DNA from: Pseudovirgaria hyperparasitica
Lineage: Eukaryota > Ascomycota > Dothideomycetes > Acrospermales > Acrospermaceae
Reading direction: 5' to 3'
DNA: 64,000 nt
Assembly (NCBI RefSeq): GCF_010093815.1
Contig: NW_022985566.1
Coordinates: 76,884-140,883, forward strand
Below, one piece after another: positions 1 to 64,000 of the stretch; position 1 is the stretch's first letter; every line of letters starts with the position of its first letter. The notes beneath the pieces were generated by a model that searched no databases, was not told the DNA's origin, and saw only the letters and a list, made by a program, of their open reading frames with translations. The translations under genes were made by a program, and so were the position numbers.

Positions 1-33
1 GATGACCTATTTCCAGAAGTGACTGACGGGTAG

Positions 34-1965
34 CAGAGTAATGTCGCCTCGCTCTACTGTCAAGTGAGGAAGGCCATGGACGAGGTGCTCATGTTAACCG
101 TCCGACAGATGCGTGATGAGTTAGCTCAAGGTATGGGAGTAGTTGTTACCCAAGAGTTGGACAGCGTTGACGGTGAATTGATGCATAAGGTAAGCGATGA
201 GTGATAATGTCCTTCTGGCTGTTTATCTATATGCTAACATGTGAAGGATACAACGGATCACATACAATTAAAGCTTGTCTTGGACAAAATCGCTATGCGT
301 CTGCAAGATTTCGATTCTTTACTGTCAGCTCATACTGCGTATCGCCATGAGCTTGAGAAGAATCTCGCTCGTTCACGGTGGAACGATGTTCGAAGGAAGA
401 TTCTGGACCGATCATTCTTCATGCTGACTGAACCGGCTGGGCGAATCAATATGACGCGTCAAGCATCGACTACGAGCAATGACAGCGGCGTCTACGGTGA
501 AGCTGACATCAGCACACGAAGTAGCATGAATGCATCTCTTAGGAGTGCAAGAGATGATCTCAAGAATATATTGACCGACTCCAGTCCAGATCCGGAGAAC
601 CTTACGCTAAATACACCAAAAGAAACCCTGCTGCCGACGATATATTCAGCGGCAGCGTCTGGCATGAATGTTAGTCGCTATGCCATCGATCTCGACATCA
701 ACACAGTCGTGCCTGCAAACATGGGAGTCGCGCAAATGGCCAGTGTCAAAAGTATCTTGGATGAGGAAGATGCTCCGATAGAAAGATCCATGCCCAAGAG
801 CAGAGCATGTACGCCTACAAGTATGTATAGTGCCTGGGGTGAGAGCCACAATCCGTTCCTTGACGGTGGCTTCAGTATGGAGGTCCCTCTATTTGCTACC
901 CTAGATGCCGTGGAAGAGGATACTCCAGAGCTATCCCGGTCGACTGCGAACACTCCTACCGAAGAACTGCTTCCACCCATGCCGACTCTGCCACTGAAAA
1001 TGGTACCAGAACCGCTAGTAATGCTACGCAGAATATCGTCTATGAACCATCTTGACACGGAGGGAGGTGCTGCATCGAAGCCAATGATCTCTCCCAGCTC
1101 TTGTTCGTCATCAGATCTGGAAGTCGAACGAAGAAGTGTGCAACGTACGCCGACCCAGGCATCGTTACAAGGCGCAACTCCGATCCGACGCTCGCCAACA
1201 CATAAGACCGGAATATCCACCGTCATTGCAGCCCCAAAATCGTCTTTCGTGCCCAGCATCGTCCCAGAAAGCCACCATCATCGCTCGCCTGCGTCCAGTT
1301 TCGGTCCAAATTCCGCGAAATCTATAGACTCTAGAAGTTCTTTCACCACGATAAGGCAATCCACAGCTGGTGGTCCGCCTCCAAATGATTTAATGAAGAG
1401 ACTAAGGCGACTCAGCAAAGCTCTCCCTGAGACTCCCACGGCGCCAAGAAGCAATCCTGCCAAAACACATTTAAAGCCTTTGCTGCGAAGACCAACACTG
1501 CCAGCTACACCCAGCCCACACAGATCGCGACCAAGCTCCCGGCAAGGCTCTTCAGATGAGCCATCTCTGCCAGCTCCGCCTACATCAAACCCGGCGCCAG
1601 TATCTTTCAATGACACGCCGATACTAGAACCAAAGCAGCTGAGCGTCGAGCATGGGACCGGGAGACACAACATTGTTATTTTGGAGCCGCCTCCCTGGGC
1701 TATGGACGAAGATTTTGATATTCCGATTGTCATGTCTGTCACGTCGCTGCCTCCCTCGTCGCCTCTGCCTCCGTCATCACCTCTACCCCCAATCCCGACC
1801 GAGCCGCCAGGCACGATGTTCGCAAGAGTGCCTGAGCAAGATGCTGGTAGAAGCCCGGGCAGGCGAGGGACAACAAAGAGGTTCGCGGGGCCTGGGATAA
1901 AGGCTATGGAAGCAGAGGCGTTGATGTTAAGGGAGAAGATGCTCATGACCCAGCGAGCTCTGTGA
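34..1965 (+). CDS. Uncharacterised Ser/Pro-rich fungal protein, 5' end outside the window
   Basis: I do not recognise this protein. The visible part reads as two exons, about 34-189 and 247-1965. Intron 190-246 has a GTAAGC donor, a CTAAC branch site and a GAAG acceptor. The frame at 34 is open back to a likely acceptor at 32-33, so the true start is probably upstream of the window. The first ~110 visible residues are charged and probably helical. The rest is low-complexity and disordered, rich in Ser, Pro and Thr, with a PLPPSSPLPP-type proline run near the C terminus. A short ordered charged tail ends in QRAL. No catalytic motif or membrane segment is seen. It could be a cytoskeletal or signalling scaffold, but nothing in the sequence shows this. 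Confidence 0.7.
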
Positions 1966-2842
1966 AGAAGTCTTGTAATTTTGGTTGTCAATGACTTTTG
2001 CTAGCCGTGTTACTATGATTTATGGCGTTCTAGGTATGAAGTCCATGTTCATGTAGTCATCCGAGAACAGATGAAAGCGCCTGTTTGTTTATGGTTTTGT
2101 CTTTAGTGATGTTGCCACGTCAATGGAATATAAGCAGCACACGCGCGTCTATAATAGGGCAAGATGGCGAGACTATTTGTAGCCATTGATTCCATGTTAC
2201 AAAACTGAATAATCAAAAGGACATGACAGGGATTTCTGGCTAGCTCGTGCACAACGTCAAGAGAAATGAGAAATGGTGATAAGCGTAAATTGATGCAATT
2301 AGCGAAAAGAGGTTCAACATTCATTAGAACCATTAGAAGTGCACAAACCTAAGATGAATGATTTATGGTTTCGTTATAACAAAGTATGTGTAGCAACGTT
2401 GGTAAGGAACAAAGATCTCATCGGCGAGCCCTGTCGGGTCTTCCTGATCAGCTCCAGCTACGGTGCCCGGTGAATTTGTAGTCTCGAGCCTCTAGCAGAG
2501 GAAGCCCCAGTAGAACCACGACCAAAAAGCCGCAGCAGTCAAAGCTTCCCACAATAAAAGAGGTCCTTGAATGAGTTGAAGAAGAAGAATTTTGTTGCGG
2601 CAGTGGAGATTTCTTATACTACGGCGCGCCGGCGGAAAGAATTGCCGGGAGCCGACGCGCCAGAGCTTGGAGCTTTGTGAATTCTGGATCCACGTCAGTG
2701 TGGTAGCTACCTACGAAAACTACGCGCGCTGGATACCTTACGCATATATAGTGTTGTACTTTGGCTGCTCCTCAAATTTTTCGGTTCTTCACTTGCCCTT
2801 TGTCCCTATACTCGAACAAATCCTCTCTACTAGAACCGCGAC
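1966..2842. other. Intergenic: 3' flank of the disordered-protein gene and LSM8 promoter
   Basis: No supportable coding frame was found. Short ORFs on the minus strand lack any recognisable feature. The stretch next to LSM8 (about 2700-2842) is the likely promoter and 5' UTR; a CATATATAG-like TATA sequence lies near 2745-2753. Confidence 0.4.
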
Positions 2843-3194
2843 ATGTCTCAAATGCTCAAATATGTCGACAGTAAGTGCCGTGATTACTTTGATACCCGCA
2901 AGCTCAACTAACACGCTTCTAGAAAAGGTCTGCCTGATCATCACGGATGGCCGCAACCTTGTCGGGACCCTCACCAGCTGCGATTGGCAGGGCAACATCA
3001 TTCTGTCCGATACCGTCGAGCGCAAGATCACTCCTGCGGAATGGGGACAGGACAGCGAGGAGATCGCTATGGGCGTGCTGCTCGTTCGAGGCGATACTAT
3101 AGTTCTGTGCGGCCTGATCGACGAGGAGAGAGACGAGAGCATCGACTGGACCAAGGTTCATGGCGATATCATTGGCACCACGAAGAGAACCTGA
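2843..3194 (+). CDS. LSM8: U6 snRNA-associated Sm-like protein LSM8
   Basis: LSM8 is the subunit that defines the nuclear Lsm2-8 ring, which binds the 3' oligo-U end of U6 snRNA for splicing. Two exons (2843-2870 and 2923-3194) give 99 residues, the usual LSM8 size; an early intron after codon 9 is common in fungal LSM genes. The start MSQMLKYVDKKV is followed by Sm1 (TDGRNLVGTLTSCDWQGNI, where D-x-x-x-N is typical) and Sm2 (LLVRGDTIVLCGLIDEE; the VRGD-x-I-x-x-x-G signature is diagnostic of Lsm8/Lsm1-type proteins). A longer single-exon reading from 2592 has no homology before the splice site and is rejected. The gene converges with the PITH-domain gene downstream. Confidence 0.93.
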
Positions 3195-3643
3195 AAAGAA
3201 AGGCGCTGTGGTATCGGACATTTGAAAATATCTATGGGCATGAACTAGCTGACAAAAGCTCGCGAAGTTATCTACCTTGGCCACCATAATGATATGATAT
3301 AAGCCGCATTGAGCGCGCTATGTTGGCACCGGAAGGAAAGGTTGGGGAATATGGCCGGGTGTATGTTGCTATAAGCAAAGAGTACGTATTGTCACACAGA
3401 GCTCTCGTTGCAACCAATAACACTTCTCCACTTCTCACAGATGCGCATGAACACGATCTTGCTCTACATGAAGCTCTGTCACCCCGTCGTCAACCATATG
3501 AACGAGTCAAAGCTCGACGGAGCCAGGTCTGAATATAACTCTTTGGAATTGAGGATCCGTTTCATCCTGAGCAACAACTCAACGTCCTTCGTCCCAAACA
3601 AGCTCATTAGGCGATTATAACCCCATGAATTCGCTTGAACGTC
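3195..3643. other. Intergenic between convergent 3' ends of LSM8 and the PITH gene
   Basis: This 449 bp stretch holds the 3' UTRs of two convergent genes. The short ORFs here show no conserved feature. I see no repeat or RNA gene. Confidence 0.4.
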
Positions 3644-4384
3644 CTACATCCCATGTCGTCCTCCGCCGGGCCCACCCAGCGAACTATCCATGCCTTCTTT
3701 CGTACCCACAATCGCCTTATGATCCGACGGATTGGCCGCTGCCTCGTACAAGAAACTCACGGGTTCCTTATTCAACTTTGTGAAGTCGCCCTTGAACGCC
3801 ACATAGCTCATCCTCGTGACATCCTCGTCGCCATCCCCAAAGTTGTCCTCGAAGAACAGCGCCAGACTCCTTGTAGTATTAAATAGTGCACGTTTGACTG
3901 GAATCTCCTGTATTTCTGAAGTCTGCGATAGTTCGAATACCTGTGTGGGCTGTAGCTCAGCTGCCGTGGTAAAGTCGATGTCATCGCGATTGAGAAATAC
4001 TTTTAGTGTCTTCGGTGCGCAGGATGTGGTAGATGTGCGGAGGAGGATTGAGTGCAGTCGGACTTGGCCTGTGAAGCTACAGCCACGCTGTTAGGACTGT
4101 TCTCACATTGTATATTATTTAGAAACTTACGGGACAGTCATGAGCAGCTGCTCGTCCGCATCACTTTCCAGCTCGGGCTGGGGATCTAAGCGTTGTGCCC
4201 ATGTCTTCTGCGCAATGGCGGCTCCTGAGCGGGGTTCAGCTTCGTTGAATGTCGTCAAGGCACTGAAGTCGATCTGTTCATAAAGGACTTTCTGGAGGGC
4301 AGGAGTCACGTCGTCGGTGTGGTCATGAGCTCCTTCGGGGTGGTCGTGGCCGTGACCGTGGTGCTCGTCGTGGCAGTGAGACAT
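3644..4384 (-). CDS. PITH domain-containing protein
   Basis: Two exons (4131-4384 and 3644-4076, donor GTAAGT, acceptor TGTAG) encode 228 residues. The N terminus is a His/Asp/Glu-rich leader (MSHCHDEHHGHGHDHPEG), typical of eukaryotic PITHD1-type proteins. It is followed by the PITH beta-jellyroll, with hallmark stretches YEQIDFSALTTFNE, LKVFLNRDDIDF, LALFFEDNFGDGD and the terminal MSYVAFKGDF. The family is the proteasome-interacting thioredoxin C-terminal domain and associates with the 26S proteasome. There is no thioredoxin domain here, so this is the stand-alone PITHD1 form. The C terminus is a short Gly-rich tail. The gene's 5' flank borders the inverted-repeat element at 4543. Confidence 0.9.
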
Positions 4385-4668
4385 TCTGAAATGTGATGGA
4401 GCACTCTCGACTGACCTGGACTGCGATGGAGTAGGAGCTCAGCCGAAGGCGCCGCTGGTAAGAGACATTACATGGTGTTGGTGCGAGTCGAGCAAACTTC
4501 CAGCAAAATCCATGACAAAGAAAGATGAGGGGGACATTACACGAGGGTTTCTCAAGCGTCCAGTTGTATTTTAGTGTTCTAAACGTTTAAAACAAAGACT
4601 TACTGAGTAATCATGTAGTTAATAGTTTAGCCGAAGTAATATCCGGTACGCTTCTATCCGCCTCTTAT

Positions 4669-4671
<3 letters not shown>

Positions 4672-4713
<42 letters not shown>
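4672..4713. repeat. (CT)n microsatellite
   Basis: About 20 CT dinucleotides in a row, followed by an imperfect C/T-rich tail to about 4742. It lies inside the inverted-repeat element. Confidence 0.95.
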
Positions 4714-4717
<4 letters not shown>

Positions 4718-4744
4718 TCTTCCTCCTCCCCCCTCTCTCTCTTA

Positions 4745-5110
4745 CACGTGTTTTTAACTAATTTTGACCTTATAGACTTTAAAATAACACTAATTACACG
4801 TGTTTTTGATTGATTTTAATTGACTTTAACTGACTTTAACCTCGCAGGCTTTAAAACAACACTAATTACACGTGTTTTTGATTGATTTTGACTGATTTTG
4901 ACCTCGCAGGCTTNNNNNNNNNNNNNNNNNNNNNNNNNNNNNNNNNNNNNNNNNNNNNNNNNNNNNNNNNNNNNNNNNNNNNNNNNNNNNNNNNNNNNNN
5001 NNNNNNNNNNNNNNNNNNNNNNNNNNNNNNNNNNNNNNNGACTAATTTTGACTGATTTTGACCTCGCAGGCTTTAAAACAACACTGATTACACGTGTTTT
5101 TGACTATTTT
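4745..5110. repeat. Tandem repeat of about 60-70 bp spanning an assembly gap
   Basis: Units share ACACGTGTTTTTGA, several GATTTTGACT-like steps, CCTCGCAGGC and TTTAAAAcAACACT. At least three copies are visible on both sides of an N run (4914-5039). The gap is probably an unresolved or collapsed part of this array, so its true copy number is unknown. Confidence 0.8.
4914..5039. other. Assembly gap (126 Ns)
   Basis: Undetermined bases within the tandem array. The frame running through the Ns at 4898-5191 is not a gene. Confidence 0.99.
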
Positions 5111-5242
5111 CGACCTCACGGGCTACGGATATACACGTGCTTTAAGTTTATTCTATATTACTTAGTAAGACGGCTTAGATATAAAGTATAATAGCTGACT
5201 CGTATAGTACATATAATACAGCTGGACGCTTGAGAAACCCTC

Positions 5243-5471
5243 ACATTCCACCCCGCGCCCCACTTTAAGATCAGCATTAGGTATGTTGTAGTGACTTCCT
5301 CATAGTCTAGGAAGACGTTCAAGAACTATGCAAATTGTATCGCATTTGCTCATAAAGATGCTTGTACTAATCCAGGTCGTATATAATATGCGCGCTATCA
5401 AACACAGAGTCCCCAACGCCGTCGCTAAGCATTGTACGTGTGTTCTATTTACTTACGGTCAGTTAGAATTT
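5243..5471. other. Intergenic, 3' flank of VPS20
   Basis: No coding frame or repeat is recognised between the inverted-repeat element and the VPS20 stop codon. Confidence 0.4.
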
Positions 5472-6209
5472 TCAAGCAAGCATTGGCTGTGATGTTTGTT
5501 CTGCTGCACGCTCCAGCCTCCTCCTCTTCGCCTTCTCTTCTTTGGTCTCCTGTTCGACTGCCTCGACTTTTTGTAGCTCTTGTGATGGTACATTAGGGAG
5601 TTTCATTCCAGACATCTCAATCTCCAAGGCCTCGAGCTCGTCTTCAACATCGTCTTCATCCTGATTAGACATCTTTCCTGCCAGCAGTTCACTGACCTCC
5701 TGCGCAACAGTGTTAGAACCATGTTAACGCAGTCCGCGAGCAGAGCACAAACCTGTGTGTATGCTTGAGCATCTGCTGTTTCGCCTAATAGTCGCTCCAC
5801 TGCATCCACACCACCCATCTCTTTATGTATTTCTTTGAGCACTGCGGTACCCTGCTTAAGCCCAAACAATACGTCTTTTTGGACCTGCGCAAATTCGACG
5901 TCATTCGTGAGGGCCTCAAGTTGTGCAAGTTGCGCGTCCGTCTTCTCTAGTAGTGTCTCCTGGTACTTTTTTCGTCGCAAAGCTACGAGGGCTTTCTTCT
6001 TGTCACCTTTCTGCAGACACTGCTTCGCTATATCGGTCTCTCGTGTGGTTATCACGGTAATGCGCTTCTGGTACTGGTGCAACTTGTCTCGTTGATTCTT
6101 CATGTCCAAGATCGCTCTGTCTGGCCTTAGAGTTGTGTTGACGTCGTGACATCATGAAGACGTACCGATCTTGGGCAGAAATCTTGTGGGAACTGTTCGA
6201 GTTCCCCAT
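5472..6209 (-). CDS. VPS20: ESCRT-III subunit VPS20/CHMP6
   Basis: Three exons (6166-6209, 5753-6116, 5472-5699) give 211 residues, matching the CHMP6 family length. The protein starts MGNSNSS: Gly2 with Ser6 is an N-myristoylation signal, as known for Vps20/CHMP6. A basic alpha1-alpha2 hairpin follows (NQRDKLHQYQKRI, then KKALVALRRKKYQE), then the acidic Snf7 core (LLGETADAQAYTQ | EVSELLAGKM) and a C-terminal MIM-like charged helix. The family links ESCRT-II to Snf7 polymerisation on endosomes. The first intron directly follows codon 15. The gene is divergent from RIX7 with about 175 bp between the start codons. Confidence 0.92.
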
Positions 6210-6384
6210 TGTCCGGACCTACTGTGTTCCATGAGCGCGAGCTTGAGGGCACGCCAACTCCTGGTCTTGTGCCTGATGATCGGGAGTGGCACTAGCGCAC
6301 ATCGTTATCGATAAGGTCTTGGCGTAATAAAAAAGTTTCAGACGGGAGCGTCCACAAACACGTATAACAACGCGAACTTCAGTA
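6210..6384. promoter_or_regulatory. Shared divergent promoter of VPS20 and RIX7
   Basis: Only 175 bp separate the two divergent start codons, so both core promoters must lie here. No specific factor site is claimed. Confidence 0.5.
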
Positions 6385-8663
6385 ATGGCGAGAGGCGGCG
6401 GAAAATCGCGGCCTAGCCTACAGAAGGGTCTCGATAATGAAGTGTACCACGTTGTCGACAAGTTTCTTGAGGACCAACCTCAAAGCATTGCCTCATTAAG
6501 ATGCGGTCAAATCTACGACCGGATACAGAAGTCAAACTCAAGCTTGAAGCGTCGCCCGAAGCCGGCACTTGAAAGCAGCATCGAGCGGGTTCTAGCTGTC
6601 ATGATTGAAGAGTTCAGCGAGGAAGATGATGATATGGAGCCGCTGGAAGGGGAATTCGGTGATTCTAATCCTCAACCTAAGCCGAGTAAAACTGTCAATG
6701 ATTTAATTACTGGAACTTGGAAGAACGCCTCGCCAGCCAAGAGTACGCCAGCAACCTCCATAAATGGAGAGAAGAAGTCGAAACGTGGAGACGGGGATCG
6801 AAAAGCCCATGACGAGCCACCGAAGAAAAGGCTCAAGAGCTCTCACACGGAGAAAGGTGCAAATATCGACATTAGTCCTCCCACGCACGTAAGTCTTGAT
6901 GACATTGGCGGTGTTGAAGATATCAAGCGCGAATTGAAGCAGCATCTCGTTTTACCGTTGTTATGTCCGGAGGAGTACGCCGCTCGCAACCTACCGATCC
7001 CCAGAGGCATACTGCTGCATGGTCCTCCGGGTTGTGGAAAGACTGTGATCTCTAGGGCATTTGCCGCAAAGCTTGGCGTCCCGTTTATCGAGATATTGGG
7101 TCCGTCCGTTGTTTCCGGAATGTCAGGAGAGTCTGAGCGACAAGTCCGTGAGCATTTCGAGAAAGCCAAGGAAGTTGCACCATGTCTCATATTCATCGAC
7201 GAAATCGATGTTATCGCGCCCAAAAGAGACACTGCCCAGAGTCAAATGGAAAAGCGTATTGTGGCACAGCTGCTGATCTCCATGGACTCGTTAGCGATGG
7301 AAGGCAATGACGGAAAGCCCGTGATTGTGCTAGCAGCAACGAATCGTCCTGATGCTATAGACCCAGCATTACGGAGAGGTGGTCGATTCGACTCGGAAAT
7401 AAACATGGGTGTGCCGAATGAAATCACACGAGGACAAATTCTCCGTGCTCTCACTAGAAATACCAACATCGCAGACGACGTCTCATATGAGATATTGGCG
7501 AAAAAGACCTCTGGCTTCGTAGGCGCTGACCTCCGGGACCTTGTCGGTAAAGCTGGCACATGGTCCATGGATCGTTATCGTGAAGCTCTGGAAGCACAGG
7601 CTGCAGCTACCGAAACTGACATGGATGTTGATCTTGATACGAAGAAGGCGGTCTCTGAGGTGGATCGAAGTATAACACGACTCATTCGTCGCTGTCGTGA
7701 CAAAGACGCTACTCGGCCGGCGGGATTTGAGGACACTTCGATCACAATGGAAGCCTTCGATGCTGTCTTCCCAGGCATACAGCCGTCTTCCAAACGTGAA
7801 GGCTTCACCACTAGGCCCGATGCCAATTGGGATGACGTCGGGTCACTAGATGATGTACGTGAGGAGCTCAATATGGCGATAGTTGAACCGATCTTGAACG
7901 CGCAACGATACAAGAACGTCGGTATCTCCGCTCCTACTGGAGTGCTCCTATGGGGACCCCCGGGCTGCGGAAAGACGCTTCTTGCTAAAGCGGTCGCGAA
8001 TGCATCAGAAGCAGCCTTCATTAGTGTCAAGGGACCCGAGTTGCTTAACAAGGTAAGTCGCATCTCCCTTATTTTTGAATCTCTGTCAGCTAATGTATCT
8101 AGTTTGTTGGTGAGTCAGAAAGGGCAGTCAGGCAGGTTTTCATGCGCGCACGATCGTCCAGACCATGTGTGGTCTTTTTCGATGAGCTGGATGCTCTTGT
8201 TCCTCGTCGCAATGACGCACTGTCTGAAGCGTCTGCCAGGGTGGTCAACACCCTCCTGACGGAGCTGGATGGGTTGTCTGAGCGAGAAGGTATCTATGTG
8301 ATTGGAGCTACCAATCGACCTGACATTATTGACGATGCCATGCTTCGTCCCGGTCGTCTCGAAACCCTGCTATTCGTAGGTCTACCCAAGAAGCAGGATC
8401 GTGTTGCAATCCTGAGCGCCCTTATCAAGAAGACACCCATAGACCCGCTTCTAGCACATTTTGCAAGCGACGATCGCTGTAACAATTTCAGCGGTGCCGA
8501 TCTATCAAGCTTGCTACGAAAGGCCGGACAGTCGACTCTCAAGCGGGGCGCAGATAGAGTCGAGCTTCAAGACTTTGAAAGAGCAGTTGGAAACGTCCGG
8601 GCCAGCGTTGGTGATCCAATTCATTATGAGCGACTAAAGAAGAAGTTTGCCACACAGATATAA
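6385..8663 (+). CDS. RIX7: Ribosome-biogenesis AAA+ ATPase RIX7 (NVL family)
   Basis: Two exons (6385-8052 and 8103-8663) encode 742 residues. The first ~75 residues form the NVL/Rix7 nucleolar-targeting helical domain ([31 protein letters not shown]). An acidic stretch and a basic [18 protein letters not shown] nuclear-localisation region follow. The two AAA modules each have Walker A GPPGCGKT (about residues 213-220 and 523-530) and Walker B (LIFIDEID about 268-275; VVFFDELD about 579). Arginine-finger-containing SRH regions read [20 protein letters not shown] and [20 protein letters not shown]. Rix7 removes factors from pre-60S particles. The intron falls between the D2 Walker A and Walker B regions and restores [14 protein letters not shown]. 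Confidence 0.94.
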
Positions 8664-8705
8664 TTCGTAAGAACAAGCTTTCCCATTGCTGTTATGTACC
8701 ATATT

Positions 8706-9230
8706 CTATTCCCAACCGTGCTGAGTGCTTTCCTGAGCGTTTCCTACTTGAATGCTCTCCTCAGTACCTTCCTGTGAGTTCTTCTGAATTGTATCTTCAG
8801 CAGTCGGCCAGCTCCACCTCTGCAACTGCTCCGATCTGTCCGACGACGCCGAGCACTTTCTCGCATGCGCCCTGCACTGACAGCTCTTCACCTGCACCGT
8901 CCAGCTCTCGCCAATCTTCTTTTGTTGCCCCAGCATCTCCTCGAATGATACCGACGTGTTTGTCCGCATGCACTGCGCTTGTAGTAGGGCCCCTTGTTTA
9001 TGATCAGCAGTTTGCCGCGTAGAAACTACATGTTACCCCAAGCCACACTCACAAATCTTCATTTTGACGTCCGTGCAGATCGGCTTCAGCTTCCCTGATC
9101 GACTGGTAGTGGTGGCGTACTGCATGTTGTGCTTTAGATGGTACTCCGTCCAGGCAGTCGGGCACGTCCACCATTTGCAGCGGTAGTCGGAGCCGCATTC
9201 ATACGAGGCGATGGTTCGGACGCGGCACAT
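8706..9230 (-). CDS. Hypothetical Cys-rich protein
   Basis: A two-exon model (9053-9230 and 8706-8992; donor GTGAGT, acceptor ACAAG) gives 154 residues starting MCRVRTIASYECGSDYRCKW. Cys and Trp are spaced like the short zinc-binding-type N-termini seen in many uncharacterised ascomycete proteins. A second Cys/His cluster (KSCQCRAHARKC) lies after the intron. The C-terminal ~50 residues are Gln/Ser/Glu-rich. There is no signal peptide or known domain. The model converges with RIX7 (stop codons ~40 bp apart). The gene model is plausible but unsupported by homology I can name. Confidence 0.45.
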
Positions 9231-10733
9231 TCTTATTTCTTAGGTATCCCTGGATCTGGTCTTAGGGGGGACGGTACTTCAGCAACGGAATCTCGGTTTT
9301 CGGTGGTGGTTGCGTATGGCCAGACATGAATGCCGCGTAGCGGTCGTGAAGGATCTGTTATACAGAGTTTTCGATGATCGGGACGATTGAATGATCTGGA
9401 GACAGGGCTTGAATCCGTTGCGGGCATCAAGACCTTTTATGTACGTGTGGGTGTGCTCGTTTGGCTAAGCGCCCGTGAGGTTCCGCGATATGCTGGGGAA
9501 CGAGTATCTCGATGCTTGGCGCGTGTCACGCTAGGGACGCCGTGCCAGATATGTACGTGCTGGAGAACTGCCACGTCAGTATGTGGGTGCATCGTTCAGT
9601 GTTCGTGGATGGGATTTTGTGGATTTAACAAGAAAGTGGTGATGGATTCGGTCGGCTGGTGTCTAGATTACTTGAACGGAGCTGATGCCCGAGCGAGGCT
9701 GGGCAGTATGAATGGCCAGCAAGATGTTCTTCCGTCGATGCGGTGTGCCATAGTCATGACAATGTTGCAAGTCGTATTGCGAACGAATATGACTGGCGTG
9801 CACAGATGACGTGGTCACGCGACCTACTACTTCACTTATTCTATCGTCAGTGTCCGGTCCCAGGCGTCCCGGTGAGCTTGAAGTCCTCAAATTCCGTCAT
9901 TTTTCGTTAGGCTTGCCGTCGCTGCATCCTTCAATCTTCGTCGAACGACATTCCATGCCTTGGGGACCACCGCATCCGCCCTGCTCTCCATATGAACAAA
10001 CAATCACAATTCTCTTGGGTAGTTTCCGATCAAAGTAGTAAATTTTCCTCTACTTTTCTTGCAATCTAAGCTCAACTGGACTCCATCACTCCCTTTAATC
10101 CTGCATACGCTCTTCTCTGTGTGTCTCCACCACGACCTCTTCGAAAGGTGCAAGGTGCAAGTGTAATGTCAGTGCCTGACGTATCCGCAACAGTCTTTTA
10201 AACTACAAAGACAGAAGTAATGGTGTTCAAACTAGCGTTGTCATGACTAGATGAAGCTTGTATAGATTTGTTATCATTGGATGAAGGGTAGTTCACGCAT
10301 CCTTCTAGCGTATCATATTGTTGAGCTTCACAATGATGTTTTCAACAGCTCCTTCCATTGTTTACTCACACCGGGTGACTTTGTGTCTACGGAGGAATGG
10401 TACCCATCATGTGATTCCGTGATACAGATTTTAGCAGCAACTTGCAGTTAGGCTTCTTGCCGGACATTAGCAGCACACAAGGTAGCTTAAAATTGCTAAC
10501 AAGAACGAGTGTCTTCGACGCTGAGGATACTTGCAGCGTATTTCTAGTATCTCAAAGAGATCATGCGGCTAGCATCAAGATTAACAGCGGGCCTATTATC
10601 AAGAGCTCCGAATTCCATTTTACCTCATCCAACATCAATAGGTTCTGCATATATAGCCTATAAGGACAACCTTCAACGAACATCTGACCCTCTACTTTAT
10701 ATCATCTTGCTTCTCCAGTCCGCATACCAAACC
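9231..10733. other. Gene-poor intergenic stretch
   Basis: About 1.5 kb with several short overlapping ORFs on both strands, none with a recognisable domain, a convincing start or splice structure. Nothing is supported here. Confidence 0.4.
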
Positions 10734-11003
10734 CTACTTAGAGCACAGCCAGAACCTATGTCCCCTACAATATGCACTCTCTACATGCTTCTTCTCTTGT
10801 TGATACGGACAGTTTTCATATCGCTGTTTTTTCAGAGGACGTCCCCATTTGAGCCCCTTGCAATCCCCACAGACGTTATAAAATTTGATAGAGAATCCGC
10901 AGGGGCAGTGCGTCACAACTTTAGCACAACCGTTGGTTTTGCGGTGTGAGATGAGCTTTATAGATGGTTTTTCGATTGAACAAGTACTTGACGTGCCAGT
11001 CAT
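10734..11003 (-). CDS. Doubtful small Cys-rich ORF (89 aa)
   Basis: An ATG-initiated frame with a basic, Cys-rich core (GCAKVVTHCPCG, then VCGDCKGLKWG, then YENCPYQQ and FWLCSK). The C-x-C and C-x2-C spacing resembles small zinc-binding ascomycete proteins. No signal peptide, intron or homologue is recognised, so it may be a chance ORF. Confidence 0.25.
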   Translation of the reverse strand: MTGTSSTCSIEKPSIKLISHRKTNGCAKVVTHCPCGFSIKFYNVCGDCKGLKWGRPLKKQRYENCPYQQEKKHVESAYCRGHRFWLCSK

Positions 11004-11289
11004 GGTTTGGAAGATAATATCTGGATTGATGGTAGGTGGTAAAAATAGTAGTTAGTCAGGAATTGAATGTGGTCCACGTAAAAGAGTGGTGTGTTGCAAG
11101 ACTACCTGGGTCAAGTAGTCTTTATTTTCTGATCCCTTACTTATTGCGAGACACCAGTGTGTTCATTGTGTCGATACACATTGTGCAGGTTCCTAGTACA
11201 ATGAAAATCAGTAGGCCTAGGTGTCCTGACTACAAGATCATTCCTCGACGCAGAAAGTGTAGACGTAAGCATATACAATGTAAGAGTTA

Positions 11290-11720
11290 GACTTGGGGAT
11301 AGCAGTCTAACAGGTTATAGAAGGGCCAGAACAAGTATATTATTTAGGTATCTACTCTCGTTTTTAGGTTACCCGTCCCTTCCTATAGAGCAGGAGATAG
11401 ATTAGCCTAGATTTGAAAAGATTGTACTTTTTAGTCTTATAATACATGAGACTTATTAGACTAGAGTTGTCTCTCTATATTTATTATAGTACACGTTCTA
11501 ACTTAACGTTTTTCCTATCTATACTTATATTGATGTAATTATAATCAGAAATTTCTATATATCTATATAACTAGAGTCTTCTATAATAATAATAGCTAGA
11601 TATAATTAAACGAAATATCTTATATAATTTCTTTTTTTAATCTTCTTATTCTGTGTAATCTAAAGTCATGTATCATGCTATTATATTTATATGTATTATT
11701 CTATTATTATCTTTCTGTGT
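11290..11720. repeat. AT-rich decayed repeat at the left edge of the cluster
   Basis: This is a block very rich in TATA/TTAT steps with almost no CpG or CpA, unlike the sequence on either side. No ORF is present. It resembles the other AT-rich relics at 29.6-30.2 kb and 37.3-37.6 kb and is probably a RIP-decayed repeat. No terminal structure could be defined. Confidence 0.5.
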
Positions 11721-11737
11721 AGCTTGTCTCTAAAGTG

Positions 11738-13300
11738 TTACGCAAACGCCTTCTTTACTAGTAACCGACAATCTCTATCGGGATACTTCGGAGTAGTAAA
11801 TAACGTACTCTTTGTCTCCATGATTTTCGGCCGGCCTAATTCATCTAAGTTCTTTGGCCCATACACTGTGTCTTCTGGTAGCTTTACATCATAGTCTTTA
11901 AGAAGGTTAGATAAGATTACCATCATCTCCGACCATGCTAGGCTTTTCCCAATACAGTTGCGATGACCGTAAGAGAATGCAAAAACGTTTCTTTTAAGAT
12001 CTTCGTTCGCTAAAAAGCGTGTTGGGTCATATATATGCGGGTCCTTCCAAGTCTCGGCATGGTTATGTGCGCCGATCAGGTTGATAGCTACCTCAATGCC
12101 TGGTGGAAGATAGAAACCCTGGAGCATGACCCCACTCGTGTGAGATACCCGGGGCATGAATCCCGAGGTGATGGGTGAGTATCTCAAGGTTTCATATACG
12201 CATGCCTCGAGAAATGGCAGTTGGGTACGACACTCCGCGAATGTGACCATGTGGTCACGTTTAAACAGGCTTCGTACTTCATCCACGGCACGTGCGTGGT
12301 ACGCTGGGTATAAAGTCAGTAGATGAATCACCCAGGAAGTAACGAAAGAGGTCGACTCGCTTCCAGCAAGCTGTAATGCGATGCTTTCGGTGCGCACTTC
12401 ATGGCGCTGCATTTTGATTTTAGAATCTGGGTCTTCTGCGTCTAGAAATGCCTGGAGAAGGTCTATAGGTCTCTCCTTCGCGCCGTTCAGAAGCTTTCTA
12501 CGTCGAATGTCGATAGACTCGTTGGAATGTCGGATGAAAGCATGAAACTGGGATCTAGACCGACGAAGAAGGCGAGAGAAAGGCCAATGGCCGAGAAGTG
12601 GGAGGTTCTTCGTCATGCCAAGGTAAAAGCCTGTTGCCTCGATCCAGCGAATTATGGTATCATCGTCATTTGAAAGAGCGCTAAAGTCGCGCCCAAAGGC
12701 GAGGGCACCAATCGTATCGAATGTTGCGTATTGTGTATCATTTCGGTAATTCACAATGATGGGGTTGCCTTCGTTTTGATCGATTAACATGTCCCATTTA
12801 TCTCGGATGGCTTGGATACTATGCCGGACAATGAGCGGCTCCATCTGATTAAGAAAGCCATGAGTAAGATACGGGCCAAGCTGGCGACGGCGAAGGCTTG
12901 CATAGATGGGATCGCGAGCTGTGAAGATGCTTGGGTGACCGAGAATGTCGAGCATTCTGTAAACATCCGTCTTCCGGAAGTCTTGAGATGTCAAGATCTT
13001 CTTGATATCTTGCGGGTGACTGATGCTGACTCCATCTGGTCGATGGACGTAAATGTCTCCATATGTTTCGTAGTCATTCTGAACAGACTGAGATCCATTG
13101 CTGAAAATACGTTTGACTATAGAATGCTTCGCACTAAGGCGGGACAGGAAAGATCCTGGGATATTGCGCAATGGAGAGAAGAAACATTGATAGATAACTC
13201 TATAGGCGATGGCTACAGCGACGATATATGCGACGATGCAGGGAGGTTCGATTGCTTCTGGGAGGGAGAACAAGCCTTTTCGATCTACCATGGCGCTCAT
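11738..13300 (-). CDS. Cytochrome P450, fusidane-cluster (CYP5081-like) paralogue 1
   Basis: This single-exon gene encodes 520 residues from the ATG at 13300; a further in-frame extension begins only with TTG. An N-terminal membrane anchor ([20 protein letters not shown]) leads into [15 protein letters not shown]. The I-helix is [10 protein letters not shown], the ExxR is YETLRYSP, the PERF-region reads DPTRFL, and the haem loop is [10 protein letters not shown] with Cys ~449. All catalytic motifs are present, so the enzyme should be active in the ER membrane. The C terminus ([12 protein letters not shown]) is shared with the three other P450s here. It lies beside the dead helD1-like gene. 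By order it could correspond to helB3 (C-6/C-7 oxidation) or helB2 (C-16 hydroxylation), and I cannot decide which. Confidence 0.9.
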
Positions 13301-13886
13301 TCTGTGATTTCCAGTTTGCAAAAGTGAAATCCTTCAATGGCTGGGTAAGAACTTTTTTATCTCGCCAAATCAATAGTAGCTTAGATATCCCAAGTAGAGT
13401 AGGAGCAACCTTGTGTTCTTTATCATGTCGTTGCAAGTAAGGGATGCTTGTAACTTTAGGTACTTGCTAGGAGTAGAGAAACTCGGTGGCGTGAGTGACG
13501 AACGATTCGCGGTAAAAGTGTACCTTCATGCTCGTTGGAAACGTTCAGAGGTCCCGCCAATGTCACGGTCGATTAAAAAGGTGTGCTCATCCCTGGACAC
13601 ATTGTCTTCCGACTTCTGTGAGACAAAATGACGCATGACCTTGCATTAGTATTAAGCGCCATGATGGAAAGCTAGTAAGAGCACCATTAAGTATCACTAT
13701 ACTCGGGTAAATTTTGCGACGATACGGAAACGCTAAGAATCTTTCCCCGTCACTTCCCCCCGAGCTTGGATCTTCTAGCGCACAGTTGAAGTATATTACA
13801 GTGAGAGATAAAGGGTATGACAATCGAGCTAAGCGACCCAGATGAGACACAGCATCTAAGATAGACGCAGTCTTTGTTGACGGGAG
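13301..13886. promoter_or_regulatory. Upstream region of P450 paralogue 1
   Basis: This 586 bp stretch between the P450 start and the end of the acyltransferase pseudogene is the only available promoter space for the P450. Short ORFs on both strands look fortuitous. No defined factor site is claimed. Confidence 0.4.
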
Positions 13887-15344
13887 CTACCACACGAGCT
13901 CACCAACATTTTCCCAGAACGGATCTACCAACATTCCTTTCATAGCGGTAGGATTACTGCTCAGCAAAACGTTCACTCCGTCTGTTGATGGCATAGGCGG
14001 TAGGAATGCGACTATACTGAGACTGCTAGCAAAAAGTGGCGTCAGGCTCACACATGCTGGAGATCTGTAGCTAAAATCAGCATCGTAAAGCTTGAAATTG
14101 ACCTAACTTGTACACACAAGGAATGTCCTCATGCGACTAGCGGTCAATGCTAAGGGTCGTAGGTAGCTTGTTGGATGCGCAGATATAAGCTCAACGAACT
14201 CGGATACTAGCTGAGGGCTGACGCTGGACACTGTAGACTGCACCTGGGCTGCTGCATCTGCTAAGGTAGCTGCATTCGTAGGTCTTCTGAGATCATTGAC
14301 TTGATCTCTAATCAGTAGCCCAGTAAGACAATTTTCTGTATAATTCTCTTTGACATTCAGCCGGGATCTCAGGTCAAAAGGGACTCGTACTGATGCATGT
14401 TCCTCGACTTGAGGTGGGCCCCTAAGTCAAGTTCAGAATCTAGATTGTTGATTTGTTTTGAGCTGGTTCTGTATTGACAGCTTTCTGATAAGAGCAACTA
14501 GGATATCATTGTCACTGATATGAGATGTGCCGAAAATAAGGTGAGGCTGAAGCATTTGATGTAACTCGTTGAGCTTTCTCTGCGAAACATGGAACAGGTG
14601 TGCTTCGCCTTTGGCGAGCCCAGTGGTTTTACTCAGCATAGCACCCAGTGTCGTATGGGATAGCAACGTTGACCAGTCGATGATTACATTAGGAGTGGAA
14701 TATATGGCATGGCTCGTGGGATCGATCAATACTTGGCCGGATGTAGTTAGATACGAGCGGACTATGCTTCGATCGAAGGAGTATGTTCTGCGAATGGGTG
14801 GTACGGCACTGTGGACCATTCCGTACATTGTGTCGGCCCAGGAATTGACGAATACGAAGAAATTCGCATCATCGAAGGCATAATGGAGAACACTGATGAA
14901 CAGGACCAGGCCACTGTTCTCCTTGAGTCGAATGACATGAACATTGAGCATGTGGATCTCACTGTCACTAGCAGTAGTGGCAATGGGTCCGACTGTGACC
15001 ACGCTCGGGGGCCAGCTGCTTTACGCAAAGCCTGCGGTCTTGAGATCTGCAAAGTGAATCGTGAATTAAACAAACTCCAGGAACTCCGGATGGTTGATGT
15101 TATCAGGATCTAGTTCGATGAGTATGTTTCCAGTCACCTTATGACGCAAGTGGCCGAGTAGAATTGAAAAGGTCTCGAGGGTATTAGCCAGGGCTTTCTT
15201 CAGTTGCTCAGTCGGCATGAAGTCTGTCACACTTGAAGTGTTCTCAAAGACGTATGCGCAGGGGATAGTTGAGAACGAGCCTTGCATGTCCAGCGCCGAT
15301 AGGGGTCATGCTTGTGGCTTGATAGAGCTGATGTATTTCTTCAT
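13887..15344 (-). pseudogene. helD1: Acyltransferase pseudogene, helD1-like (BAHD/trichothecene-AT fold)
   Basis: One frame of 486 codons runs from an ATG at 15344 to a TAG at 13887 and aligns along its whole length with the intact acyltransferase at 25,782-27,206. It contains about six internal stop codons and no apparent length change. N-terminal SALDMQGS, the catalytic HxxxD (HYAFD), VPFDLRSRLNV and the C-terminal FWENVGELVW are all readable in the same frame. No combination of introns removes the stops, so the gene is taken as dead. In the helvolic-acid pathway HelD1 acylates the 6-hydroxyl. The D1 assignment rests on the other copy sitting in the D2 position next to helE. A longer-than-usual product made by stop read-through is very unlikely. 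Confidence 0.82.
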
Positions 15345-15993
15345 GTTGACGTTTACTAGTGTAGTCGAAAGTGTTGAATCGGGAATGCATTTGCGTCAGA
15401 TATTACGGCGCGTTTTGGGCTTTGAGTCGACGGCTCTCCCGTTATCACCCGATTAGTAGCAGATCCCGAGGACAGCCATGTTGTCCACAACGTAGGTCTC
15501 AGGCCAGAAATGTCTCAGCTCCTCATGCCGACAGAGTATGCCCAAGATCCCAGCAGAGCTAAGGACGACCCCGGATGGGGACAGCACTCTATATCAAGGA
15601 GTTAGTTCGTAGCGTCGTGAACAACATCATCGATAAGAGTAGTGCGAGGTTGATATTGCAGAAGGACGAAATTTGACGCTGAGGAAACAAGTGGAGTCAT
15701 GCGCTAAGATGACAAAGGGTAAGAGGTCTGTGCGTTCAATCAGACCCCCCCTCCTACCCTATTTTTCATTAACACCCCCTCCTCTATCTTGGGACGTATC
15801 TTACAGTGATCATACGCCTTATGTAACTACAACACGCTGTGTTTCAAATGAGCTCTTTCTGCAGTCTTGAATGTAAACTCGGACGCAGTCATGAAGCTAA
15901 CCGACATATACATCAGCATTGGATGACACTCCGAAAACAGCACTGGCGACAGTGTCACCCACCTCGAGAGACTCCTAGTCAACATCAAAGTCC
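15345..15993. other. Intergenic between helA stop and the helD1-like pseudogene
   Basis: This 649 bp stretch contains the former promoter of the pseudogene and the 3' end of helA. Small plus-strand ORFs here have no recognisable features. Confidence 0.4.
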
Positions 15994-18243
15994 TCACACA
16001 ATCTCCACATCACCATATCGTTTCACATACCGTCCTAGGGCCAAGAGAGTGAAATGAAACTTGTACAATGGATATCGCATGCCTCCTGGCGGGACAAAGA
16101 CTCCTTCTAGAGTGCCTGGTAGCCAATCACCCATTGGCTGTTGAGCGTCCATCAAAAATTTGATGCCTTTAGCTACAGCCTCTTGGTCGGCGCATCCTGC
16201 CGCCAGCAATGCTATTGTAGAATAAGCTGTACACGTGACCTGGCTCCCCAACGGCTCCTGGACGTATCTCTTAACCTTTGTGCTCTCGATAGACTCTCCC
16301 CAGCCGCCATCGTCATTTTGATGCTCCAGTAAGAATCTGCAGGCTTGTCTCGTTGCAGCACAATTCTCTTCGGATCTTCCAACGCAAGCAAGACCTTGCA
16401 GGGCGAACATAGTCGCGTATGTGAAACACACTCCCCAGCTAGCATACCACCCGCCTTCTGGATATTGTGCCCGTAGCAAGAAAGCGACACCGCGATCTAT
16501 ACACTGTTGTATGTCATGCGGCCGATATGATGGATAAGTCCGACTGAAAGCGGTCAGAGTCATGATGATCGAACTGGTACACTCTGGATATAACGTCTCG
16601 GTCATAACGTTGTCGTATATCTCGGTGACGTTGAAAAGCTCCATAAAGCTTGGAGCCCGAATGGGTTCATACGATGAGAATCCACCACCACGGTTTTCCA
16701 TGGCCATAATGAGGTCTACCGCCTCTTTTAAGCGGCTATCGGAAATGCGTCTGCGTACCACGCCTGATTCCTGGAGTTGCATAACCACCTTCACAGCTTC
16801 AGCGGTCGTATCAGATACTGCGTATCCTTGCTCGCGAGTGCTGAAACTCCAGGCTCCTTTTGTTGGTTGCCGATAAACATGGTCTATTGCCATTGGATCC
16901 TCGCGTATCTGAGAATTGTCTATGAACTCGAGAGCCTTCTCAAGAACAGCTTTGTTTTCGGGCTCCTTTGAAAGGTCACATTCGAGAACTGCCTGTACAG
17001 TCAAGACAGTGTCCCAAAGAGAAGTCCCGTTGGTTCCAGACGCTGACAGTCCTTCGCGGCACATCCACATGGGGTCTATGACGCGCGTCTGCATTCCTCT
17101 TACCCAATGGCTGCGAGGCCCATGAGCATGCCATAAAGATAACAGATTGGATGCGAAGCTAACCGGTGCAATGCTGAGATAGCTGGTGTTGTGGACTTCG
17201 GCTTCTATCTGAAAAAGCACCTCTTTTAGCGCTCTCCGCCGTATGAACGGGATCTTGTAGTGTTCAATCAGGCCTAAGATTCCAATTGCTGCTGAATGGA
17301 GTCGCGTCAAGGGCGCTAGACGATCATGAGAGCTTACATGCGTCCTCTGAGCGACCCAGTCCACGTTTTCATATGGTATCTCATGAATCTCCTGTCTTAG
17401 CTGTAGCACGAGCTCATTTTGTGGCATCACCCAGCGATGGCCATACATATATGCCAAACTGACATACATGTTGCGAGTATGAACCCACCAATTACCCGGA
17501 TTTAAGGGCAAAGCCTGAGGGACTAAGAGGACTTCTGCGACCAGTGGTATCATGCCATCCCATTCATACAGTCCGAGGACACACAACCACCACTTTCCAA
17601 AGGCAGGGATTGCTAATGCACCTCCCATAGTCTTTAGACAACTTCGAGCCTTTTCCAAGACAGGGTGAATTGCTGGTAGTCCCAAGATTCGCAGCATGAT
17701 ATAGCTCATAGTTGTTCCGAATACTGTCGAAGGACTTTGGATGAACAATCCCCATCCGCCATCGGCATTGACCATATTCAACAAGTACCGACACATCTCA
17801 GCCTTCATAAAGTCTTCCAATGGCAAGCCAATGATATACATGGTGATCACAATTCCACTGGTAACGAAGAGCGGCCCGTCATCATTGCATCCCCAATGGC
17901 CATCCGAAGTCTGGAGCCGTTTCAGAAACTCCCAGCCGTGCGCCAGAGCTTGCTTCGGTCGCTTCGATGTTTTCATTTTTGGCATTTCGATGGGGAGACC
18001 AAGCCAGTACCGTTCTAGGAAGCTCTGTGGCTGGGTCTCACATTCCTCTTTTGAGCTCAAGTAGTGCCACACATGCCTACCATGCTCTACCTTGAGTCTC
18101 CATTGATCAAGGTTTGTTGCGTAGGGTCGTGCCGCAGCGGTATTCTCAAATACAGTACTGCTACAGACCTTCTGTGCGACGCTTGTTTGAACGGGGGTTT
18201 TGATCCCAGTCACAAACGTCGAATCATCATGAGCTGTCTTCAT
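15994..18243 (-). CDS. helA: Oxidosqualene cyclase, protostadienol synthase type
   Basis: This intact single exon encodes 749 residues, the usual OSC length. The enzyme cyclises (3S)-2,3-oxidosqualene at the membrane. QW repeats are clear (DGHWGCN, DGGWGLF, GGGFSSYE, EGGWYASWG, DGGWGES). The catalytic acid motif is DTTAE at 478-482, equivalent to DCTAE of lanosterol synthase. Near the C terminus VPPGGMR (717-723) occupies the site where A. fumigatus protostadienol synthase has APPGGMR and lanosterol synthases have a SCAIS-type sequence; from memory of published mutagenesis, this segment decides protostane versus lanostane. The cyclase is therefore expected to make protosta-17(20),24-dien-3-ol, the first step to helvolic and fusidic acids. 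It sits among four P450s, an SDR and acyltransferases, as in known fusidane clusters. Confidence 0.93.
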   Translation of the reverse strand: MKTAHDDSTFVTGIKTPVQTSVAQKVCSSTVFENTAAARPYATNLDQWRLKVEHGRHVWHYLSSKEECETQPQSFLERYWLGLPIEMPKMKTSKRPKQALAHGWEFLKRLQTSDGHWGCNDDGPLFVTSGIVITMYIIGLPLEDFMKAEMCRYLLNMVNADGGWGLFIQSPSTVFGTTMSYIMLRILGLPAIHPVLEKARSCLKTMGGALAIPAFGKWWLCVLGLYEWDGMIPLVAEVLLVPQALPLNPGNWWVHTRNMYVSLAYMYGHRWVMPQNELVLQLRQEIHEIPYENVDWVAQRTHVSSHDRLAPLTRLHSAAIGILGLIEHYKIPFIRRRALKEVLFQIEAEVHNTSYLSIAPVSFASNLLSLWHAHGPRSHWVRGMQTRVIDPMWMCREGLSASGTNGTSLWDTVLTVQAVLECDLSKEPENKAVLEKALEFIDNSQIREDPMAIDHVYRQPTKGAWSFSTREQGYAVSDTTAEAVKVVMQLQESGVVRRRISDSRLKEAVDLIMAMENRGGGFSSYEPIRAPSFMELFNVTEIYDNVMTETLYPECTSSIIMTLTAFSRTYPSYRPHDIQQCIDRGVAFLLRAQYPEGGWYASWGVCFTYATMFALQGLACVGRSEENCAATRQACRFLLEHQNDDGGWGESIESTKVKRYVQEPLGSQVTCTAYSTIALLAAGCADQEAVAKGIKFLMDAQQPMGDWLPGTLEGVFVPPGGMRYPLYKFHFTLLALGRYVKRYGDVEIV

Positions 18244-18791
18244 CTTTGATCCTTGGAATAGATGTCGAATATTAGTCTCGTATATCGACCAAGCTTGAGA
18301 CTTCGAGTGTTTCTAGCGACGATTGGATGAAAGCACGAGGGGCTTCGGGTCGTCTAAATCATGAGTTACTCACGGGTCTGATATTTGAGGTTAAAATTTC
18401 TAGTATCATACAAATCGGCTCATTTGATGGTTTCGTTAATTACATATGAAACGTACCTGATCTTCCACAACGCTTTTAGATCAGAATGTTAGCTTGGAAT
18501 CAAGCCCGAACTCGACCGGACCCACAGCGACATGAATACCCTACGTCCGTCAAGGCCAAAGCGTTCCAGTCACTAACGTCTCGTACTACATGGATGGGGG
18601 CTAGTTGCGCTTATAGCCTTATCACAACGTCGATTGCTCGGCTGTATGCAAAATGAGGTTGCATGACGCTAATGCAGCACACGGCACAACAGAAAGAGGA
18701 CCTGAAAGTTACTAATTCTGCATTTCAACGACTAGGATACGAATGTAATACATGCCAATTCACTACCATGTTGATGTCTTCTTGCCGCTAC
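18244..18791. promoter_or_regulatory. helA upstream region
   Basis: This 548 bp between the helA start and the stop of the next P450, both on the minus strand, must hold the helA promoter. No gene is seen, and no specific motif is claimed. Confidence 0.4.
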
Positions 18792-20450
18792 TCACTCATC
18801 GTTGACACGATCCTTCCGCTTTTGCAATATCATCCGACAGTCTCTCTCCGGCTTCGCAGGCATTGTCGCTACCCCCAGCTTCGTCGGCATGATTCTCGGT
18901 CGTCCTGTCCTAGGATCTTTGTTATGCGGGCCGAAGACACTGTCCTTCGGCAACTTGATATCGTAATCGCGGAAAAGATTCGCTATTGTGACCATCATTA
19001 CGACCCACGCGAGGTTCCGCCCAATGCAGAATCTCGTACCATAAGCGAAAGAAAGCATGTTGCGCTTCGTCTCGAAGTTGTTCAAAAACCGGGTTGGGTC
19101 GAATTTGTCTGGATCCTGCCACGTAGTGGCGTGTACGTGAGCTGCGCATTTGTTGGTTGCTATCTCGGTCCCAGGCGGGATATAGAATCCCTTGATGGTG
19201 ATACCCTTGGTATCTGAAACTCTTGGAAACGAAGTGCTTGTGGTCGGAATACAGCGGAGGGTCTCATAAATGACACACTCCAGATACGGTAACAGTTCCC
19301 TGCATTGCTGGTATGTGATGACGGTCTTCATGTCGGGAAAGCCAGCGCGGACTTCGTCACGGACGCGGTCGAAATGCTCGGGGTAAAGCAACAGAAAGTG
19401 TATGATCCACGAAATGACAGAAGAAGTTGACTCACTGCCACCAACAAGCATTGCAATACTTTCAGCCTGAACTTCTTCTGGTGACATATGTGTCTTGCCT
19501 GGAACGTCGAGATCTCTTGCATCCAGCAAGGCCTGAAGCAAATCAGCAGGTATGTCGCCTCCATTATGAATCTCTTCTTGGCGAATCGCCACGGACTCCT
19601 TGCTGAACTGTACGAGGTCGTCGTACGAGCCCTTCAGCTTCCATACTAGAGCTGAAAATGGCTTTCGTTTGATGAATGGAAAGTAATGAGAAAGTAGCAT
19701 GTAAGTAAGAGTGTTGTTCACCCATTTGGTGTAGACTAGGTTGTCCTCCTGTAAGGCGTGAAAGTCTCTCCCGAAGGCCAGAGCTCCGGTAATGTCGAAC
19801 ATGGCCAGTTGTGTATCAGAACGATAGTTGATAATAGTATCCTCGCCGCGGACTTCGTTGTTTGTAATCAGGGTGTCCCATCTGGTTCGTAACGCTTTGC
19901 TCCCATATTTCAATATCAGATGTTCCATGCCCGCTAGATAGCTAACCGTGAAAAAGGGATGCAACTGGCTTCTTCTCTGATTAGCCTGTGCGGGATCTGT
20001 GAACGTGCTGACATTGGGAATCCCCTCATATTCGAACACCCGATACATGTCCGTCTTCCGGAACTCCGTGTTTGACAGGACTACCCGCGCGTCCTTTGGA
20101 TCGCAGATAGAGACAGTATTCGGTTTTGACAGATACACATCACCGTGCTGTTTGTAATCCGATATTGATGCTGCTTCAGCCCGACCGGTGAGCAAGTGTA
20201 TCATTATACGGCTGCTTGTCACTCGAGCGAGAAATGGAGCTGGGATATGTCGAAGTGGGGAGCGAAAAAATGCATAATAGAGCGTCCAGACAGTTTGAAC
20301 TGCGAATAGGATCAAGGTGATGCGTGTGTATCCCAGGCTGACGACATATGACTTTATTTCCAGGAGAACTTCGACTAGAAGATATTGCCGTATCCTACCA
20401 TCTGAGGGGACCAAGTTTTCAGAAGCAAGTATATGGTCCATTGTAGACAT
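18792..20450 (-). CDS. helB1: Cytochrome P450, fusidane-cluster paralogue 2 (helB1 by position)
   Basis: An intact 552-residue single exon. The N-terminal anchor (ITLILFAVQTVWTLYYAFF) runs into RSPLRHIPAPFLARV. The I-helix is LVGGSESTS, ExxR is YETLRCIP, and the haem loop is FAYGTRFCIG with Cys ~475. The C terminus PERDCRMILQK matches its paralogues. It directly follows helA in the same orientation. In A. fumigatus helB1 (a CYP5081 enzyme) lies next to helA and oxidises the C-4 methyl to a carboxyl group before HelC-dependent decarboxylation. The symbol rests on that neighbourhood only. It is ~30 residues longer than the other paralogues, mainly at the N terminus and the C-terminal tail. Confidence 0.88.
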   Translation of the reverse strand: MSTMDHILASENLVPSDGRIRQYLLVEVLLEIKSYVVSLGYTRITLILFAVQTVWTLYYAFFRSPLRHIPAPFLARVTSSRIMIHLLTGRAEAASISDYKQHGDVYLSKPNTVSICDPKDARVVLSNTEFRKTDMYRVFEYEGIPNVSTFTDPAQANQRRSQLHPFFTVSYLAGMEHLILKYGSKALRTRWDTLITNNEVRGEDTIINYRSDTQLAMFDITGALAFGRDFHALQEDNLVYTKWVNNTLTYMLLSHYFPFIKRKPFSALVWKLKGSYDDLVQFSKESVAIRQEEIHNGGDIPADLLQALLDARDLDVPGKTHMSPEEVQAESIAMLVGGSESTSSVISWIIHFLLLYPEHFDRVRDEVRAGFPDMKTVITYQQCRELLPYLECVIYETLRCIPTTSTSFPRVSDTKGITIKGFYIPPGTEIATNKCAAHVHATTWQDPDKFDPTRFLNNFETKRNMLSFAYGTRFCIGRNLAWVVMMVTIANLFRDYDIKLPKDSVFGPHNKDPRTGRPRIMPTKLGVATMPAKPERDCRMILQKRKDRVNDE

Positions 20451-21159
20451 GATCTTCTAAGGTGTCAGTATGAAGAGTAAGCTCGAACTGAACAGTGGAG
20501 TTTGTAAAGCAAATACAGTATGAAAGGAAGAATTTCTAGGTATACGACCATGGGGAACTCGGTAAGCAAACTGCAAGTCGCGATATGGCTCCTGAGATCA
20601 AATGCAACTATACCAATGGTAGTTTGGACTCTTGGACAAACAAATTATGGTCAGACGACTCCGATTCCTCTCCAGGGCCGCTTCCATGTTGTCACCCAAG
20701 CTTTAAAGTATGGATTAGTGCTGGCCCGTGTGCGAGAAAACTAAACAACGCATAGACTAATTCCAGTTTAGGGGGTAGAATGCCGACCTGTGTTTCGAGG
20801 TCCAGATAATATCCATACATAGACTTCACACTTGATGCGATGTCATATGCTGACACTTTTAGGCGCGCAATTGGCCGAACACTGCATTAGGCCTTCAAGG
20901 TTGCCTCATATTCGGACATGGGTTACAGCTCAACGTGTAAAACACCAATCGATGCAAATCAACATGTACCTAACTGATGCGGTATAGCGGATGGATAATA
21001 GTGTTGGTCGCTAGCCCATAACAGCGGTAAAGGTTGTATCGCTTCGTATTTCTTTTGTGGGAGCTGACCTTAGCATGCTAAAAGTGAACTTTTGCTTGAC
21101 ATCCGGCGTCGAAATCATTTACTCTTACATCAGAAGCCACAGCTCGATCGTATCACGTT
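20451..21159. promoter_or_regulatory. Divergent promoter between the helB1-like P450 and the SDR
   Basis: 709 bp separate two divergent start codons. If HelB1 and HelC act together in C-4 demethylation, this shared promoter would co-express them. ORFs inside it are short and featureless. Confidence 0.45.
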
Positions 21160-21978
21160 ATGCCAGAGTCAATATCTCCAGCATTTACCAGGCGAATAGC
21201 CATAGTCACTGGGGCAGCCCGTGGAGTCGGCTTCGCAATCAGCAAAGCTCTCGCATTGAAAGGCTACCTAGTCGTCATCAGCGATATCGATAGCATTGAA
21301 GGTACTCACGCGACAAAGAGCCTCAATGAAACAATGGGCGCCGGTACTGCTGTATTCATTCATTGTGACCTGGCTCGACTTTCTTCCATCGATAAGCTCC
21401 TTGAGTCGACTGTCCAGCAACTTGGGAGCTACAGTCTGCTTGTCAATAACGCTGGCTATCTACGAGCGCCTTTCCTCGCACTGTCGGCAGAGCATATGGA
21501 GCAGAGCATATCGGTGAATTTAACTGCACCACTATACGCGTTGCAGCGTGCCGTTATGTACTGGAACGCGCATCCTCATATCGAGGCTCCTGCCGTCGTT
21601 ACAGTGACATCGTCCTCATCATTCAAGACCTATGCGTCCATTCTCCCATACGGCGCTGCAAAAGCTGGCGCTGCACAGTTTACATTTGCCAGTAGGGACT
21701 TTGGGCCAAGGATCAGAGTCACAGCTGTGGCCCCGACGGCCATCGCGACCGGATTTGAGCTGGGAAATATGAGGATTGCTACGGAGCAAGAAGGTCCTGG
21801 GTACACACCGGAAGATGCGATGAGAGCCATGGGATTGGAACGATTGAGTCCAGAGGACGTGGCCAATGAAGTCGTGAGATGTGCAGAGGATAAGGATATT
21901 TGGGGAATTGTTGTGCATCTAGATAAGGCGAAAGGTGCGAAGATTTTCGGGGGGTATGAGGATTTCATGGGCGTGTGA
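21160..21978 (+). CDS. helC: Short-chain dehydrogenase/reductase, helC-like
   Basis: A single exon of 272 residues, classical SDR length. The NAD(P)-binding TGAARGVG lies at 17-24, followed by acidic SDIDS at the end of beta2, which favours NAD+ over NADP+. NNAG is at 96-99. The catalytic Ser group is SSSSFKTY and YGAAK is at 164-168, so Ser, Tyr and Lys are all present. No membrane segment is seen, so it is probably soluble or peripheral. In the helvolic-acid pathway HelC oxidises the 3-hydroxyl and promotes loss of the C-4 carboxyl made by HelB1, an alternative to the ERG25/26/27 route. It is divergent from the helB1-like gene, which fits that pairing, and its stop codon is only ~54 bp from that of the next, convergent P450. 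Confidence 0.9.
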   Translation: MPESISPAFTRRIAIVTGAARGVGFAISKALALKGYLVVISDIDSIEGTHATKSLNETMGAGTAVFIHCDLARLSSIDKLLESTVQQLGSYSLLVNNAGYLRAPFLALSAEHMEQSISVNLTAPLYALQRAVMYWNAHPHIEAPAVVTVTSSSSFKTYASILPYGAAKAGAAQFTFASRDFGPRIRVTAVAPTAIATGFELGNMRIATEQEGPGYTPEDAMRAMGLERLSPEDVANEVVRCAEDKDIWGIVVHLDKAKGAKIFGGYEDFMGV

Positions 21979-22031
21979 ATATGTTATTGTAGAGCACTGA
22001 TAGAATTACGAGACGTCTTAAGTATCTTTTT

Positions 22032-23609
22032 TCATATACACTGGCGCTTTCTTATAAGTATACGGCAGTCTCTCTCCGGATACTTAGGAGCAAAAACAAT
22101 ATGACACTTTGACGGCATTAACGCAGGCTCCCCATTATCTCTCCTCCCGTGCGGGCGAAAAGCTTCACTACCGTTCCCAATTCCTTCCATATCAAATTCG
22201 TTTAGTAGGTTAGCAAGGATTGGCAATATTTCCATCCATGCAAGATTCCTCCCCAAGCAGTTCCTTACTCCATATGAAAATGCAAAGACATATCTCTTCT
22301 TATCTGTGTCTTCTAGAAATCGTTCTGGTCGAAACTTGTTGGGTTCAGCCCAAACATCAGTTCGATTGTTTAAAGCAATCAGATTAAAGGCAATATGCGT
22401 TCCCGCCGGAACGAGGTACCCTTGCAATACGACGTCTGTAGACGCAAACTGAGGCATAAACCCTGATGTTATCGGAGTGTAGCGAAACATCTCATATATG
22501 AAGGCCTCGAGAAATTCAAGAACTCGACATTCAGTGTAACTGATTAAATGGCCCTTGGCGAATCGCGAGCGTACTTCTGTCTCAGCACGCGCTCGATAGT
22601 GAGGGTATAGTGTGAACAGATGTAGTGCCCATGTCAGTGCCGCAGCGGTAGTCTCGCTTCCGGCGAGCTGCATGCCGAGGCTCTCAGCTTGGACTTCTTT
22701 GGCGGTCATAACGATTTTCGACTCCGGGTCTTGCGCTTTGATGAATGCCTGCAGCATGTCTTCTGGGACCTGTAATGCTTCGGCTTGATGCTTCTCAGGC
22801 GAGACTTGTTTATCGAGGAGTTGCTTCCGCCGTTTGACACTCTCTGCGGAGTATGCAAGAAAGTCCGCGTAGGCTGTCAGCGACGGACGAAGAAGGATAG
22901 AAAGGGGAAATTTAAGTAGCAGTGGAAAATTCATCCGTAGACCGACATATACTGCAGTTGATGAAATCCACCCAATGATGCGTGAGTCAGCAGACTCTAG
23001 GCTATCATCTCCTGTAGATCTTCCAAACGCCAGTGTAGCCATGATCGAGAAAGTCGCGAGTTGAGTATCGTTACGGTAGTTCACAACCGCGGTATCCCTT
23101 CCATCTAGGAGACTGTGCCACTTCGATCCAATGGCTTTGGCGCCTTTTTGAAGAATAATTGACTCCATCCGGAGTAGGTAGCTACTAGTGAAATATGGGG
23201 CAAGTTGACGACGACGACGACTTGCCATTGCTGGGTCACTGAAAGTAACGATGTTTGCTAGAGCCGGGTCGTGGACACCGTGATACATATCGATTTTGCG
23301 GAAAATAGACGAGCCTAGTACTGTGCGCACATCTTGCGGGTTGCATATTGTGATCGTATTAGGCTTGGAAATATATATATCTCCATAGGTGTTAAAGTCG
23401 TGAAGAGCGGCATCGATCACTCGGGATGGAAGTCGCTGATATATTGCTCGAAGCGGTGTGAGTCGTGCTAGGAGTGGGCCTGGGATGTTCCGCAGACTTG
23501 AGAACAGCGTCACGTATAAAACGTAGTAGCTAGACAACATGCAGACCCCAAGACCGAACGCCACCAAGGAGTCGGTCTGGTAGATTTTCAGAAATACAGT
23601 CTGGAGCAT
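22032..23609 (-). CDS. Cytochrome P450, fusidane-cluster paralogue 3
   Basis: An intact 525-residue single exon. The anchor VAFGLGVCMLSSYYVLYVTL is followed by FSSLRNIPGPLLARL. The I-helix is LAGSETTAAALTW, ExxR is YEMFRYTP, the PERF motif is RPERFL, and the haem loop is FSYGVRNCLG with Cys ~451. The C terminus is YPERDCRILIRK. It shares PITSGFMP after ExxR with paralogue 1, suggesting those two are the closest pair. Position next to the SDR fits either helB2 (C-16 hydroxylation) or helB3 (C-6/C-7 oxidation). It is convergent with the SDR and divergent from paralogue 4. Confidence 0.9.
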   Translation of the reverse strand: MLQTVFLKIYQTDSLVAFGLGVCMLSSYYVLYVTLFSSLRNIPGPLLARLTPLRAIYQRLPSRVIDAALHDFNTYGDIYISKPNTITICNPQDVRTVLGSSIFRKIDMYHGVHDPALANIVTFSDPAMASRRRRQLAPYFTSSYLLRMESIILQKGAKAIGSKWHSLLDGRDTAVVNYRNDTQLATFSIMATLAFGRSTGDDSLESADSRIIGWISSTAVYVGLRMNFPLLLKFPLSILLRPSLTAYADFLAYSAESVKRRKQLLDKQVSPEKHQAEALQVPEDMLQAFIKAQDPESKIVMTAKEVQAESLGMQLAGSETTAAALTWALHLFTLYPHYRARAETEVRSRFAKGHLISYTECRVLEFLEAFIYEMFRYTPITSGFMPQFASTDVVLQGYLVPAGTHIAFNLIALNNRTDVWAEPNKFRPERFLEDTDKKRYVFAFSYGVRNCLGRNLAWMEILPILANLLNEFDMEGIGNGSEAFRPHGRRDNGEPALMPSKCHIVFAPKYPERDCRILIRKRQCI

Positions 23610-24200
23610 GTCTCAGGGGTCGGCCGCTGATTCGTGATAATGTGGACGAGTGCAAAGTATTCGGAAAGAATGTCACTCCATCGAATGGAAGGACCATCAG
23701 GTCACCGATGTACTGATATGCAATGACATTTGATTAGATAAGATAGAAATTATACGAGGTCCGACCCGCGGATCGTCATGCCAGAACAGTGCGATGGGAT
23801 GATAACGCGACCTCGGAAGACTGCTACGGATAAGTGCTCAAGTGGGGCCATCCATCCCGCATCCGCTGAATCCGCCCTAACCTAGGGAGGGGATGGGCCG
23901 CAATGCCAAGCGGCATTAGTGTACAATCTATGGATACACGCACCTCCATGGGTGTTGGTCGCGCGCTAACAAAGACGCAACACGGGGTATTAGGCAAACA
24001 ATGGTATCCGTTCGACCGTGTTGGCGAAGGACCACGGCTGACTCAAAGATATGACTCAGATCAAGTGGTCGCAGACAATTCCCAACATTAGGCGTGAACA
24101 AAATTATGTCTATCCATTAGCTGACTCCGGCTTGATCCCACCATCGACACATCATTGCATCACCTGTGGTGTCCATTATTAGCTATTCTTCAGGATTACT
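23610..24200. promoter_or_regulatory. Divergent promoter between P450 paralogues 3 and 4
   Basis: 591 bp between two divergent P450 start codons, with several GC-rich CCGC/CGG-containing stretches near 23,760-23,880. A Zn2Cys6-type site is possible but not demonstrated. No gene is seen. Confidence 0.4.
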
Positions 24201-25724
24201 ATGTGGCAATACACTCTATCCGGTTTTGTTATCTTCTTCATATTCACAATCTACCGGTTGATTTACGCTTTGTACTTTTCCCCTCTACGCACCATCCCCG
24301 GCCCTCTAATCGCCCGAGTCACCTCAAAGCGCGGCAAGATTGATCAGTTTTCTGGCAACGTATCCGTACGAGCTATACTCGATGAGCAGAAATATGGGGA
24401 GGTGTACGTTTACAAACCCAATGCTGTCTGCATCAACCATCCGGAAGACATCAAATCTGTGCTCGGTTCTCAAGATTTTTTGAAGACCGGCTTCTTCGAC
24501 ATCTTTAACGACGGTTGTGTTCGAAATGTTGTCTCGATGCGTGATCCTATCCTCTCGAGTCAGCGGAGACGACAGATTGGACCTTATTTCAACTTCTGGC
24601 AGCTGGCGAAGATGGAAGATCTCATTCTACGACACGGGTACAAAGCGCTAAAGACCAAATGGGACGGCCTGATGGAGATGAATGCGTCTGGACAGACTGA
24701 AGTCAACTATCGTATTGACACCCAGCTTGTTACTTTCGATATCATGTCTGCCGTTGCATTCGGACGAGATTTCGGATCCATTCGAAAAGGCAGCTCCTCT
24801 GTTCTGAAGTGGGCCGGTGTCATTATGTCTCTACTCGACTCTTCCTTTGTTCTGGCATTGCTCTCTTTATTGCCATTCTCACTCGTTATGAGGCCTTGGA
24901 AAACAATGTACCACGAACTCGCAGTCTACAGTGATGAGTGTATACAAGACCGCAAATCACTGCTTGTTATCAAGGATAACAAGAAGCCCATGGATATGCT
25001 TCAAGCTTTTATTGACGCCGAAGATCCTGAGTCCCGAGCAAAGATGACACCACTTGAGGTTCAAGCCGAAAGTATCATGATGATGCTCGCAGGCTCGGAG
25101 ACAACAAGCAGCGCAATAATGTGGACGTTCCATCTGCTACTGCTTCACCCTTTTATATTAGCCACTGCAGTGCGCGAGATCCGCACCACATTTCCTAGTG
25201 CTCGACCATACACCATTACCTTCAAAGATGTGCAGATAAAGCTTCCATACACCGAGGCTTGTATCTATGAGGCATTGCGTCACTCACCTACTACTGCTGG
25301 GCTGACGCCTCGGATATCGTATACACGATCCATAACATTGCATAGTGGGCATATCATACCACCAAATACTGAGATATATGTGAATTTACGGTCGCCTAAC
25401 ATGCATGAGACTTTATGGTCGGAACCTCAAAGGTTTAATCCAGATCGATTTCTCGAAACAGACTCAAAGAAGAGTTTATTTACGTTCTCGTACGGACCAC
25501 GGAATTGTATCGGGAAGAACTTGGCATGGGTCGAGATGCTGACGATCATTGCGAATGTATTGAAAGATTATGACATCTTCCTGCCGGATGGTAATATGTT
25601 TGGACCACACAATGTAGACGAAAATGGATTTCCGAGGCTTCTACCGGCCAAATGCTTCATTGCGAGTTTCCCGTCTAACCCAGAGAGAGATTGCAAGATG
25701 ATTGTACGAAAACATTGCGAGTGA
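24201..25724 (+). CDS. helB4: Cytochrome P450, fusidane-cluster paralogue 4 (helB4 by position)
   Basis: An intact 507-residue single exon starting MWQYTLSGFVIFFIFTIYRL, a typical ER anchor, then FSPLRTIPGPLIARV. The I-helix is LAGSETTSSAIMW, ExxR is YEALRHSP, and the PERF region is NPDRFL. The haem loop is FSYGPRNCIG with Cys ~436. The C terminus NPERDCKMIVRK matches the other three. The order P450 - acyltransferase - delta1-dehydrogenase matches helB4-helD2-helE of A. fumigatus. There HelB4 oxidises the side-chain C-21 methyl to the carboxyl group that defines helvolic and fusidic acids. The symbol is by synteny only. The stop codon lies ~57 bp from that of the convergent acyltransferase. 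Confidence 0.88.
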   Translation: MWQYTLSGFVIFFIFTIYRLIYALYFSPLRTIPGPLIARVTSKRGKIDQFSGNVSVRAILDEQKYGEVYVYKPNAVCINHPEDIKSVLGSQDFLKTGFFDIFNDGCVRNVVSMRDPILSSQRRRQIGPYFNFWQLAKMEDLILRHGYKALKTKWDGLMEMNASGQTEVNYRIDTQLVTFDIMSAVAFGRDFGSIRKGSSSVLKWAGVIMSLLDSSFVLALLSLLPFSLVMRPWKTMYHELAVYSDECIQDRKSLLVIKDNKKPMDMLQAFIDAEDPESRAKMTPLEVQAESIMMMLAGSETTSSAIMWTFHLLLLHPFILATAVREIRTTFPSARPYTITFKDVQIKLPYTEACIYEALRHSPTTAGLTPRISYTRSITLHSGHIIPPNTEIYVNLRSPNMHETLWSEPQRFNPDRFLETDSKKSLFTFSYGPRNCIGKNLAWVEMLTIIANVLKDYDIFLPDGNMFGPHNVDENGFPRLLPAKCFIASFPSNPERDCKMIVRKHCE

Positions 25725-25781
25725 GGACGGTCTCGAAGAAATAGTGCTGTTATTGGTCGAAGGAACGTAGTAGTCTATATC

Positions 25782-27206
25782 TCAATACACTAATTCGATA
25801 CATTCACTGAAGTCACTATTCCCTAAAAGCTGCTGCATTACCCACGGACGTAAAGTCAAAAACACATCAATATCGCCGTTTGCTTCTGGTCGGCTCGGCA
25901 TGATAACGGCGACTGTGTTGCTATACGCCATTGGTGCTATAAATTCTGGCCTACCATTCCCGAAGTCTGTATCGTAATAGCCAAGGCGTGTTTGGTTGCT
26001 GAAAGCTTGACAAACCATTGATGCGTACAAAACGTTTGCCCGGTGACCAAGAAGCGTGATTACACGCAATGCTCGTTTCAAAAAGGTCTCTATGCTCGCC
26101 TGTGACACCTCTGTCACAGTATTCCGAGAGATGAGTGCCACCTCTGCGATAGGTTGTACCGCTTTAGCGGAGATCGGGAGGCGGAGAAGAGACGTTGGCG
26201 CAGTGACGTATAATCCAATCGCACAACTCCCAGAGTATCTCTCTGGGACCTTTAGGCGGTGTCGAAAGTCGCAAGGCACGATTGCTGACAAGGACTCGGG
26301 CGGTGAAGACTTAACACTAGGGGGGTAAGAGCTCTGGAAGAAAGCCATTGTGAACAGGGAGACAATCACGTCATTGGAAGACACCTTCGTGCCGAGCGAT
26401 AAAGTAGCGGCTTCATGCTGTACACCCTCAATGAAGGATCGTTTGACTCGGAAGAGATGGCTCTCTAACACGGCAGCCGAGTCCTGTTTCTTCGAAAATA
26501 GAACGAAAACTTCGAGTAAGCAGCGAAGCAAGAGTGACAGCCCTGCTACCATGTATGTCATAAGGTTCCATGGTTCTCTGGCAGGCGGTTGTAGGTCGGC
26601 TCGAAGCCTCTCGTACATGAAGCGTCGACTTAGCAACGGTAGGTGGTAGCGTCGCGGGTCATGCGATGGAAGCCGTTTTGAACACTCATTTGCCCAGTCC
26701 TGATAAAACTGGTCACAGCCTTTTGCGTCAAATACGCAATGTGCAATGCGAATTCTAATGACAACGCCACTGTTTTCCGCCAGGCGTACAATGAGGACTT
26801 CTAAAAGCTTCGAGTACGATGCGATGGTGGTTCCTGATGAGTTGACACGAGGATCCTGGACATTGATGCCATTGGGCCAGGAATCACGATGGAATGAGGC
26901 TTCGCGGATCTCACAGAACTTGGTGGAGCTACCAGTTTCCTCAAATGATGGCAAGTTCAGGTCAGATGGGTCAACAATGATGCTTATTGATGTCCCACTG
27001 CGCATGGCTCGCCCAACAAGAATTGGAAATCTCCAAAGTGAGGCGTAGAGAGAAGCCTCCAGCCGCAGTCTAGGCATGAAGTCTATGTTTGATGCATCAT
27101 TATTTGCATAGAAAAAGACATTGGAAATGTAGAGGTGACTTGGAATGATATCCAGAGGTGAAAGCTCATACTTTGCTGGCTCGAGGTAGTTCAAAGTGGA
27201 ATCCAT
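25782..27206 (-). CDS. helD2: Acyltransferase, helD2-like
   Basis: An intact single exon of 474 residues from the ATG at 27206 (MDSTLNYLEP); the in-frame codons upstream start only at TTG. It is a BAHD-like/transferase-family (PF02458-type) enzyme. The catalytic HxxxD is HCVFD at 156-160, preceded by RLAENSGVVIRIRI. The second family motif is represented by DTDFGNGRPEF near the C terminus, in place of DFGWG. It is expected to transfer acetyl from acetyl-CoA. In the helvolic-acid pathway HelD2 acetylates the 16-hydroxyl. It is the only intact acyltransferase of the cluster and the guide for reading the pseudogene at 13.9-15.3 kb. Confidence 0.87.
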   Translation of the reverse strand: MDSTLNYLEPAKYELSPLDIIPSHLYISNVFFYANNDASNIDFMPRLRLEASLYASLWRFPILVGRAMRSGTSISIIVDPSDLNLPSFEETGSSTKFCEIREASFHRDSWPNGINVQDPRVNSSGTTIASYSKLLEVLIVRLAENSGVVIRIRIAHCVFDAKGCDQFYQDWANECSKRLPSHDPRRYHLPLLSRRFMYERLRADLQPPAREPWNLMTYMVAGLSLLLRCLLEVFVLFSKKQDSAAVLESHLFRVKRSFIEGVQHEAATLSLGTKVSSNDVIVSLFTMAFFQSSYPPSVKSSPPESLSAIVPCDFRHRLKVPERYSGSCAIGLYVTAPTSLLRLPISAKAVQPIAEVALISRNTVTEVSQASIETFLKRALRVITLLGHRANVLYASMVCQAFSNQTRLGYYDTDFGNGRPEFIAPMAYSNTVAVIMPSRPEANGDIDVFLTLRPWVMQQLLGNSDFSECIELVY

Positions 27207-27784
27207 CCTTGCTTTCGAGTTAAAGAAGCCCAAGCCGTGTGTTTTCCGTACTCAAACTTCCAGTGTCTGGATATAGAAGTACGCAGAGGGATTCATCGGC
27301 ACCGAACTTAACTTCTGAGTTATGATCATTATTAGTCAATGAAACGGGCTTTGGTAATGAAAAACACTATATACCATCTAGTCTGTGTGTGACAGACAGC
27401 CTGCTTCATGAAAAGGACCGACCTTATAGAACAAGTGGTGTCAGCAGCGAGGCTCGCGCGGACTCTACTAGAGACGCGTGTGAATACCAGCGCTAATGCA
27501 AGGGTCTCGTATGGATTCGATATAGCCCAGGTGTCTAGCCCTTAGGGCCTCAGGCGGTTCCCCTGCAGTGTAAAGGTCACAGCGTATCACACTCCTGGGT
27601 GCGATCGCGTTTACTATACAGCATCGGTCTGCAGCCAGGAGCAAAGCCGTCATTCGGCTGATACGGCTGGAGTATGTTATACAACAAGCATGCGTCTAAT
27701 ATGCAGTCACATCAATTCTTAACAAGGAGCGAGATCCCGAATTCGAAGGACATACCACTTTCACCCAGCAAGGCAGTCGGACCG
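27207..27784. promoter_or_regulatory. Region between the helD2-like gene and the helE-like relic
   Basis: This 578 bp stretch holds the promoters of two divergent genes, one now dead. No ORF of note and no repeat is recognised. Confidence 0.35.
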
Positions 27785-29495
27785 ATGTCTATTCTCCACC
27801 AGACGAAAGACTACGCACACCGACGTTGATAAAGAGGTCGACGTTCTTATCATCGGGAGTGGGGCAACAGGCCTTACGGCAGCGTTACGATGTAATAATG
27901 AGCGTGGACTAGATACAATGGTCGCATAAAAAATGTCCAAGATTGGAGGGACAACTACATACCCTGGTGGTGAGCTTTGGGTCCCAAACAACCATCCTCG
28001 CCAAGCTGCCAGAGTCGTTAATTCTTACGAAAATGCGTTTCAGTATCTGGAAGCCATCATCGATGATGTTGGACCTACATCCTCTTGTACAAGGAAGGAG
28101 GCATTCTTAAAGGCAGGACCTACTATGGTTGGAAGCCATCGGGTTCAAATGAAACCTTTCACTTGGCAGTTCAGACTCTTATCCAGACAAGCCAGGAGCC
28201 CTTGTCATTGAGCGAGCTATTGAGCCAAAGATATTCGACGAGAAGAAACTGGGTGTCTGGAGGAAACGCCCGAATAGGCCCCCTGGAAGAGCAAGACCGC
28301 CTCTCTATACAAGTGAAGGCAGCAAGGCACTTCTCTCCGTGGCAACATGGGGTGGTAATTTCCAACTACTTCGCATAATAGCAAGATGGATCGGGCGAAA
28401 GTTGCTCGGTCAGAACCAGTCACTATGGGCTTGAGTCTAATCGCACAGCTGCTAGTCATTAGTATCCGGCGTGTCATTAGTCTAAGAACAGGAATGGCGT
28501 TGGTTAGACTTCTCAGGAATTCTAACACCAACACCTCAGACGGTGCAGTGCTAGAGCAGTCTGGTAGAGAGCTGATTATACGCACAAGGAAGAGTGTAAT
28601 ACTTGCTGTAGGTGGCTTTGCGTACAACAAAGACATGCGTGCCACATACCAGCCGTTTTTCCAAGCGTCGAATGAACGTCCGTCCCTAAGAGCGATACAG
28701 GTGACGCTATAAGAGCGGGAATGAACATTGGCGGGGCACTCGCACTTATGGATGAAGCTTGGTGGGACCAACAATGATCGATCCAGCCAGCGGCCTACGG
28801 GTTTTTCATCTTGTTTGGAAGAGCCAGGCCGCATTTAATCATCGTCGACTCGAGCGTCGAGCGTTTCATGAACGAAGCACAAAGCTATATTTACGCTGGT
28901 CACGAGTGATACAGACGGCATAGAGAATGTGGCAACAAGGTGAAAGCTATCCCTGTTTGGATAATCGTCGACTCGCAATTCATAAGAGAAGTACCCCTTA
29001 GGACGATTGATGGCAGGTTCGTCCTTAAAGAGGGCTATCGACACGGGTTTTCTTTTTGAAGGGAGGACTATCTTAGAACTAGCACAAATTGTTGGTGTGA
29101 ACGTCCCAGGACTCAATGCGACCATTCTACGGTTCAACCAGATGGCGCGACATGGGAAAGACCTAGACCATAATCGAGGCGGTAATGCTTATGACCGACA
29201 GTTTGGAGATCCGCTCTGCAAGCCAATTCCCAACCTGGGCACGATCGAGAGTGCACCATTTTTTGCGCTCAAGATCTTTCCTGGTGATCTAGGCACGAAA
29301 GGCGGTCTGTTAACGAACGGACATGGCCAAGTTCTTAACGAAAATGGCGACAAGATCTAAGGACTTTACGCTGCGGGCAATTCCTCTTCTTCTGTCATTG
29401 GTAGGACTTATGCGGGCGTAGCCTCAACTCTCGCACTGGCTATGACATTTGCTTTCCTGGCAGCCGAGCACATGTCTGGCGCTAATCAGGCTTAA
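27785..29495 (+). pseudogene. helE: 3-ketosteroid-delta1-dehydrogenase pseudogene, helE-like
   Basis: Translated pieces in more than one frame match FAD-dependent 3-ketosteroid dehydrogenases (KstD) in the correct order. They include the Rossmann start VDVLIIGSGATGLTAAL at about 27,830, KIGGTTTYPGGELWVPNN, FDEKKLGVWRKR, SVILAVGGFAYNKDMR, FNQMARHGKD, and the closing FAD-binding [19 protein letters not shown] at about 29,360-29,420. The spanned length (~1.7 kb, ~570 codons) equals a full gene of the family. Both internal stops and frame changes interrupt it, and I could not place introns that explain them. HelE normally adds the C1-C2 double bond of ring A as a late step. The position after the helD2-like gene is as in A. 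fumigatus. Confidence 0.85.
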
Positions 29496-29559
29496 GATGT
29501 AGAAAGCAGAAGTATGCTGTAGTTCTAGCCATGGAGAGTCTAACGCGACTATTGCCCAT

Positions 29560-30240
29560 GTTGTAAGGCCGTGTAGGTTTGCATGCTCTTTTATATAGTA
29601 GATATATATGAGATTGATAAATGTTAATTTTTCTAGTTCATTATCTATGAGTTTACTATCTATAAGAAGTATTTATAAAGTCTCTTTAAGGAGATAGAGA
29701 AGGATTTCGAGATACTATGGAAGTTTCTATAAGATGATTTATATAAAAAAATACGTTAGGACTTAGAGATACAAACGTTCTCTCTCTACTCTCTCTTTTC
29801 TTGAAAATTCAATTTTTTTATCATAGACTGTAGTAATCAGTTCAGAGCTCAAGAAGTACATCATGATATATAGATTCAATATGAGGTAGAGATATTTCAT
29901 AAACCTCTATAACGGGTGAGCAATCGTGTGTGAAAACAGAAAGACGCCAAGAGAGTTAGGTTCCACCTACAGGCTGTTCTATCTTCTATATTGTTGAAAA
30001 TCCTTCTCTATCTTCTTAAAGAAACTTTATAAATACTACTAACGGATAATAAACTTATAGATAATCAACTTAGAGATAATCAACTCATAGATAATAAGCT
30101 CATAGATAATCGACTCGTAGATAATCAACTCAAAGACAATCAACTCATAGATAATCAACTTATAAATAATGAAATCATAGAAGGATTAATAATAATCTAT
30201 TCCATATATATCTACTTCTATATATCCTTATATGTAAGTA
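29560..30240. mobile_element. AT-rich inverted-repeat element (MITE-like) at the right cluster edge
   Basis: A ~70 bp imperfect inverted repeat pairs about 29,640-29,712 with about 29,995-30,066. The core shared by both arms contains AGTATTTATAAAG, CTTTAAG and AGATAGAGAAGGATTT. The interior has no ORF. The right arm runs into a 15 bp tandem repeat. It is probably a RIP-decayed non-autonomous DNA transposon. No target-site duplication could be identified. Confidence 0.55.
30045..30170. repeat. 15 bp tandem repeat (minisatellite), about 8 units
   Basis: Degenerate units of the form AGATAATCAACTCAT are repeated head to tail without spacers. Variants carry single changes (TAAGCTC, TCGACTCG, ACAATC). 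Confidence 0.85.
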
Positions 30241-31399
30241 TAGAGAGCTGCAGATAGAAATTTGGGGAGGGATTTACAGCGTCGGTAGTATATAGCGGCT
30301 AAAGACGAAGGCGCACGTAAGTCGGTTTTACATACGAAGTGCTAACTTAAATAAGTAACGATACCATGCAAGAGAGATAAGTACAAAATGAACATGGCGT
30401 TCCATAACAACACACCCAAATTCGTACTGGTAACAAAGGAGATGACATCTAGTAAGACAATTTGTGGACCACATACTAGCAGGACACATTGGACACGACC
30501 AAATAGGCACTTGTAAGCTGTGCCATACCCCTCTAGCTATTTACAGGTTTTGCCTTGAACTAACTAACTTGACTCAGCTAGCCTCTGCTAACTGATCTAT
30601 GATGACTGAAGCGCCGGAGCCTTCGGCTATGCAACATGCAAATCACAGTTTCACATCGCATTGTGGTCACTGCAGTACCATACAGCTTCTGAGTGCTACA
30701 TCATCCCTGTGAAATGGATCTCTACTAACTTCATACCGAATCACTGCTCGATGAAATGATATAAAGTCACGGATCCAACTCGCCTGCACGGTGGTGGGTC
30801 CATTGACATCCGCCCGTACTTAGCGAAGGCAGCTTCCGTCTGCCCAAGCAGCAAGCTTTGGGCATAAGTAGTGCGCGTTCGACAGATATCATGCCAGGTG
30901 AGCACTTAAGTAAACCACTCATGATAAGAAGACACTAAAATATCTCTACCATAGGGAACTTCTGCCATATCATGGGGGTAAGACCTATACAAGCATTTCA
31001 ACGCGGAGCCGCCCGCCGGAACGGGCCGGGGGGGGGGGGGGGGCAGTTGGTAATCTTCCGGGTCCCTTGCCACTTACTATTAGCCTTACAAGTAGATACC
31101 TGGTTCGTGCGTCAATTAGACCATAGGCTAGCGTCTTTTCGCATCTAACTTTTCCTTGAATGGGAAGTGCATACTGCGCATAGATACTGGCTGGATAGAT
31201 ACGTTTCCTTTACACCAGAGTCTTGTACATCCTTTAAATACGTACGTGATCAGAATGCTATTGTATCTAGAACACCTTCCACAGCCGATCATCTTTAAAG
31301 AACTATTGTGCCTTAGACAGTCAGACTTCGGGCTACTCTTGTTGAGCTGTACAAGTACGTGGTTAATATTGGACCTCTACGTGAATAGCATCCAACAGC
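30241..31399. other. Gene-poor region upstream of the DHCR24-like gene
   Basis: No coding frame is supported. The last ~300 bp are the probable promoter of the FAD oxidoreductase gene. A 16-base G run lies at 31,028-31,043 beside a GC-rich patch. Confidence 0.4.
31028..31043. repeat. G homopolymer (16 G)
   Basis: An uninterrupted run of 16 G within a GGGCCGGG context. Its length is prone to sequencing error. Confidence 0.9.
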
Positions 31400-32920
31400 A
31401 TGAGCCTTTTAGAGACTCATCAGAAGTACTTCAGAGCTTCGAAAGAACACGACGAAGCAGTCAAAAACATAGCCGATTGCATCCGCCAGTTTTACGAACA
31501 AGAAACTCCATTTCGTATCTATCATGGGGTAACAAACAGTACGCGCAACTCAACACGGCGAGCGGACCAAGTCATTGATATTAGCTGCCTCAATAATGTC
31601 CTCGAAGTCTGCCCGGAGACCCGAGAGGTACTCGTCGAGCCCAACGTCTCTATGGATTATCTTTTAAGAGAAACTCTGAAGCATGGTCTGCTCCCCGCAG
31701 TTGTCCCCGAATTCCCTGGGATCACTGTCGGTGGAGCATTCTCGGGAACTGCTGGGGAGAGCAGCTCGTTCCGACACGGCCTTTTCCAGGATACAGTGGA
31801 ATGGATCGAGATTATTCTTGGCAATGGCAGCAAGCTGTATGCAGGACGCAACTTCAATTCGGATCTCTACCGCGGGGCCCGTTCGTCGTTCGGAACGCTA
31901 GGTGTTCTGACACAGCTCTGTGTGAAATTGATACCAGCCAAAACGCATGTGCTGCTCGAGTATCACAAAGTCAAAAGCTTCAAAGACGCGACTAATGTGA
32001 TTGACTTCCATGAGGACCAACCAGACACTGATTACCTAGACGGTATTATGTTTGCGGACAATGCTGGCGTTATATGTGTTGGGAAACTCGAAGACATGCC
32101 ACTAAACAATTGTCGATGGCCCGAGAGACGTTTTACGGGCCCCTGGGATCCATGGTTCTACATGAACGCGAAGACCGTTATCGAGTCTAGAAGTAAAGAA
32201 GAACGCAAAGAGTACATTCCCATTAAGGATTATCTCTTCCGTTACGATCGAGCCGCCTTCTGGATGAGTAAATACACATTCAACTACTTCTTCGTGCCCA
32301 ACATCAGTTTCACCCGCTGGCTGTTCAACACGTACACCAAGACGCAAACCATGTATCACGCTCTCCACGCCAGTGGTTTGTCTAATAAATACATCATCCA
32401 GGACATCATGATACCTTACTCTGCTGCCAACGAGTTTTTTAGCTATTTGGGTACGAATTTCGAACACTATCCCGTATGGCTATGTCCATTAGGCCACCGT
32501 AATGGGGAGAAAGCCAGAAGCGATAGCGTGACCCAGGAATGTATTTCCAATGCCTCTGATACAGCGCAAAAATCGAGCTTCAGCCCTTCTGAGGTTTGCA
32601 ATGACAAGATGCTTAACTTCGGCGTCTGGGGCCCTGCCCAAAGTGGCAATTTTGCAGACTTTGTCGCTTGGAACCGGGCCTTGGAGGCCAAAGTAGAAGA
32701 GCTCCAAGGCCGAAAGTGGCTGTATGGGCATACGTTCTATACCGAGAAGGAGTTCTGGAGTATTTATGATCGCAAGCAACTTGACATGCTGCGAGCGAAG
32801 TATCACGCCTCCTACTTACCAACTCTTTACGACAAGGTCAAGGGGCATGGCACCGTTACATCGACGTGGTTCTCGCAGCTATGGAATATTCGACCATTGC
32901 CAGGGCTATACGGCTGGTGA
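31400..32920 (+). CDS. DHCR24/DWARF1-type FAD-linked oxidoreductase (delta24-sterol-reductase-like)
   Basis: An intact single exon of 506 residues. The N-terminal FAD-binding PCMH domain (about 40-190) shows VLVEPNVSMDYLL, PEFPGITVGGAFSGT and FRHGLFQDTVEW, characteristic of the DHCR24/Diminuto family. The C-terminal half carries YDRAAFWMSKYTFNYF, HYPVWLCPLG, NFGVWGPAQSG, GRKWLYGHTFYTEKEFW and LRAKYHASYLPTLYDKVKG, all matching delta24-sterol reductases. These enzymes reduce the C-24(25) bond of sterol side chains with NADPH. Unlike DHCR24 it lacks an obvious N-terminal membrane helix. Ergosterol synthesis does not need this step, and the protostane made by HelA has a delta24 bond, so a role in the adjacent cluster is attractive but inferred. 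It lies ~1.9 kb from the helE-like relic. Confidence 0.85.
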   Translation: MSLLETHQKYFRASKEHDEAVKNIADCIRQFYEQETPFRIYHGVTNSTRNSTRRADQVIDISCLNNVLEVCPETREVLVEPNVSMDYLLRETLKHGLLPAVVPEFPGITVGGAFSGTAGESSSFRHGLFQDTVEWIEIILGNGSKLYAGRNFNSDLYRGARSSFGTLGVLTQLCVKLIPAKTHVLLEYHKVKSFKDATNVIDFHEDQPDTDYLDGIMFADNAGVICVGKLEDMPLNNCRWPERRFTGPWDPWFYMNAKTVIESRSKEERKEYIPIKDYLFRYDRAAFWMSKYTFNYFFVPNISFTRWLFNTYTKTQTMYHALHASGLSNKYIIQDIMIPYSAANEFFSYLGTNFEHYPVWLCPLGHRNGEKARSDSVTQECISNASDTAQKSSFSPSEVCNDKMLNFGVWGPAQSGNFADFVAWNRALEAKVEELQGRKWLYGHTFYTEKEFWSIYDRKQLDMLRAKYHASYLPTLYDKVKGHGTVTSTWFSQLWNIRPLPGLYGW

Positions 32921-35625
32921 CAATGCATTGGAGCTGGAGATTATCTGCTACCTGGTAGTCAACGTAGAATTAATGTCCCAGCGTAAGATATGGTGCACAT
33001 CTAAAGTAGACGTCCTCTCTTAACGGTTTCACGGGCTATAAGAATGAAATTGATCGTGTCGAAGCGTAGTTCATCCTTATCTTATTATTATGTGAATGCT
33101 CTCCAAGGATGTGTTTGCTTACGTTCACGCTACCTTTAATAAAAACACTCCGATTACTAACGCCCAATCAGTTCTTAGAAGATCTGTCTAGAAGTTAAGA
33201 ATAACATTCTGTCTGGCTACATTGTTTGTCTTATTTTTCTTGTCTTGGAATATATGCATATAATGCGTCTTCACCATGTGGGATTTGGTCTTGACCTTAC
33301 TTCAATGAGCTTGATACTTCGTCTCGCGATATCAAAGGAAAATGACGTCCATTGACCTAGCTGTCAGCATTCTCTCCTTTATCAATACTATAGATTACGG
33401 GTGGTAGCTTCGTGCCGTTCAAATGCAATAATGATGCCAGACCCTACCAAACCATTAAGCCTCTCCGACTAAGAGCATGCTTATATCCGCTACACCTGTC
33501 ATTTTCCAGTCCATGCTTTATTCCTAAGTGTCTAGAAAACATATACTCTCCGTTAATGACATAGCTGGTACATAAGTTGACCTTTTTGACCTTTTAAATG
33601 ATTCCGTCGGCTCTTGTTATAACAGCTCGCTATATTTTGAAAGTGGCTGGGCCAGTATTGCGTGTCTTTCCTGGCGATAGTACTACTTATATGAGGCGTA
33701 CCATGCATATGCCTAACATCATCTATCATACCGCCCTACTTGATATTGCACCCCTCCCTTATAATGATATATTCGCTGTTGCCATTACTAAGACCAGCTC
33801 CGGAATCCTGCGCGGTAGGACGCGGTCAAGCAGCTGATAATATCCACCAAGAAGCGTGGCTACGACTATGTAAGGTGGCTGCCAGACATCTCAAGCGATA
33901 CGCGCTTTCGCACTTCGGCATGCTAGTACCGCGTGTCCTAGGATCAGATTCCGTTCAATATTCTAGTCACTATGGATTCACAGACTAGCCATAAGGAGTC
34001 GTGCAGATGCTTTGAACGGCACCCCATGTATCTTGAACGCGGCCAAAACATGCTCCTCCAGAAGATATTTTATCTCTTGTACTCGAGTTCTACTGCACGA
34101 TATCTACATCTTAAAACTCTGCAAAATTCCTTCAAGAACAGATATCGTGTACGGTTGCTATGCTCCGCATCTCACCACTTTGATGAAGTGCGGAGGGATG
34201 AATTTGGCATGATTGTCCTCTGCAGTAACGGCTTGCACTATGTATACGGATATGCGCAACTTGGAAGTTGTAGCATCAATAGAGCTGTGAGCGCTGGGCC
34301 TATATCTATACAGACTCACTGTCATCGAGGCTGCGATGGAAGACAGTTGTAAGATGGTTATGAATATAAATATCCCGCGGCAGCATCGCGTGACCTTGAT
34401 AACGAATTTATATATAGGAAGAACCTCTAAAAGAAGAACCATCATAGGGCATAGTCGACCCGAATAGATAGTACTATGTAGTCACTAACAAAAAGGATGG
34501 CCATAGGCACAGGACATGACGCTTGCCTTGCGCCATTCGCCTTAAACTAATATGTTCAGTCATAGAGATAGATCATTGACGAGACAACAGTACTTACAGA
34601 TAAAATTGGACCTGGGGTTGTTTTTCAACCATAGTCTTGGGAAACGTGGAGGGGCGAGGTGGCTGCCCAAGAAAGATCATTGCTCTATGAACAAGTTTTC
34701 AAGGTTTCTATACACCATCTGGTCACACTAGGTAAATCAAGTATAGAATCGAGAGAGCTCGAGATGACGAATACGCGTCATGCGCTTTGCTGGTCGAGAG
34801 TGCCGCCAGTGCCTTCGAAATTACCATCAAAGGCAACAACACCGCGACATATCGAGGAACTTCACAACAACTTATACCCCTGAGAACGTGTAACTATCAT
34901 TCAGCCACCGATAAAACCACTAATCTAGTTGGTTTTAGACGCAGACGAACTCCGTTAGTCTCTCGTTGCCGGCTCTGACACACAATGAACCAAGGTATGG
35001 GCAATCACAACCATTATCCTGTATTACTCTAACAACACTAAAGCCAGTAGAGAGAATCAATGCTGTGTTCAGCGCCTGCTGTGTTTGCGAGGCTGTTGCT
35101 GAAGCTAATACATGATTCGTCGCTGGAAATCGGCCAGAGTCCGCACTCGAGTTCTTACCAAGCAGATGCTATAGGGTCCGCATACTCCGCGCCTGGATCC
35201 TAGTCTCACAAGACATAGACTTCTCCAGTACCATATCAGAGGCCCAAAGCTCTAGAATACATATGAGTCTTTGTAACAAAGGTATAGCCATGGCGTGCGA
35301 ACCCTGCTGGACAGAGTAGTTGAAATTCTAATGGGGGAGTCTAGCCTAAATCACTCCTTTGATGGGCCTGGCTTCCTAGCCTTCGGTCTTCATGTCTATC
35401 TTTATTGTATAGCTGAAGAATAGACATATCTTGGTTTTCTACACTTCCTCTTGATCGGAGTCACGACAATGTTCTGAGTAGTGTTAGTGCTATCATCCTG
35501 TGAATGAATAAAAGAGCATGACAACGTTCTAATGATCTTCAGACGGGGAGATGATCTTGTGAACGTCGACCTCTCATAAAATCATGGAAGCAGATGATGC
35601 ATTGATTGACTATGCCAATTGTCCC
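32921..35625. other. Long gene-poor stretch
   Basis: About 2.7 kb without a supportable gene. Short ORFs (for example near 33,600-34,350 and 34,660-34,980) have no domain, signal peptide or coherent splice structure. Moderate AT richness suggests old decayed sequence. No terminal repeats are recognised. Confidence 0.4.
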
Positions 35626-36561
35626 TCACACGTGTTTGAATTTCGAATACAGCCACAAGACCGTGGCTACGCTACCTGTTGCCAGAAGCATGTTCAAGCC
35701 GACAAGGATATTTCTTGCACGGCCAAAGCTCTTCATTACGTTTTGGAACTCCTTCGTATCATTGACCCGTGGAAATGGAATCTTCTCCCCTTTTTCATTC
35801 AACGGCAACGGCTTGCCTAGAAACTTGCATAGCGGCTCCCAACCCTCTTTCACATTCATCTCCAGAAAGCGCTCCGGGGTGTCCTTCACAATATCATATA
35901 CAGCCTCCTTATGCTCTCGATATGATGCCGCGCCGCGCTCCGGATTGAAGTCAAGAAACTTGCGCATATCGCCATGCAGGGCAATCTTCTCATTCAGCGT
36001 CTGAGTTGGTAGATCTGGTAAGAAAAACTGGTAAATTCGCGCCCATAGCGATGTGCCTGGTAGCATCATTCTTGTCAACGGTACTAATGTGTTCTGCACA
36101 CTCGCGTACCATTGTTCCGGACTATCGCGCGTTGTGAGGATGATCTTGGCGTCGGGATATGCGGCGGCAAGTTCAGGCATGAAGAATATGGTGGGCGTAT
36201 CTGTCGTCGCCATGCAATGACCTAGCAATTGGTCCCAGTCGGCACGTGTGTAGGGTTTACCTGTAGCCTCGTATTTGGCAGCTAGCGCTTCACACCACAT
36301 GGCGGCTTCGGAGGTGTTTTGATCGCGCATGATGTTCCGCACTGGAAGATGTCAGTTCGGATCATTGATAGAGTGAGTAGTGGTAAATAGCATACTATGA
36401 TATGTGTCTTTGTAACCCAAGATCTCCAAGGCTTCGCGCAGGCTCGAGGTGCCCGTTCTGCTTGCGCCGAAGCCAAGCACCTGCAATGGCACTTGACGAG
36501 TGCATTCTCGTCTGTTCTCTCCTCTTGATGGTGCAATTGCTTTGAGAATGATACTCGCCAT
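35626..36561 (-). CDS. Sulfotransferase-fold P-loop protein (Sulfotransfer_4 family)
   Basis: Two exons (36396-36561 and 35626-36341; donor GTATGC, acceptor TTCCAG) encode 293 residues. The P-loop GFGASRTGTSSLREALEILG near residue 30 is the 5'-PSB loop of the family. KIILTTRDSPEQWYASV is the 3'-PB region with the RD-S motif. A C-terminal hydrophobic helix (ILVGLNMLLATGSVATVLWL) suggests a tail-anchored membrane location. The family is widespread in ascomycetes and often called NAD-dependent epimerase or P-loop hydrolase in annotations. Its substrate is unknown. Nothing links it to the terpenoid cluster except distance. Confidence 0.85.
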
Positions 36562-37260
36562 GTCGGATGTTGATAAGCAGTGTATGAGAAGGTGAGAAGG
36601 TGAGAAAGTACAGTTCTGAGGACGGCGACATCTTGACCGAACGGATGGGGCTGGGAGCTCAGCGCATTTAATTCGGGCCGATCAATGGAAGTAGTCGCAC
36701 GGCCAACATACGGGGTTGCAGATCACCATTACGGCGAGACTCGAGTGATGGCGCCGGGCTTATTGTTGTTATCAGTGGAAAAGGGCGAGTTGTTGGGTTA
36801 GAATGAAAGCCACGATTTTCAGCCGAGGTCGTGATGACGCAGATGGAGACCGAGGGCTGTAGCAAAAGCGCGCCGACATGAGCAATGTGTACCTAGTAGC
36901 TGAAGAATTATGGTAATGGAAATTATACAGTAGAGTTGAGATGGTTGTTAGTCAATAAGTTGTCTCTTTAATTAAACCTGGTATGAATCATGCGAGGTCA
37001 TGCTGCAGGCAGACACTAGGCCACTTTGAGATCCATTGACCGTACACTTTAGGTGATTACCATTCCGGCCGTCAGGTTTGCCAAAGAAAGCAGTGGCCAG
37101 TGAGTCCGGTCTGTAGTGTATAGATCTATATGGATAGGTATTAACAAACAACACATCCGGGGTAAGCTCTAGGGTGACAGACGAGCGATCAGCGGCCTCA
37201 TGCAATCGAGCAGTCCTCCGTAAATCTTAGCACGTGTCGCGTGCGTAACACACCCCCCTT
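36562..37260. other. Intergenic, upstream of the sulfotransferase-fold gene
   Basis: Promoter region plus anonymous sequence. No supportable ORF. Confidence 0.35.
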
Positions 37261-37289
37261 TATAAGAGATAACATTTTCTTTACTAAAC

Positions 37290-37583
37290 TATAGAATTAG
37301 GACTCTAGAAAGCTTTCTAATCATATTTAAGTATAGTTCTATATAGACTATTATATAATATATATAAACGATAAGAGAAAAAGAGTAGATAAATAATTTT
37401 TGAAAAAAATCTTTAAATAATAGATATCTTAGATAGAGAAAAGAGAACGAGACTAAAATAGATGTTTATTTAACTTATTTATTTATTCTTTTTTTTCTAT
37501 ATTTCTTATATAGTAGAGAGTAAGATACTATATAGAAGTATATTTAGATATTATTAAAAAGCTTCCTAGAGTTCTAATTCTAG
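37290..37583. mobile_element. AT-rich element with ~60 bp imperfect terminal inverted repeats (MITE-like)
   Basis: The left arm (about 37,290-37,350) and right arm (about 37,520-37,583) are inverted copies sharing AGAATTAG-ACTCTAG-AAGCTTT and TTCTATATAG with scattered differences. The ~170 bp interior is AT-rich with no ORF. It is a non-autonomous element, probably RIP-modified. Confidence 0.6.
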
Positions 37584-37635
37584 AGTTATTAAAGATGATA
37601 TAAGATCTTTAGAAAATTAAAAATGTTTATTTTAC

Positions 37636-37663
37636 GCGCAACTCTTAGCGCTAAGAGTTGCGC
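37636..37663. repeat. Perfect 28 bp palindrome
   Basis: Two abutting 14 bp arms (GCGCAACTCTTAGC and its exact reverse complement) with no spacer form a perfect palindrome. It sits just outside the AT-rich inverted-repeat element and is GC-richer than its surroundings. Confidence 0.9.
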
Positions 37664-37790
37664 TGAAAAAGTCACGGACGAATTACCGTGCCAAGCGTCA
37701 ACCTTTTCCTCATTGGATTCCATTGTTTTGCTGCCTATACTATAGTACCTACATGTGCTCTGGGGCTATATACTAGTGTACATCACTAAT

Positions 37791-37840
37791 TATGCTTATC
37801 ATTATTATTATTATCATCATCATTATCATCATCATTTATG
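37791..37840. repeat. (ATT/ATC)n microsatellite
   Basis: Imperfect trinucleotide run of ATT and ATC, about 15 units. Short ORFs across it (Tyr/His-rich) are not genes. Confidence 0.85.
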
Positions 37841-37887
37841 GACGCTGCTTTCTTGTTCAACCGTAAGCTTAGGTGGTGGTGCCAGTG

Positions 37888-38241
37888 ATGCCACTTCGGA
37901 CACAGCTCCGCTCGGCGTTGTCTTACATATTTCTATTTCATGTACTTACTTGCGTGTCGAGTGGCAAAATACCAACTCATGACTTTGATAATATAACCAA
38001 CAAACTTGGTGTTACACAGGTGAAGTCGAAGCCAACGAGAGTGCAGAGTAAGCCAGTGAAGGGTAAGCCAACGAAAATGAAGGGTAAGCCGCCTCGCCTT
38101 TCTTCGCATAAAGCCCGTTCGTCTACCCTTCAACATTCTTTCCTCAATCCACAATCTTCCAAGCAATCCAAGTCTGCTTCCCATCAACTGAATCTTCGAA
38201 CCAAGCCTTTAACTCCGTTCCTTCGAACTAGCGCACCCTAA
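37888..38241 (+). CDS. Doubtful small secreted Lys/Pro-repeat protein
   Basis: An ATG-initiated frame of 117 residues. The N terminus MPLRTQLRSALSYIFLFHVL looks like a signal peptide with a plausible cleavage after CVSSG. The next part has short basic repeats of the type K-x-K-P-T/V (KSKPTRVQSKPVKGKPTKMK), followed by a Ser/Pro/Leu-rich tail. There are no Cys pairs and no known domain. It could be a small secreted protein or a chance ORF in a repeat-rich stretch. Confidence 0.3.
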   Translation: MPLRTQLRSALSYIFLFHVLTCVSSGKIPTHDFDNITNKLGVTQVKSKPTRVQSKPVKGKPTKMKGKPPRLSSHKARSSTLQHSFLNPQSSKQSKSASHQLNLRTKPLTPFLRTSAP

Positions 38242-40113
38242 AACGTCCCTCGCTTTGTCCAGGTCTCCGCGTCTACTGCACAGCTTCGTCTCGCGCCCAA
38301 ACCCCCACAAAATATTCACTCTACGAGCCCTAGGTTTCGCCTGATCAAGGAACAATCTTTATTCTGTTCGCGACACCTAACATGACGGCATCCGTCCCTT
38401 CCGCTGCCGTCCTGATGAACAATGCTCCTGGTTACCCTCCACCAAACACTGATCCACTCCCAAGCGATTTTCCGCCTATGTTTTAGCAGATACTTGAGTC
38501 CACTTCTTGATCATCCGCAACAGCCGAATTCCGACTCTGCCAGAGACAGGACAGCTCCATCCATACACGCATTGTGCCTTCCACTACAGAGTGGCTTTAG
38601 GCGACCTCCACAGATACTCTAAGATAAATTCTCCGTCTAGGCCCTGAATTATAACGCGCTCTCAATCTCCTGCTCAATCATCCGCTGCACTATGGCTTGG
38701 CTATCACTTCGAAGGTTGGGTAGATTCTTTGGCTTTCTGGAAAGTGCTGAATTGAAAAATTGGAAAGCGGCGTCCTGAGACGAGTCGGTATCAGAACCAC
38801 GACTTTAACGACTGTTATCAATAATCTGGCGTTAAAATAGCGTTTCGTTGACTCAACGCGAGGACAACACTTTTTACCTTACCGTCCTTTATAGGCAAGG
38901 TTCTTGTCCTCACCTCAAAAGTTTCTGAAGTCCAACGGGAATGGTTCGTCACTTCATTTACAAAAGTTCTTCTGGCCTTTACCAAAACTTCTTTGTCTAG
39001 ATAATTTCCCACTCTCTTCGTGCGTCTCACATAAGCAGGTGCACACGCGTGACTCATCGCGCACAAGATCCAGCCTGTCTGAACACGACTGGTCTCCATT
39101 ACAAGTGTCTACAGCACAATTTGAATATACCATTCTTAGTCTGTTCCGCAACCCAGTCTGACATCCCAGCAGCCGCATTCACACTCGCTTCCGCTTTCTC
39201 CACCGGCGAACTTGAGCAATGGCTGCGCTATTCTTCGTTAGCACCCCCACGGTACATACCGCGCGAAGCTAGACTGAAGATTAACCAGCCACGCAAAGTC
39301 CTACTTATTGCCAGCGATGACGATGTGTAACCACCGCAGATTGCAGGTTGCGCGATGTAGACGCGCAAAGGCCATAATACGCATGCGGCTACGCATGGAA
39401 CCGTGGTACGAATATACCATTCTTAATCACAGTGTTGACTGGACTCGAATCAATCACTTCGATCTCATCACATAAGACTTCCCTTCCCTACCCTCAACTC
39501 TCTTACCGATTATTGGGACTTGTCCAATCTTGCTGTGGCCCCAGAACTTCAACGGCGTGGAACAGGTAAACTGTTGATGGAGTGGGGTATGCAGAGAGCG
39601 ACTGAGGAAGGAGTGGTGTATGTGCTGGAAAATAGTCCGCAAAGAAAGCGCTAGTATGGGAAAACCAGGCTGGAAAGTGTGTCAGAGAGCATTATGTACT
39701 GGCATAGAGGGATGTGGCATGATTTTTAGATCCGAAGCTAGAAGATTGACGACATCTATATAATAAATAATTATAGTGTAAGAGTAAAGAGTAACCTTAA
39801 GCTAAAGTTTCGCATACGTGATGTGTTAGATAGAGCGTGCGAAGATCAACACTCGGTACTGCCTGAGCGTTTCACATTGCATTCGACCTGATATACTTAC
39901 TCTAAGAAAATAATTGGCATGTCGTTCAAGCAAACATCACCATAACGAGTGAGCACCTAGCACATAGTAGCCAGAGAATCTTGCACTTTGCTCCTCTCCA
40001 TTATCCATGAGACCTCATAAATACAGGAATGAATGGTGTGGAGAACTTTGTTATGTAGTCTAAATTTAAGAGAGGAGTCAAGCATCACAAATCATGTCGA
40101 AATACTGGCAAGA
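38242..40113. other. Gene-poor intergenic stretch
   Basis: About 1.9 kb with only fragmentary ORFs. The phrase GAATATACCATTCTTA occurs twice (near 39,123 and 39,410), a trace of a short duplication. No gene is supported. Confidence 0.4.
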
Positions 40114-42431
40114 TTACGTATCAGCAGAGAACACTCCATCTGGCCCGGCATATCCGGTATCATTTCCCCTTCCTGCGTCTCCTGCCAGGTTAGTAGTGGC
40201 TTCGGCCCACACCTTTACTTCTGGCGAGTACACCGGTTGGCCATCATCGTCGGGCAGGGTCACTTCGTTAGACGTGATCGCAACTATAAGACCATCGACA
40301 CGGGATCGGTCGATTACAGTGCCGTCCTATCATGTATCAGTCCAGTTCTTCTTCGCACCTTCGTATGGACAAAACTCACTAGAGTAGCTCTCCAATGCAT
40401 ATTCCTCTTGAGATAGTCGACTACGGTTGTCGGTCCTAAATCTGGGATGAGCTGTGCAAGGTATCGTTCTGCCAGGGCAACTGTAAGTGGGATCTGGCCC
40501 GTGACGTGAACATTATCATCTTGATCTTGCTGGCATTTCTCACAGCCTGTCGTCTCAGTCTGTCCGAAGGGCGAGAACATGCCAACGTGGTTCGGCGATA
40601 ACGGCCACAGGATGACATTGTCTTCCTGTACGGGTCCCAAGAAGATATGAACCTGGTATCTTCCACGTAAAGAGTGCTTCAAGGCCTTTATGTTAACTAG
40701 CCATTCCAGGTACTTGTTGTCAGGCGCCAAGTCTCGCAAGAAAGGCATCTCGGGTTTGAGCGATTGCGCAAGCAACTCTTGTGTTGGAGGAAGAGATGGT
40801 ACGACTGTGAATGCTGTTGCAGTGTTCACAGTCTCTTGACTGGCCATGGCTTTGTGCATCATAGCTGGTGCAAGGAGGTCCTGGCCCGCCGTCTCAACTC
40901 TGCGCTTGCTGAGTTGAATATTTCTGGACAAAGGTTGATAATAAGCATCGACCTTCGCAGTCAGCTTTGCTTTCGCCTCTTTGGACACCGGGTACGAGAG
41001 ACCCAAGGTTTCTGGGTATGCATAGCCAAAGCGTTCCGTCCTCTTCACCATAGTGGAGTCGAACCAGCCCGTTGGAGAATCTTCAAACTTGAAGGGGTAC
41101 AATTTTGTGGAAGCGTCTTCAGTGGAACCTCGTGGGAGCATTGCAGTTCCGTCTCCGCCTTTTCTCTTCGTAACCCAAGCATCAGGAGAACCGTCATCAT
41201 GCAAGCCTTGCCAGATGGCGAAGAGTCGATCAATGTTGCAGTGATGGAGCCAGAATATTGGATCGAATGCAGCTGTGGCAGGACTTCCCATGTGACCGCC
41301 TCCACCGACGGCATTGTGAACAGTGTTGTGAATACCTTCTAAGCTTCCCCATGTCTCAATGCCATTGAGCGGAGCTCTGTCAGGGTTGCCGCCATCCTCC
41401 GAGTTGAACCACCTATTATTGCTCATGGTATCATACCGGCCATATGACTTCAGTATATACGCTACCCGCTCAGAAAGATTTTTCGCAGCGTTGATGGACC
41501 TTCGGATATTTGTTTTGTCTGCAGTCTGAGGGTTCCTGATCAGGTCCCACAGCTCGTTCTGCTGCGGATATCTCTCAGTTATCTCCGTCTCCTAGAGGGA
41601 TTCAGTATGAGATTCGGTTCTGTTGGAACAGACACGACATACCGATATGTCATTGGGCCTGTTTCGTGGAAACTTGTAATTAAAAAGCGGGTTAACGGCA
41701 TTTTCCTTCAAATCAGAAGCTGTGGAATTTGGATTAGGAACAATTGGTGTATACTCTTCCTGGTTCGCCAATGAAGGAAATAGGTCTGTTCTGTCGGGTC
41801 GAGCCCAATCCCAGTATGGAAGACGCAGGTTCTTGGCAATCAAAAGGTATTCGCCCTTCTCTGGATTTGTGTCAGGGATTCCAATAGCAACGTCTTGGAC
41901 GTGCCTGTGAAGAGCCGACTGTGGGAACAGCATAAGCAACAGAAACTGCTGAAGCCACGCACGTGAGAGAACTCACCTCGAAGAGGGCGAGATAAGGACG
42001 GTGCCATGTCAAGAAGATGATCGAGGTATGGGTGCAAAAGCCTCTTAGTGCACCCTTGGATACGTCCAACTCTTCCTTTGTTGCTGTTCTGGGCCATGGA
42101 GTCCGGTAAGGCACGCCATGAATTCCTATGGCCATTAAGCTCTAAAAAATCTAACCACTTCTACATTGACTGACCGGCCAACTGAAAGTAGGACAGTGGA
42201 TCGTCCTTGTCAACTCTCTTGAGTTTCTCAAGACCCTCGAGGAAGAGGTACAGCTCCTTATCAGACAGGTCTCGTAACTCCTTGCGGACTGGAGCCGGAC
42301 CTATACACCTATCAGCGACAGAACTCAACTATAATCCGAGGTATACTATAGACGGCGAGTAAGGATAATAGAAACATACTTCCTGGCTCGAGTCGGACGC
42401 CATTGGCAAGGAGATTCGCCCATTTGGTCAT
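40114..42431 (-). CDS. Tyrosinase (type-3 copper polyphenol oxidase)
   Basis: Six exons (42380-42431, 42175-42300, 41977-42125, 41643-41918, 40380-41591, 40114-40326) join in phase to give 675 residues, the usual length for ascomycete tyrosinases. CuA lies in GFCTHTSIIFLTWHRPYLALFE continued after the intron by SALHRHVQDVA. CuB is HNTVHNAVGGGGHMG and FDPIFWLHHCNIDRLF. The YWDW signature is in LRLPYWDWARPD. The C-terminal domain (MHWRAT | DGTVIDRSRV...VTLPDDDG) is the removable lid of fungal pro-tyrosinases. No signal peptide is seen, as usual for this intracellular type. The enzyme oxidises monophenols and diphenols to quinones for melanin. The last intron, which escapes a simple ORF reading, restores the family C terminus. 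Confidence 0.93.
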
Positions 42432-43272
42432 CTTGAGTCCTCTCGAAGGTTTGTTCCGGGCAATATGAAAGTAGATGGATGGTCAACGGAGAGACAAGGG
42501 ACTATATACCAGACCGCTTGTTGGAAAAGTCGATATCAGGGCTGAGAATTGTACCCGATCTAGACTGCCTCACAGGGTGCGCTGTGGCTTGCTGTATGTT
42601 GACAGAAATCCCCATGCCGGTATAAGGTTGGTGGATAGATGCCTGGCGAGAATAAAAAGCCTCTAGTTGGATCCTGAGAACAGATAATTAATGCTGTGGA
42701 ATGTTGATACGAACCAACAGGGCGACCAGGTTGCTGTCGAATTATCACACCCAGTCACATTCGTTTGGTGTCAGAGCTGAGCATAAGCATCGATGCATGT
42801 CGACTAAGCTGTCAGCCACATGTGTTGTCGAATAGGAACGGGCTAAGAGTCTCGACCATTCCAAAAGGCCGTAGTCGTTGTACTTATGCAGGCATAGTAA
42901 TAGTAAGTGCTTATAATGCTCTGCTACAAATGCAGTGAAAGTGTAGTATCGAAGATAATCGTGAATTGATCAACGACGGATGCGCGACGCGACCTTTATC
43001 ATGCACTCGAGAGTCACGTGATATACCAGATCAAGAAAACGATGTTCTCCGGTAATAATAAGCACGCTGAATGGGCGCAGGTTTTTCAAAACCTGATAAT
43101 AATCTGAATCTGGTTATTTGCTTTCATAATGGCCTTCTCCGACCGACCAACTTGGACTACCGGGATACTCCAGCGCGAATTGATTGCAGATGTGGTGCTG
43201 TTTGTCTCAGATTGGCATACACTCGAACTGAGTATCGACGCCATATAAGAAGGGCTGCCGCTGAGTTGTACA
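42432..43272. other. Intergenic upstream of the tyrosinase gene
   Basis: Tyrosinase promoter side and the 3' flank of the methyltransferase. ORFs here are short or antisense to nothing recognisable. Confidence 0.4.
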
Positions 43273-44169
43273 CTATGATCGAACACATACCATGAAAAGT
43301 CGCGGAAATCGTAGCAAGACCGAGCCATCCTTATTGAGTGGATACGCCGCCTTGATGCTTTCGAGATAATTTTGCAGGAACGTTTTCTGCATGTCTTTCT
43401 CTAGTGGCTGTAGGTAGGGCCTCAGCCCACTCTGTTTGAACCAAGAAACTATAGCCTCGTGCCCATCAAGGCGATGCTGGTAATAAGTGTGCCAGATATC
43501 AATGTTCCGACAAAGAGGCTGCATGCGATCATATAGAGTGTTGGGTCGCGGAAAGATTGAACGACCCGGACTTTTCTGGGATAGAAGTCCTGCCCAAGGT
43601 CCTGCGGACGCCGTTTCGGCCATGAGGACATGACTAGGTTCGGTCACGTTGTCCGGAACCTGCATCGCGAACACACCACCACTTGGCTGGCTCTTCACCC
43701 ACTTCTCAATGATAGGAAGAATCAGCTCGGCGGGCAGCCACTGCAAAGTAGCATTCGTGAAGAGTAGATCTGCTGCCTCATTTCCCTGCGGCGGTTCCCA
43801 TATCGCCAGGTCGGCGAGTTCAAAATCTGCAGCTGGTAAGACTTCCCGAGCTTTGCGTAGCATGTCTGGTGACGAATCAATTCCGCGGATGCGAGTACTT
43901 CTCGACGAAGGGTATCGAGAAGCAAGAACTGCAGTCGAGTTGGCGGGTCCACAGCCAAGATCAATAATGTTCTTAGGATTCTGCAGTGGAATTGCAGCTA
44001 CAAGGTCCCTTGACGGACGCGTTCTTTCGTCAGCGAAGCGTAAATACTGGGATGCATCCCAGTCAGCAGTCTGTCCTACTGAAATTGCTCGTGAGCCCTT
44101 CGCGGATGATGCCCTGAACGAGCTGCCCACGTGGCCATGGACCTTGCATGGAATTCTGAACGCGTTCAT
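43273..44169 (-). CDS. SAM-dependent methyltransferase, trans-aconitate 2-methyltransferase-like
   Basis: A single exon of 298 residues. After a ~30-residue basic/Ser-rich leader (MNAFRIPCKVHGHVG...), which could be a mitochondrial presequence, the Tam-like region begins at DWDASQYLRFADERTRP. Motif I is IIDLGCGPANSTAVL, an acidic end of beta2 lies in RGIDSSPDML, and ATLQWLP and GGVFAMQVPDN match trans-aconitate methyltransferases. The end FPRLFMVCVRS is the family terminus (often RLFIVAxR). It is expected to methylate trans-aconitate or a related small carboxylic acid. It is convergent with nothing nearby and not obviously tied to the tyrosinase. Confidence 0.87.
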   Translation of the reverse strand: MNAFRIPCKVHGHVGSSFRASSAKGSRAISVGQTADWDASQYLRFADERTRPSRDLVAAIPLQNPKNIIDLGCGPANSTAVLASRYPSSRSTRIRGIDSSPDMLRKAREVLPAADFELADLAIWEPPQGNEAADLLFTNATLQWLPAELILPIIEKWVKSQPSGGVFAMQVPDNVTEPSHVLMAETASAGPWAGLLSQKSPGRSIFPRPNTLYDRMQPLCRNIDIWHTYYQHRLDGHEAIVSWFKQSGLRPYLQPLEKDMQKTFLQNYLESIKAAYPLNKDGSVLLRFPRLFMVCVRS

Positions 44170-44299
44170 TGCGAGTTGGGATGCAATTGCAGTAGTAGTG
44201 ACCGGAAGGACGGCAAGTCAAAGGGAAGAATTAGGAATCTGTAGAGGTAGGTACGAGAATGTCCCAAGTGTCTAGTGTATTTTAATGTACCATACTAAA
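44170..44299. other. Methyltransferase upstream region
   Basis: Short probable promoter stretch before the repeat fragments begin. Confidence 0.3.
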
Positions 44300-44440
44300 A
44301 TTGCTGTTGGATCCCTATTATGTCATCCCCATGAATCAGATGTTATTCAGCACTAGGCTTATATATAGAGGGAATAGCTAGGTAGATAGATACGTTGGTT
44401 GATCAACTTTACCTACGTTAAATCTACTGAAGTTTCTACA
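44300..44440. repeat. LTR-like fragment related to the gypsy relic at 57 kb
   Basis: About 140 bp align by eye with 56,990-57,125. Shared steps are CCTATTA-GT-ATCCCC, TTATTtAGC-cTAGGCT-TATATA, the TAGATAGA region, and TTTACC-ACGT-TAAT-TACTgAAGTTtCTA. No internal region or second repeat is seen, so it is a solo or truncated LTR-type fossil. The divergence indicates an old insertion. Confidence 0.55.
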
Positions 44441-44554
44441 TTATTATCTTAGAAGAAGAGAAAGATAAGAAAAAGAGGTAAATAAAAGACAGACGAGTAG
44501 GAAAACGGCGAAGATTACTTTGGCTAAACTGGTTCTATATAATCATCTAGGCAA

Positions 44555-44695
44555 CCCCATAGGCTACGAATATACACGTGCCTTAAGCTTATTCTATATT
44601 GCTTAGTAAGATGGATTAGGCTGCATGGTAGAATGAACTATTGATGCGATACATTACATATAATACATGGCACAGCTTGAGTAGCCCTTGGTACG
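44555..44695. repeat. Fragment related to the inverted-repeat element at 4.5-5.2 kb
   Basis: GGCTACGaATATACACGTG, TTAAGcTTATTCTATATT and CTTAGTAAGAtGG match the right part of the first element (about 5,119-5,175) with few differences. CATATAATACA and CTTGAG also recur in order. The terminal inverted repeat itself is degraded. Confidence 0.65.
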
Positions 44696-46268
44696 TAATT
44701 AATTGCCCGCTCTTTAACACTTGCACCTAGTAATAACCTGATACGCGAACGTGAGTGGAGAAGAACCTAATGCAGTCGAAACCTGGGGCTGATTATTAAG
44801 GAACCACTGCCAGTGGACTTCTTCTGCACTCTTAGCTCTCTACTAAAGCCATTCACCTTGACTGAAATACTATATCTAAATACAAAGGACTACCATCGTT
44901 GATGGTGCAACATGAGCGGTGCTCGCTTCCTGTACACTTTCACTTCTAATTTCACGGCAGCGCATTAGCCCGCACTGGCAACCTCGCAAGCCACCACCTA
45001 ATGTCGATGTGAGCAAGGGCTCCAAGACCTTTGCCACGAATGCCGACATATATCTACATATTTGCACCATATATCAACTGAACAGAAGCAATCGAATGTC
45101 GTTAATGATGTCCAAGTGCGCAAGAAGGCGCAGACGTTATCGATTACGGCCCGCTACTGTCCATGTAGGTACATAATACGATTATTCAAGTTTGATTAAA
45201 CGCTTTCCAGTCTCGCCCTCCTATTATTATCATGCTACCTACACATGTTGCATTCCAACCCGGGCAAGTCTCGCCCAAGACAGCCGCTTCAAAGCTCGCT
45301 CATCCGCCTCATGTGCCAACACTAGCTTTACGCCGCAGGTCGAAGTGGGTCTCGCGCACGTCTCGCGACTGGCACGCCGGATGGATCATGCAGGGAGTCA
45401 ACGTCTGACGTAATGAAGACGCTGACGCTCCACGCAACAGATGCTCTTTGCGAAACTCCATAGCGTTGGTGCTCACTTTGCCAGGTCCCTATTCTCCTAT
45501 TGTTAGAAGACTGTTGAACATATTGCTGTGCCTTCCTTATCCGCCGACACTCCGCACGGGAGTACTTGAAGGCTTCAAAACACCTACACCCAACGCTACC
45601 GACCCAAGTTTGCATTCTCCACTTACGCAAAATTTTCCTCGCATCACGGATCACGTTGTGGAACATCTCGCCGTCTCCATTTTTCCTGCCGTTGATATCA
45701 CGAGCACTTGAGCCATGGAACTAAGATGGACCCCTTGAAATTTTCGTTGAACCTTGAGGCCGTAACGGTCACGCAAAGCCCACAATTGTTATCGTCTTCG
45801 GTGGGTCGATGAACTATTTCACTCGCATGGTAGGGATTGAACCACACCCTCCGATATTCCTGTACCTGGCTCCCAGTGGATCGCGTGGGTATCAACACGA
45901 TCTCAAAACCGAGTAAAACCCGACTTTGCAAAAGATGGAATTGATACACGGCATGCAGTTACTTCTTTATCGTTGACGGTAGCGGAGTAAGTACCCCAAC
46001 GCACTTTCTGTCTCCAGCGGAGCCCCGTGGTTGTTGCAGGTGATAACCTGCTCGAGCTTCTCTTTAAGTTGAACATGGGCTAATGATCCACTTCGAGCAG
46101 TGGACGCAACTATAAAATTGCTTCTCCTCACTTCTGACTTCCAAGTTCTATTCCTGTTTCTTTTCTGTACTGTCGTTTCTAATTCCTGCCCCAACCATAA
46201 TAAACATAGTCACTTCTGACATCAGAGCCTCAATCTGCCTCGAACCTTGCGTTCTCAACTTTCTCGGT
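44696..46268. other. Gene-poor stretch upstream of the sugar transporter
   Basis: About 1.6 kb. The last ~300 bp are the transporter promoter and 5' UTR. Other small ORFs are featureless. Confidence 0.4.
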
Positions 46269-48046
46269 ATGAGGTTCCTACATAGAAGACCAAGTAGCGT
46301 ACCGACGAGCGGCAAGTCGACCCCAAAGACGACTAATGCAACGAACACTCCGTACAATAGATCGACCGAAGAACTCCCAGCTACAGACTCGAGTACCTCT
46401 GAGAAGCAAAGCATCGACGAGGGTTCTGTATCATGGTTTGCAGTATTCATGGGCTTGGTGGCTTCACTAGGTGGCTTCATGTTTGGCTACGAGAGTGGTC
46501 AAATCTCAGGTACATTGCGGGTTATGCCTTTTTGGGACCGGAAGGCTAACGATCTTCAGGCTTTCTCCAAGAGTCTGACTTCAGACAACGCTTTGCAGAA
46601 CACGGAAGAGATTTCAGCAATGCCCGCTCTGGTACTATCGTTGCTCTACTCTGCATTGGGACGCTTCTAGGATGTTTGATATCTGCTCCGCTCGCTGATC
46701 GTATTGGACGTCGTTATACAATATCCAGTGCTGCTTTGTTTTACATCATTGGGGTCATTATCGAGATCACGTCGTCTACGAAGTGGTATCAGTTCGCCAT
46801 TGGACGTCTCGTGGCTGGTCTAGGTATCGGTGCACTGAGTGTCACCGTGCCCATGTATCAATCCGAAAGTGTGCCAAAGAAGATTCGAGGGACTATCGTT
46901 ACCTCATACCAGCTCCTCATCACCATTGGTATTTGGACAGCGTACATGGTCAACTACGGAACGTCAAAGGACTACGTCAACTCCGCTCAATGGCGCATTC
47001 CCAATGGTCTCTCAGCTTTGTGGGCCCTCATCCTCGGTGGTCTCATCCTTCTTTTTCCGGAGTCTCCTCGATATGCATACCGTATGGGTCATGAGGAACA
47101 AGCGCGCAAGACCATGGGCCGTCTCGCAAATGTTGATCCGCACGGCCCACACATCAACCGCGAAATTGCTGAGATCGAGGAAAAACTTGCTGCAGAACGC
47201 GCTGGTGGTGACCATGGAATGATGGAAGTGTTCACTGGCCCTCGAATGATGTATCGCACTCTTTTGGGTATGATCTTACAGGCTGGACAACAACTCACTG
47301 GGGGCAACTACTTCTTTTATTACGTCATCACGATTTTCACTGCGACAGGACTGTCAAATCCCTACGTCACCTCAATCATTATCGGCTCCGTTAACGTCGG
47401 AGCTACCATTCTGGCTATCATCTTCGGTGACCGTATTGGTCGTCGAAAGGCTCTTATGGGCGGAGCTGCCTGGATGTTCGTATGCTTCGTAATATACGCT
47501 TTCGTTGGTCATTTTATGCTTAAAGAGGGTCATGGCAATACCAGCACTGCCGGTTCTCTACTCATCGTCTTTACATGTCTCTTCATCGCTGCTTTTGCAA
47601 CAACTTGGGGTCCACTCGTGTGGAGCGTGGTTGGTGAATTGTACCCCGCTCGCTATCGCGCATGGGGTATTGCTCTTGCAACATCAGCAAACTGGGGCAT
47701 GAACTTCCTCATCTCGTTCTTCAGTCCCTTCATTACTGGCAAGATTGATTACTATTACGGACTTGTTTTCGGTGTTTGCTGTCTTGCACTGTTCTTCATT
47801 GTTTACTTTTTCATGATCGAGTCTCTCGGCCGGTCCCTCGAGGAGATCGATACCATGTACGTGTTGCATGTCGATCCACGGAAAAGCGCTTCATGGACTG
47901 GAGACGATCTTGGCCGTGATGGACCGATTGCCGGAACTGATCAGATGTTTTTGACAAGTGGCGGACGGAACATCAAGAAGGTTACTGAAGGTGGTGACGC
48001 AGTGAGGGCTCAGAGTGTTCATCTTGAGGGTTCGTCGAGCACTTAG
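46269..48046 (+). CDS. MFS sugar transporter (Hxt-type monosaccharide transporter)
   Basis: Two exons (46269-46509 and 46560-48046) give 575 residues. A Ser/Thr-rich cytosolic N terminus leads to TM1 with GLVASLGGFMFGYESGQISG, split by the intron and continued by FLQESDFRQRF. The family signatures are present: DRIGRRYT after TM2, GRLVAGLGIGALSVTVPMYQ with QSE, PESPRYAYRMG, QQLTGGNYFFYY after TM7, GDRIGRRKALMGG, and VWSVVGELYPARYRAWG. Twelve TM segments are expected. The resemblance is to high-affinity glucose/monosaccharide transporters of the plasma membrane. The C-terminal ~60 residues are cytosolic. The 456-residue frame starting at 46,676 is only part of exon 2. Confidence 0.93.
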
Positions 48047-48514
48047 CCGCAGAATATTGGATGATTGCCCCGAAAACACGTTTTAGCATGGTATCATATC
48101 GGATAGGACGTGATATCCCCGTCACTGTGTTTCAGCACATGTGCGGGGATCATACCGCTGCATAAGCAGCTCGGGGGTTTCTCAATAATCACTTTCGAAT
48201 ACTCATGTATATTTGAACCCAAATGCTCGCCATCTATTGATTCTTGCAAGTCATGATAGGCATCAGTATCCTCTTTCTACGTTTGAGCGGACGAAAAGGC
48301 CGTTGTAGCCGGTAACCAGGGTCTAGAAATGTAGGGGTTTCAAAACGCCATATCTGTTGTACCATGGCTTACCCCTCTTCTTCTAGGTAACACAGGTTAC
48401 TGTTTCAATGTTTGTCCTCCCGCATTCACAGTTTGAGCTCGTTATTCATCGCCACCGCAAAAATCCTACAGAGTCACAGGTTCCTTCTAGATTAAAAGCA
48501 ATAAAACTTTCGCC
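48047..48514. other. Intergenic between the transporter and the acyl-CoA-synthetase-like gene
   Basis: 468 bp holding a 3' UTR and the next promoter. No gene. Confidence 0.4.
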
Positions 48515-50443
48515 ATGACTGAAAGTAGCCCACACGTCGTTACTTCAGCCATAACGTCCTATGGCGGTATTTCCATGCTCACCCAAATCGAGCAAGGTCT
48601 TACAAAGAATCCTCATTCTCTAGCTGTCATATCACAACATCAACTTTCAGGGCATCTGTCTGATATTACCAGTCCTTGTACGGACGAACCAGTGAACAAC
48701 GGCTGCTTGGCCTGGACATACACTCAGCTCTTCGAAGCAGCCCTAAGACTGGCACTCGGCTTACGCATTCGGAGCATCCCAACTAACTCGGCTATTGTTA
48801 CATTTATCCCTAACAGAGTTGAGTGGGCTCTCTTCCTTTGGGCGTCGACCATACATAAGCTGAACTTTGGATCTTTGGATCATACTGCACTCCAATCTGG
48901 CCGCCAACAAGAGCTCAGGGGCTACCTGACAGTACTTCGGCCTACAGTCGCTGTTGTTGTCAGACCTGAAGATTATGGGCAGATATATCGTGCTTGTGAT
49001 GCTTGCGGGGTGGAGCAGCCATTGGTGGTCGTCCTTGCGCCCACACAACCAGTATCAGATGAGGCGTCTCGCCCATGGGTATGTATTAGTGAACTAGCAG
49101 CGTTTATATCTCCGTCAGACCAAGAAGATAGATCCATAATTCTTAGAACCGCAAGACGATATGACCCTGAACGCACCGCTGTCACTCTATTCACAAGCGG
49201 CACAACCTCTGGCCGGCCAAAAGGATGTCTGCGCCATGTGCAAGGATCCACATTCGTAACAGACGCTATATCCGACTCATTCAGATTAGCAGAAGACGCA
49301 TGTCGATTCCTGCACATGGGCGTGAACTATCGCGTATCAACGGTCGCGCTGAGTCTATCGACCTGGAAATGTGGCGGGGCGACGGTGATATCTGGCGATG
49401 AATTCACCGCGGAGAGCGCGTTGCGTGCTATCGAGCGCTATGCCATCACGCACATGTTCTGCGCACCGTCTTTGTTCCATGCGCTTGAGGATCATCCCGC
49501 TTTTCCGAGAACCAACTTGACGCCGTTGAGGTATGTGCTCTTGGGAGGTGAGATCATTTCGAAAGAACGGTTCATGCACGCGGCAAAGGTTTTTCCAGGA
49601 GCGAAGATCGCGATTGGCCATGGGATGGTATGTTGCAGTTTCGTTTTCAAGATGTCATCAGAATTACTAATCATATTACTTCGTAGACTGAATGCAGTGG
49701 CACGTTCGTATGGCCTTTCTTCGACTCTGCGATTGAGGATATTCCGTTCAGGGATGGTATTGCGCCTGTCGGCTACGTTTTGCCCGGCCAAGCCATACGG
49801 ATCTGGGATCTAGCCAATGACCGTCTTGCCCAAGCTGATGAAACTGGCGAGCTACAGATTTGCTCTCCCGCATTGATCAAGGACTATGTCGGTGTGGAAA
49901 CCGTGGGTACGTTCATTGATGATCCCACTGGTCGTTGGTTCAAAACAGGGGATATCGCAGTCATGAACGAAGTCGGATTGGTGTGGATCCTAGGCCGTCT
50001 CAACGACAGTATAATAAGTCCTACGCTTTGATAGATGCAATATCATTAACACTACTAGGAATCAAACGAGGAGGTTGTTCCATCACACCAGCCGCTATCG
50101 AAGCATGTATTGAAGAGTATGTCGGCACTTCTGTAAGTTCTCGGCGGGGGTGTCCTTCACAAAACTCTTACCTCCATAGGCTTGTGTCTTCGGCATGGAA
50201 CACGCGACTCTAGGAGAGGATGTCTACGCAGTAGTCGAGCAGCTCCATGGTAAAACCAGAAAAAATATAGCAGAGCATGTTCTTGTTAATCTGGGCAAGG
50301 ACTACGCTCTCGGCAGGATCTTTATCTTGGAAGAGCTAGGTCTCGACGTCTTTCCGACGAATGCAACGGGGAAGAAGATGAAGGGTGTTCTAAAGTCTGA
50401 TGTGATGAGATACTTGGCTAGCAAACTGCCGAGAATGGCTTGA
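48515..50443 (+). CDS. ANL-superfamily acyl-CoA synthetase (AMP-dependent)
   Basis: Four exons (48515-49627, 49687-50008, 50059-50132, 50180-50443) join in phase to 590 residues, normal for the family. The ATP/AMP motifs in order are the P-loop VTLFTSGTTSGRPKG, the A5-type GHGM | TECSG, the A7 FKTGDIAVMNEVG, the A8 GRLND | RIKRGGCSITPAAIE, and the A10 lysine in NATGKKMKG. The Lys needed for adenylation is present. The enzyme would activate a carboxylic acid to the acyl-adenylate and then the CoA thioester. No PTS1 tripeptide is seen at the C terminus (PRMA). The substrate is unknown. There is no carrier domain, so it is not an NRPS. A role with nearby clusters is not indicated. Confidence 0.9.
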
Positions 50444-51264
50444 TTAATGTCAATTCGTGATCTCTAAAATATGTTAGAAGCTATATAATAAGGACTGTCA
50501 TTATATAGTGTGATTTGAGGACTGATGTTGGGAAAACATCATGATAGTACTAGGAGTCATTGAGTCCAAATTGCTCATATCAACGTTCATGAAGTTTGCG
50601 TACCTTAAGACCAGTATGGAGGAATTTCTCGGATTAGACTTTTACAAGGACTGACATTGTAAGAGATCCTCCGTTCGACGTTTCCATCTACAAGATAAGA
50701 CGCTCTCAGTAGAGCCAGAACACTTAATCGCTCCGTAACCTTCCAAATACGAATGCCGGAGGCGATTGCACGAACTGTGAGCCAAGACGAGGAATAACAA
50801 TTCTGCGTTTTCAGTCCTTGGTCCCACGAAAGGTAGGCCTACTCTATACAGCGGAGGAGACGCAGCGGAGAGGCAGATTAGATACCACTCAATGTATACA
50901 ATGTTATCTCGGGAAGATTCGACAGAGGTCATCTCGTGAAATCTGCAGGAGAGCCTAGAAGGCAAAGGATTAAGTTGGGTAGCGTCGCAAGGCTAAGCAG
51001 CTGCAGCCCTATTGAGTCACGAGTTATAGCCTGCATGGAACACGTGATATTGGGTGAGATTCAGACTCTGAAATGGTTATATTAATATCTCTAGTAAAGC
51101 CTACGTATAGGCCTGGTCTTCTTTCACGATTTCTCTTCGTTCGCTTAATGCGAATCTCTGACCAGAGAGGGTATCTTGACAAGCGAATGGTGATTACAAA
51201 TTATTAATGCGTCTATGGGCGGAGATCACAGATCTCCTCGCTTATGCTCATGCAAAAATTCGAA
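50444..51264. other. Intergenic between convergent ANL and sterol-desaturase genes
   Basis: About 820 bp between convergent 3' ends. ORFs here are short and unrecognised. Confidence 0.4.
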
Positions 51265-52266
51265 TCAAGCAGTCTTCGGCTTCTCAATTGGTTTGCCATT
51301 CTCGTCTATTAGACCTTTTGCACGCATGACCTTCAAGGCATCGTGTAGCGGATCCAGGCTTGGATCTGGGGCGCGGTGGCTTCCGAAGTATGAATCGGCG
51401 AAGGTAAAATACTGTCCGTAGTTGACGGTGAAGTACATGTGGTGCAGCGTGTGATGCGCAGGGCTGTTGAGCCACGCCTCAGTCCAATGGCCAGTGATCA
51501 TATCGCCGTCGTGAATGAGTATAGTCCAGATCTGGACGGCAACGAAGAGAACGAGGTATAGATAACGCTGCATAGGGCATATGAAGACGACCAGATGATA
51601 AGGGACCGATTGAATGAAGCCGTCGACAGGATGAAAAGCCAGAGCAGCCCATGGTGTGGGCACTATATTGCGTTAATTTACCGGGAGGCGGAGATTGGAG
51701 GTCACGTGATACATACCGATCCATTTGTGATGCGGCTTGTGGACATACTTGTAGACACTTGGATGGTGCTCAAGACGATGAATCCAGTAGATCGCAATGT
51801 CATTGAAGGCCATGTACAACACAGCGGAGCATACCAGCCACGGCCAGCCGTAGTCGCCCACATTGGAGTATATCAGACTCTTTCCGCGCACTTCAGCCAA
51901 GAAAATGGGTAAGGTGAGGAGGGTGATGAACGGCACAGCGAACATTGAGGATTTTATTTCAAGTTTGACTTGGTTCTTTAAAAAGCGGGGGTGGTATTCG
52001 AGACGGCGGTCGAAGATGAAGTAGTATGACAGCGCGCTGAATATGAAGTACAACGATGAGGCACCGATTTGCGTGATGGTAAGGATGGAGATGATCTGAC
52101 GGTATATGTTGTCGCGCGGCCATTGTGACGAGATCGTTGCGTCTAGTATTGGGAGGTCGGAGTATGAGGTGTTGTTGTTGCTGAAGGAGAGGGCTTGTTG
52201 AGGGAGAGCCCAGGCATAGGCTTTGTCAAGCACCAGGGGGTCGAGGAACTCCAGAGCCACGTCCAT
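51265..52266 (-). CDS. ERG3: Sterol C-5 desaturase (ERG3-like)
   Basis: Two exons (51717-52266 and 51265-51662) give 315 residues from the ATG at 52266. The protein is a multi-pass ER membrane enzyme of the fatty-acid-hydroxylase superfamily. It has the three di-iron histidine boxes HRLEHH (163-168), HKPHHKW (176-182) and HHTLHHMYF. The segment KWI | VPTPWAALAFHPVDG spans the intron and is diagnostic for ERG3, as are NYGQYFTFAD and the short C-terminal tail. It inserts the delta5 bond of the sterol B ring in ergosterol synthesis, using cytochrome b5. It is slightly shorter than typical ERG3, so it may be a second isoform. It is ~20 kb from the triterpenoid cluster, with unrelated genes between. 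Confidence 0.9.
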
Positions 52267-54266
52267 GATGGATGAGGAGGGCGGAGTGACAATAGCGGTT
52301 CGTGAGAAGTGCGCAAGTATACAATCAAACGTCCCTCGATCAGACGCACTATACAAGGCTCGAGGATGGAGTGATGGGACGCGACAATTGGGAAGAAGAA
52401 GCTGGAGTTGAAGAAAAAAAGAGTGGGAGTGCGATCTCTGCTAGTGACATCGGAAGGAGATTTGCCGCTTCCTCCAGCGCCGGCGTCGCCAGGGTCCAAA
52501 GTCACACCATTTGGCCTTCCCAGGTTCCCCACCTGCACTAAGCCTTATTAGCGTCAGGGGCCTGTTGATCTTGTCTCCTTTCGGGGAGGGGCAAAACATC
52601 CCGCTCCAGATCATCGCGTCGCCGCCGGAGGAGGGAGTATTTAAAGTATCTTCGAGCAGGCACTGGACTTTCCAGCTCGCTGAATATTCTCAAGAGACTG
52701 TCTAGAGAGTGTCATGCTCACGCGTATCCTTATGAGAATGCAATCGACCTAGGCGGCGTCTCCCTACTAAAAAAGGTAACTAGTAGAGGAACAAAGACAC
52801 TTTCCATTTGAAGACTCGAGACAATTTAAACCAACACTTTTAAAATTGGGACTCTGGCTCGTGTCTCAATGCTGGAAAATGATGCCAGCCCAGCTTTCCG
52901 AGTCTCTATCTTATCTACTCGTTGGCCAAAATCGCTAGCACGACGTAGGTAATCGCTATATCTGCAGAACGCTGGACCGGGACATGTATATCTGGTGGGA
53001 CTTTGGTATTCGCCAGTATAGTCTTCATCTGAATGATGTACCTTTCGACTCACTGACACTAGCTCTGGCTTACGGAGCCCTCTCCGATATGTCTTCTACA
53101 CTACTCAAACTGAGTTCAGTACTAGAGTGATATTCTACTTCGGCAGCGGGCATGATCTCTATACATCAGTTCGCTCGATCTCACCATTGCCATCTCGTCC
53201 AGGTATGCCGGTAATGACACCAGGTGAAAAGCTAGAAGAAAGCTTGCCGCTCTGCGGCATATGCTCTCATTCTTTTGTTCAAACAATTGCCATAGCTAAG
53301 GCTTCTGCCGCGAGAAGTCTTCTTGACGCTTTCTATGGGCAAAGTATTCTGATTGTTCATGCGCCAGTAAGTGTGAAAACTGACGGAGTACTTGGCGAAC
53401 TGTATTCGCTTTCAGTATCGACTGTCCTCACTTGCTGTCTGGTTCATGGCGAGTTACACACGATTAATCGAAGACGAAAGTAGTGACGTGTTGAACAAGT
53501 CCGGCTGCAGCTTGAGCCTGGTGACTGGGTGCTATCAAGATTAGGATCAGCCACCGAGCCCCCCGTCCACTAAACCGCGGAATCGGTTACGCTGAATTCA
53601 TACAACTTCAGTATCGACGAACAAATCAGGGAAGCAAAAATACTTGCCTTTGCCTCGTATACCTCTATACTTGTGATGAACCATTGGCTCTGGCTCATCT
53701 TGCCGGTGTCATGCGAAATCAAGTTGCAGACTCGGATCTGTCGTGCCTCAAACGATATGATGAATAGAGGAACGAGAGTTTCTAGATGAAGGCTTAACGT
53801 TCGCAGTGATTAGGTCTGCAGGAGAGAACGTTGAAAGTTTAACGGACGGCAACACAGACATAACTGCTCCACCGCGTAACTAACACTGTCATAACTTTCC
53901 ACGCAGGTCAACAGTGCTGAGAAGTGAAAGCATCGCACAGCTTTGTGGTTGAGTGTCAAACCACTGTTCCAGTATCGTACGTGAATATTTGTAACTTTAG
54001 CATTCACACTACGTAGCTACCAGGGTAAGCCATAAAGGGTTTAGTGAACAAAGGCTAATGTATTGTTCCAAGCTATGATCCATAAGCGTAACCTAAACAG
54101 ACTAGATGCTCTGACGTGTCTATAAGATGCCCGTACGGTGAAGCACGATTACCTTGAACAATGCAGTGCCACACAGATAGATGCCTATCTTCCGCCCGCG
54201 GAATGACACTTCCTCGATTCAAGGCCATCTCAAGCAGCTTGGAAGTCTCTCAACGAACCCAACAAT
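52267..54266. other. Gene-poor stretch upstream of the ERG3-like gene
   Basis: 2 kb without a convincing gene. The first few hundred bases are the ERG3-like promoter. The plus-strand frame at 53,127-53,483 starts at GTG and has no recognisable domain. Confidence 0.4.
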
Positions 54267-54809
54267 CTAAGCTCCACAAAGTGTGTAGCGGATATCACCG
54301 CCAGTCCCGGCCACGTTCGAGTTGGGCTGCTCGGGGGCTGCGGTGGCCTTGGAGTCGTAGTAGACCTGACTGGGGCATTCCTGGCTCGCAGGGCAGGTAA
54401 ATTTGCGGCAATTGCCGCTGGCACATACAACACTCAAGCCATCCTTCCATACCGGGCAGTTGGCGCCTCCGGAGGCGGGACCGGTCGCGCAGTCGACGAA
54501 GGAGATATCGTACCAGATCCTGTTGCCGACAACATCGACAGTATACTCAAGTTGAGTGACTGGGCGCATCGGGGAGCCTGTGTTGGTGGTGCTGAGCTTG
54601 ATGGAGACTCCGCCGGACGACGGTACGCGGATCTCATCGTAGTGGATGGATTGGCGGTTGATAATGTAAGGGGCGGGAGTTCGATGATCGGCGTCAATGG
54701 TCCATGCCCAGAGATCGTAGCCACAGTTGTTGACCACTACCGCATTATTGGCTGATACGGCAGATAGGAGAGCCATAAAGAGGGGGACCAGGATGGTCAT
54801 GATGAACAT
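54267..54809 (-). CDS. Secreted BYS1/antigenic thaumatin-like protein
   Basis: A single exon of 180 residues from the ATG at 54809. The signal peptide MFIMTILVPLFMALLSAVSA probably ends at this Ala. The mature protein begins NNAVVVNNCGYDLWAWTIDA, the usual start of the BYS1-domain family. It continues with SVKLST-like TNTG, LEYTVDVVGNRIWYDISFVD and paired Cys (NCPVWKDGLSVVCASGNC, TCPASQECPSQVYY) that form disulphides in thaumatin-like folds. The family comprises secreted or cell-wall proteins, some antigenic, induced in pathogenic or yeast phases of fungi. Biochemical function is unknown. Confidence 0.88.
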   Translation of the reverse strand: MFIMTILVPLFMALLSAVSANNAVVVNNCGYDLWAWTIDADHRTPAPYIINRQSIHYDEIRVPSSGGVSIKLSTTNTGSPMRPVTQLEYTVDVVGNRIWYDISFVDCATGPASGGANCPVWKDGLSVVCASGNCRKFTCPASQECPSQVYYDSKATAAPEQPNSNVAGTGGDIRYTLCGA

Positions 54810-55820
54810 GATGGGGCTTCTATGTGGAACTAGTGCGCTTTGCAAGGGGATACTGGTTCATAAGAGATTGGTATAGTCTGAGATTGTCGTGAACATTGGC
54901 AATGTGTAAGAGGTATCCGCATTAGGGGATGGTATTTATAGCCATGCTATCAAAGTACGCGTCTCGGAAGAAGATATTAACAGTGGTGCAAGAGACTCGT
55001 CACAGGTAAGAATGCGTTTACTGGGCGGTTTTTTACTGACCTCTGCTTACAGAGGGTGTGCTCATTTGGAGAGGAATCATCCATGTGTGAGCCTTCGTTC
55101 ACAGATAGGAGTATGCGGAGACACTCCAAGAGGTCATGGAACTGGTATACTCGTAAGTACCATAACGCTTTACAGTTCTGCCGTGTGGGATACCTCCAGG
55201 GCTAGAATGTTACTGCAAAGCTCTTCAAAAAGTGCCTTGCAAACGACCTTACGCCCAGGACGGAGCCTGAAGTCGCAACAGGCGGCTTGCATCAGCGGAG
55301 TTGAGCTACGCTTGAATGGTCAAGGAAATTTCATCCCCCACAACTGACACTGTGAATGATCCAAGCAGGCTAAAGAGGAACAAGCAAACCCATTTAGCTG
55401 TGTCTTCTATCACATTAAGTCATTGCGTTTAACATCTTACCACGGATAAAGATGTAACATCATACAGTCCCAAGCCGTCCACAGCGAACGTCCCCTAAAG
55501 CCTTTCCACTTCTCACGCACTTCCGAACCGCCGTGTCATTAGACATTGTCTATAAATCTAAAAATCTCATCACTCTTGCAAAGTCTTCTTCCATGCCATT
55601 TTCCACGCCATCGAAGCTTGTGGAGTCTGCCCGGGGGAAGAGGGGTCAGGGGACATTTTACTTGATAATATCTACGATACATTGCAGGGTCGAATAAAGT
55701 CGCCATGGAGTTACCTCATTCTAAACCCCTTATATATATACCCCAATCTCCCGCCCGCTACACCCACCACGACCACCAACCCTCTTCGCCAGCACCACTA
55801 CCACCATCACCACCACCAGA
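54810..55820. other. Intergenic upstream of the BYS1-like gene
   Basis: About 1 kb, with the BYS1-like promoter at its left end. No supported gene and no repeat recognised. Confidence 0.4.
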
Positions 55821-56069
55821 CTACCCCAGCACCGGCGGCCGCGGCGTCGGCGACACCCCCGTAGCAATATCGACAAACACACCCAGCACATCCGACGGCA
55901 CCTGGGCATACACGTGCACGACTTGCAGCGCACAGGGAACCAGGGTATACGTCAGAAACACATCGAAGAAGACATGTGCGGGGACGGGGATCTTGTGTAA
56001 TAGGCCGAGGTCCTGGCATGAGAAAGAGGGTGTCAGTGGGGTTTGTATGGTATGTATAGGAAGGGAGGT

Positions 56070-56134
<65 letters not shown>

Positions 56135-56635
56135 AAGGGGGGAGACGCACGCCGGTGACGTTGAAGAAGGAATGCGTGTCGTCGATGTTCAGATATTTAT
56201 CCGTGTGCACGTCCGTGACGATTTGGTATATAATGGCCAGAAAGCCGATCGAGGTCTGCCGCTCCAGGGAGACGGGGATGTCGCCGATTTCATTGGGGTT
56301 TCTGGACGTGCGGACAGTCGCGGTTAGTTGAATGTGGCGCTGTCTTGTTGGTGTTGATGTTGTTGATATGGACGTCTACATGGACATGGGGGAGTGAGTA
56401 TTGGACAACAAACGTACATGATGATCCTCGCGTCGGGCGAGAATGCCAATGCCTCGTACGCGGCCGTCGACTCGGCAGCGGTCGGCTTCTGGATTGCGTA
56501 GACGGCTTCTTTGGCAATCTCGATGCGGCGCTGGGCGTTGCATTGCGCGGCAGCAGGAGACGACAGAGGACCTGCGACGGAGCAATGCAGTATCGCCGCG
56601 GCGGCTGCGAAGACTTGAATTGCTGGGAAGCGCAT
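55821..56635 (-). CDS. Small secreted protein of unknown family
   Basis: Three exons (56418-56635, 56151-56301, 55821-56012; donors GTACGT and GTGCGT) give 186 residues. The N terminus MRFPAIQVFAAAAAILHCSV is a clear signal peptide. The mature part has a helical segment (QRRIEIAKEAVYAIQK), then IGDIPVSLERQTSIGFLAII, HSFFNVTG, and DLGLLHKIPVPAHVFFDVFL to a hydrophobic C terminus. I do not recognise the family. Intron 2 is 138 bp, a multiple of three, has no in-frame stop and consists largely of a CT microsatellite, so retention would insert a Ser-Leu repeat without breaking the frame. Confidence 0.65.
56070..56136. repeat. (GA)n microsatellite inside an intron
   Basis: An imperfect GA run on the plus strand ((CT)n on the coding strand), forming most of intron 2 of the small secreted protein gene. 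Confidence 0.9.
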
Positions 56636-56984
56636 AATTCTGGTGTGATTCCAGGCAGGGTAGGAGTTTGTTATGACTGTTTGGAGTATAAAAGATGATG
56701 AAAAACCTCCACCGAGAAGAGCCTCGAATATCTGCCGGTGTGGAATTCGATAGAGTTCTCTACAAACAACCACTGTGAGCAAACAAGCGAGCGACAGCGG
56801 CTCTGCAATATATATATATATATATCTACTACTACATACATACATGTAGTAATGCTGGGGGCATTATGTCATTTTTTTTCCATCTTCACCACCGACGCAT
56901 CCACGCATAACATGCATATGCATACGCATACACGATAACAAGCTCCCCACTACATGAATCCGGATGGATACTGCTAGCATCACA
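56636..56984. other. Upstream region of the small secreted protein gene, with a (TA)n run
   Basis: Probable promoter. A short (TA)n microsatellite lies near 56,808-56,826. No gene. Confidence 0.4.
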
Positions 56985-59900
56985 TGTGGGATTCCTATTA
57001 GGTAATCCCCGTTACTTAGATCTTATTTAGCGTTAGGCTGGTATATATAGCACTTAGATAGACTTAGTAGACACGTTAATTAATTTTTACCACGTCTAAT
57101 TTACTAAAGTTCCTATATCTAGTAGCTGAAATCTAGTTTTTATCCTCCTAGGGAGGCTATCGCTTCGGCGATGCCTCCTAAGGGGTAGTTATCTTACCCC
57201 TTATATAAGGGAACTCGTTAAAAACATTTAACGCTTACGACGAACTATATAACTTACTAGATAATAATAAGAACGAACCTAGAGTCTAACACGAAAACCC
57301 TTCTCTAAAGTAATATATTCTAATTTCGGAGATAGAAATTACGGTAATAAAGCTTAATGACTAAATTCGATAGTCCTAGCGGATAGTAATATATTATAAA
57401 ATAAGCTAAAAGAGTCACGTAAGAAAAATATATATTAACTCCCTCTATATCCGCGATAAATATTCTAGCTACTTATTAATATAAATTAATACCGTAATTC
57501 TAACTTAGAAGATAATTATTACCCTAGGAAACGCCTTCCTTACCTAAGCTATATTAAGATATCTTCCTTATAGAACCCCGATCGCGATAGCGACGTCTCT
57601 ATAGAAGGAGCTAATACTCCCTAAAATATAGGACGCGCCCGTAATAAGCCGTTAAATACTATTAACGCGCTTACCGCACTCCTTAATACTAACCCGGCTA
57701 TAAGGGACCTTACTAGAGACGCTCGTACGTTAGTACTAATTAATATATATACTAATCGACTCGAGTTATAAATAAGGAACGACTATATTACTCGAGAAGA
57801 ACTAGTAAGAGACTTTAATAACCTCCTCCTTAATAACCCTAACCGGGCGAGCCTAGCTATACTAGTAAGAAGAGGCCGTATCCTACTCTAAGCACCTAAT
57901 ATATACTTAGGAGAAACTAGAGATAACGCCTACGAGGAATAGTACTTATTAATCTAGAAATGGATTTATACCGTGGAATTAGTAGAGCGCTAGGAAGCTA
58001 TACCTAAGTTCGAGAAACTATAAATCTATAGAATATATATATTAAAGTATATCTATACCCTTTAGTATAGCCTTATAGAAGCCCATAGACGTAATAACCT
58101 AGATAGTCCTTAAATACTAGACGGCTTTCTAGATATTATACGTTAAACGTATATCTCTACTAATCGCCCCGAATAGCGTAGAAAGAAATAGAAGAACCTT
58201 ACTTAATATCGTTTCGGATCTACCTTAAAGCTTATTAATACTATTATTAAAAAGGCACGACTTCTACGACCCATGCCTTCTAAATATAAGATATAGCGTA
58301 GAATTCTAGGCGCCCTTAAGTCTAAGGTTTAACGTAAGATCGAAAAGTAGCCCTTTTCTTCTATAGGATTAGAAGAGTAGTATCTATAGGTAAAGAGGCT
58401 AGAGGAAGCCTTATATATCTACTCTAGAAACGAATACTATAGGCGGGAGGCTACTTATTATATTAATACTATATATTACTAAGACGAAGAGGAGGAACCG
58501 GAAGAATTCGAACCTTCTAAGGACTTATATATACGCGAAGATAAATTAGGCGACTACTCTAGAGACGAGGGTAAGCTCCACGCGTTTATAAAGCGTTAAT
58601 AGAGTAACCGAGGCCGCGGTAGAGGCTAGAACTAAGGCCGAGGCTATGGTAAATACTAAGGAGGCTCGTTAAGAGCTCTTAATAAAACCCGAGAATACTT
58701 TAACTATAAGAAGTTAGGATATATCTCGAGATTCTACCCCGAAAATCCAACTCTAGGTAAGCTAGTCTATATTACTACTAAGGATGACGCGTTAAGCGTC
58801 TTTAATAAAGAGGCCCTAAAAGCTAGTCGCCCGTAGTAGATATAGAAGATACTACAAGCAACTATAAGAGCTTCTATACTAATAATACCGATAAAAATAA
58901 GATAAACACATAGAACTATAAACATATTAACGCGCTTTACAAATCGCTAGAGAGTGTCTACTATTATTAAGAGGAGTTAACGGACGTTATCGACGATCGC
59001 CTCTATTAACTAAACTCTATTAGTAGATAGTTACTAGAACTTAAGGCTTACGTAGGGGAAGTCCACCCCTAGAGGGTTTTAGTCCTTATTAACTATAGGG
59101 CTAATAGAACGTATACGTTAACGAAGGTTACTAGGCGTCTAAAGCTAGTACCGTAACCTACCCCCGTAATACGTGTTAAGCTTCCGTTAGGAGCCCTAAT
59201 AATAAGTTAAGAAGTTATAAAAATCCCTCTTTATATGGAAAGCTTTACTTACGAAGTCTCCGCGAGAGTACTTAACCTTAAGGGCTATAATCTAATTCTA
59301 GGTTATAAATGGCTTTATAAATAGGATCCCGATATATTATAGAGATCCTATTCCCTAGTAATTAGGAGGCTAGTAGCTTAAGGAAGGACTAAGGAGTATC
59401 TCCTTAAGGGGATTCCCGCGTTAATCGATATTAACTTATAAGGAGAATAAGTGCTAAACGTCCTTACCGCTAGCTAAGCACGGAAATAATATCTAAACGG
59501 CTATAAGTAAGGTGTAATATGGTTCATTAGGAAAGATAACCCTCCTATACCATAGGCACCCGATCTAATACTATAAACGGTTTTAACGGAGTACTAGGAC
59601 GTCTTTAAAGAAAAGCTACCTAAAGGACTACTACCTTTAAGATAATAGGACTATAAGATAGATATAGGAGACGGCCGACCCGTTAATAACGCCGTCTACC
59701 GCCTCTCCCTAGAATAAATTACTAAATAGTAGAAGTAGATATAGGAGCTTATCGAGCGAGGGCTTATCTAAGAATTAGGAAGTACCTAGGGTAGCCTAGT
59801 ACTTTTCGTACCTAAACCCGGAGGTAAATAGCGAATATATATTAATTATCGAGTACTTAATATACTTACGTATAAGGATACGACCCCTCTTCCGTATATA

Positions 59901-61600
59901 GATGAATACCTATATACCTTCGGCTAGTTAATAGTGTTTAGTAAGATAGACTTAACCTTAGGGTTTTAGTAAGTACGAGTAGCCGACGAAGACGTCCCTA
60001 AGACCGCCTTTAACACGATTTATAGTAAATACGAGTTTAAGGTAATGCCGTTTAGTCTATTAAACGCACCTACCACATTCTAAAAGATAATAAATCGAGT
60101 TCTTTAACCCCTACTATATAAATCCGTGGTTATATACCTTAATAATATTATTATCTTTTCCGAAGATATGGAAGAACACGCTAGAGTACTATTAAAAGTA
60201 CTTACTCTACTCCGTGAATACCGCTTACTTACTAATCCGGAGAAATATAGTTTTAGCTAGACCGAAGTTAACTTCTATAGACACTACGTCTTATAAGGAT
60301 AACTTCGCCTAATAAAGAATAAGATTAAGGTAATTCGCGAATAGCTAGAGTCTATAAACGTTAGCGAAGTCTAATAGTTCCTCGGCCTAGCGAATTATTA
60401 TCAGAGGTATATCCGGGGATTTATAAGTATCGCCGCACCTCTAATAGACCTCCTTAAGGAAGTAGACCCTCTTATCCGTAAATAGAAATATAGGCCTATT
60501 TAATAGACGCTGTTAACGGCGTTTACCTTCAAGACCCTAAAGAATACCCTGTGTTCCGAACCGGTTCTAGCTTAACCTAATAAGACTAAGCCCTTCTATA
60601 TTAAAATAGATATAAGTAACTATACGATCGGTATAGTAATCTACTAGGAGAATCCTAGTAAGTAGTATTAGCTAATCGCGTTTAACGGACGAAAGCTTAA
60701 TAGCGCCGAGCTTAACTATCCGGTTTACGAAAAAGAACTCCTTACTATTAAACACGCCCTACGCACTTAGGGATACCTACTAGGAACGAAGAAGACGACG
60801 ATCCTAACCGATTACTATAGCCTATAGTTCCTTAAGTCTATAAAGGAATAAGAAGGCCGTATAGATAGATAGATTGATAAGTTCGGAAGCTTTAATCTCG
60901 ATATAAAATATCGCCTAGGATCTAAGGCGGTAGTACCTAACGCCATTAGTAGAAGGCTAGACTTCTAAGGCGAGATCTCCGCGATACCGTTAAGTAAAGT
61001 TAATAAACACGTTCTTATAGTCTAAATTATTAAGTTCCTAAAAGGAGCCGACCCGATAGAGCATGTACTAAAAGTCTCTCCCGAAATCCTATCTCGACTA
61101 CGCCTTAACGCCGAGAGTAAACTTCGATATAAGCTATAGGATTTTAATAATTATAAGAATAGGGTAGTTGGATAGTAGTATAGCTAGATAGAACAATGGG
61201 GTGTATTCTATTATAGAACGAATTACTACCAAACCCTTTCGGTAGGAATCCGAGAGTATATATATAAAGGGACGCCGATCTATCTAGCACGTAACTATTT
61301 ACCGCCCTTCACGTTACCTCCTAACCCTATTAGCTAAGGTACGTATAGGTCGGGTTCTACCTAAGGCTAAGTCCTAATAATTATTCCTTCTCTCTAGGAA
61401 GCTACCCTTAGTAACCTAGATTATTACCTATCTCTATACCCCTATCCTAAGTCTCGTAAGACCTTAGTTATTCTCTATACTTCGTCTTAGATACTTACCG
61501 ATATTTACTAATCTAAGATTTATATAAGTGTTTTCCTAATAAACTAGATTTTATCTATCTTAATTTCTTACATAGGTAAGATTACCTAATTAGGCCTAGC
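56985..61600 (+). mobile_element. Ty3/gypsy-type LTR retrotransposon fossil, plus orientation, 3' part missing
   Basis: A left LTR-like end begins near 56,985 (TGTGGGATTCC). It is followed in family order by a gag-like region with a zinc-knuckle area (about 57,600-58,800), a protease-like stretch (about 59,050-59,350), reverse transcriptase (about 59,640-60,300), RNase H (about 60,480-60,850) and the beginning of integrase (about 60,870-61,250). It is thoroughly broken, with dozens of interruptions. The sequence is extremely TpA-rich, as expected after RIP. No matching right LTR was found, so its age cannot be dated from LTR divergence, but the decay indicates an old copy. Confidence 0.8.
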
Positions 61601-63199
61601 GTATCACGTGATGTGATTAGGTAAGCCCGGGTACTACCTATATTAAAATCTTTTCTTAGAAATATTCCTTTCTTTAAAAAACTTCTTAACTCTTTATAGA
61701 GTTTTTTAGATTATTAGGTATATTACCCGATCCTTATAGACATAGATTTATATAGATTTACTATAATTTAGTGCGATTTATATAATTTACTAATTTTCGT
61801 GCTATCCTTAGCTAGTAATAATATAATTCGTAATAATCCGTATAAATTAATAATAATTATAATATAGTTTCCCGAAATCTCAACGCTCTAAAGTAATTAG
61901 TACGGAAATAGACGCCTTCGAATAATCCCTGTCTCGCATATATTACCGACATATTAAAAGCTATCGATCTACCTCGACCTAGGCCGGGCTCTAATAATCT
62001 AGCTATATATTATTATAGTTATTACTTTCTATCATATATTACTTACGGCGGTACTAAATCTATAATATACGGTACTTATATAACTAAGAAGCGTTATTAC
62101 TTATAGGTATTTAAGTAAGTTCGAAGAACTTTACGTAGATTTACTTATATTAGTATAGATTACTACTAGGCCTCTAGTAACCCCTACCAATAAGGAGCGT
62201 AGTACCACCAATCGCAACACCTTAGAGAAGGCTTTCTACGAGCTATATACCTAAGGTAAGGGTTACGCCTAGGAGTACGATTCTAATAAGATCTATAAGG
62301 GTTTATCGGAATCTACTATAGCTATTATTACCGCGATTACTAGGTAATATCGTTTTTCTTAAATCGTTATAGATTCTTACTAATATATATTAATCTCTAT
62401 AATAGTGCTAAAATCTCTACTACTTCGGACTTCTTTCTATATACCGGCGATATTAAAATTCCTAGAAAAGGTTCTAGTAAAAAGGCTAAGGTTCCTTCCT
62501 CGCGCGTACTAAAGAGCCGTAAATTTAGGGAAGATAGCTCTAATCTAGAAGTTTCTATACTAAAGGTATATAGTTCTATACCGATCGTTGAATCTTTTCG
62601 CTGATTTATGTAATTCTTAGTATACTTACGCTGGTCTATCCCTCTCTATCCCGGGTCCCGCCGCTCTATAGGTTTCTATAGAGGAGTTTATAGCTATAAG
62701 GCGCGCTATATAGAATTTATAGCGTCGGAACGAAAGGCTAGAGACTTATATTATAAAGCTCTATACTATGCTAAATAAGAACCAGCGGAAGGAATTAGAT
62801 GGAACCATCGCGGTAATTAGTACTTCTACTCCTACTCCGACTTAATCGGTTTAGATCTATACTAATCGGTGCTAATATGTCTCTTTTATCTAGCGTTTTT
62901 AGTTTTTTTAGTTTTAATTTTAAAGCGATCTTACTTCTTCTAGATAGATTAGTACGAGTTTATATAGATCTATATAGATCTTTATATTTTCTTTTAGCTT
63001 TCTTAATTTTATCTTTCTTTAATAATAACTTCTTTAATCTCTTTAGTAATCTATACTAATCTATACCAATCGGCACTAATTTTCGATGTCCATTTCTCTT
63101 AGTAAATTATTTTTCTAAGTCTCTTTTTTAGTTAAATTTTTAAAGTTCTAAGTTCGAACTTTCTAAGGAAGTTCCTTAATTCCTTAGAATGTTTTAAAG
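61601..63199. repeat. AT-rich decayed repeat sequence between two gypsy relics
   Basis: The base composition is the same TpA-rich, RIP-like type as the flanks. It may include LTR or untranslated parts of either element or another insertion. The 60-residue ORF at 62,877 is Phe/Leu-rich low complexity and is not a gene. Confidence 0.5.
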
Positions 63200-64000
63200 A
63201 TCTATATCTCTTTCACCTTCTTCCTTTTAGGCGGCCATCCTTAGCGCCGAACTATACTAAAAAACGTCGAATCGCCATACTTTAGTATAATTCTCTACGA
63301 TTCCGCGGCTTCCTTTACTAATCACTACTTATATACTAATATCGCTACTTTACTAATGTTTATTATAGGTTCCTAAGTATCTTTATTAGGATTATATCCT
63401 TTCTAACGAATCTTATATAGCTACGTGCCATCTTCGGCGCGTTACTAGCTAAGTATCTACTTAACTTCGTAGATATCCGCACCTCCTTACGTAACTACTT
63501 TATATAATGTCTATTCGGAACGATCCGGTAACGATAAGGCATAGAATGGCTCGAGAAGCGTAATATAGAATACATTATATATCTTTAACGTGGGAGGGAG
63601 TTTTAACTTATACGCCTAGTTATTAATTACACGAGTAACCTTAAATAGACCTATTATTATATAGTTAAGCTTCTTCTTCGGCCTAATACTACGAATATTC
63701 TTACTATTTAGTAAAACTTTATCTCTAATATTAAAGATCATGGGCTTTCTACCCTTATTATAGTACGATTTACTATAATCTATAGTATCTTATAATAACT
63801 TTATAACGCTTCTTTACGTTTAGAATAGTTCTATTATAATCTCCGTCGCCTTAACGTTAGGCTACTCTAATTTATACTAAGTTCCTATAAACTACGCTTT
63901 ATGGTTTCGACCGAAGTTTACTTCGAACGGACTTACGTAGGTTAACGTATGTCGGCTGTTATTATACGCGAATTCCGCGACATAGACTAACCTTACCTAG
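63200..64000 (-). mobile_element. Second Ty3/gypsy (chromovirus-type) fossil, minus orientation, continuing past the window
   Basis: Read on the minus strand, the last ~800 bp match the end of a gypsy polyprotein: the C-terminal integrase core (AEFAYNNS-type region near 63,950), the GPY/F-like linker (near 63,600-63,700) and a chromodomain-like remnant (near 63,350-63,440). It is broken by many interruptions and RIP-like in composition. The 5' part lies beyond the window. Old. Confidence 0.7.

What the first reader, a model, noticed from the sequence alone, without database searches (positions are those of the whole stretch)
11738..29495. A helvolic-acid-type fusidane cluster with two dead tailoring genes
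The window holds homologues of all nine helvolic-acid genes: one OSC, four P450s sharing a P-E/D-R-D-C-R/K C terminus, an SDR, two acyltransferases and a KstD. The acyltransferase in the D1 role and the KstD (helE) are pseudogenes, while the scaffold and oxidation genes are intact. The gene content is seen directly. Pathway roles come from the published A. fumigatus hel cluster.
Basis: partly seen in the sequence, partly recalled or inferred. Interest (0 to 1): 0.85.

Follow-up and report, generated by a model that had tools for sequence, protein, structure and literature searches.

The report
Helvolic-acid-type cluster, two dead genes
A fungus keeps seven working-looking genes for a steroid-like antibiotic of the helvolic acid family while the genes for two late finishing steps have broken, so it probably makes a less decorated and possibly stronger version of the antibiotic.

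Summary
Window 11738-29495 carries homologues of all nine hel genes, in an order rearranged relative to A. fumigatus. Seven are open: OSC (A), P450s B1-B4 (each in its own hel clade), SDR (C) and one acyltransferase. The acyltransferase beside B4 has six in-frame stops and no frameshift; the KstD has about four frame changes plus stops. The genome is Pseudovirgaria hyperparasitica. By conserved neighbours (B4-D1, D2-E) the dead acyltransferase is D1 and the live one D2; no D1/D2 orthologues could be fetched to confirm this. At D1's stop rate about 60 stops would be expected in the seven open genes; none is seen, so they look maintained. The surviving set equals the published A. oryzae strain AO17, which stops at compound 17 (free 6-OH, no C1=C2 bond), more active on S. 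aureus than helvolic acid. Best reading: a pseudogene-made chemotype ending at a 6-hydroxy fusidane. Caveats: an intact unclustered KstD on contig C6 could still supply the helE step; the window's genes, B2 above all, are rather diverged for their clades; nothing shows expression or product. Truncated hel-type clusters are known: a new variant of a known kind.

The parts
11738..13300 (-). helB4-type P450 (520 aa, open; C-21 oxidation in A. fumigatus)
   Evidence: 70% to A. lucknowensis helB4, 62% to M. canis helB4; in the B4 clade; keeps 205 of 210 clade-invariant residues
13893..15344 (-). acyltransferase remnant in the helD1 position; dead: six premature in-frame stops, no frameshift, start and terminal stop in place
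   Evidence: PF02458 58.5 bits across the stops; next to B4 as in the A. fumigatus order
15994..18243 (-). helA-type oxidosqualene cyclase (749 aa, open), protostadienol-synthase group, VPPGGMR and DTTAE motifs
   Evidence: 219 of 231 invariant residues kept
18792..20450 (-). helB3-type P450 (552 aa, open; C-6/C-7 oxidation)
   Evidence: 63% to A. novofumigatus helB3; B3 clade; 175 of 186 invariant residues kept
21160..21978 (+). helC-type short-chain dehydrogenase/reductase (272 aa, open)
   Evidence: PF00106; NCBIfam SDR models, all below their cut-offs in the 25 shown; orthology to HelC inferred from position only
22032..23609 (-). helB2-type P450 (525 aa, open; C-16 hydroxylation), most diverged member of its clade
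   Evidence: 58% to A. lucknowensis helB2, 56% to A. fumigatus helB2; branch 1.05; 161 of 172 invariant residues kept
24201..25724 (+). helB1-type P450 (507 aa, open; C-4 methyl oxidation)
   Evidence: 68% to A. lucknowensis helB1; B1 clade; 186 of 193 invariant residues kept
25782..27206 (-). open acyltransferase (474 aa) in the helD2 position (C-16 O-acetylation), HxxxD and DFGxG present
   Evidence: PF02458; next to helE as in the A. fumigatus order; 27-29% to the D1 remnant
27777..29495 (+). helE (3-ketosteroid-delta1-dehydrogenase) remnant; dead: about four frame changes and at least four in-frame stops; the conserved YPGAGG block near the C terminus reads YAGVAS
   Evidence: P0244, named 'helvolic acid biosynthesis 3-ketosteroid Delta1-dehydrogenase', is the best blastp match of 4 of 6 pieces; comparison block

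Best explanation
This is a helvolic-acid-type (hel) fusidane cluster of Pseudovirgaria hyperparasitica that has been cut down to seven genes. HelA makes protostadienol. B1 and C remove the 4-beta methyl group. B2 and D2 put an acetoxy group on C-16. B4 makes the C-21 carboxylate. B3 oxidises C-6/C-7. Two late steps, 6-O-acetylation (D1) and C1-C2 dehydrogenation (E), have been lost by pseudogenisation. The pathway therefore most likely ends at a free-6-hydroxy fusidane equal or close to compound 17 of Lv et al. 2017. Shown here: gene content, placement of A and B1-B4, the lesions, and absence of stops in the other seven genes. Inferred: D1/D2 and C identity, enzyme activities, expression and product.
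For: One-to-one placement of the four P450s in the B1-B4 clades. OSC grouped with HelA and apart from lanosterol synthases (SH-aLRT 100), with the GGMR motif shared by 22 of 44 aligned rows, all HelA-like (motif reported for protostadienol synthase in PMC8227516). Dead D1 and E; live acyltransferase in the D2 neighbourhood. Stop-gain bookkeeping: six stops in D1 and none in the seven other genes; D1 holds 9% of the stop-gain opportunity, P about 5.5e-7; about 60 stops expected in the seven if rates were equal, 3.5-15.9 per gene. In A. oryzae exactly these seven genes (strain AO17) gave compound 17 and its 3-keto-reduced form 18; no C-6 acetylation is reported there although D2 is present; MIC on S. 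aureus 1 (17), 16 (its 6-acetate 20), 2 ug/mL (helvolic acid) (PMC5696383).
Against: No expression or metabolite data. D1/D2 identity is from synteny only. An intact KstD exists elsewhere in the genome. The window's genes break clade-invariant residues more often than the median orthologue in four of five genes tested (A 5.2 v 1.7%, B1 3.6 v 0.8%, B2 6.4 v 2.0%, B4 2.4 v 1.9%; B3 5.9 v 6.1%); B2 is the worst of 28, and B2 and B4 have the lowest mean identity of their clades: either long isolation or weaker constraint. Seven other loci over the cut-off match PF02458, so another acyltransferase could act on C-6. B3 relatives include one from Hapsidospora chrysogenum (P0177), recalled to be the cephalosporin P1 producer Acremonium chrysogenum, so the exact C-6/C-7 outcome is not fixed by sequence. 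In the tree the OSC is sister to a clade that lacks the GGMR motif (0 of 11 rows).
Confidence: 0.55

Rival explanations
1. The whole cluster is decaying. D1 and E are simply the first casualties, B2 is next, and no fusidane is made.
For: Two of nine genes dead; B2 on a long branch (1.05); above-median loss of clade-invariant residues in A, B1, B2 and B4; no expression data.
Against: No stop in seven genes where about 60 would be expected at D1's rate; 94-98% of clade-invariant residues still kept in A and B1-B4; residue insertions and deletions private to the window are few (0-10 residues per gene; most of its clade only in B1, with 4).
Confidence: 0.23
2. The helE step is backed up: the intact KstD on contig C6 supplies C1-C2 dehydrogenation, so the product is the 1,2-unsaturated 6-hydroxy compound (Lv's 22).
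For: Full-length KstD-like frame with FAD motif and YPGAGG block, 53-54% to the remnant's largest C-terminal piece; sister to P0244 (97/94), the protein that best matches 4 of 6 remnant pieces. In Lv et al. HelE acted on compound 14, before D1.
Against: Outside the cluster; of six neighbouring frames scanned none matches P450, OSC or PF02458; outside the clade of the cluster-linked KstDs of Xylariaceae sp. FL0594, Poronia, Emericellopsis and Claviceps; an unclustered KstD also occurs in S. brachiariae, which lacks the cluster (PMC6819638).
Confidence: 0.12
3. The dead acyltransferase is the D2 orthologue and the live one is D1, so the pathway stalls after C-16 hydroxylation.
For: No HelD1/HelD2 sequence was available; the two are only 27-29% identical; S. 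oryzae keeps a single acyltransferase said to be 69% homologous to HelD1 (PMC6819638).
Against: Live one next to helE and dead one next to helB4, both as in A. fumigatus; B4 and B3 act after D2 and would have lost their substrates, yet have no stops.
Confidence: 0.06
4. D1 is not dead: its stops are recoded by readthrough or mRNA editing.
For: Complete frame from start to terminal stop with six stops but no frameshift; codon periodicity as strong as in the open genes; PF02458 score at least that of the open acyltransferase (58.5 v 55.2 bits).
Against: All three stop codons occur, so one rule would have to cover them all (recalled: fungal A-to-I editing favours TAG, which is one of six here); the DFGxG motif of the open enzyme is not kept.
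Confidence: 0.02
5. Assembly or sequencing error broke the two genes.
For: Single genome, no reads available.
Against: Six stops in one gene and about four frame changes plus at least four stops in the other, seven neighbours clean.
Confidence: 0.02

Closest known systems
A. fumigatus hel cluster (helA-B1-B2-C-B3-D1-B4-D2-E), PMC5696383
   Same: Homologues of all nine genes; B1-B4 one to one; B4-D1 and D2-E neighbours kept
   Different: Order rearranged (B4-D1-A-B3-C-B2-B1-D2-E); D1 and E are pseudogenes
A. oryzae strain AO17 (engineered, seven hel genes), PMC5696383
   Same: Same gene set as the open genes here
   Different: Engineered in the laboratory; here it arose naturally by gene death, and the product is not known
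Cordyceps farinosa truncated hel-like cluster, PMC8227516
   Same: hel cluster reduced to seven genes; product predicted to be simpler than helvolic acid
   Different: There a P450 and an acyltransferase (genes 5 and 6) are deleted and a ketosteroid dehydrogenase of low similarity to HelE (26%) is present; here B3 is open, and D1 and helE remain as pseudogenes
Sarocladium oryzae eight-gene cluster, PMC6819638
   Same: One acyltransferase fewer than A. fumigatus
   Different: The one kept is said to be HelD1-like; the species makes helvolic acid (PMC8037696)
Fusarium trichothecene chemotypes with pseudo-TRI7 and pseudo-TRI13, PMC6357111
   Same: Pseudogenes of late tailoring genes inside a living cluster set the end product
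   Different: Unrelated chemistry; there the chemotypes are known from chemistry

Membership tests
helvolic acid (hel) cluster | Protostadienol-synthase-type OSC | tested here: met
   63-65% to HelA-type OSCs; separated from lanosterol synthases; VPPGGMR motif. Product not tested
helvolic acid (hel) cluster | Four P450s, one each of B1, B2, B3, B4 | tested here: met
   Tree of 83 rows and blastp to named hel P450s
helvolic acid (hel) cluster | SDR HelC | tested here: inconclusive
   SDR domain and position only; HelC sequence not fetched
helvolic acid (hel) cluster | Acyltransferase HelD2 | tested here: inconclusive
   Open PF02458 protein beside helE; orthology by synteny
helvolic acid (hel) cluster | Functional acyltransferase HelD1 | tested here: not met
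   Remnant with six in-frame stops
helvolic acid (hel) cluster | Functional clustered KstD HelE | tested here: not met
   Remnant with frame changes and stops; an intact KstD lies elsewhere
helvolic acid (hel) cluster | Makes helvolic acid | not testable with these tools
   Needs LC-MS
cephalosporin P1 / fusidic acid clusters | A second SDR (CepC2; FusC1; named in PMC8902786) beside the HelC homologue | tested here: inconclusive
   One SDR frame among those scanned between 11.7 and 29.5 kb; the rest of the genome was not searched for it

The most novel reading that the evidence does not exclude
Loss of D1 and helE was favoured: stopping at the free 6-hydroxy fusidane gives a stronger antibiotic (compound 17 MIC 1 against 16 ug/mL for its 6-acetate), so the two dead genes define a derived, selected chemotype in a hyperparasitic fungus, the natural counterpart of an engineered seven-gene strain.
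Probability: 0.25. Interest if true: 0.65.

Novelty: new variant of a known kind. Interest (0 to 1): 0.48.

Why it matters
It would be a natural case in which late steps of a known antibiotic pathway were removed by gene death while the rest is maintained, at a point where published chemistry says the shortened product is the more active one. That makes a direct test possible of why the C-6 acetylation step exists, and adds a triterpenoid example to the trichothecene case of chemotypes made by pseudogenes. It also points to a Dothideomycete as a possible source of 6-hydroxy fusidanes.

Tried and rejected
RIP as the cause of the lesions: rejected. TpA/ApT is 0.60-0.81 in the nine genes against 1.69 in the 57-64 kb tail. 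Introns as an explanation of the D1 stops: four of the six stops lie where the remnant aligns to the open acyltransferase with gaps of at most three residues nearby; the intron-like candidates found cover only two of the six stops and would shift the frame or remove a conserved block. Introns for helE: the homologues' residues continue across the frame changes. Mobile repeats bounding the cluster: the two AT-rich islets found no second copy in the genome (that search skips very common words). Bacterial promoter scan: uninformative for a fungus.

D1 having fewer frameshifts than expected: by hand, 0 frameshifts with 6 stops in D1 against about 4 with about 5 in helE is not a significant contrast (one-sided Fisher about 0.09).

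Error of mine: the row 'own_C15_OSC' was translated on the wrong strand and is meaningless; one search repeats the work on the right strand. The other rows and the indel counts are not affected; the tree is not used.

Rows left out before counting: one search listed the best 120 of 177 P450 hits; the tree used 83 rows (4 window proteins, all 77 of P0124-P0200, and 2 of the 40 rows P0201-P0240; P0121-P0123 are the window's own). One search used 32 of the OSCs P0002-P0034 (partial P0031 left out) and the P450 clades. One search's indel counts used fewer rows (A 28, B1 12, B2 25, B3 5, B4 20). One search used 68 of the 120 listed KstDs (of 1039 hits) plus the C6 gene. Protein searches were capped at three and spent on the OSC, the P450s and the C6 KstD, so HelC, D1 and D2 orthologues were not fetched.
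Full report
What is there. The 11738-29495 stretch holds nine hel-type genes in the order B4(-) D1-remnant(-) A(-) B3(-) C(+) B2(-) B1(+) D2(-) E-remnant(+). Seven are single open frames of plausible full length. In the whole genome (35.0 Mb, 59 contigs) the OSC search found one other OSC, on C15, which groups with lanosterol synthases.

Whose genome. The intact KstD on contig C6 is identical over 555 of 556 aligned residues to a protein named from Pseudovirgaria hyperparasitica (P0241), whose contig length, 1,681,641, is exactly that of C6. NCBI taxonomy places the species in Dothideomycetes, Acrospermales. That it is a hyperparasite of rust fungi is recalled and only hinted at by its name. 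Eleven papers in the library name Pseudovirgaria; I saw passages of four, which mention it for swainsonine clusters (two papers), a leaf metatranscriptome and taxonomy. None of the passages seen mentions a fusidane cluster in it.

Which gene is which. blastp to named hel proteins gives clear best partners: 11738 = B4 (70% A. lucknowensis), 18792 = B3 (63% A. novofumigatus), 22032 = B2 (58% A. lucknowensis, 56% A. fumigatus), 24183 = B1 (68% A. lucknowensis); matches to the other classes are 38-49%. A quick tree of 83 P450s puts each in its own clade, all four at 100 SH-aLRT. The OSC is 65% to A. lucknowensis helA and 63% to an A. fumigatus OSC (P0004) that I take to be HelA. In a 44-row quick tree it is separated from lanosterol synthases at 100, and it carries VPPGGMR where these two have APPGGMR; 22 of 44 rows have GGMR, none of them among the lanosterol-type rows. 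C. [quoted passage not shown] Against this, the window OSC sits as sister (96 SH-aLRT) to a clade of 11 rows none of which has GGMR (8 have TPPCGYR), so its exact product is likely but not proven.

The two dead genes. The D1 remnant runs from a start codon to a terminal stop in one frame of 483 codons, interrupted by six stops, with no frameshift; it aligns with the whole of the open acyltransferase. The KstD remnant is resolved in frames 3-1-3-2-3 by two of six intact KstDs and 3-2-3 by the other four, and its frame-1 block is matched separately by blastp; at least four stops lie in the frames used. The YPGAGG block near the C terminus, seen in the C6 gene and in the solved KstD 7p18 (YPGPGV in 4c3x), reads YAGVAS in the remnant. 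The roles of D1 (6-O-acetylation) and E (C1-C2 dehydrogenation) are those of Lv et al. 2017 (PMC5696383; Introduction, part 1 of Results and Discussion read).

D1 or D2. The A. fumigatus genes are listed as A-B1-B2-C-B3-D1-B4-D2-E with consecutive accession numbers. Two neighbourhoods survive here: dead acyltransferase beside B4, live one beside E. This makes the dead one D1.

Is the rest alive. Counting single-base routes to a stop codon, the D1 remnant holds 9% of all such routes in D1 plus the seven open genes. All six stops lie in D1 (P about 5.5e-7), and at an equal rate about 60 would be expected in the seven (3.5 to 15.9 per gene). The genes were called intact because they have no stops, so the right use of this is gene by gene: even the smallest, C, would escape by chance with a probability of only about 0.02-0.03 (by hand). 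The P450s and OSC keep 94-98% of residues that are invariant in their clades (A 219 of 231, B1 186 of 193, B2 161 of 172, B3 175 of 186, B4 205 of 210). On the other side, the share broken is above the clade median in A, B1, B2 and B4, and the window's mean identity is the lowest of its clade in B2 and B4 and second lowest in B1. B2 is the weak spot: longest P450 branch of its clade (1.05), most broken invariant residues and lowest mean identity of 28 sequences, though its heme, ExxR and I-helix motifs are present (motif names recalled). C and D2 could not be tested in this way.

What it should make. Lv et al. put the same seven genes (A, B1, C, B2, D2, B4, B3) into A. oryzae as strain AO17 and obtained compound 17, with a free 6-hydroxyl and C-7 ketone, and its 3-keto-reduced form 18; no C-6 acetate is reported there although D2 was present. 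Compound 17 had MIC 1 ug/mL on S. aureus against 16 for its 6-acetate (20) and 2 for helvolic acid; compound 22, made with helE but without helD1, had 0.5. An independent study of S. oryzae metabolites found helvolinic acid (6-hydroxy) at 1 against 8 for helvolic acid (PMC8037696, passages). So the predicted end product is by these data more active than helvolic acid whether or not the C6 KstD steps in.

The C6 KstD. It is a full-length KstD-like frame at C6:590042-591946. In PDB and NCBIfam comparisons its best matches are 3-ketosteroid-delta1-dehydrogenases, the NCBIfam ones below their curated cut-offs. Six neighbouring frames hold a glycosyltransferase, a HAD hydrolase, a cupin, an FMN oxidoreductase, a weak MFS match and one without a match, and a hydrolase-like frame lies beside it (by eye). 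In the tree it pairs with P0244 (97/94) and lies outside the clade of cluster-linked KstDs from Xylariaceae sp. FL0594, Poronia, Emericellopsis and Claviceps. These I call cluster-linked because they share contig lengths (and, for Claviceps, neighbouring locus numbers) with hel OSC/P450 hits. P0244 is also the best match of four of six helE remnant pieces, so the C6 gene may be a fairly close paralogue. Whether it accepts fusidanes is unknown.

Comparison with known systems. Reduced hel-type clusters are in print: C. farinosa lacks the fifth and sixth hel genes (PMC8227516, section 3.4 read) and S. oryzae lacks one acyltransferase (PMC6819638, passages). Fusidic acid and cephalosporin P1 pathways branch from the common intermediate 69 of the review PMC8902786 (passages). 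Pseudogenes of late tailoring genes setting a chemotype are known from TRI7/TRI13 in Fusarium (PMC6357111, passages). A search for papers with 'helvolic acid', 'pseudogene' and 'gene cluster' gave six; I saw passages of two, whose only uses of 'pseudogene' are a reference title and a general remark; the other four I know from the listing alone. The combination found here, D1 and E dead with seven genes kept, I did not see described in the listings or in the passages read.

Noticed in passing
G000:C6:590042-591946 (L015:1342-3246, -): Intact KstD-like gene outside the cluster, annotated in P. hyperparasitica; possible backup for the dead helE.
   Followed up: partly
22032-23609: HelB2-type P450 is the fastest-evolving member of its clade (branch 1.05) although open and with its motifs kept.
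   Followed up: partly
11000-11730 and 29500-30300: AT-rich islets (33% and 32% GC) sit just outside both ends of the cluster; the right one has 73-nt inverted-repeat arms (88%) and a 15-nt tandem repeat; no second copy found.
   Followed up: partly
57000-64000: Strong RIP-like signature (TpA/ApT 1.69, substrate index 0.18), 35% GC; probably decayed repeats.
   Followed up: no
13893-15344: D1 remnant keeps its frame and a PF02458 score at least as high as the open acyltransferase's despite six stops.
   Followed up: partly
31385-49813: To the right lie an FAD_binding_4 oxidase, a sulfotransferase-like frame, a tyrosinase, a methyltransferase, a sugar transporter and an AMP-binding enzyme; possibly another metabolic cluster.
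   Followed up: no
31028-31043: A run of 16 G bases (read).
   Followed up: no
OSC tree: The window OSC is sister to a clade of 11 fungal OSCs, 8 of which carry TPPCGYR in place of the GGMR motif; their product is unknown to me.
   Followed up: partly
P0017, P0128-P0130 (Calcarisporiella thermophila): Hel-type OSC and B4, B1 and B3 P450s in a fungus that I recall to be outside Ascomycota; its P450s branch first in the B1, B3 and B4 clades as drawn.
   Followed up: no
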